Source: a virus
Reading direction: 5' to 3' (one strand)
DNA length: 23,555 nucleotides
IMG/VR virus record: IMGVR_UViG_3300042691_018419
Location: 1 to 23,555 of that record
The notes under the pieces are model-generated. The model searched no databases, was not told the DNA's origin, and saw only the letters and a program-made list of their open reading frames with translations. Numbering within the stretch: the first letter of the stretch is position 1; each line of letters begins with the position of its first letter. The translations under genes were made by a program, and so were the position numbers. Positions 1-23,555 of this stretch are shown here, piece after piece.

Positions 1-10
1 AAGAAGTCAT
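1..10 (-). CDS. start of a gene running off the window (partial)
   Basis: An ATG on the minus strand (complement of 8-10) sits just after an AGGAGG ribosome-binding sequence and downstream of a convincing promoter (31-64). Only three codons (Met-Thr-Ser) are visible, so the product cannot be named. The gap between AGGAGG and the ATG is only two bases, shorter than usual, so the real start could lie slightly further left. In cyanophages the gene next to psbA is often psbD or hli, but nothing here shows which. Confidence 0.35.
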
Positions 11-30
11 AACCTCCTATGTATTTCTCA

Positions 31-64
31 TATTTATCTTAACATTACTTCACAAAGAGGTCAA
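31..64 (-). promoter_or_regulatory. composite early/late promoter for the gene leaving the window
   Basis: On the minus strand TTGACC (59-64) is followed after 17 bp by TAAGAT (36-41), a reasonable sigma70-type promoter. The -10 box runs directly into GATAAATA (31-38), which fits the T4-type late motif NATAAATA, with a three-base overlap. The same arrangement occurs before psbA and at 2191-2225. It lies about 20 bp upstream of the partial gene at the left edge. The assignment is from sequence pattern only. Confidence 0.55.
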
Positions 65-81
65 TGAGTATTAGTACTCAT
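64..81 (-). other. perfect stem-loop at the end of the 40-residue gene
   Basis: ATGAGTA and TACTCAT form a perfect 7-bp stem around a 4-base loop. It overlaps the stop codon of the small membrane gene (78-200) and touches the -35 box of the next promoter. There is no T-run after it, so it is not a typical intrinsic terminator; it could protect the 3' end of the transcript. Confidence 0.45.
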
Positions 82-200
82 CCCCAATAAATTACTGAAA
101 GAGTGAAGACGACAAACACAATAACTGTAAAACCCATCATACCTACTCCTGCCCAGATAACCCAGTCTTCCATAGGTTCGTGTTGATTATTATGAGACAT
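78..200 (-). CDS. 40-residue single-span membrane protein
   Basis: This short reading frame (ATG at 198-200, TGA at 78-80) encodes a 40-residue protein. A polar, acidic N-terminus of about 12 residues with three histidines/asparagines is followed by one hydrophobic segment (about residues 13-38) ending in Tyr-Trp-Gly. It overlaps the last 11 bases of the endonuclease gene in another frame, which suggests translational coupling. No good ribosome-binding site is visible. The function is unknown. Its place in the psbA unit and its size recall small photosystem or cytochrome b6f subunits, but I cannot match it to a named one. The composition and overlap make it more likely real than chance. Confidence 0.55.
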   Translation of the reverse strand: MSHNNQHEPMEDWVIWAGVGMMGFTVIVFVVFTLSVIYWG

Positions 201-705
201 TGGTTTCGTGTTTTTCCAAATATGAGTGAAGGTCCTTCAAATGTTCCGTTGCTTGTTTCCAGTCACCATCAAACCTTTCATTCAGGAGGTCATACATTTT
301 AGTAGCACTATCACTAGTCATTCCGTTTTGGGACATATGAGTCACAAAGTCTTGTTTGTTCATAATTAAAAATAGTAGAATTGTAATTTTTGTTTTTCTT
401 CTTTCACCCATATGAGGAAAGATAGATTTTAATAGAGAAGGAAGACGTATTTTGCCATTACATCCAACTCTGTAAAGTAACTTACGATTGCCCCTTTTGT
501 CTTGATAAGTTCTAACACTCTTGGATTGAAATAAAGATGCTACTCTATAAACAACATCCTTATCAGTCATTTGAAGGTGAACGTATGGGTCATAATAAAA
601 TTTTACGTCACCCGTAGATTTGAGTGTGTATTTTCTTTTATTATACCCAAAGTGTCCTTCACCTTCAAGTATTCCTGCCAACCAAGCAGCATCAATATCA
701 GACAT
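190..705 (-). CDS. free-standing LAGLIDADG homing endonuclease
   Basis: The 171-residue protein carries one LAGLIDADG-type motif near its N-terminus (AWLAGILEGEGHF, residues 7-19) with the acidic residues expected for metal-dependent DNA cleavage. Single-motif members of this family act as homodimers. It would cut a specific site, probably in or near psbA of competing phages that lack the element, and spread by repair-driven copying. It lies directly downstream of an uninterrupted psbA, so it is free-standing rather than intron-borne. The ATG abuts the T-run of the psbA terminator with no ribosome-binding site in between, so expression should be low or depend on read-through. Cyanophage psbA genes are known to associate with homing endonucleases; target and activity are inferred. 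Confidence 0.8.
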   Translation of the reverse strand: MSDIDAAWLAGILEGEGHFGYNKRKYTLKSTGDVKFYYDPYVHLQMTDKDVVYRVASLFQSKSVRTYQDKRGNRKLLYRVGCNGKIRLPSLLKSIFPHMGERRKTKITILLFLIMNKQDFVTHMSQNGMTSDSATKMYDLLNERFDGDWKQATEHLKDLHSYLEKHETNVS

Positions 706-732
706 AAAAAAGAGGGGTGTTTATTCCCCTCT
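706..732 (-). terminator. intrinsic terminator of psbA
   Basis: On the minus strand AGAGGGG (726-732) pairs perfectly with CCCCTCT (711-717) around an 8-base loop and runs into six T residues (706-711). It lies 26 bp past the psbA stop codon. The T-run is followed at once by the ATG of the endonuclease gene. Confidence 0.9.
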
Positions 733-758
733 CATTATACTAGGTTTTTCCTAATAAA

Positions 759-1838
759 TCAACCGATGGTTGGAGCAGTCAGAGCAACAGGAGTGTTCTG
801 TGCAGCAGCGAGGTCCAACGGAAAATTGTGGGCGTTACGTTCATGCATAACTTCCATTCCGAGTCCTGCACGATTGAGTACATCAGCCCAGGTATTAAGT
901 ACACGACCTTGTGAGTCAATGATGCTCTGGTTAAAGTTGAAGCCATTCAAATTGAAGGCCATAGTGCTCACACCAAGAGCAGTGAACCAGATGCCTACAA
1001 CAGGCCAGCTAGCAAGGAAGAAGTGCAGCGAACGGGAGTTATTAAAGGAAGCGTATTGGAAAATAAGGCGTCCAAAATAACCGTGAGCAGCAACGATGTT
1101 ATAGGTCTCTTCTTCTTGACCGAACTTGTAACCATAGTTCTGTGACTCTTGCTCAGTGGTTTCACGAACCAGTGAGGAAGTAACCAGAGAACCGTGCATA
1201 GCACTGAACAGAGAACCACCGAAGACACCAGCAACACCAAGCATGTGGAAGGGGTGCATCAGGATGTTGTGCTCTGCCTGGAACACAAGCATGTAGTTGA
1301 AAGTACCAGAGATACCCAGAGGCATTGCATCAGAGAAAGAACCTTGACCGAAAGGATAGACCAGGAACACTGCGCTAGCAGCAGCAACAGGTGCCGAGTA
1401 GGCAACACAAATCCAAGGACGCATACCAAGACGGTAAGAAAGTTCCCACTCACGACCCATATAAGCATAGATGCCGATGAGGAAGTGGAATACAACAAGT
1501 TGGAAAGGACCACCGTTGTAAAGCCACTCATCCAGGGAAGCAGCTTCCCAGATGGGATAAAAGTGCAGTCCAATAGCGTTGGACGAAGGGATAACAGCAC
1601 CAGAGATGATGTTGTTTCCGTACATCAGAGAACCAGCAACGGGTTCACGGATGCCATCGATGTCCACAGGAGGAGCAGCGATGAACGCAACAATGAAACA
1701 GATGGTAGCAGCGAGAAGGGTTGGAATCATTAGAGTTCCGAACCAACCAACATACAAACGATTGTCGGTTGAAGTGACCCACTGACAGAACTGTTCCCAA
1801 GTATTTGATTGTCGTTGTTGTGCAATTGAAGCAGTCAT
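759..1838 (-). CDS. psbA: photosystem II reaction-centre protein D1
   Basis: This is a full-length D1 protein of 359 residues, the core subunit of photosystem II that carries the manganese cluster ligands and the QB quinone site in the thylakoid membrane. Functional residues are at their usual positions: Tyr161, Asp170, His190, His198, His215, His252, Ser264, His272, His332, Glu333, His337, Asp342 and Ala344, after which CtpA trims the C-terminus. Residue 130 is Glu, as in the high-light D1 form of cyanobacteria. There is no intron or frameshift. Phage D1 replaces the short-lived host protein so that photosynthesis continues during infection. It is transcribed alone from a composite promoter (2002-2035) and ends at a strong terminator. 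Confidence 0.98.
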
Positions 1839-1889
1839 TGTTTTTAAAAGAGTAGTAAGACCATCAGGGAAATGGTGGAGTTACTATTC

Positions 1890-1910
1890 CCCAGTCACCC
1901 TCAGACTGGG
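1890..1910 (-). promoter_or_regulatory. stem-loop in the psbA leader
   Basis: CCCAGTC (1890-1896) and GACTGGG (1904-1910) form a perfect 7-bp stem with a 7-base loop in the long untranslated leader of psbA, about 50 bases before the start codon. It could affect mRNA stability or translation. There is no T-run, so it is not a terminator. Confidence 0.5.
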
Positions 1911-1928
1911 TATGAGAGACGTTCTTAT

Positions 1929-1956
1929 ACACCCATAGGTCTCGGTTAACGGGTGT
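1929..1956 (-). promoter_or_regulatory. second possible stem-loop in the psbA leader
   Basis: ACACCC (1929-1934) can pair with GGGTGT (1951-1956) around a 16-base loop that contains the palindrome GTTAAC. With the hairpin at 1890-1910 it makes the roughly 160-base leader of psbA unusually structured for a phage gene. Nothing in the leader resembles a strong Shine-Dalgarno site. Confidence 0.35.
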
Positions 1957-2001
1957 TTAACAATGTAACGAATTATGAGAGATCCGTAACATTTGTTTAC
2001 C

Positions 2002-2035
2002 TATTTATCATACTACGGTTTGCCGTCCGTGTCAA
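2002..2035 (-). promoter_or_regulatory. composite early/late psbA promoter
   Basis: TTGACA (2030-2035), a 17-bp spacer and TATGAT (2007-2012) make a near-consensus sigma70-type promoter on the minus strand. Its -10 box overlaps GATAAATA (2002-2009), which matches the T4-type late motif NATAAATA. Transcription would start near 1995-2000 and give a leader of about 160 bases. The -35 box overlaps the stop codon of the 42-residue gene. The spacer also contains a small palindrome, ACGG-CAAA-CCGT. Confidence 0.7.
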
Positions 2036-2160
2036 GCCTTTTCGGGAAAATTTTTCCAAGTGACCCCAGTATTTTTAAGTTCTTCGTCAAGGTTCTTTAT
2101 CTTTTTATCCAAATCTTTTGATGGTTTAGAATACTTGATAGCTTTTTTAAAAATTCCCAT
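2032..2160 (-). CDS. 42-residue charged protein, unknown function
   Basis: ATG at 2158-2160 and TGA at 2032-2034 give a lysine-rich 42-residue protein starting Met-Gly-Ile-Phe-Lys-Lys. A likely helical middle (about residues 14-30) is rich in Lys, Asp, Glu and Leu and could form a short coiled coil. It follows a good promoter (2191-2225) at about 35 bp. Small basic proteins of this kind are common in cyanophages, and the start resembles conserved hypothetical proteins, but I do not recognise a function. No Shine-Dalgarno site is clear. Confidence 0.6.
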   Translation of the reverse strand: MGIFKKAIKYSKPSKDLDKKIKNLDEELKNTGVTWKNFPEKA

Positions 2161-2190
2161 TAAGTATTAACGTCTTTTTACCTTATCAAG

Positions 2191-2225
2191 TATTTATTAT
2201 ACCCTATATTCATCAATCTTGTCTA
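2191..2225 (-). promoter_or_regulatory. composite early/late promoter for the 42-residue gene
   Basis: TAGACA (2220-2225), an 18-bp spacer and a perfect TATAAT (2196-2201) lie on the minus strand. TATAAT merges with AATAAATA (2191-2198), a late-motif match, with the same three-base overlap seen in the psbA promoter. The element covers the end of the 54-residue gene. Confidence 0.6.
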
Positions 2226-2361
2226 AAACTTTATTGAGATATTGATGTGCTAACCACTTTGGATCATATCCGGATTTGTTCATCCACTCTTTATCCAGGT
2301 CATTTTTTATTTTAAGAACTTCACATTTTATTATATCCTTTGTCAACTGTCCTCTTGGCAT
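2197..2361 (-). CDS. 54-residue conserved-looking phage protein
   Basis: ATG at 2359-2361 and TAA at 2197-2199 encode 54 residues beginning Met-Pro-Arg-Gly-Gln-Leu-Thr-Lys and ending in a predicted amphipathic helix with Leu-Asn-Lys-Val-Leu. I recall similar short proteins in many cyanophages, with no known role. The start codon lies only a few bases past the T-run of the peroxiredoxin terminator, so translation may depend on read-through or on a weak TATTAT -10 box that overlaps the ATG. The protein is soluble, with no membrane segment. Confidence 0.65.
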   Translation of the reverse strand: MPRGQLTKDIIKCEVLKIKNDLDKEWMNKSGYDPKWLAHQYLNKVLDKIDEYRV

Positions 2362-2367
2362 AATACT

Positions 2368-2400
2368 AAAAAACTCTGCTCAATATTTAGAGCAGAGTTT
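2368..2400 (-). terminator. intrinsic terminator of the hli-petF-peroxiredoxin operon
   Basis: On the minus strand AAACTCTGCTC (2390-2400) pairs with GAGCAGAGTTT (2371-2381), a perfect 11-bp stem with an 8-base loop, and leads into six T residues (2368-2373). It begins 19 bp after the peroxiredoxin stop codon. Confidence 0.9.
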
Positions 2401-2419
2401 CAAGTTATCTCTTATTATT

Positions 2420-2947
2420 TCAGACTTGTGCGGTTTCCCTCACAGTTGACTTCACGTAATCGAGAACCATTTCTGGAGTAGTCGCTTCGTAAGGGTCGGT
2501 GTCGGCATTGTCCCGTTGCCCCTCCTCAACGAATAGTTTCTCGATGATTCCGTTATCCACGACCGCAGCATAACGCCAAGAGCGACTGCCGAAACCAAGG
2601 TTAGACTTAGTGACGAGCATACCCATAGAACGTGTGAAATATGCATTACCGTCTGGAATGAGTTTTACTTTCTCAATGTTCTGGTCTTGCGCCCAAGCAT
2701 TCATCACAAACCCATCATTAACAGAGATGCAGTAAATAGCATCGATGCCACTACCAATAAAGTCGTCGTATTTCTCTTCGAATCCAGGTAACTGATAGGC
2801 ACTGCAAGTAGGAGTGAAAGCACCAGGCAGGCTAAAAATGACCACACGCTTTCCATTGAATAGATCAGCAGTTGTTCTATTTACAAACTCACCAGACTCA
2901 CGAAACACAAACTCGACCTGAGGAACTTGATATTGTTCTTTACGCAT
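2420..2947 (-). CDS. type II (PrxV-like) peroxiredoxin
   Basis: The 175-residue protein reduces hydrogen peroxide and alkyl hydroperoxides with a reactive cysteine. The active site is PGAFTPTCS, with Cys48 in the Pro-x3-Thr-x2-Cys pattern and a supporting Arg at 125. A second cysteine at 73 has the 25-residue spacing of the resolving cysteine of plant type II peroxiredoxins. The start is set by GGAGG six bases before the ATG at 2945-2947; the frame is open further upstream, but that part overlaps the hli gene. As the last gene of the operon it probably protects the host photosynthetic machinery from peroxide made while light reactions continue. The enzyme class is clear; the electron donor is unknown. 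Confidence 0.92.
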   Translation of the reverse strand: MRKEQYQVPQVEFVFRESGEFVNRTTADLFNGKRVVIFSLPGAFTPTCSAYQLPGFEEKYDDFIGSGIDAIYCISVNDGFVMNAWAQDQNIEKVKLIPDGNAYFTRSMGMLVTKSNLGFGSRSWRYAAVVDNGIIEKLFVEEGQRDNADTDPYEATTPEMVLDYVKSTVRETAQV

Positions 2948-2958
2948 TTTAACCTCCA

Positions 2959-3078
2959 TCAGAACACGCCGGGAATGATTTGCCCAGTAGCGAGATAGGA
3001 ACCCATAGCTGCTACGATTCCGATCATCGCTGCCCATCCATTAATACGTTCTGCCTTTTCAGTAAAAATTTTGTTCAT
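2959..3078 (-). CDS. hli: high-light-inducible protein (39 residues)
   Basis: ATG at 3076-3078 follows GGAG at good distance; TGA is at 2959-2961. The 39-residue protein is almost entirely the Hlip core: Glu-Arg-Ile-Asn-Gly-Trp-Ala-Ala-Met, one membrane helix, then Thr-Gly-Gln-Ile-Ile-Pro-Gly near the end. Hlips are single-helix relatives of plant light-harvesting proteins. They bind chlorophyll and carotenoid in thylakoids and help dissipate excess light around photosystem II. It lies 11 bp upstream of the peroxiredoxin start and downstream of a 62-residue membrane protein gene. This is one of the shortest forms, typical of phages. Confidence 0.93.
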   Translation of the reverse strand: MNKIFTEKAERINGWAAMIGIVAAMGSYLATGQIIPGVF

Positions 3079-3089
3079 TGTTTTTCTCC

Positions 3090-3278
3090 TTATTTTACTT
3101 TGGAATAGATAGATGTCTCACCATAATCACGGTGAATTTTATACCCAACAACTGCACCCTTCGTATTCATCAAAGCAGGCATAAAAGCAATTGTAAAAAA
3201 TACTGCTGGTGCTCCAATAAAGAGAGCAGCAACAATCACATAATAAGTCAGCAGTTCAATTAGAGAGTGTTCCATCAT
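3090..3278 (-). CDS. 62-residue membrane protein, unknown function
   Basis: The first 35 residues are mostly hydrophobic and predict one or two membrane segments (about residues 7-35, with a Gly-Ala-Pro break near 22-24). A polar tail with Lys, Arg, His and Tyr follows. There are two adjacent ATG codons (3278 and 3275); either could be the start. The beginning overlaps the end of the 92-residue gene by 23 bases, suggesting coupling. It sits between petF and hli in a thylakoid-oriented operon, so a role at the photosynthetic membrane is plausible. I cannot assign it to a known subunit. Confidence 0.7.
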   Translation of the reverse strand: MMEHSLIELLTYYVIVAALFIGAPAVFFTIAFMPALMNTKGAVVGYKIHRDYGETSIYSKVK

Positions 3279-3534
3279 AGGGGTGTTGTTGTTTTAGTTC
3301 AGGATTTGGTTGCGAAGGAACAACAGGGTTCCTTGACTTGTTTTTAATTACGATGAAAGCATCGTTTTGATAAGACACGGTTCCAAATGGTTTTGCCCAT
3401 TTTGGATTTGCATTTGGACTGGTAGCAGTTCCTGTTACTGCTACTCCACCAATTTCAACAGAGATGTCGTCATCTGCATCCCATTCAAGTTTTTCAAGGG
3501 CAATAGCAAATTGCCCCAACATTCCAGCGGTCAC
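3256..3534 (-). CDS. 92-residue soluble protein, unknown function
   Basis: This gene starts at GTG (3532-3534) in a four-base GTGA overlap with the petF stop codon; an ATG four codons later is an alternative start. The N-terminal 20 residues may form a helix, followed by an acidic strand-rich region ([10 protein letters not shown]) and a proline-rich tail. There are no cysteines, membrane spans or recognisable motifs. Its position directly after ferredoxin suggests co-expression with it. I do not recognise the family. Confidence 0.7.
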
Positions 3535-3824
3535 AGATTCTCTTCCTGCTCAGTGAGGATTACACAATCACTGGTGGGATATGCTACACAGGTAAGCACC
3601 CAACCATCGGCAATCTGATCGTCATCCAGGAAAGACTGCTCCTCATTATCCACAGTACCACTAATCAGTTTACCAGCACAAGCAGAGCAAGCACCTGCCT
3701 TACAGGATGAAGGGAGGTCAACACCTGCCTCTTCTGCTGCTTCAAGAATGTATTGATCATCAGGACACTGGATAGTAGTCTCAGTGCCATCGGGGGTTTG
3801 GAGCGTAACGTTATAGACGGTCAT
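3531..3824 (-). CDS. petF: plant-type [2Fe-2S] ferredoxin
   Basis: The 97-residue protein has the four cluster ligands of plant-type ferredoxin at Cys41, Cys46, Cys49 and Cys79 in the pattern CxxxxCxxC...C. Length and acidic composition match photosynthetic ferredoxins. It accepts electrons from photosystem I and can pass them to ferredoxin-NADP reductase, bilin reductases, nitrogen enzymes or thioredoxin reductase. In cyanophages it probably redirects electrons toward reactions useful for phage replication. The ATG overlaps the stop of the 28-residue gene (TAATG), and its own stop overlaps the start of the next gene, so translation of the three is likely coupled. Confidence 0.96.
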
Positions 3825-3910
3825 TAGTAAGTCTCACAAAGTTTTTCTACGGATGCTGCCAACAAAACGAAGAAGGCAACGGATGTCATTGTAAAGAAGA
3901 TTGAAGTCAT
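3824..3910 (-). CDS. 28-residue single-span membrane peptide upstream of petF
   Basis: ATG at 3908-3910 and TAA at 3824-3826 encode 28 residues: a short start, a hydrophobic stretch (about residues 10-20, Val-Ala-Phe-Phe-Val-Leu-Leu-Ala-Ala) and a polar tail Glu-Lys-Leu-Cys-Glu-Thr-Tyr. The stop overlaps the petF start codon by one base, and AAGGG lies before its ATG. It exactly fills the gap between hli and petF. Its size is that of the smallest photosystem subunits, but no specific match is recognised. It could be a leader peptide that couples translation into petF instead. Confidence 0.5.
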
Positions 3911-3919
3911 TGTCAACCC

Positions 3920-4114
3920 TTAGAAGATCCCGAAGAAGAAGTTGCCAGTGAGAGCATAAGAAATGACCCCAGCAACAATGCCGACCATAGCCCAGCGTCC
4001 ATTTGTGCGCTCCTTAATTTCGTTGGGAGTCATCATCCCATAGTTCTCATAGTACATAACGGGTTCTTTGGCAAACATATTTTGTTGCCCGTACTCATTA
4101 GTTGTTACAGTCAT
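3920..4114 (-). CDS. hli: high-light-inducible protein (64 residues)
   Basis: This 64-residue protein ends in the Hlip helix: Glu-Arg-Thr-Asn-Gly-Arg-Trp-Ala-Met-Val-Gly, then a hydrophobic run and Leu-Thr-Gly-Asn-Phe-Phe-Phe-Gly. About 35 polar residues precede it. The Thr-Gly-Gln usual after the helix is Thr-Gly-Asn here. The ATG at 4112-4114 is chosen because it lies about 20 bp after the predicted transcription start of a consensus promoter; the frame extends upstream, but that would include the promoter. It is the first gene of the photosynthesis/redox operon and should bind pigments and protect photosystem II in the thylakoid membrane. Confidence 0.92.
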   Translation of the reverse strand: MTVTTNEYGQQNMFAKEPVMYYENYGMMTPNEIKERTNGRWAMVGIVAGVISYALTGNFFFGIF

Positions 4115-4141
4115 TGTAAATTCGTTAAGAATTGTTACACA

Positions 4142-4170
4142 ATTATATAGCAAAAATAAAGGGGTGTCAA
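4142..4170 (-). promoter_or_regulatory. consensus sigma70-type promoter of the hli-petF operon
   Basis: TTGACA (4165-4170), exactly 17 bp, then TATAAT (4142-4147) on the minus strand: a perfect consensus. The -35 box lies in the loop and stem of the terminator that ends the glycan operon, so one short stretch ends one transcript and starts the next. Strong early transcription by host RNA polymerase is expected. Confidence 0.88.
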
Positions 4171-4180
4171 GCACCCCTTT
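4151..4180 (-). terminator. intrinsic terminator of the glycan operon
   Basis: AAAGGGGTG (4172-4180 read on the minus strand) and CACCCCTTT (4158-4166) form a 9-bp stem with a 5-base loop, followed by TATTTTT. It lies about 35 bp after the last glycosyltransferase gene and shares bases with the hli promoter. Confidence 0.85.
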
Positions 4181-4214
4181 GTTCGGATATCATAACATTT
4201 TTAAGTATAAATGC

Positions 4215-5012
4215 TTACTGTTTATCCTCAACTCCAGGAGGAAGTCTACCAAGATAAGGATTATAGTCAAAAAATTGATTCCAGTCTGAAATATTTGCAG
4301 ACTCATTTCTCCAAAACTGCCACAGACCATCATGACTGCTACGATGAAATACATCTACGTGAATGTCATGAATATCAGATCCCAAATCAATCTTATACAA
4401 GAACAGTGGGATAGCAAAAGTATTTCCAGAGTTATAGATCAAATCATCTGCCACAGCACGAGGTTTGACTCCTTGATCGAGTTTATACTTATCACCACGA
4501 CAATGAAGACGAATTAACTTTTCAGCGTGGTGCCTAGTAATCATATAACAGGCAGTTGAAAAATCATTTACAAATCTTTTATGCATCTGAACATGAACAG
4601 ATGCAGGATTAATGATTGCCAATTGGATTACATCATAATCATAAGGGATTTTTGCATAGAAATCTTTCCAAGAAAATCCCCAATGTGCAACTGTACTAAT
4701 ATCACAATCATCTTCCATCATTAATGCACAAGGAGCATCAGAGGTTTCCAACCAATGCTTCATTGCTTTTAGATGTGAAGTTACACATCCAACTTCACCA
4801 GATGACATCATATCTGGGTAACGTCCTTTCAGAATGTCACCAAGATCTTTGTCATCTCTACCATCATAAGCAGAAATTCGTTCATAGTTTTCAATTTCCC
4901 AATACTTAAATTGGTCTTCCATAAACTTTGCCCTATCTGGTTTTTCATCCAGATTGATGTAGTAAATTGGTGGAAGATTTTTAAGTTTATATGCTGATTT
5001 GTTTTTGTCCAT
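4215..5012 (-). CDS. GT25-family glycosyltransferase
   Basis: The 265-residue protein shows the hallmarks of family GT25 (LPS galactosyl/glucosyltransferase-like): Tyr-Tyr-Ile-Asn-Leu-Asp-Glu-Lys-Pro-Asp-Arg near residues 17-27, Gly-Glu-Val-Gly-Cys-x-x-Ser-His at 72-80, and an acidic Glu-Asp-Asp at 100-102 that would bind the metal and nucleotide sugar. GT25 enzymes usually transfer galactose or glucose onto LPS cores. It is the last gene of the glycan operon; its ATG overlaps the stop of the preceding gene (TAATG), and a terminator follows. The sugar and acceptor are not predictable. Confidence 0.85.
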   Translation of the reverse strand: MDKNKSAYKLKNLPPIYYINLDEKPDRAKFMEDQFKYWEIENYERISAYDGRDDKDLGDILKGRYPDMMSSGEVGCVTSHLKAMKHWLETSDAPCALMMEDDCDISTVAHWGFSWKDFYAKIPYDYDVIQLAIINPASVHVQMHKRFVNDFSTACYMITRHHAEKLIRLHCRGDKYKLDQGVKPRAVADDLIYNSGNTFAIPLFLYKIDLGSDIHDIHVDVFHRSSHDGLWQFWRNESANISDWNQFFDYNPYLGRLPPGVEDKQ

Positions 5013-5758
5013 TATTCAGAAAGAACGCTTTCTATAATTTGTTTAAATACTTTGGTTTTTCCAACAAGAGGATCATCTAATCCTCTCCAATTTGAATGCC
5101 AGTTAGTTGCTGCGCGATAGTGTAAAAACTTTCCATCCAAATGGAGTTCCATATTATACCCACCAGCATCTTTCTGTAAATCAATATCATTATAATGAGT
5201 TGGATACTGAACATCAGTTTCCTTCATTTTGATTCCAGTTTTTTTGAAATACCAGTAGGTCATACCACCAACATCTGTCATATGACCTTCAACAATACCA
5301 TCAGAAAAGTCAATATTCTTATCTTCAATCTTAGGCATATTAAAGAACATAATACCATTCCACATATAGGTAACGTGCCCTCTTACCTGCGGAAGACCAG
5401 CAATAATAGCATCTTCCATATACTCAACAATATTAAACTCATCAATAAGAAACATATCAGAGTCTAGGAAGAATACAACATCTTCATTATGATTCTTACG
5501 AATAATATTATTATAAGTCCACTGAACAGTATCTGCACATGCTTGTGCAGGATTCATAGCAGATGCCCTCGGAGGTTTTTTATAATACTTCAACCCATTT
5601 TCAAAACAAACAGACTGAAATTCAGATTCAGTAGATTCAATAATCGAATCATCTACAATATGAAACTGATATTCATTCTTCAAAAACTTTTTAAAAAGTC
5701 TTTGTTGAAGTTCAACAAAATCAGGTCGGTTAACAACAGAGGTAAAAATATGAATCAT
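5012..5758 (-). CDS. putative GT-A fold glycosyltransferase
   Basis: This 248-residue protein starts at the ATG overlapping the epimerase stop (ATGA, 5755-5758). It begins with a Rossmann-like strand (Ile-His-Ile-Phe-Thr-Ser-Val-Val) and carries Phe-Phe-Leu-Asp-Ser-Asp-Met-Phe with a DxD motif at 99-101, as expected for a metal-dependent sugar-nucleotide transferase. An acidic/histidine region around His186-Tyr-Asn-Asp may complete the site. No signal peptide or membrane span is present. The family is not certain. Its place between an epimerase and a GT25 enzyme supports a role in the same glycan. Confidence 0.65.
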   Translation of the reverse strand: MIHIFTSVVNRPDFVELQQRLFKKFLKNEYQFHIVDDSIIESTESEFQSVCFENGLKYYKKPPRASAMNPAQACADTVQWTYNNIIRKNHNEDVVFFLDSDMFLIDEFNIVEYMEDAIIAGLPQVRGHVTYMWNGIMFFNMPKIEDKNIDFSDGIVEGHMTDVGGMTYWYFKKTGIKMKETDVQYPTHYNDIDLQKDAGGYNMELHLDGKFLHYRAATNWHSNWRGLDDPLVGKTKVFKQIIESVLSE

Positions 5759-6654
5759 AGTTGTGCAGAAAGCCAATCTTCAAGTTTCATTGACGGTTCC
5801 CAACCAAAAGTCTTACGAAGTTTTTGATTGTTTGCAAGACTCACTCTCGCTTCACCAGGACGAGGGGCAATATTTAATGTTTCATGATCAAACATTCTTG
5901 CAATCTGATTGATCGAATAGTTGTTTCCAGTTCCAACATTATATACCTGTCCAAATGCTTCTGGATCTGGGTTTGAAATTGCTGCCATAATATTTGCCTT
6001 CACAACATCACCAACGTAAGTAAAGTCACGACGTTGATTTCCATCACCAACGATTGTTAGAGGTTCTCCTGCTGCCCTCTGACGCATAAAAATACCAATC
6101 ACGGGAGCATACTGTCCACGCAGAGGTTGACGCTCACCATAAACGTTGAAATAACGGAAGCACACAGTTTGGAGACCAAACAAATCCGTGTACATCTTAC
6201 ACAGTTTCTCACCATTTACCTTAGAAACTGAATATGGATTCAGACAATCATCAGGTTGCGTTTCAATATTCGGAGTTTGATTCAGTCCATATCCAGAAGA
6301 TGTGGAAGAATACATCACACGCTTTACGCCAGCTTCACGAGCACATTGAAGAACTGTCACAGTACCAACGGAGTTAATACTGACTGCTTCAATTGGGTTT
6401 TCGATAGCAGGTTGAATCCGTGCCTCTGCTGCAATATGAAACACATAATCTACTCCATCATAGAGTGGACGTGTGTTTTCATAGTCACGGATATCGTACT
6501 TATAGTTTTGTGCCTTATCATTCCAATAAAATTGATCGTGGGCATCAGAATACTCGTTATCAATCACAACAACCTCGTGACCCATTTCAAGTAAACGGTC
6601 TACAAGGTTTGAACCAATAAATCCAGCACCACCAGTAACTAGTGATTTAGTCAT
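5755..6654 (-). CDS. NAD-dependent nucleotide-sugar epimerase/dehydratase (extended SDR)
   Basis: The 299-residue protein is an extended short-chain dehydrogenase. The NAD-binding motif GGAGFIG is at residues 8-14, the Ser/Thr-rich catalytic loop is at 116-120, and the Tyr141-x3-Lys145 pair is present. Later motifs (RYFNVYG, QRRDFTYVGD, YNVGTG) are those of UDP-glucose 4-epimerase-like enzymes. The likely reaction is conversion of a UDP-hexose, such as UDP-glucose to UDP-galactose or the N-acetyl forms, supplying donors for the neighbouring transferases. It overlaps both neighbours by four bases. Substrate specificity cannot be settled here; a UDP-glucuronate epimerase or decarboxylase is an alternative. 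Confidence 0.88.
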   Translation of the reverse strand: MTKSLVTGGAGFIGSNLVDRLLEMGHEVVVIDNEYSDAHDQFYWNDKAQNYKYDIRDYENTRPLYDGVDYVFHIAAEARIQPAIENPIEAVSINSVGTVTVLQCAREAGVKRVMYSSTSSGYGLNQTPNIETQPDDCLNPYSVSKVNGEKLCKMYTDLFGLQTVCFRYFNVYGERQPLRGQYAPVIGIFMRQRAAGEPLTIVGDGNQRRDFTYVGDVVKANIMAAISNPDPEAFGQVYNVGTGNNYSINQIARMFDHETLNIAPRPGEARVSLANNQKLRKTFGWEPSMKLEDWLSAQL

Positions 6655-7295
6655 ACAACTCTCTCAGGTAAAAAGTAATTCTTATTATAATTAAAGCACT
6701 CCTCAGTAGGATAGCTTGTCAAAGGATTCACAGTACCGTGATATCCACTTGTTTGATAGAAGAATGGATCATCAAATGCGTAAACATTGAACCAACGCTG
6801 TATCTCAGCAAATCCAATATCTTGATAATCTTCAATGATATATCCAGCATGATGACATACCCTCTGGCACATTCTAACATATTCATCGGTTAGATACAAG
6901 ATAGAATGTCCACCAAGCATATTATATGTCCGATACAGATCATCCTTGATATGTTCGTATTGTACATAAGGTCCAGAATGCCCATTCATTCTACCCCAGG
7001 ATGAAATACCAAGATAAACTGCATCAGCATCATCGGGAACTTCAATCTCAGGGCGAAAGTTTTTGATCATACAATCATCTTCAAACAAAACGAATGGAGG
7101 ATCAATTTCTTGCAACCCTTTAAAATGAGCAGCAGAGCATCCAGCAACAGGGCAATCTGGGCGAGGAATACCCTCAACACGAATGATAGTCTTGAACCCA
7201 CACTCTTTGAGAATTTTTTGCATATTCTCATTTTTTTCAGTGTGCTGTTCAAGATTCATATAAACAGCAGGAATTTCTCTAAGATCTAAGTTCAT
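6651..7295 (-). CDS. short GT25-like glycosyltransferase
   Basis: The 214-residue protein resembles GT25 enzymes: Val-Tyr-Met-Asn-Leu near residue 11, Cys-Ser-Ala-Ala-His-Phe-Lys-Gly at 53-60 (matching the Ser-His helix of GT25), and Phe-Glu-Asp-Asp at 71-74. It is shorter than usual and lacks the long C-terminal part. It overlaps the GT6 gene by 17 bases and the epimerase by four. It probably adds one sugar to the operon's glycan. Assignment is from motif order only. Confidence 0.7.
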   Translation of the reverse strand: MNLDLREIPAVYMNLEQHTEKNENMQKILKECGFKTIIRVEGIPRPDCPVAGCSAAHFKGLQEIDPPFVLFEDDCMIKNFRPEIEVPDDADAVYLGISSWGRMNGHSGPYVQYEHIKDDLYRTYNMLGGHSILYLTDEYVRMCQRVCHHAGYIIEDYQDIGFAEIQRWFNVYAFDDPFFYQTSGYHGTVNPLTSYPTEECFNYNKNYFLPERVV

Positions 7296-7974
7296 TATGA
7301 TTCTTTTTTAAAGCAATGATTTTGGGTTCATAAGGATACTCAGGATTATTCATCTGTTCCTCAGCAAAACAATATGAAGGAGTCAAACTAAGGGTAGGAG
7401 GATTATCGATCAGGTATCGATTCATTTGAGATTCATCGTGCCAAAGAGCAATAACTCCATTTTCAAGATCTCGATTCACGCGGTCAGCAATAACCTCCGC
7501 CATTTCAAGGAATCTCTTGGTTGATCCACCATTGAAACCACCAGCATAATAATTCTCACCTTCTTCACCATATGGAACATATGCTAGAGAATTAGGATTT
7601 CTATCATAAGTTCTTTCTTCTTTCTTATGAAAAGATTGATAAGGATGCATTGTGGCAACAAGATCACTTAGAACCTCATCACCAACCTTATCAACCAAAC
7701 CCATATCAACATCAAAGTAGAAACAATAATCAAACTGAGAAATAAAATCTTTTTCCCTAATAAAGTAATTATACCTTTTCAAAGTTGGCATCGGCCAAGG
7801 TTCATGATCAATCTGACAAACTCTTACATTATCAGATGTTTCTACTTCATGATCGGTAAAAAGTAGACAATTAATTTCATGCCCATTAAGAAAATTCTCC
7901 TCGATATTATCAAGAAGTCTTTCAACAAACTGAATGTATTTGTTTGTTGCAATAGTCAGAATACAAATTTTCAT
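7279..7974 (-). CDS. GT6-family glycosyltransferase (ABO blood-group type)
   Basis: The 231-residue protein clearly matches family GT6, which includes the human ABO A/B transferases and alpha-1,3-galactosyltransferase. Visible landmarks are Phe-Asp-Val-Asp-Met (DxD at 88-90), His-Pro-Tyr at 110-112, Ala-Tyr-Val-Pro at 131-134, Tyr-Tyr-Ala-Gly-Gly-Phe-x-Gly-Gly at 142-150 (the donor-selecting region) and Leu-Trp-His-Asp-Glu-Ser-x-x-Asn-Arg-Tyr-Leu at 177-188. It lacks the membrane anchor of animal enzymes. GT6 enzymes add Gal or GalNAc in alpha-1,3 linkage, often to a fucosylated galactose. Most bacterial members have NxN instead of DxD, whereas this phage copy keeps DxD. The operon also makes GDP-fucose and a fucosyltransferase that could prepare the acceptor. 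Confidence 0.9.
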   Translation of the reverse strand: MKICILTIATNKYIQFVERLLDNIEENFLNGHEINCLLFTDHEVETSDNVRVCQIDHEPWPMPTLKRYNYFIREKDFISQFDYCFYFDVDMGLVDKVGDEVLSDLVATMHPYQSFHKKEERTYDRNPNSLAYVPYGEEGENYYAGGFNGGSTKRFLEMAEVIADRVNRDLENGVIALWHDESQMNRYLIDNPPTLSLTPSYCFAEEQMNNPEYPYEPKIIALKKNHNELRS

Positions 7975-8591
7975 TTATTTTTAATGTAAAGTGCATCACC
8001 CCACTTATACCAAGTTTCTGGCCAATGAGTTTCGACTCTTTCAAATCCATACTCACTTAAAAACTCATCCAATTCTTCAACCATAGGAATTCCTTCATAC
8101 ATTTCCCCACGATTGACTTCACAATACACATAATCAATTTGTTGAAGAGTTTTTTGTCCTCCTCTAAAAACTTCTAGTTCATATCCCTGAACATCAATAT
8201 TGATGAAATTTGATTCTCCAATATCAAATGTATCAAGAGTATCAACTTCAACTTCTTCAGTTCCATCAAAAGACACATCTGGATGATGTTCCAGATGTTC
8301 TTTTGGTTTTAAAATAGAACTACTCTGTGCTTCATTGCTACTTAGATACATCGTAGCAGTTCCTTTCTTACTACCAAGGGCAACCTGATATCCCTGAATG
8401 TCAGCGTTTACATTCTGAAGGCGTTGAGAAAGAATGTCAAAGTTTTCAGAAAGTGGTTCAAAAACAGTTATCTTCTGAATACCATTATCAACATACTCTT
8501 GAATTTCTTCACCATAGTGAGCACCAATATGAACAACACCTTTAATGTTCATATTATATTTTCTTCGCAGGTTGGTAAAACTTATTAGCAT
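7971..8591 (-). CDS. FkbM-family methyltransferase
   Basis: The 206-residue protein has the SAM-binding motif Val-Val-His-Ile-Gly-Ala-His-Tyr-Gly-Glu at 19-28, an acidic second strand (Val-Phe-Glu-Pro-Leu, 43-47) and the FkbM signature Ile-Asn-Ile-Asp-Val-Gln-Gly-Tyr-Glu-Leu-Glu-Val. FkbM enzymes O-methylate sugars and polyketides; here a sugar hydroxyl of the surface glycan is likely. Two starts are possible, Met1 at 8591 directly after the previous stop codon, or Met14, close to the conserved domain. Methylation can block host receptors or degrading enzymes; that role is inference. Confidence 0.85.
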   Translation of the reverse strand: MLISFTNLRRKYNMNIKGVVHIGAHYGEEIQEYVDNGIQKITVFEPLSENFDILSQRLQNVNADIQGYQVALGSKKGTATMYLSSNEAQSSSILKPKEHLEHHPDVSFDGTEEVEVDTLDTFDIGESNFINIDVQGYELEVFRGGQKTLQQIDYVYCEVNRGEMYEGIPMVEELDEFLSEYGFERVETHWPETWYKWGDALYIKNK

Positions 8592-8592
8592 T

Positions 8593-9474
8593 TTATTTTG
8601 AAATTGTTTTAGCGATTTGATTCAGGGTTCCATCCCAAGTCAAGTACTTATCATAGACCATTCTACCATATTCAAGATAATTTTCATACTCACCAGTTTC
8701 CAAAAGATGATCAACAATACTTGGAATAGTATCTATACTATTTTCATCGATAAGGATTGCTGCCTTATTCCAATCAATCTCATCAGCAAAAGGTAACCAA
8801 AATACATCACTAATATAGATGGGAATAGCATCCATCTGCATAGTTTCATACATTCTGAATGAAGTTGGTCCATACCCTCTTGGGGCAAGTCCAAATACAG
8901 AATCATATATAATATCTCTAAATGCCTCAGAAAGACCATTAGAAAGATTTACGGCAAACTTATACCCATCTATTCCTTGCAACTTATCACACATTACTTT
9001 ACGAATGGGGTGAGTATCATTCCTTCCTGCAAACCCAACTTTGTTCATTCTTGTTTCTTTTGGAGAACCAGGATGAGGATCTGAAAGAAGTGGAATGGGA
9101 ATATACTCTTGCGTTGGTGCTTTTGGTGACTTAGGAGAATTTGAAGAGGCAAAAACTTTACAGTTATCAATGGAAACTAGTGTTCCATCATCATACTGAA
9201 CAACGGTAAAAAACTTCTCACCAGGATACTTACTTGGCAATTCATTGACCCAGTTTTGAATCTCTGCAATCTTTTCAGTATCATTTCCCCAATTACTACT
9301 ACAATGATATTGAGTCCATTGAATAGGAATATAGATGTAATCACTATCAATATCCATTGTAGTGAAGTAAGAAAATGCTCTCTCCTCAATTAAAGGGTTA
9401 AGACCTTGATGAGGAGGATATCTAAATGTATTTTTAGGCAACCACTGTTGTGGAGTATCAACAATTCTGATCAT
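8593..9474 (-). CDS. exostosin-like glycosyltransferase (GT47-type)
   Basis: The 293-residue protein resembles exostosin-family transferases. The C-terminal half has Phe-Gly-Leu-Ala-Pro-Arg-Gly-Tyr-Gly-Pro-Thr-Ser-Phe-Arg-Met-Tyr-Glu followed by Ala-Ile-Pro-Ile-Tyr-Ile-Ser-Asp, the nucleotide-sugar site with the conserved Glu. A central Gly-Phe-Ala-Gly-Arg precedes it, as in the family. These enzymes transfer glucuronate, GlcNAc, galactose or arabinose; the donor is unknown here. It overlaps the GT2 gene by four bases, and the FkbM start follows two bases after its stop. Confidence 0.78.
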   Translation of the reverse strand: MIRIVDTPQQWLPKNTFRYPPHQGLNPLIEERAFSYFTTMDIDSDYIYIPIQWTQYHCSSNWGNDTEKIAEIQNWVNELPSKYPGEKFFTVVQYDDGTLVSIDNCKVFASSNSPKSPKAPTQEYIPIPLLSDPHPGSPKETRMNKVGFAGRNDTHPIRKVMCDKLQGIDGYKFAVNLSNGLSEAFRDIIYDSVFGLAPRGYGPTSFRMYETMQMDAIPIYISDVFWLPFADEIDWNKAAILIDENSIDTIPSIVDHLLETGEYENYLEYGRMVYDKYLTWDGTLNQIAKTISK

Positions 9475-10217
9475 AAGTCTAAGATTTTTGTTTTATAAAG
9501 ATCTGCAGAAAGAGAAGAGTTGGAACCACAAGCATTCCAATAACTAGCACTTCTCAATCTATGATTATAATAAAATTCAGGAACAACTTTAAATTCACCA
9601 CCATTCATTATCCAGAAGTAAGAAAATGCTAAGACATCTGCGTGGAGTAGTTCTGTTTGTTTATTTTCAAAAGGTTCTTCAATGAGTTTGAGATAAGCAT
9701 TACGATTGAATACATAATTACCAGTATTTAAAAACCAATCAAACCACTTGGTTCTTTTGATAATTCCATCTTTTGCTTCTTCAATACCCACAATATCATA
9801 TTTAAATTTGTAGTGTGCTTCATCAGTGTATCCGTTTTCTGCATTATGAAGTAGAAGTTTTTCCGGACAATAACAAATATTTTCTATTGGATCTACAATA
9901 CCCTGAATGACACTAAGAGTGTTTTCAGTTGGATGATTGTCACTATCAAGAAGGTAAATCCAGTCACAACTAGAATTCTTAACAGCAGTATATTTGTTTC
10001 TGAATCCGCCAAGATTTACTTCGTTTCTGAATAATTTAATTTTACTAGTATTAAGATCATCAACCACTTGATTAAGTTTTTGCCATTCCTCTTCTGAGGA
10101 ACAATCATCATTAACAACGATTTCTTTTACAAAATTATTGTCCAACGCATAATTAACTGCTTCTTTAAAATACTGAGAAGTATTATAAAATGGTATTGCT
10201 AATGTAATTTCTTTCAT
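9471..10217 (-). CDS. GT2-family glycosyltransferase
   Basis: The 248-residue protein begins with the GT2 signature: Leu-Ala-Ile-Pro-Phe-Tyr-Asn, then Glu-Ile-Val-Val-Asn-Asp-Asp-Cys-Ser-Ser near 32-41 and Leu-Leu-Asp-Ser-Asp-Asn at 89-94 (DxD). These bind the nucleotide sugar in an inverting GT-A fold. A C-terminal His-x-Arg (around residues 219-221) may help catalysis. It has no membrane span and would act in the cytoplasm on a lipid-linked or protein acceptor. Its ATG overlaps the next gene's start by four bases on one side, and the upstream gene's stop overlaps its own start on the other (TAATG). Confidence 0.85.
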   Translation of the reverse strand: MKEITLAIPFYNTSQYFKEAVNYALDNNFVKEIVVNDDCSSEEEWQKLNQVVDDLNTSKIKLFRNEVNLGGFRNKYTAVKNSSCDWIYLLDSDNHPTENTLSVIQGIVDPIENICYCPEKLLLHNAENGYTDEAHYKFKYDIVGIEEAKDGIIKRTKWFDWFLNTGNYVFNRNAYLKLIEEPFENKQTELLHADVLAFSYFWIMNGGEFKVVPEFYYNHRLRSASYWNACGSNSSLSADLYKTKILDL

Positions 10218-10966
10218 TATTTTAGTAAGTAATTGACAAACTCTTTGGAGGAAATAACCATATTATCATACTGGTCCATTTTTGTAACATCTGTATATCT
10301 ATTAAATGGAATCCCAAGCACTCTACAAATATCAATATATTGATCACAATATTGATGTGGATTTGGCGGGTATATTTCAATAATATTAGTGTTCTTTGAA
10401 GCAAATAATGAAAATACCATTCCACCACTTTGAGGTGCTATTACACACTTTGCATTATTAAAAATTTGAATTTTTTCAGAAACTGTATAATCTTCAAAGT
10501 AGATTGCTTTAAATCCTAGTTCTTGAAGGTCTTCTACTAACTCATTCTCATTCAAGATATGCCTCCGTTTAATATTATTATCTCTTCGGTTACCTTCACA
10601 CAAATGAGACTTGCTTCGACAAATGTAAATATTTTCATACTCACTAGTGTCAAATCCACTGACCCTAGAAAGAAAAAGATCTCTTAAAAATGTATATGTT
10701 GTTGGATCAACATGAAATTGACCACTATTGTTTGAAATATTAACTGGTTTAATGGAAGGAATTAAAATAGACTCACCGCCATTGGGGACAATATTAATAA
10801 GATCATTTAAAATTTCAAATGTTTCTTTTTGATATGCAGTATAATCTTCTGCATCGAAGCAGACATTAACTTTTGTAGATAGATCAATTTGCTTTAAAGA
10901 TCCTACCATATAGACAAACCAATGGTAGATAAAATCTTTACCAGCTTCCTCAATTTTATATTTCAT
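10217..10966 (-). CDS. GT61-like glycosyltransferase (DUF563 C-terminal type)
   Basis: The 249-residue protein has the features of the GT61/DUF563 group: Ile-Tyr-Ile-Cys-Arg-Ser-Lys-Ser, Arg-Arg-His-Ile-Leu-Asn-Glu-Asn-Glu-Leu, a Ser-Glu-Lys-Ile-Gln-Ile-Phe segment and Ile-Ala-Pro-Gln-Ser-Gly-Gly-Met in the last third. It is shorter than the second GT61-like protein in this operon. The start at 10966 is chosen because its ATG overlaps the previous stop (ATGA); a start six codons upstream is possible. The donor sugar is unknown. Confidence 0.75.
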   Translation of the reverse strand: MKYKIEEAGKDFIYHWFVYMVGSLKQIDLSTKVNVCFDAEDYTAYQKETFEILNDLINIVPNGGESILIPSIKPVNISNNSGQFHVDPTTYTFLRDLFLSRVSGFDTSEYENIYICRSKSHLCEGNRRDNNIKRRHILNENELVEDLQELGFKAIYFEDYTVSEKIQIFNNAKCVIAPQSGGMVFSLFASKNTNIIEIYPPNPHQYCDQYIDICRVLGIPFNRYTDVTKMDQYDNMVISSKEFVNYLLK

Positions 10967-11727
10967 TTCCAAATAAAATTCCAATTTTCTAGTTTAGGAC
11001 ATTTTAACATATTTAAAAATTTATTATTACATTCAGGTCCATCACATCTGCGGTGTGGTTCATTTCTAGCATATGCATGAAGATTGATAGTCACGTCCTT
11101 CATTCTGTTAATACTTTGCATATGATAAACAAACAACGCTATCGAATTTTCAACTAAATGAATCTCATTAGCATTCTCAATAATTTTTGAAATATTCAAA
11201 AAATTATCAGTTAACCGATGTAAATTAATTATTTCACCACTTACATATTTTCTATCTATCATTTCTTCTTCCATCTCACATACCACAGAATAATTTGATG
11301 GGAGATCAAGAGATTGGTATAAATTATCCTCAATGTCTAAGTCTCTTTCATAATTAAACTTAGATATTCTTAGATTTGGATCTAAACCTACTTCTGTATA
11401 AAAAGAAGATGCATTATCAGTAGAAACGAAAGATTCTATCCCAAACTTATTAATCTTATTGAAATACTTACCATTGTTACCTGGATTAGAATATAATTCC
11501 CCAACTCTAACATCAATCACATCACATTCACATCCAGGATCAATAACACCCTCAACTGGAATAATTTTAGAATTATCCCTAAACATATGAGTCGTGAAAG
11601 GAACAACGACAGGAGTGTCATGAACTAGATAGACTTCATCATAAAATTCCGAAAGATATCGAATCATTCCATTTGTTGATATCCAATCTCCAAACGCATC
11701 ATAAACTACAAATACCAAAGTTTTCAT
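10963..11727 (-). CDS. unknown protein, possibly a GT-B type transferase
   Basis: This 254-residue protein begins Met-Lys-Thr-Leu-Val-Phe-Val-Val-Tyr-Asp-Ala-Phe-Gly-Asp-Trp-Ile, recalling the N-terminal strand and Gly-Asp loop of GT9/heptosyltransferase-like proteins. A later part (Asn-Leu-His-Arg-Leu-Thr-Asp-Asn-Phe-Leu, then His-Leu-Val-Glu-Asn-Ser) resembles the donor-binding half of GT-B enzymes, where an acidic residue contacts the sugar. The similarity is weak and the protein is short for a complete GT-B fold. Its tight overlaps with both neighbours show it belongs to the operon. Function is a guess. Confidence 0.6.
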   Translation of the reverse strand: MKTLVFVVYDAFGDWISTNGMIRYLSEFYDEVYLVHDTPVVVPFTTHMFRDNSKIIPVEGVIDPGCECDVIDVRVGELYSNPGNNGKYFNKINKFGIESFVSTDNASSFYTEVGLDPNLRISKFNYERDLDIEDNLYQSLDLPSNYSVVCEMEEEMIDRKYVSGEIINLHRLTDNFLNISKIIENANEIHLVENSIALFVYHMQSINRMKDVTINLHAYARNEPHRRCDGPECNNKFLNMLKCPKLENWNFIWK

Positions 11728-12164
11728 AAAAGTGCAGGATAATCAGTGCATATTCCAAAGGGTTTTTCATATCCTGGCATAAAAGTTTCAATATCTTCTT
11801 TATTAATTAAAGGAATAATAGTAGTATGATCTATCTTTTGAGTTAGATCGTGCAACCATATTATACCAGTTGATGTATAAACAAAACTATCAGAACTATG
11901 GCAAAAAGAATGATATGCCCAACACTCCTTTGCTGCTTCAAGATTTTTACAGTGTAACCATAAGTAGTGTCTACGTTTATCCAACCAATTATGGTCTACT
12001 TTATATTGTGGAAAATCATGCCCCAACCAAAGTTCACCATTGATTGAACGAACATCAATCTCAACATGAAATCCGCTCCCAATTGCACAATCAATATAAC
12101 TTGGACGATTTTCTTTGTCAGGAACAGCACCACGAATGTTTCCTCTATGAGAAATAATAATCAC
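11724..12164 (-). CDS. compact glycerophosphodiesterase-like (GDPD) protein
   Basis: The 146-residue protein carries the core of the GDPD/PLC-like barrel: His6-Arg7-Gly, Glu18-Asn19-Arg-Pro-Ser, Glu35-Ile-Asp37 and Gly-His49-Asp50, which form the metal site and catalytic histidine pair in known enzymes. It is far shorter than the usual 240-300 residues, so it may be a trimmed barrel. Members hydrolyse phosphodiesters such as glycerophosphocholine. In this operon it might act on a phosphodiester-linked glycan substituent or a nucleotide-activated precursor. It overlaps both neighbours by four bases, suggesting co-function with the HAD and aldolase genes. Confidence 0.75.
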   Translation of the reverse strand: MIIISHRGNIRGAVPDKENRPSYIDCAIGSGFHVEIDVRSINGELWLGHDFPQYKVDHNWLDKRRHYLWLHCKNLEAAKECWAYHSFCHSSDSFVYTSTGIIWLHDLTQKIDHTTIIPLINKEDIETFMPGYEKPFGICTDYPALL

Positions 12165-12472
12165 AGTTCTTCAATCCTCAAAGATTTATCTTCAATAAAC
12201 AAATCATAAAAAGGTTTATTAACTAAAAGTTCGTGGTACTTTGCCCCCCACTCATTCAACTGCCTAGTAGTAAGTTCAGTCCAGTCTTTTTGTTTTCTAC
12301 TTCCTCTAGCAGTCCAATAAACAATAGTATTCCCTTCATCATAAAGTTTATTAATTTTCTCTATGTTTTCTAGAATAGGTTTTGCTTTTGTATAATCATG
12401 AGTTGTTCCAAAGTCAACAGATGTTTCTCTATGACAAATGGTCTCATCAATGTCAACATAAATCACTTTCAT
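12161..12472 (-). CDS. small HAD-family phosphatase
   Basis: The 103-residue protein has all the catalytic motifs of the HAD superfamily: Asp7-Ile-Asp9-Glu-Thr near the start, Thr54-Ala-Arg-Gly, Lys86 in Asn-Lys-Pro and Glu94-Asp95 near the end. It lacks a cap domain, like small phosphatases of capsule and LPS loci. It probably dephosphorylates a sugar phosphate or another small phosphate ester made by the adjacent aldolase. Four-base overlaps on both sides tie it to the GDPD and aldolase genes. Confidence 0.85.
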   Translation of the reverse strand: MKVIYVDIDETICHRETSVDFGTTHDYTKAKPILENIEKINKLYDEGNTIVYWTARGSRKQKDWTELTTRQLNEWGAKYHELLVNKPFYDLFIEDKSLRIEEL

Positions 12473-13140
12473 TGATACATATTTCTCCGATAATTTTCAT
12501 TGGGACAAGTATCAACATCGGCAACTTCTTGTTCTGTTAAGAACTTAACTCCACCTAAAAGTTTTGCGCCAATAAAAATATCAGCAGACTTTTCACACAT
12601 TAGAGTAGAAGCTGCACAATCTTTTTTAGATGCAGATGCTGTGATTATACCATGGTTTTGAAGTAGAATCAACTTTGGAAAGAATCCTTCATGATCTACA
12701 AATCTAGATACATGCTTCTCCACTAACTTCAATATTGATTCTCCTGGTGGTGCATAAGGGACAACACAAGACTTTGTACCATTCCTCACGATCTGATCGG
12801 GGAACCATCTATGCTCAGCAAAATCATAAAGAACCGATGGCTCAGAACACAAAATTTTAGTTGTATGTGGTGGATGCGTGTGAGCGATAAAATTTACTTC
12901 CGGAAAAGTCTTCATAATCCAAGCATGAAAAGAAGTTTCGATACTTGGTTTTTTATGAAGAAGTTCTATCTGTGCTCCATTAGTATTGCATAAGGTCAAA
13001 TCTTCTTCTGATAATGTATGAAGACTTGTTCCACTTGCCTTAATCAAAAAAGTATTTTCATCTACCCTTACTGAGACATTACCCTCACCACAAATAGTGT
13101 AGTCACTGATTTCTCTTGCTAGTTCTAGTATTTCAGACAT
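12469..13140 (-). CDS. class II aldolase/epimerase-family protein
   Basis: The 223-residue protein matches the class II aldolase/adducin family (fuculose-1-phosphate aldolase, ribulose-5-phosphate 4-epimerase). Gly20-Asn21 and Ser36-Gly-Thr form the phosphate site, Glu68 is in the catalytic position, and His87, His89 and His163 are the zinc ligands (Ala-His-Thr-His-Pro, Gln-Asn-His-Gly). It would cleave or form a short sugar phosphate. Next to a HAD phosphatase, a GDPD-like enzyme and a nucleotidyltransferase it may help make a small activated building block for the glycan. It overlaps the GT61 gene by eight bases. The substrate is unknown. Confidence 0.87.
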   Translation of the reverse strand: MSEILELAREISDYTICGEGNVSVRVDENTFLIKASGTSLHTLSEEDLTLCNTNGAQIELLHKKPSIETSFHAWIMKTFPEVNFIAHTHPPHTTKILCSEPSVLYDFAEHRWFPDQIVRNGTKSCVVPYAPPGESILKLVEKHVSRFVDHEGFFPKLILLQNHGIITASASKKDCAASTLMCEKSADIFIGAKLLGGVKFLTEQEVADVDTCPNENYRRNMYQ

Positions 13141-14236
13141 CTTTAAGAAATGTTGCTAACGTATTTAGATTTACCCTCCAAGGCGAGTTCAGACCCCCAG
13201 AAATAGAAAGAGACCCATCGCTTTCAACGGTCTCCTCAATCTTCTCAACAAACTCAGTATCATTAAAATGATAAAGTTGAGTATGACTCATAGAATACTC
13301 AAATCGAGTGTTGATATCAAAGAATAAAGGACTATTAATTGAAATGACTTTTGTTTCTGGTGGTGAAAAAATTACGTTACACATACCACCACCGATAGGA
13401 CCAGCAACATATTTTGCAGAGTTAAACAATCCGATCTTCTCTTTCATCGTCATATTTTCACAGAAGATCTCCTCATATCCATAAGACTTAAAGAGTTCTA
13501 CAACTTCATCTTCATTTATACAACGGCGGCGTTCGGTGTAGTTTGTACCGATATTTTCAAAGTTATTATGCAACCAAGTTCTACGTGAAATATAAATCTT
13601 TTCTGGTCCTTGATAATCACCCTTCATACGATTAATAATATCAAATACTCCTGCATGTGGTGGCGTATTTGAAAGTCCATTATGAGTCAATGAAGATCCA
13701 ACTACAACAGTATTGTATAAGGTATCTGGGTTAAGAAACACAACATCTTTCTTTCTTATTCCCAAGAGTTCAAGACATTCCCAAACAAAAGGATATAAAT
13801 CATCTTTGCCTTCTGGTGGACTTACTAAAAGTTTAAGATCTGGATGAATCTCTTTCTCATTGAAGTATGAATAGAGGTAGGGTAGAGTATCATAGATGAA
13901 GTGATAATAGTTCGCCATATTATACACAAAGTAGAATACAGGAACCGAACAAAAGTTCTTAAAGTGAAATGGATTATCCACTTCATACGCCATCGTTTCT
14001 TCATAAACTGTACCACGCCCAAGAGACATAAACATCTCTTTTGTTGGAAGAATTAATTTATGAGTTTGATGAGAATAAATTAGTGGTTGTGGATAGTGCT
14101 TCGATAATCCAGTAAATTGGCAGGAAAAGAAGTATGCAACTTCAATATCCCTGCCATTGTCATCATTTTCTTTTATAAGTCTTGTTCTTCCAGAGTTCCA
14201 GTATTCAATTGGTAAAATAGTCTTTTGTATACTCAT
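13133..14236 (-). CDS. GT61-like glycosyltransferase
   Basis: The 367-residue protein has the full GT61/DUF563 pattern: Tyr-Tyr-His-Phe-Ile-Tyr-Asp-Thr-Leu-Pro in the N-terminal half, Ile-Tyr-Ile-Ser-Arg-Arg, then Glu-Asp-Glu-Val-Val-Glu-Leu-Phe and Gly-Pro-Ile-Gly-Gly-Gly-Met-Cys-Asn in the C-terminal half. GT61 enzymes transfer xylose, arabinose or GlcNAc in plants and animals, and unknown sugars in bacteria. The ATG at 14234-14236 is preferred over a TTG five codons upstream; it overlaps the nucleotidyltransferase gene by 32 bases in another frame, the longest overlap in the operon. Confidence 0.82.
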   Translation of the reverse strand: MSIQKTILPIEYWNSGRTRLIKENDDNGRDIEVAYFFSCQFTGLSKHYPQPLIYSHQTHKLILPTKEMFMSLGRGTVYEETMAYEVDNPFHFKNFCSVPVFYFVYNMANYYHFIYDTLPYLYSYFNEKEIHPDLKLLVSPPEGKDDLYPFVWECLELLGIRKKDVVFLNPDTLYNTVVVGSSLTHNGLSNTPPHAGVFDIINRMKGDYQGPEKIYISRRTWLHNNFENIGTNYTERRRCINEDEVVELFKSYGYEEIFCENMTMKEKIGLFNSAKYVAGPIGGGMCNVIFSPPETKVISINSPLFFDINTRFEYSMSHTQLYHFNDTEFVEKIEETVESDGSLSISGGLNSPWRVNLNTLATFLKDV

Positions 14237-15767
14237 AAGGATGCCAATCAACTTTATTGAAAAATCTTTGCCAATATTCGTAAGTTTTTAAATCGTTAGG
14301 TGTCCCCCAACAAATATAATTATCAATCTCAAAATTCTTGACTTTATATCCCAAATGAATTGCTTCGTTTAACATACTATCAACATAAAATTCACCATTT
14401 GTCCTAGTGTTATTCTTGTAAAGAGATTCAAGAGAACGATAAAAAATTTCTTTTGTTCTGAAAAACATAGTTCCAGTGATAGCATATTCATTTACAGGAT
14501 TTTCTCCCATAAACTTTTTCACATCAACACGAGTTACATTACCATCACCATCACAGTTCACCCAAGAATATGCATTTGGTTGTAAGTGACTTGTATAGTT
14601 GTTACGATAAGTCCATACAATTATATCATTATTTTCATCATTCACCAAATCCAAAAACTTATCTGCATCATAAAAAACTCCATTATCGCAGGCAGAGATA
14701 AGAATAGAGTTATCTGGATCACATTGATTTACAATCTTTTCGGTTGTACATGCCTGCCCTTCAAGAACTTCATCAATCCATACAATATTTTCTCCTGGTG
14801 CTTGATACCCTTTCAAACAAGCATAGATAATCTCGTCAGTTTTGGGGAGGCATCTAACTGCCTGCTCAACCATATTTTTACCATTAACTTTGATGAATGG
14901 TTTTGGTTCAGTATATCCTTCCTTAGAAAATCTACTACCAGCACCCGCCATTGGAAGAGCAAGAGTGCAGTTTTCAAGTCGTACTTCTTTCTGACCTTCT
15001 AGTGCTTTGCGATAATAATTAGACCAACTAGTATAAACATCTAGATCAAAAGGAGTTCCCCACTGCAACATGTAGGGGATTCCATATACAGTATTATATA
15101 ACCCATCCCTTACCATTAAATTATAAATTAAACTTACATAATATTCACCATTAATATTGATATCTTCATCCATCAACTGCTTAAAATATTTCTTAACATA
15201 ACTACCCTTTCTAAAATAGTAATTACCAGCAGAGGCAAACTCAGACATCTTATCATCTGTAAATGGTTGCTTCTCCCTAACTTCTAATATTTTTTCATCT
15301 GGTCCACTATCATCAGTACGACAGAAAGCGTAGTTATCACTACCTAACATATGGGGATGAAATCCAGTGTAACAAATTACACACCCATCACACTCTACAG
15401 TATTCAAGTATTCCCTAAAATGCCTATAATCCCAATAAATTGAAAAATCACAATAATTGACAATAACCTCTTCATCATCATCAATTAAATGATCAAACTC
15501 TGATACAGAATATACTGGACCTTTTTTATGGCAAGGAATAGTGACTATTTCCTTCTTATCTACGAGTTTATCTAATACTTCAATAATGTCAGTTTCTTTC
15601 TTATGTTTATCATTAATAATAAAAACAAAGTCACTATCTTCTGGATATAGGTTGACTATATGCTCTATGACTTTCTTTCCATCTACTTCAATAAGATATT
15701 TTGGAATATCATACCCAGCAGCAGCAAACCTACTGCTCATACCAGACATTGGAATAACGACTTTCAT
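14205..15767 (-). CDS. tandem two-domain sugar nucleotidyltransferase
   Basis: The 520-residue protein contains two complete nucleotidyltransferase domains in a row. Domain 1 (about 1-245) has Pro-Met-Ser-Gly-Met-Ser-Ser-Arg-Phe at 6-14 and Pro-Lys-Tyr-Leu-Ile; domain 2 (about 267-515) has Pro-Met-Ala-Gly-Ala-Gly-Ser-Arg-Phe at 272-280 and Pro-Lys-Pro-Phe-Ile. Both keep an acidic metal residue (Asp107, Asp361) and a Trp-Gly-Thr-Pro motif near the end. Such enzymes join a sugar phosphate to an NTP; most have one domain. Domain 1 differs more from the consensus loop and may have another substrate. A 20-bp gap, the largest in the operon, lies before it and carries a late-motif match. Confidence 0.87.
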   Translation of the reverse strand: MKVVIPMSGMSSRFAAAGYDIPKYLIEVDGKKVIEHIVNLYPEDSDFVFIINDKHKKETDIIEVLDKLVDKKEIVTIPCHKKGPVYSVSEFDHLIDDDEEVIVNYCDFSIYWDYRHFREYLNTVECDGCVICYTGFHPHMLGSDNYAFCRTDDSGPDEKILEVREKQPFTDDKMSEFASAGNYYFRKGSYVKKYFKQLMDEDININGEYYVSLIYNLMVRDGLYNTVYGIPYMLQWGTPFDLDVYTSWSNYYRKALEGQKEVRLENCTLALPMAGAGSRFSKEGYTEPKPFIKVNGKNMVEQAVRCLPKTDEIIYACLKGYQAPGENIVWIDEVLEGQACTTEKIVNQCDPDNSILISACDNGVFYDADKFLDLVNDENNDIIVWTYRNNYTSHLQPNAYSWVNCDGDGNVTRVDVKKFMGENPVNEYAITGTMFFRTKEIFYRSLESLYKNNTRTNGEFYVDSMLNEAIHLGYKVKNFEIDNYICWGTPNDLKTYEYWQRFFNKVDWHPYEYTKDYFTN

Positions 15768-15784
15768 ACCTAAACTTTTTTTAG

Positions 15785-15792
15785 TATTTATT
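15785..15792 (-). promoter_or_regulatory. possible late promoter inside the glycan operon
   Basis: AATAAATA on the minus strand fits the T4-type late motif NATAAATA. It lies 18 bp before the ATG of the tandem nucleotidyltransferase gene, in the only real gap of the operon, and overlaps the stop of the preceding gene. No -35 box is visible, as expected for late promoters. A chance match is possible in this AT-rich DNA. Confidence 0.35.
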
Positions 15793-16489
15793 GGTGCCTG
15801 GAAGGATCGATAGTATATGGTTTATCAAAATATTCTACTCTTAGAACCTTATCATATACATTCTGAGTCACAGATGGTTCAAAATTACAAGGATATCTAC
15901 CTTTAAACAACTCCAACATCTCCATACAAAAATTATAAGTTTCAGTGTATGCAAGCATAGAATTTCTATTACCATATACAATAGCATCAGAAACCCAAGG
16001 AACATCCTTACCATATCCAAGAGGTTCACGAACAACAATAGGTGCAGTATAATTGCACCAAGGAATTACAGAAAATATTTTGTAAGAATCTGTTATATTA
16101 ATTTCTGGTAGAGATGAAGTTATAATATCAGAACGATATTTAATATAAGCATCATATTCAAACCCATTAGCATCAGCATACTTAGTCGCCATATCAAATG
16201 CATTTCTATCATTAAAAAACATTGACATTGGATTATATGGTTTTGGTTCTGAAAGATTTGTGTTGATGTTTATAAAAATATCTTCAAATCTTTTTGGAAA
16301 TGTGTATGGATTGATATATAAACCCTTCAACCAAGTAGATAAATTTGTCCTTGCAATGTCATAATATTCAGAATCAATATCATTGATAGAGCAAAATAAA
16401 TCAACCTCATACTTAGAATTTTGTAGTAGAGGGAGAAGACAAGATTGATAACACTTTAATCTTCCAGAAATTAATAATGCAACCTTCAT
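15788..16489 (-). CDS. unknown protein of the glycan operon
   Basis: The 233-residue protein starts Met-Lys-Val-Ala-Leu-Leu-Ile-Ser-Gly-Arg-Leu, a Rossmann-like first strand with a Gly-Arg loop. It has Tyr-Asp-Ala-Tyr-Ile-Lys-Tyr-Arg-Ser-Asp in the middle (an acidic position that could bind a sugar nucleotide) and Val-Ser-Asp-Ala-Ile further on. This pattern resembles uncharacterised glycosyltransferase-like proteins of LPS loci; no family is certain. The ATG at 16487-16489 overlaps the fucosyltransferase stop (ATGA), which decides the start. It has no membrane span. Confidence 0.65.
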   Translation of the reverse strand: MKVALLISGRLKCYQSCLLPLLQNSKYEVDLFCSINDIDSEYYDIARTNLSTWLKGLYINPYTFPKRFEDIFININTNLSEPKPYNPMSMFFNDRNAFDMATKYADANGFEYDAYIKYRSDIITSSLPEINITDSYKIFSVIPWCNYTAPIVVREPLGYGKDVPWVSDAIVYGNRNSMLAYTETYNFCMEMLELFKGRYPCNFEPSVTQNVYDKVLRVEYFDKPYTIDPSRHQ

Positions 16490-17286
16490 ATTACAATCCA
16501 CTCAGGAAGATATAGGTCACTCAAATTCTTTGATGCATCTGCTCCACCAAACCAAACACTTGGAGAAACTGTCTTTTTACTATTTGCCAACCAAGCACCC
16601 CACCAAGAGAATGATGAATTAGCAATAATATGATACTGGCACAAAGACATCAAACACAAATCGACACCTGTACTATTACCTTCTGCAAAAATAAAACGAT
16701 CACCTTGGAATAATTCTTGCTCTTTACACCAATCAATACCATCAGAAAAAATCATCACGGGAATATCAGTTGGCATATGTGTCAGACCTTCTACATAATA
16801 TTCCAATGACTGAACAGGATGATGAGGATATTTTAGATAATCACCTCTACGAAGATGAATTGCAATAACTTCCGTATCTCCAAAGTTTGATTTAAATGCT
16901 TCCTCGGTTGGTTCCCGAATTTCATCAGCAAATGTAAATGCCTCACGTATCTGCTTTTCAATATGTTTGAAATATTTTTCAGTCTGAAAATAACCATATA
17001 GACTAATGTTATCTGGACAGTTATTCCAAAGGTTTTCATCTAACTCAAAACCAGATTCCATAATCTTAGGAAAATTAGTAACATACTTTGGTGCTTCCGG
17101 AATCTTGAAGCACTCAAACATTGTAATATCTGAGTTTACACAATTAATATCTCTGGTTGCTACGACTGCTCTTGGTGGTAAACAATACTCATATCCATGT
17201 CTTTGAGCAAGACCACGCAGAGCAGTATATTGAAACATCTGGTTTCCAAGTCTACCCAGATTTCCTAGATCATCATTTGCAAGCAT
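16486..17286 (-). CDS. GT11-family alpha-1,2-fucosyltransferase
   Basis: This 266-residue protein is a clear GT11 member. It has Leu-Gly-Asn-Gln-Met-Phe-Gln-Tyr at 13-20, the GDP-fucose binding motif His144-Leu-Arg-Arg-Gly-Asp-Tyr (144-150) and Ser-Ser-Phe-Ser-Trp-Trp-Gly-Ala-Trp near 224-232. GT11 enzymes transfer L-fucose in alpha-1,2 linkage, usually to galactose, as in H antigen synthesis. The gene follows gmd and fcl, which make its donor. The start at 17286 overlaps the fcl end by 14 bases; a longer frame upstream would lie inside fcl and is not needed. Motif I reads Gly-Arg-Leu-Gly-Asn, a small deviation from Gly-Gly-Leu-Gly-Asn. Confidence 0.92.
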   Translation of the reverse strand: MLANDDLGNLGRLGNQMFQYTALRGLAQRHGYEYCLPPRAVVATRDINCVNSDITMFECFKIPEAPKYVTNFPKIMESGFELDENLWNNCPDNISLYGYFQTEKYFKHIEKQIREAFTFADEIREPTEEAFKSNFGDTEVIAIHLRRGDYLKYPHHPVQSLEYYVEGLTHMPTDIPVMIFSDGIDWCKEQELFQGDRFIFAEGNSTGVDLCLMSLCQYHIIANSSFSWWGAWLANSKKTVSPSVWFGGADASKNLSDLYLPEWIVI

Positions 17287-18208
17287 TTTCTTTATACCAT
17301 TGATAAGTTGATTCAATACCTTCACGAAGAGAAATTTTTGATTCCCATCCAAGTGCTTTGATTCTATCCACGTTCATCACCTTGCGGGGAGTTCCATTTG
17401 GTTTGGTAAAATCCCAGTTGATATCACGATCATAACCAACAACATCAGCAATAATATTTGCAAGTTCCCAAATTCTAACATCCTCACCCGTGCCAACATT
17501 AATATGTCCTGCATCTTCATACTTTTGCATACAAACGTAACACGCCTCAGCAAGATCATCAACATGCAAAAACTCGCGCATTGCAGAACCATCACCCCAG
17601 AGTTTTACTTCCCAATACTTACTATGATCCAAAGCAGCGTGGAACTTTGCAATCATTGCAGGAAGAACGTGTGAGGTTTCCAGATCAAAGTTATCATTCG
17701 GACCATAAAGATTCGTAGGCATCAGAGAGATGGCATTGAACCCATACTGTTGCCGATATGCTTGACACATCATAATGCCAGCGATCTTTGCAATCGCATA
17801 GGCATCATTCGTTGGTTCCAAAGGACCAGTCATCAACTGATCTTCTGTGATTGGTTGAGTTGCAAACTTAGGATAGATGCAAGAAGAACCAAGGAACAGT
17901 AGTTTCTTCACACCAAAGTTATAGGACTGCTGTATAAGATTGGTTTGAATCTGTAAGTTTTCAGTCAGAAACTCTGCTTTATGATTATTGTTTGCCATAA
18001 TGCCACCAACTTTTGCAGCAGCAACAAAAACATATTCAGGTTCTTCCGAACAGAAGTACCTTTCCGTTTCATCTTGATTGGTAAAATCTACATCATCACG
18101 AGTTCCCTTGATGATATTAGTATATCCTTTACTTTCAAGATTTCTTACGATTGCAGATCCAACCATTCCATTGGCACCAGCAACTAATACTCTAGAATCA
18201 CTGTCCAT
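17273..18208 (-). CDS. fcl: GDP-L-fucose synthase
   Basis: The 311-residue enzyme converts GDP-4-keto-6-deoxymannose to GDP-L-fucose by 3,5-epimerisation and NADPH reduction. Gly11-Ala-Asn-Gly-Met-Val-Gly is the cofactor motif, Ser108-Ser109-Cys110-Ile-Tyr-Pro the active-site loop, and Tyr137-x3-Lys141 the catalytic pair, all close to positions in E. coli WcaG. The ATG at 18206-18208 overlaps the gmd end by 11 bases; the open frame seven codons upstream lies inside gmd. It is the second step of GDP-fucose synthesis, supplying the GT11 enzyme encoded next. Confidence 0.96.
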
Positions 18209-19199
18209 AAATGCACATATCCTCAACAAGTTGTTTAAAAGAAATCTTAGGTTCCCAACCTAGTTTTTCCTTTGCCTTTGTGGCATCACCTAATAAAGTC
18301 TCTACTTCAGCAGGTCGAAAATATTTAGGGTTGACTCGAATAACCGTTTTACCAGTATTCTTATCAATACCAACTTCATCTAGTCCTTCACCTTCCCATA
18401 CAATTTTCATACCAAAATATGGTGCTGCTTCTTCTACAAACTCACGCACAGAGTATTGAACACCTGTGGCGATTACATAGTCATCTGGTTCATCTTGTTG
18501 AAGCATCAACCACATTGCTTCTACAAAGTCTTTTGCGTGTCCCCAATCACGTTTTGCATTTAGATTACCAAGTTCCAAAACATCTTGTAATCCAACAGAA
18601 ATTTTAGAGAGTGCCTGTGTGATCTTACGAGTTACAAAAGTTTCACCACGTCTTGGAGATTCGTGATTGAATAGGATACCTGTACAAGCATACATTCCAT
18701 ATGCTTCACGATAGTTCTTAGTAATCCAATAACCGTAGATCTTTGCTACCCCATAAGGAGAACGGGGATAAAAAGGAGTAGTTTCACGTTGAGGAGTTTC
18801 TTGTACAAGACCATAAAGTTCGCTTGTAGACGCTTGATAAATACGGACACGATCTTCCATCCCCAAAAGACGCACCGCTTCAAGAATACGAAGAGTTCCC
18901 ACACCATCGACATCAGCAGTGTATTCAGGCATTTCAAAGGATACTTTGACATGACTCTGAGCACCAAGATTATAAATTTCATCGGGTTTTACTTTTTGAA
19001 TAATTCTTACAAGATTGGTAGAATCAGTAAGGTCACCGTAATGGAGATTAATAGAATCATAGATGTGGTCAATACGATGAGTATTAATAAGGGATGCTCG
19101 TCGGACAATGCCATGAACTTGATAACCTTTTTCAAGTAATAATTCTGCGAGATACGACCCATCTTGACCTGTAATGCCAGTAATTAATGCAACCTTCAT
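18198..19199 (-). CDS. gmd: GDP-mannose 4,6-dehydratase
   Basis: The 333-residue enzyme removes water from GDP-mannose to give GDP-4-keto-6-deoxymannose, the first step toward GDP-fucose. It has Gly8-Ile-Thr-Gly-Gln-Asp-Gly (NADP binding), Arg-Arg-Ala-Ser near 33-36, the catalytic Thr126-Ser127-Glu128, and Tyr149-x3-Lys153, in the order and spacing of the family. It is the first gene of the 15 kb glycan operon; its ATG lies about 20 bp after the -10 box of the promoter at 19220-19248. GDP-mannose must come from the host. GDP-rhamnose or perosamine routes also use this intermediate, but fcl directly downstream points to fucose. Confidence 0.97.
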
Positions 19200-19219
19200 A
19201 AAGGAAAATACTTTTTATC

Positions 19220-19248
19220 ATTATACTAAAAAAGGAGAGTTTATGCAA
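19220..19248 (-). promoter_or_regulatory. promoter of the 15 kb glycan operon
   Basis: TTGCAT (19243-19248), a 17-bp spacer and TATAAT (19220-19225) on the minus strand. The -35 box sits in the loop of the preceding terminator hairpin and the spacer contains its T-run, the same design as the hli promoter at 4142-4170. Transcription would start about 15 bases before the gmd ATG, so the leader is very short. Confidence 0.75.
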
Positions 19249-19254
19249 CTCTCC
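19228..19254 (-). terminator. intrinsic terminator upstream of gmd
   Basis: GGAGAGTT (19247-19254) and AACTCTCC (19234-19241), read on the minus strand, form an 8-bp stem with a 5-base loop followed by six T residues (19228-19233). It ends the transcript of the small genes to the right, 12 bases after a possible stop codon at 19266. Confidence 0.88.
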
Positions 19255-19265
19255 CACTAGGTCTT

Positions 19266-19361
19266 TCATGCACGCCACCAATTCTTTAACTGGAAATTGG
19301 AAACCAGGCGGGAGAGAGTCCCATCCGCACCACCAATCCTTGAGAGAGATTGGAAACTCAT
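19266..19361 (-). CDS. possible 31-residue peptide (or tail of a longer, shifted frame)
   Basis: ATG at 19359-19361 and TGA at 19266-19268 encode 31 residues ending Leu-Lys-Asn-Trp-Trp-Arg-Ala. The frame stays open upstream to about 19425 with protein-like sequence (Trp-Phe-Arg-Lys-Thr-Lys-Trp-Trp-Ser-Gln-Asn-Asp-Pro) but no start codon; it is one base out of frame with the end of the 75-residue membrane gene. A terminator follows the stop by 12 bases, as expected for a last gene. It may be a real short gene, a decayed gene, or be reached by frameshifting. The stretch also forms three stem-loops, so a structural role is the alternative. Confidence 0.3.
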   Translation of the reverse strand: MSFQSLSRIGGADGTLSRLVSNFQLKNWWRA

Positions 19362-19405
19362 AACAGGGTCATTTTGACTCCACCACTTGGTTTTACGAAA
19401 CCAAG
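19278..19405 (-). repeat. three similar stem-loops, each followed by TGGTGG-like sequence
   Basis: Three inverted repeats occur in a row: CCAATT/AATTGG (19278-19300), CCAATC/GATTGG (19333-19353) and CTTGGTTT/AAACCAAG (19386-19405). On the minus strand each is followed by GGTGG or GGTGGC. The first two also share GTTTCCAAT before the loop. The spacing is about 50 bases. Part of the similarity could come from repeated Trp-Trp codons in the open frame described for 19266-19361. Confidence 0.4.
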
Positions 19406-19620
19406 AAAAGTTGGGTTAACTTTGATATCTCGGTAATACCAAAGAATGTGATTAAAAATAACACATCCCAGAGTTTGAGTTTGATAGCAAAAGGAATACC
19501 GAGTAGTCCTCCAATAAACTTAATGATCAAACCGTTTTTAAAATCTCCCCATAACATGATTTGATAACCAAGTAAGAGGAGAAAGTTGCCAATGTATCTC
19601 AGGATACTTGTTTTAGACAT
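19393..19620 (-). CDS. 75-residue membrane protein, unknown function
   Basis: This hydrophobic protein has two to three predicted membrane segments (about residues 8-24, 28-46 and 50-70) separated by short charged turns (Trp-Gly-Asp-Phe-Lys-Asn, Lys-Leu-Lys-Leu-Trp-Asp). Similar small membrane proteins occur in cyanophages and marine cyanobacteria as I recall them, without known function. The start at 19618-19620 lacks a clear Shine-Dalgarno site. A stable stem-loop spans the stop codon, where a frame shifted by one base continues (see 19266-19361). Confidence 0.75.
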   Translation of the reverse strand: MSKTSILRYIGNFLLLLGYQIMLWGDFKNGLIIKFIGGLLGIPFAIKLKLWDVLFLITFFGITEISKLTQLFLVS

Positions 19621-19648
19621 AAGGGGGATTCATCACCGACCAGTGCTG

Positions 19649-19900
19649 TTATAGACCATCCGTGTCTTCTTCATCGTCTCTTACATAACAAGGAACTCTA
19701 TCAGGATCCAACCATTTAGCATACTCAATGTCTTCCATAGCGGTAGAACATTGAAGAACGTTATCAAAAAGATAGATATCGTTCCAGCGTTTGGTATAGT
19801 AGTTTTGCTTTTGCATACGATAATCGGGTTTGCCGTTTATCTCAAGAATACCTGTCTCAACAAAGCGGTATCCTTCACGTTCCAGGAGAACCTTGCTCAT
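19649..19900 (-). CDS. 83-residue soluble protein, unknown function
   Basis: The protein has mixed composition with an acidic tail (Arg-Asp-Asp-Glu-Glu-Asp-Thr-Asp). Two isolated cysteines and aromatic residues (Tyr-Tyr-Thr-Lys-Arg-Trp) give no recognisable motif. The ATG overlaps the stop of the 70-residue gene (ATGA), so the two are probably translated together. No membrane segment is visible. I do not recognise the family. Confidence 0.7.
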   Translation of the reverse strand: MSKVLLEREGYRFVETGILEINGKPDYRMQKQNYYTKRWNDIYLFDNVLQCSTAMEDIEYAKWLDPDRVPCYVRDDEEDTDGL

Positions 19901-20109
19901 GCTTCAACTACTTCAAGATCACTGGCGACATACTCCATAAGCATTTCGTAGTCGTCAAGGGGGTCTCCCGAAAACACGACACCTTCATTTTCATAAAAGC
20001 GACGGACCTTTTTATAAAGTTTCGGACTCTTTACATCAAGGTAGAATTCCCCGTTAGCAGCAGAGCGAAGAGTGCTAACATCCTTTTTGAATTTTTGAAT
20101 CAGAGACAT
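19897..20109 (-). CDS. 70-residue soluble protein, unknown function
   Basis: The start at 20107-20109 is chosen because the promoter (20132-20160) lies just upstream; the longer open frame would run through the promoter and the tRNA-Pro gene. The 70 residues begin with a basic helix (Leu-Ile-Gln-Lys-Phe-Lys-Lys-Asp-Val) and end in an acidic segment. It contains Tyr-Lys-Lys-Val-Arg-Arg-Phe-Tyr, a positively charged patch. It is followed by the overlapping 83-residue gene. Function unknown. Confidence 0.72.
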   Translation of the reverse strand: MSLIQKFKKDVSTLRSAANGEFYLDVKSPKLYKKVRRFYENEGVVFSGDPLDDYEMLMEYVASDLEVVEA

Positions 20110-20131
20110 TGTTTTGAATTGTTGCCTTAGT

Positions 20132-20160
20132 ATTATAAGGTTTGTTGAGTGTTTAGTCAA
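20132..20160 (-). promoter_or_regulatory. promoter of the 70-residue gene
   Basis: TTGACT (20155-20160), a 17-bp spacer and TATAAT (20132-20137) on the minus strand form a near-consensus sigma70-type promoter. The ATG follows about 22 bp after the -10 box. A hairpin (20165-20182) lies directly upstream, after the tRNA-Pro gene. Confidence 0.8.
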
Positions 20161-20164
20161 GTGT

Positions 20165-20182
20165 GCCAGTGAAGAAACTGGC
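20165..20182 (-). other. stem-loop after tRNA-Pro
   Basis: GCCAGT and ACTGGC form a 6-bp stem with a 6-base loop, three bases downstream of the tRNA 3' end. It lacks a T-run. It may mark the 3' end for tRNA processing or act as a weak terminator between the tRNA and the next promoter. Confidence 0.4.
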
Positions 20183-20184
20183 GA

Positions 20185-20256
20185 TCGGAGTGACAGGGAT
20201 CGAACCTGCGACTTTCTCATCCCAAATGAGACGCGCTACCTCTGCGCTACACTCCG
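20185..20256 (-). tRNA. tRNA-Pro (anticodon UGG)
   Basis: On the minus strand the sequence folds as a 72-base tRNA. The acceptor stem CGGAGTG/CACTCCG, D arm GCGC/GCGC, anticodon stem TCTCA/TGAGA with loop TTTGGGA (anticodon TGG), and T arm GCAGG/CCTGT with loop TTCGATC are all present. The discriminator is A; CCA is not encoded. It is expressed from its own consensus promoter (20287-20315). Phage tRNAs usually supply codons common in phage genes but rare in the host. Confidence 0.95.
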
Positions 20257-20264
20257 AAGTACCG

Positions 20265-20381
20265 TTATTTATTTCGGTGTATAAGCATTATACCCATAAT
20301 GGGAGCGATTGTCAAGCCCGCTCCGCAAAGTCCTAACCAGATCGGGCTTGCTGCAAGTGTTTCCACAATATGAAAAATCAT
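20265..20381 (-). CDS. 38-residue membrane protein, unknown function
   Basis: ATG at 20379-20381 and TAA at 20265-20267 give 38 residues, mostly hydrophobic (about 11-34) with Pro and Gly breaks and a basic tail His-Arg-Asn-Lys. The start overlaps the stop of the 65-residue gene (ATGA), and GAGGAAG lies just before it, so it is probably translated by coupling. The consensus promoter for tRNA-Pro lies inside this coding region. A real but very small gene seems likelier than chance. Function unknown. Confidence 0.5.
   Translation of the reverse strand: MIFHIVETLAASPIWLGLCGAGLTIAPIMGIMLIHRNK
20287..20315 (-). promoter_or_regulatory. consensus promoter for tRNA-Pro
   Basis: TTGACA (20310-20315), exactly 17 bp and TATAAT (20287-20292) on the minus strand make a perfect consensus promoter about 30 bp before the tRNA-Pro gene. 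The spacer holds the palindrome CCCAT-T-ATGGG, which could bind a regulator or be chance. It lies within the 38-residue gene. Confidence 0.85.
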
Positions 20382-20575
20382 CTTCCTCTCCAATTCTTAT
20401 ATTCATAGTAGAAGTATTGATCTACTTCATTTAAACCTGATAGAGGGGCATCTACACCCCACTCAGACCATTCTATACAAAACTGTTTAATATCGTGGTT
20501 ATGGGATACACTATGTCCGTGCATCCTCACAAAAGAGGACATAGCAAACTGATACTTTTTATTGTGGATAGGCAT
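20378..20575 (-). CDS. 65-residue soluble protein, unknown function
   Basis: The protein is rich in His and aromatic residues: Met-His-Gly-His-Ser-Val-Ser-His-Asn-His near residues 18-27, then Trp-Ser-Glu-Trp-Gly and Tyr-Phe-Tyr-Tyr-Glu-Tyr-Lys-Asn-Trp. The His cluster could bind a metal, but no family is recognised. Its stop overlaps the start of the 38-residue membrane gene, and its start lies inside the end of the 29-residue gene. An internal Met at residue 12 is an alternative start. Confidence 0.65.
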   Translation of the reverse strand: MPIHNKKYQFAMSSFVRMHGHSVSHNHDIKQFCIEWSEWGVDAPLSGLNEVDQYFYYEYKNWRGR

Positions 20576-20648
20576 TGTGAAGTCCCCAATTTATAAAAAT
20601 TGAAATGACACTAAAAATACAAATTGCTTTGAAAATTGTGTTACTCAT
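20559..20648 (-). CDS. 29-residue membrane peptide, unknown function
   Basis: ATG at 20646-20648 and TAA at 20559-20561 give 29 residues with one hydrophobic span (about residues 5-21). It begins two bases before the end of the 37-residue acidic gene region, with AGAAG upstream, and overlaps the next gene by 17 bases. Its place in a chain of overlapping short frames supports it, but it is short enough to be chance. Confidence 0.4.
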   Translation of the reverse strand: MSNTIFKAICIFSVISIFINWGLHNAYPQ

Positions 20649-20754
20649 CTTCTTCGTCCTCATAAGTAGATGGTTCTTCAAATAATTCTTCTATCTTCTG
20701 TTGTAAAACTATTCTTTGCAATTCTTGTAAATCTTTTTCTGTTAAAGATACCAT
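20641..20754 (-). CDS. 37-residue acidic protein, unknown function
   Basis: ATG at 20752-20754 and TAA at 20641-20643 encode 37 residues: a predicted helix with Leu, Gln and Glu, then an acidic tail Tyr-Glu-Asp-Glu-Glu-Asp-Glu. The start overlaps the preceding stop codon by one base (TAATG). The strong negative charge is typical of phage proteins that bind host enzymes or mimic DNA, but nothing specific can be claimed. Confidence 0.5.
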   Translation of the reverse strand: MVSLTEKDLQELQRIVLQQKIEELFEEPSTYEDEEDE

Positions 20755-20960
20755 TAGTTTAATGTAATTTTAAGAAAAGGAAGTAGTGGTGGAATCACAC
20801 CTACAAGTCTCAAAAGTCCCTCAGCAAATAAAGCAAGAACCACCCAACCGACGCACATACTAATGATAGAAGCATTACGGTTGTGTCTTCTGATAGCAGC
20901 ATCAATCATCTCCTGCACTTCTGTGCGAGTTACATAATCATCATCAAAAGGTTCCATCAT
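20754..20960 (-). CDS. 68-residue membrane-anchored protein, unknown function
   Basis: An acidic start (Phe-Asp-Asp-Asp-Tyr) and a helical segment with Thr-Glu-Val-Gln-Glu-Met-Ile-Asp-Ala-Ala-Ile-Arg-Arg precede one or two hydrophobic stretches (about residues 31-52 and 54-64). The layout suggests a cytoplasmic helix tethered to the membrane. Two adjacent ATG codons occur at the start; the first overlaps the stop of the 49-residue gene. No family is recognised. Confidence 0.65.
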   Translation of the reverse strand: MMEPFDDDYVTRTEVQEMIDAAIRRHNRNASIISMCVGWVVLALFAEGLLRLVGVIPPLLPFLKITLN

Positions 20961-21106
20961 TTCTCATCTCCAAGAAACTTTGCAAGGGGATCTTTTCGGG
21001 TTTTGGTTATTTCAACTGCTCTCTTATAGAACATATTATCGGTGTTCCCAGAGGCTTCAAAAGTCTCCTTGATCTTCACCCAATTCTCGTAGGTGCGCTG
21101 ATCCAT
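20957..21106 (-). CDS. 49-residue charged protein, unknown function
   Basis: ATG at 21104-21106 and TGA at 20957-20959 encode 49 residues with many Lys, Glu, Asp and Thr: Asp-Gln-Arg-Thr-Tyr-Glu-Asn-Trp-Val at the start and Phe-Leu-Gly-Asp-Glu-Lys at the end. It is predicted helical and soluble. The stop overlaps the next start (ATGA). It heads a run of six overlapping small genes that ends at 20265. Function unknown. Confidence 0.6.
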   Translation of the reverse strand: MDQRTYENWVKIKETFEASGNTDNMFYKRAVEITKTRKDPLAKFLGDEK

Positions 21107-21129
21107 AGGGTTAAAGTTGAATACTACTA

Positions 21130-21160
21130 GTTATGCTAGTGAGTATTTCCACCCTGTCAA
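21130..21160 (-). promoter_or_regulatory. weak candidate promoter for the small-gene run
   Basis: A perfect -35 box TTGACA (21155-21160) is followed 19 bp later by CATAAC (21130-21135), which matches four of six -10 positions. The spacing is long, so activity is uncertain. The region also has an inverted repeat ACTAG-TTATG-CTAGT (about 21126-21140) that overlaps the -10 area. Confidence 0.35.
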
Positions 21161-21181
21161 GTTTGTGTTGATACAAAAATA

Positions 21182-21198
21182 TAGATTAAAAAAATCTA
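21182..21198 (-). terminator. weak AT-rich terminator-like hairpin after tRNA-Ser
   Basis: TAGATT and AATCTA form a 6-bp AT-rich stem with a 5-base T loop on the minus strand, followed by TATTTTTG. It lies about 20 bp past the tRNA-Ser 3' end. The stem is weak, so termination would be partial. Confidence 0.35.
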
Positions 21199-21218
21199 AA
21201 ATTTTGTAATATTTGTAA

Positions 21219-21301
21219 CGGAGAGAACAGGAATCGAACCTGCGAAGCTTTTAAACCCAGCCGCTTTCAAGGCGGTGTCCTCGACCAACCGGACTCTCTC
21301 C
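21219..21301 (-). tRNA. tRNA-Ser (anticodon UGA)
   Basis: The minus strand folds as a long-variable-arm tRNA of 83 bases. It has an acceptor stem GGAGAGA/TCTCTCC, an anticodon loop CTTGAAA (anticodon TGA) closed by CCGC/GCGG, a long variable arm with AAGCTT, and a T arm GCAGG/CCTGT with loop TTCGATT. The discriminator is G and CCA is not encoded. The long arm and anticodon fit serine. No own promoter is evident. Confidence 0.93.
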
Positions 21302-21312
21302 AAAATAAGTCC

Positions 21313-21570
21313 TCAACGGACTTCAAAATCTAAACGCCTTACTTTACGTTGGCGTCTTGCTTCCTGAAAAGCAAGGTCTTCGTTTGAGAGAACACCAGAT
21401 TTTGATTTGTTATGATAAGAGTTTAGCATAACAACCTTAGATAAGTCAAGTGCCGAAATCTTATCTCCACGAATAGTTGCCATATTTGGACAACCACAGC
21501 AAACAGTTTTAGTAGGATGCCCCTCTAACTCTTTGCCACAGGAGCGGCATCTGATTCTTAAATTTTCCAT
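21313..21570 (-). CDS. 85-residue protein with a cysteine-rich zinc-ribbon-like start
   Basis: The N-terminus has Cys8-x2-Cys11 and Cys24-Cys25-x-Cys27, a likely zinc-binding pair, followed by a basic, helical C-terminal half with Arg-Arg-Gln-Arg-Lys-Val-Arg-Arg. This suggests a small nucleic-acid- or protein-binding factor. Similar Cys-rich proteins occur in cyanophages to my recollection, with no known role. It lies between the Dps-like gene and tRNA-Ser with short gaps. Confidence 0.7.
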   Translation of the reverse strand: MENLRIRCRSCGKELEGHPTKTVCCGCPNMATIRGDKISALDLSKVVMLNSYHNKSKSGVLSNEDLAFQEARRQRKVRRLDFEVR

Positions 21571-21585
21571 TGTATTATAAGATAA

Positions 21586-22023
21586 TTATTTTTCAGTAAA
21601 TGAGCGAAGCATCCAAATAAATTTACCATGTGCTTCATTTAAATCATCAAGAAGATTAATAGTACCTCTTGACTTTTGGTTTTCTGCTTCTACTGCGGCA
21701 GAAGAAAGCATTTCAACAATCTTTTTATGATCTTCAAGAAGATCACTAATCATTTCCATTTCAGAAATATTAGATTTTGCTTCCGAAACTCCAGATACTT
21801 CTACAACTCTAGATAAAGAACTAATTGGCTTAATACGAAGAAATCGCATATGCTCAGAAATTCTATCAACCTCTTCTTGAATAGCAGTATACTGCCCACC
21901 AAACAAATCGTGAATCTGCTTAAAATCAGGTCCTACAACATGCCAATGGTAAACCCAAGTCTTTTGAAACAGAAGAAAAAGACTTGCTTGGGTATCAGAG
22001 AGTGATTTATAAAGTTTTTCCAT
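21586..22023 (-). CDS. Dps-like DNA-binding ferritin
   Basis: The 145-residue protein matches the Dps family, which oxidises ferrous iron with peroxide, stores it and protects DNA. The ferroxidase residues are His26, His38, Asp53 and Glu57; the spacings 12, 15 and 4 equal those of E. coli Dps (His51, His63, Asp78, Glu82). The context Tyr-His-Trp-His-Val-Val-Gly-Pro-Asp-Phe also fits. It should be a four-helix bundle forming a 12-mer. It is shorter at the N-terminus than E. coli Dps and lacks the lysine-rich DNA-binding tail, so DNA binding may differ. A late promoter motif (22045-22052) lies just upstream, pointing to late expression. Confidence 0.87.
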   Translation of the reverse strand: MEKLYKSLSDTQASLFLLFQKTWVYHWHVVGPDFKQIHDLFGGQYTAIQEEVDRISEHMRFLRIKPISSLSRVVEVSGVSEAKSNISEMEMISDLLEDHKKIVEMLSSAAVEAENQKSRGTINLLDDLNEAHGKFIWMLRSFTEK

Positions 22024-22024
22024 T

Positions 22025-22047
22025 ATACTTCTGTTTTTTTGAAGTAT
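22025..22047 (-). promoter_or_regulatory. stem-loop in the leader of the Dps-like gene
   Basis: ATACTTC and GAAGTAT form a perfect 7-bp stem with a 9-base loop. It lies between the late promoter and the start codon and overlaps the end of the promoter motif. No strong Shine-Dalgarno site is present, so the hairpin may shape ribosome access or protect the 5' end. Confidence 0.4.
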
Positions 22048-22052
22048 TTATA
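22045..22052 (-). promoter_or_regulatory. late promoter of the Dps-like gene
   Basis: The minus strand reads TATAAATA, the exact T4-type late consensus, 21 bp before the Dps-like ATG and just after tRNA-Val. No -35 box is seen, as expected for promoters read by the phage late sigma factor. Confidence 0.65.
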
Positions 22053-22054
22053 AG

Positions 22055-22126
22055 TGGGCAATATCGGATTCGAACCAATGACCGTCTGCGTGTAAAGCAG
22101 CTGCGCTACCGCTGCGCCAATCGCCC
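22055..22126 (-). tRNA. tRNA-Val (anticodon UAC)
   Basis: The minus strand gives a 72-base tRNA. It has acceptor stem GGGCGAT/ATTGCCC (one G-T pair), D arm GCGC/GCGC, anticodon stem GCTGC/GCAGA with loop TTTACAC (anticodon TAC), and T arm ATTGG/CCGAT with loop TTCGAAT. The discriminator is A and CCA is not encoded. It is probably processed from the transcript of the small genes upstream. Confidence 0.94.
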
Positions 22127-22133
22127 AATAAAG

Positions 22134-22298
22134 TCAATATTGACTCATCATATATTCTACCGTATTTGCTACGTCATTCATAGCATCTCGTAGATTTTCT
22201 CTTTGACCCGATTCTTGTTTAATGATTGGGCGATGATCTTCAGTTAGGGTCCAACGCCACTGATTCATTTCATTACAATACCAAAGATTAATTTTCAT
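22134..22298 (-). CDS. 54-residue protein, unknown function
   Basis: ATG at 22296-22298 and TGA at 22134-22136 encode 54 residues beginning Met-Lys-Ile-Asn-Leu-Trp-Tyr-Cys and containing Trp-Arg-Trp-Thr-Leu-Thr, then a helical, acidic end with Asn-Thr-Val-Glu-Tyr-Met-Met. The opening looks like a short beta hairpin followed by a helix. I recall similar small proteins in cyanophages, with no function. It overlaps the 67-residue gene by 11 bases and ends eight bases before tRNA-Val. Confidence 0.68.
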   Translation of the reverse strand: MKINLWYCNEMNQWRWTLTEDHRPIIKQESGQRENLRDAMNDVANTVEYMMSQY

Positions 22299-22491
22299 TC
22301 TTGAAATATTCCAGTTTTACCCAATTAAGAAGTGCATAAACTTCTGTGATTTCTGACTTATAGTTTAGGTAGTCAGTATCATCAAACATTTTTTCCCTTT
22401 CAAAGAATTCGATTTCACTTGAAAGAAAATTAACATAATGATTAAAGACAGTTATAGTAACTTCTCTATCGCGTTGGGAAATAAGAGACAT
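22288..22491 (-). CDS. 67-residue helical protein, unknown function
   Basis: An AGGAG ribosome-binding site sits four bases before the ATG at 22489-22491, a good start signal. The protein is predicted almost fully helical with Glu, Lys, Phe and Tyr (Phe-Leu-Ser-Ser-Glu-Ile-Glu-Phe-Phe-Glu), compatible with a coiled-coil-like small protein. It is the first gene after the promoter at 22513-22542 and overlaps the 54-residue gene. No family is recognised. Confidence 0.72.
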   Translation of the reverse strand: MSLISQRDREVTITVFNHYVNFLSSEIEFFEREKMFDDTDYLNYKSEITEVYALLNWVKLEYFKNEN

Positions 22492-22512
22492 AAAACTCCT
22501 AACTCGTTATCT

Positions 22513-22542
22513 ATAATACATTAAAAAGGGGGGTTTTGTCAA
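22513..22542 (-). promoter_or_regulatory. promoter within the pstS terminator
   Basis: TTGACA (22537-22542), an 18-bp spacer and TATTAT (22513-22518) on the minus strand. The -35 box occupies the end of the first stem arm and the loop of the pstS terminator, and the spacer contains its T-run, as at 4142-4180 and 19220-19254. It serves the 67-residue gene. Confidence 0.72.
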
Positions 22543-22547
22543 CCCCC
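22523..22547 (-). terminator. intrinsic terminator of pstS
   Basis: GGGGGTT (22541-22547) and AACCCCC (22529-22535), read on the minus strand, form a 7-bp GC-rich stem with a 5-base loop, followed after one C by five T residues (22523-22527). It lies about 10 bp past the pstS stop codon. Confidence 0.88.
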
Positions 22548-22556
22548 ATATGTATA

Positions 22557-23519
22557 TCAGTTACCGATTCTGTTCACAGCAATACGTGCTTTATTGAGAA
22601 TACTGCCCGAAAGGGGAACATAACCCAAATCATCAGCAATCATTTGTGCATTAGAACTCAGTGCATAATTCAAAGCAGCACGAATATCATTTGTCTTGGC
22701 ACCATTTCCAGTCTTATATGCAAGGATCCAAGTCAGAGTAGAAATAGGATATGCATTAGTACCAGATGGGTTAGGATTTTCTCCTGCAAGATTAGCATCC
22801 AGAGTAATACCATTCAGAGCGGCCGCACCAGTCACAGCAGAAGGTCCGACAAACTTACCTGCTTTGTTTTGAAGAACTGCTGCTTGAAGTTTGTTAGGGC
22901 GAACAAAACCAGTATTCACATAACCAATCGCACCAGGAGTGTTTTTGATAGTTCCAGAAACACCTTCGTTTCCTTTTGCACCTACACCAACAGGCCACTT
23001 AATTGCCTTACCCACACCAGGTTTCCAACCACCAAAAGCATCCAAAGAGTTAGTGAAGGCAAAGGTAGTACCAGAACCATCAGAACGATGAACAACATTC
23101 ATAGGTCCAGCAGCGCAACCAACTTGATTCCAATCTTTAATGCGACCAGAGAAAATATCAACAGTTTGCTTTTGAGTCAGTTTCAGTTTGCAACCTGATT
23201 TATTATAGGCAATGGCAATCGTTCCACCTACCATAGGAATTTGAACGACACCACGCTTCACTTGCTTTGCTTCCGATGCTTTGATGGGTTCATCACTTGC
23301 TCCGAAGTCAACTGTGCCCGCAATGAATTGACGAACACCAGCACCAGAACCAACGGACTGATAATTAACCCTACTCCCAGAAGTTCGTGCATAATCTTGG
23401 AACCATCGTTGATAAATCGGTGCAGGGAAGGTAGCACCAGCACCATTCAAAGCGGGTCCAGCAAGAGCAGCAGCAGGAGCAGCAACCAGACCAACAGCAA
23501 TAAAGTTTTTGAGTTTCAT
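22557..23519 (-). CDS. pstS: periplasmic phosphate-binding protein
   Basis: The 320-residue protein is PstS, the periplasmic subunit that captures phosphate for the PstCAB transporter. A signal peptide with Lys-Leu-Lys and a hydrophobic, alanine-rich core occupies residues 1-20 (cleavage near Ala-Leu-Ala). Phosphate-binding segments are visible: Gly-Ala-Gly-Ala-Thr-Phe-Pro near the start, Ser-Val-Gly-Ser-Gly-Ala-Gly, Phe-Gly-Ala-Ser-Asp-Glu-Pro, and His-Arg-Ser-Asp-Gly-Ser-Gly-Thr-Thr in the middle. Phage pstS genes help the phosphate-starved host take up phosphate for phage DNA. Only 36 bases of upstream DNA are visible, so a Pho box cannot be assessed. A terminator follows directly. Confidence 0.96.
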   Translation of the reverse strand: MKLKNFIAVGLVAAPAAALAGPALNGAGATFPAPIYQRWFQDYARTSGSRVNYQSVGSGAGVRQFIAGTVDFGASDEPIKASEAKQVKRGVVQIPMVGGTIAIAYNKSGCKLKLTQKQTVDIFSGRIKDWNQVGCAAGPMNVVHRSDGSGTTFAFTNSLDAFGGWKPGVGKAIKWPVGVGAKGNEGVSGTIKNTPGAIGYVNTGFVRPNKLQAAVLQNKAGKFVGPSAVTGAAALNGITLDANLAGENPNPSGTNAYPISTLTWILAYKTGNGAKTNDIRAALNYALSSNAQMIADDLGYVPLSGSILNKARIAVNRIGN

Positions 23520-23555
23520 AAAAAGTGAATAACTACAAGATAATTCTAGTGGAAA

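Follow-up and report, generated by a model that had tools for sequence, protein, structure and literature searches.

A cyanophage-type 'LPS cluster' combining GDP-fucose synthesis genes with GT11 and GT6 glycosyltransferase genes, and its possible blood-group-like product

Introduction

Sugar-gene sets in cyanophages are already known and GT6 genes in cyanophages have already been published, and the parts of the locus described here are not new. In E. coli O86, according to PMC4202792, a GT11 fucosyltransferase and the GT6 enzyme WbnI give rise to a blood-group-B O-antigen, while BoGT6a of Bacteroides ovatus uses 2'-fucosyllactose as acceptor and forms an A-type product. For cyanophage clusters of this kind, a review puts forward the idea that they alter the host surface polysaccharide (PMC7824862).

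The window analysed here (the whole stretch of 23,555 nucleotides of viral DNA) carries an operon which is a cyanophage 'LPS cluster' of the P-SSM2 type, with GMD, epimerases and several glycosyltransferase (GT) families, followed by hli (labelled by eye), ferredoxin and psbA. Both clusters open with GMD and then a nucleotide-sugar epimerase gene, and end with GT6, a GT25-like gene, an epimerase and GT25 ahead of hli and ferredoxin; the annotation of the P-SSM2 cluster includes both GT11 and GT6, which the window has too. Identity between the two is 80% for GT6 and 60% for the GT25-like protein (6651..7295), whereas the interval from GT11 to GT6 holds two hypothetical genes in P-SSM2 and 11 genes in the window (two GT61, GT47, aldolase-like, nucleotidyltransferase-like and others), and P-SSM2 is without a counterpart of 5012..5776 between epimerase and GT25. 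Among named phages the window GT6 protein is nearest to that of P-SSM2. By DNA, however, S-SRM01 from Serangoon Reservoir is the nearest record, and as this is described as a freshwater isolate, the label 'marine' given to this phage in the first-pass annotation is not borne out.

In E. coli O86 GT11 and GT6 belong to one polysaccharide pathway, as they may in the window, the two systems being likened by description and the product being known for O86 only. The closest solved structure to the window GT6 is that of BoGT6a (4ayj, rmsd 1.5 over 223 residues, 37% identity), which has NAN in place of DVD and Gly-Phe in place of Tyr-Gln at positions 235/236. Human GTA/GTB belong to the same family and share the fold, DVD, His233, Trp300 and Glu303 with the window GT6, the catalytic domains being about 31% identical, but the window protein differs from them at 235, 236 and 326 and is without a membrane-type stretch. 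Our best explanation of the whole, to which we give about an even chance of being correct, is that the operon would build a fucosylated glycan of the host envelope, GT11 acting before GT6, and would thereby mask the infected cell.

Organisation of the operon

The operon comprises 19 genes on the minus strand, running from 19199 down to 4215, and with the longest open reading frames (ORFs) taken 16 of the 18 junctions overlap and the widest gap is 20 nt. The first-pass annotation had drawn it from 19199 to 5755; the operon itself is real, and its span continues to 4215, taking in two further genes, one of GT25 and one with a weak GT2-like match. The five genes named at that stage (GMD, GDP-fucose synthase, GT11, GT6 and epimerase) are all present on the minus strand, and the profile E-values given below rule out chance matches for them.

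19233..19255, minus strand: terminator-like hairpin directly upstream of the operon, 9 pairs and a T tail
19220..19248, minus strand: candidate promoter read by eye, TTGCAT, 17 nt, TATAAT, 20 nt ahead of the GMD start codon
18198..19199, minus strand: GDP-mannose 4,6-dehydratase (GMD), the first gene; PF16363 3.8e-156, NCBIfam gmd 571 bits (cut-off 415)
17273..18229, minus strand: GDP-L-fucose synthase; NCBIfam NF047922 1.2e-137, 458.5 bits, below its cut-off of 500
16486..17352, minus strand: GT11 fucosyltransferase; PF01531 6.8e-29, 101.5 bits (cut-off 23.9), phrog_2644 1.2e-100 from residue 23
15788..16501, minus strand: protein without assigned function; no Pfam match, weak phrog_13607, rare (3/80 GT6 loci)
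14205..15767, minus strand: two-part nucleotidyltransferase-like protein; PF12804 in two stretches, phrog_3980 6.6e-172 (unknown function)
13133..14251, minus strand: GT61 glycosyltransferase; PF04577 9.5e-20
12469..13140, minus strand: class II aldolase-like enzyme; PF00596 4.2e-29, under the cut-off of each NCBIfam model listed
12161..12472, minus strand: small HAD-type phosphatase-like protein; TIGR01689 2.6e-6 and PF25109 1.6e-4, both below cut-off
11724..12164, minus strand: glycerophosphodiester phosphodiesterase-like protein, labelled by eye; no Pfam match, phrog_34507 6.5e-70 (unknown function)
10963..11727, minus strand: protein without assigned function; no Pfam match above cut-off, no PHROG
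10217..10984, minus strand: second GT61 glycosyltransferase; PF04577 2.7e-15
9471..10217, minus strand: GT2 glycosyltransferase; PF00535 3.1e-15
8593..9474, minus strand: GT47 exostosin-like glycosyltransferase; PF03016 2.6e-23
7971..8591, minus strand: FkbM-type methyltransferase; PF05050 1.4e-21
7279..7974, minus strand: GT6 (ABO-family) glycosyltransferase; PF03414 4.6e-41, 141 bits (cut-off 25), residues 4-231, with DVD, YYAGG and WHDES
6651..7295, minus strand: divergent GT25-like glycosyltransferase; phrog_24091 8.7e-82, no Pfam match
5755..6654, minus strand: GalE/WbpP-like nucleotide-sugar 4-epimerase; Pfam Epimerase 1e-57, 4zrm UDP-glucose 4-epimerase 1.9e-50, WbpP 9.5e-41
5012..5776, minus strand: glycosyltransferase-like protein, weak GT2 match; PF10111 0.014, below cut-off
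4215..5012, minus strand: GT25 glycosyltransferase, the last gene; PF01755 1.1e-11, 45.4 bits (cut-off 24)
4158..4180, minus strand: terminator-like hairpin directly past the last gene, 9 pairs (5 G-C) and a T tail

The tight packing together with the hairpins at both ends suggests that the operon is transcribed as a single unit. The -35 element of the candidate promoter matches at 3 of 6 positions, which places it below the reach of the promoter scan.

The glycan might instead be placed on capsid or tail proteins of the phage's own virion, which we consider improbable, although it would agree with the finding that Kyte-Doolittle profiles show no hydrophobic stretch of membrane type in any of the 19 operon proteins and that Pfam recognises among them, several being without assigned function, no ligase, polymerase, flippase or lipid-carrier transferase. 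Weakly against it stand the candidate promoter, which we take to resemble the host sigma type, a type presumably associated with early genes, and TATAAATA, which we assume to be a late-type pattern and which is found just once in the window, at 22045, where 2.2 occurrences are expected by chance. The review proposal concerning host surface polysaccharide also points, weakly, away from the virion. We weakly prefer the host envelope as the site of the glycan.

Fucose supply and GT11

GMD and GDP-L-fucose synthase would turn host GDP-mannose into GDP-L-fucose, and these synthesis genes lie in one gene cluster with both GT11 and GT6. The longest ORF of GT11 opens with TTG and its true start is probably near 17286; the protein belongs to GT11 by its family profile (PF01531), has no NCBIfam match and contains HLRRGDY, which we take to be the GT11 motif. 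GT11 would attach the fucose, probably by an alpha-1,2 link on a galactose-type residue, one member of this family being known to form alpha-1,3 links.

GT6 and its neighbours

The GT6 protein matches BoGT6a (1.4e-38) and human ABO (about 1e-36) in sequence, scores 192 bits with NCBIfam NF041524 (1e-56, below the cut-off of 250), and possesses both catalytic-site motifs, DXD as D88-V-D90 and WHDE as W178-H-D-E181. Its predicted model (pLDDT 95.2) shares the GT-A fold of BoGT6a and GTA/GTB, with Z 33.8 against 4ayj, about 31 against ABO and about 30 against alpha-1,3-GalT. At the donor site, Ala144 (GTA 266) and Gly146 (GTA 268), the same as in BoGT6a, are consistent with UDP-GalNAc, taking as the mark of this donor any residue other than Met at 266 and Gly at 268; the role of position 266 in donor choice comes from the literature. 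GT6 may attach alpha-GalNAc (or alpha-Gal), presumably by retaining alpha-1,3 transfer, after GT11 has acted, giving an A/B-antigen-like branch.

On the acceptor side, the small residue found at GTA 235 in GTA, GTB and BoGT6a is Tyr in the window GT6, followed by Gln at 236, where ABO enzymes have Gly/Ser-Phe. Among 33 clade-A rows, Tyr is found at 235 in 24 and Gln at 236 in 28, and relatives within one GT6 clade carry G, S, C, W or Y at 235/236. These residues argue for the principal alternative, which we regard as possible if doubtful: that GT6 acts on a non-fucosylated residue, that GT11 and GT6 modify separate sugars of one glycan, and that the operon is a cassette of swappable transferases in which the pair occurs together as both are frequent. 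Bacterial GT6 proteins with and without a nearby GT11 are not separated by residue 235, however, which makes this residue weak evidence on the acceptor.

Next to GT6, the protein encoded at 6651..7295 is related to the operon's GT25 family (hhalign P 92, E 6.8e-7), and its predicted model lies near mimivirus R655 and the GT25 enzyme COLGALT1; with counterparts in 77 of 80 GT6 loci it is a constant GT6 neighbour, and 5012..5776 has counterparts in 54 of 80. The epimerase, which reaches the cut-off of none of the NCBIfam models listed, has a Ser aligned with a WbpP Ser at what we assume to be the substrate gatekeeper position, and would provide UDP-GalNAc or UDP-Gal.

Co-occurrence of GT11 and GT6

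The first-pass annotation had suggested a survey in which rare joint occurrence would speak against a shared pathway. The two genes are commonly found together: GT11 is present in 78 of 80 GT6-bearing contigs, both exceptions having GT6 at most 1.2 kb from a contig end, and in 11 of the 12 records searched in full out of 71 GT6 records in a phage collection. In two neutral samples pooled, GT11 occurs in 16/16 records with GT6 as against 39/58 without (p 0.0044, or 0.011 when four equal-scoring records are merged; p 0.058 and 0.082 for the samples taken singly). This difference argues against a non-fucosylated acceptor, while the 39 records with GT11 and without GT6 fit it.

Position within the loci also links the pair. 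The fetched phage loci contain 111 GT6 ORFs; GT11 lies in the same stretch for 93 of them, upstream on the same strand for 90 and within 60 nt for 25, and in several phages the two genes are adjacent. In 80 bacterial GT6 loci GT11 is found within 10 kb in 46 and within 200 nt in 28, of which 24 are on the same strand, including single-ORF GT6-GT11 fusions in three bacterial MAG contigs, in both domain orders; in the other 34 it was not found in the fetched stretch, some of these stretches being short. Direct adjacency and fusion argue further against GT6 acting independently of fucose. The phage GT6 proteins form two cyanophage clades, both well supported, and a pair from huge phages, all three kinds being accompanied by GT11.

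Other genes are nevertheless more specific to GT6 than GT11 is, which favours the alternative of separate action: in the fetched stretches of the first neutral sample, 6651..7295 has counterparts in 7/9 records with GT6 and 1/36 without, 5012..5776 in 7/9 and 0/36, GT2 in 5/9 and 0/36, and GT47 in 4/9 and 0/36. So does the presence in nine loci of two GT6 genes with one GT11 match per record, and it would suit a swappable cassette that eleven other operon genes are each confined to between 3 and 36 of the 80 GT6 loci. The ABO/H-type joint pathway proposed initially thus gains from co-occurrence, adjacency, bacterial fusions, the O86 precedent and the closeness of the window GT6 to BoGT6a with its fucosylated acceptor, and loses from the residues at GTA 235/236, the 11 genes that separate GT11 from GT6 in the window and the frequency of GT11 without GT6.

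Proposed product and role

Under the explanation that we prefer, a fucosylated glycan of the host envelope, cytoplasmic transferases would lengthen a glycan of the envelope, the likeliest being the outer part of cyanobacterial LPS, and the changed surface would hide the infected cell from rival phages. The lack of membrane-type stretches in the 19 proteins also agrees with this reading. A cap resembling a blood group would be a plausible product. A bolder version, which we consider unlikely, is that cyanophages apparently gained GT6 more than once and pair it with GT11, infected cyanobacteria then displaying a true A/B-like cap (alpha-GalNAc/alpha-Gal on Fuc-alpha-1,2-Gal), the DVD metal-type GT6 with an acceptor pocket varying between phages serving as a surface-type switch.

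If the pair works in this way, viruses of abundant aquatic photosynthesisers would carry and exchange blood-group-antigen chemistry that alters the infected-cell surface, and the older guess that cyanophage 'LPS genes' shut out rival phages could be put to the test with a defined sugar. Enzymology would also profit from natural GT6 enzymes that vary at a position where the human A and B transferases differ.

The gene families of the operon are also grouped in bacterial genomes, which would suit a further and very improbable explanation, namely that the operon provides a host-like glycan and so keeps the host surface intact during shut-down of host expression. The cluster is highly variable from phage to phage, however, and diversification therefore fits better than such upkeep. 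Among cluster contents, DSL-LC03 holds a gene annotated as glycerophosphodiester phosphodiesterase, matched to 11724..12164 by annotation only.

Operon layout and gene identities

By its DNA, the window, a 23.6 kb virus record carrying three tRNA genes, matches Synechococcus and Prochlorococcus phages, psbA being among the matched parts, and its hli, ferredoxin, peroxiredoxin and PstS-like ORFs were named by eye and from the gene order of relatives. The first-pass annotation had called the phage marine, which was not borne out, the nearest isolate by DNA being a freshwater one. When the longest ORFs are taken, the operon consists of 19 ORFs on the minus strand, running from 19199 down to 4215, which overlap at 16 of the 18 junctions and are separated by 20 nt at most. 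The following signals were found at its ends:

19255-19233, terminator-like hairpin at the upstream end of the operon
20 nt upstream of the first start codon, candidate promoter read in the sequence (TATAAT, poor -35 TTGCAT, 17 nt spacing)
4180-4158, terminator-like hairpin at the downstream end of the operon

Hairpins of this kind number 18 between 3400 and 20300, against 8.1 expected from shuffles, and no late-promoter pattern was found near the operon in a search limited to TATAAATA.

The five genes named earlier (GDP-mannose dehydratase, GDP-fucose synthase, GT11, GT6 and the nucleotide-sugar epimerase) were confirmed by Pfam, NCBIfam and PDB comparisons, and misreading of these genes can be ruled out, as profiles, PDB matches and, for GT6, a structure model agree. 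The NCBIfam matches of the GDP-fucose synthase (1.2e-137) and GT6 (1e-56) nevertheless fall under the strict cut-off, while GT11 has no NCBIfam match and, by sequence, finds only weak PDB matches, to nucleases. It is very likely that the operon makes GDP-fucose and that GT11 is, as predicted, a fucosyltransferase; an alpha-1,2 linkage to galactose is likely.

The remaining genes encode two GT61 proteins, GT47, GT2, GT25, an FkbM methyltransferase, class II aldolase-like, HAD phosphatase-like and two-part nucleotidyltransferase-like proteins, and several unknowns. The gene adjoining GT6 (6651-7295) has no match in Pfam or NCBIfam; its family aligns with that of the operon's GT25 (P 92, E 6.8e-7), and the structure predicted for its protein (pLDDT 88.1) is matched by mimivirus R655 (6.8e-7) as well as by human GT25 COLGALT1 (3.7e-6), at a TM of ~0.5; we read the protein as a putative divergent GT25-like transferase.

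The block at 11724-15767 is made up of nucleotidyltransferase-like, GT61, class II aldolase-like, GDPD-like and HAD-like genes. The HAD-like gene occurs in 36 of 80 GT6 loci and the other four in 7 to 16; the product of the block may be an unusual sugar or polyol donor. In S-SRM01, a SIS-domain gene adjoins the NDP-sugar synthase.

Structure and residues of the GT6 protein

The window's GT6 shares 80% identity with its P-SSM2 counterpart. Its model (pLDDT 95.2) is structurally closest to the Bacteroides ovatus enzyme BoGT6a (entry 4ayj; Z 33.8, rmsd 1.5 over 223 residues); ABO enzymes (Z ~31) and alpha-1,3-galactosyltransferase (Z ~30) rank below it. In the numbering of the human A enzyme, GTA, the DVD motif, His233, Trp300, His301, Asp302, Glu303 and Lys346 are kept, and Ala266 and Gly268 are common to the window's protein and BoGT6a. 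In our residue alignment ABO is represented by a chimeric chain of solved structure (Ser235, Met266, Gly268), and residues of GTA and of the B enzyme, GTB, were taken from a review (PMC4202792), according to which Met266 excludes GalNAc from GTB; Ala266 in the window's GT6 therefore fits GalNAc. That GT6 is an alpha-Gal or alpha-GalNAc transferase, as predicted, is likely.

At positions 235/236 the window has Tyr/Gln, a pair suggesting that the acceptor of the phage GT6 may differ from the 2'-fucosyllactose used by BoGT6a. Across the 33 rows of phage clade A (the window and 32 cluster representatives), position 235 is Tyr in 24, Gly in five, Trp in two, and Ser and Cys in one each. A natural relative, L079, has Gly at the equivalent position. 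In bacterial GT6 with GT11 near, position 235 is Gly in 34 of 46, and it is Gly in 26 of the 34 rows without GT11 (33 bacterial and one fecal fragment); since bacterial GT6 with and without nearby GT11 are alike here, this position cannot serve to test fucose dependence. An enzyme that works without fucose, alpha-1,3-galactosyltransferase, has Trp near position 235.

Co-occurrence of GT6 and GT11

The first-pass annotation had read the operon as an ABO/H-type pathway, in which GT11 makes Fuc-alpha-1,2-Gal and GT6 caps it with GalNAc or Gal, and had held that rare joint occurrence of the two genes would refute this. Such rarity is rejected: GT11 was present in 78 of 80 IMG/VR GT6 records (the best 80 of 159 candidates), the two exceptions having GT6 at a contig end (base 87 and 1177 of the stretch). 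The phage collection gave 71 matching records for GT6 and 102 for GT11, and among the 12 GT6 records searched in full GT11 was found in 11. The exception, MT838506 (L090), is a fecal fragment of 7.7 kb, and in the tree its GT6 adjoins that of Gemmiger formicilis on very short branches; though filed as phage it is probably bacterial DNA, and it was counted as a miss but not treated as phage.

As a neutral control, records were found via ferredoxin, using the window's protein (45 of 80 loci) or that of ACG-2014f (29 of 80 loci), and only loci extending for at least about 7.8 kb towards the cluster were used. GT6 occurred in 10/45 and 6/29 of these, GT11 in 35/45 and 20/29, and GT11 accompanied all 16 records with GT6 as against 39 of the 58 without it. 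Fisher's test on the pooled samples gives p = 0.0044, or 0.011 after merging four equal-scoring records taken as near-copies (0.058 for the first sample alone, 0.082 for the second), although many contigs are near relatives, so that these are not p-values of independent draws, and the two sets overlap, 8 of the 16 neutral records with GT6 belonging to the 80 GT6 contigs as well. A comparison of 78/80 with 25/35 (p 1e-4) mixes two sampling schemes and was not relied on.

GT6 is thus hardly ever without GT11, whereas GT11 is often without GT6. This is the pattern expected of a GT6 dependent on a fucosylated acceptor, with modest weight from the statistics alone, and it would also be given by a frequent gene, GT11, standing beside a rarer one. 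We consider the chances of fucose dependence to be about even.

A special pairing of GT11 with GT6 is further weakened by other genes being more specifically tied to GT6 within the fetched stretch. In the first neutral sample, where each ORF was credited to the window protein it matched best, a procedure favouring window-like genes, presence with and without GT6 was 7/9 and 1/36 for the GT25-like gene at 6651-7295, 7/9 and 0/36 for the weak GT2-like gene at 5012-5776, 5/9 and 0/36 for GT2, 4/9 and 0/36 for GT47, and 6/9 and 7/36 for the epimerase, compared with 4/9 and 23/36 for GT11, which the other five GT6 records carry outside the stretch. These counts, taken with the finding that 77 of the 80 GT6 loci carry the GT25-like gene and 75 carry the epimerase, define GT6, the GT25-like gene, the epimerase and GT25 as the most stable unit; GT11 and the GDP-fucose genes lie upstream of it, with exchangeable genes between.

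Nine phage loci (L007, L020, L028, L030, L033, L037, L038, L063 and L064) have a single GT11 match per record but two GT6 genes, which come from two distant clades.

Gene adjacency and phage lineages

The fetched phage loci hold 111 GT6 ORFs, a count that includes five contigs twice because they were fetched under two anchors. Of these ORFs, 93 have GT11 in the stretch; it lies on the same strand and upstream for 90 of them, and no more than 60 nt away for 25 (by 90% clusters, 45/48 in the stretch and 13/48 within 60 nt). GT11 is found elsewhere in the record for 15 of the other 18; L043, L047 and the fecal fragment L090 lack it. The annotated genes overlap in S-CAM9, DSL-LC02, DSL-LC03 and B23 and, among the matches listed, abut by match coordinates in S-8S53, S-8S55, S-8S56 and S-PRM1.

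The GT6 tree (bootstrap still unsettled) has 129 rows, after two short sequences out of 131 were dropped. Its phage rows comprise clade A (33 rows, including the window), clade B (12 rows), a pair from huge phages and the fecal fragment. The labels change four times, three of the changes, that of the fecal fragment included, being forced by starred branches. GT11 accompanies all three phage kinds of GT6, and a quick GT11 tree with long branches largely separates the GT11s that accompany clade-A GT6 from those of loci lacking GT6, a pattern that phage descent can also produce.

The huge phages L085 (LR745206) and L086 (LR756502), of 635 and 642 kb, have GT11 in the record and GT6 proteins that share ~44 and 40% identity with that of the window. 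A second cyanophage GT6 clade (L087, L088, L089, L091, L092, L093, L143 and L164) has DAD and the donor motif Q-G-C where A-G-G stands otherwise, residues suggesting that it may use a different donor sugar.

Bacterial GT6 loci

In bacteria, the known case is E. coli O86, in which, according to two publications (PMC4202792, PMC4982269), GT11 and GT6 make a blood-group-B O-antigen. Within the best 80 of 226 bacterial GT6 loci, GT11 lies within 10 kb in 46 and within 200 nt in 28, on the same strand in 24 of those 28; in a GT6 clade of mostly Dependentiae and Chlamydiae, it is absent nearby in 18 of 21. Three single ORFs, all from contigs of metagenome-assembled genomes (MAGs), where an assembly error could mimic a fusion, appear to join the two domains:

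L217, 9650-11593, GT6 first
L225, 10001-11632, GT6 first
L247, 888-2573, GT11 first

The MAGs are from Hoeflea, Planctomycetota and Alphaproteobacteria. The opposite domain orders suggest separate fusions, and the proteins could possibly be one-protein H-to-A/B synthases.

Relation to known phage clusters

P-SSM2 has the same kind of cluster, with both GT11 and GT6 annotated, and PHROGs holds families for both. GT6 genes are reported in two cyanophages (Pham et al. 2014, PMC3961637), and cyanophage S-SCSM1 is described as carrying fucose genes including an alpha-1,2-fucosyltransferase (PMC9602691). According to a proposal in a review (PMC7824862), clusters of this kind serve to vary the surface polysaccharide against competing phages. 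A search of partly accessible sources, with most subscription journals outside its range, found no paper proposing that GT11 and GT6 of a phage together make an A/B-like product. What is added here is a measured link between GT6 and GT11 and a specific, testable product. Promoter type and precedent, both weak grounds, favour placing the glycan on the host envelope rather than the virion.

Outside the operon, a perfect sigma-70 consensus promoter at 4142-4170 overlaps the hairpin at the operon's end and faces ORF 3920-4174, hli-like by eye. ORF 190-705, beside psbA, resembles by eye a LAGLIDADG homing endonuclease; psbA is uninterrupted in the window, whereas that of S-SRM01 is in two pieces flanking an endonuclease gene.
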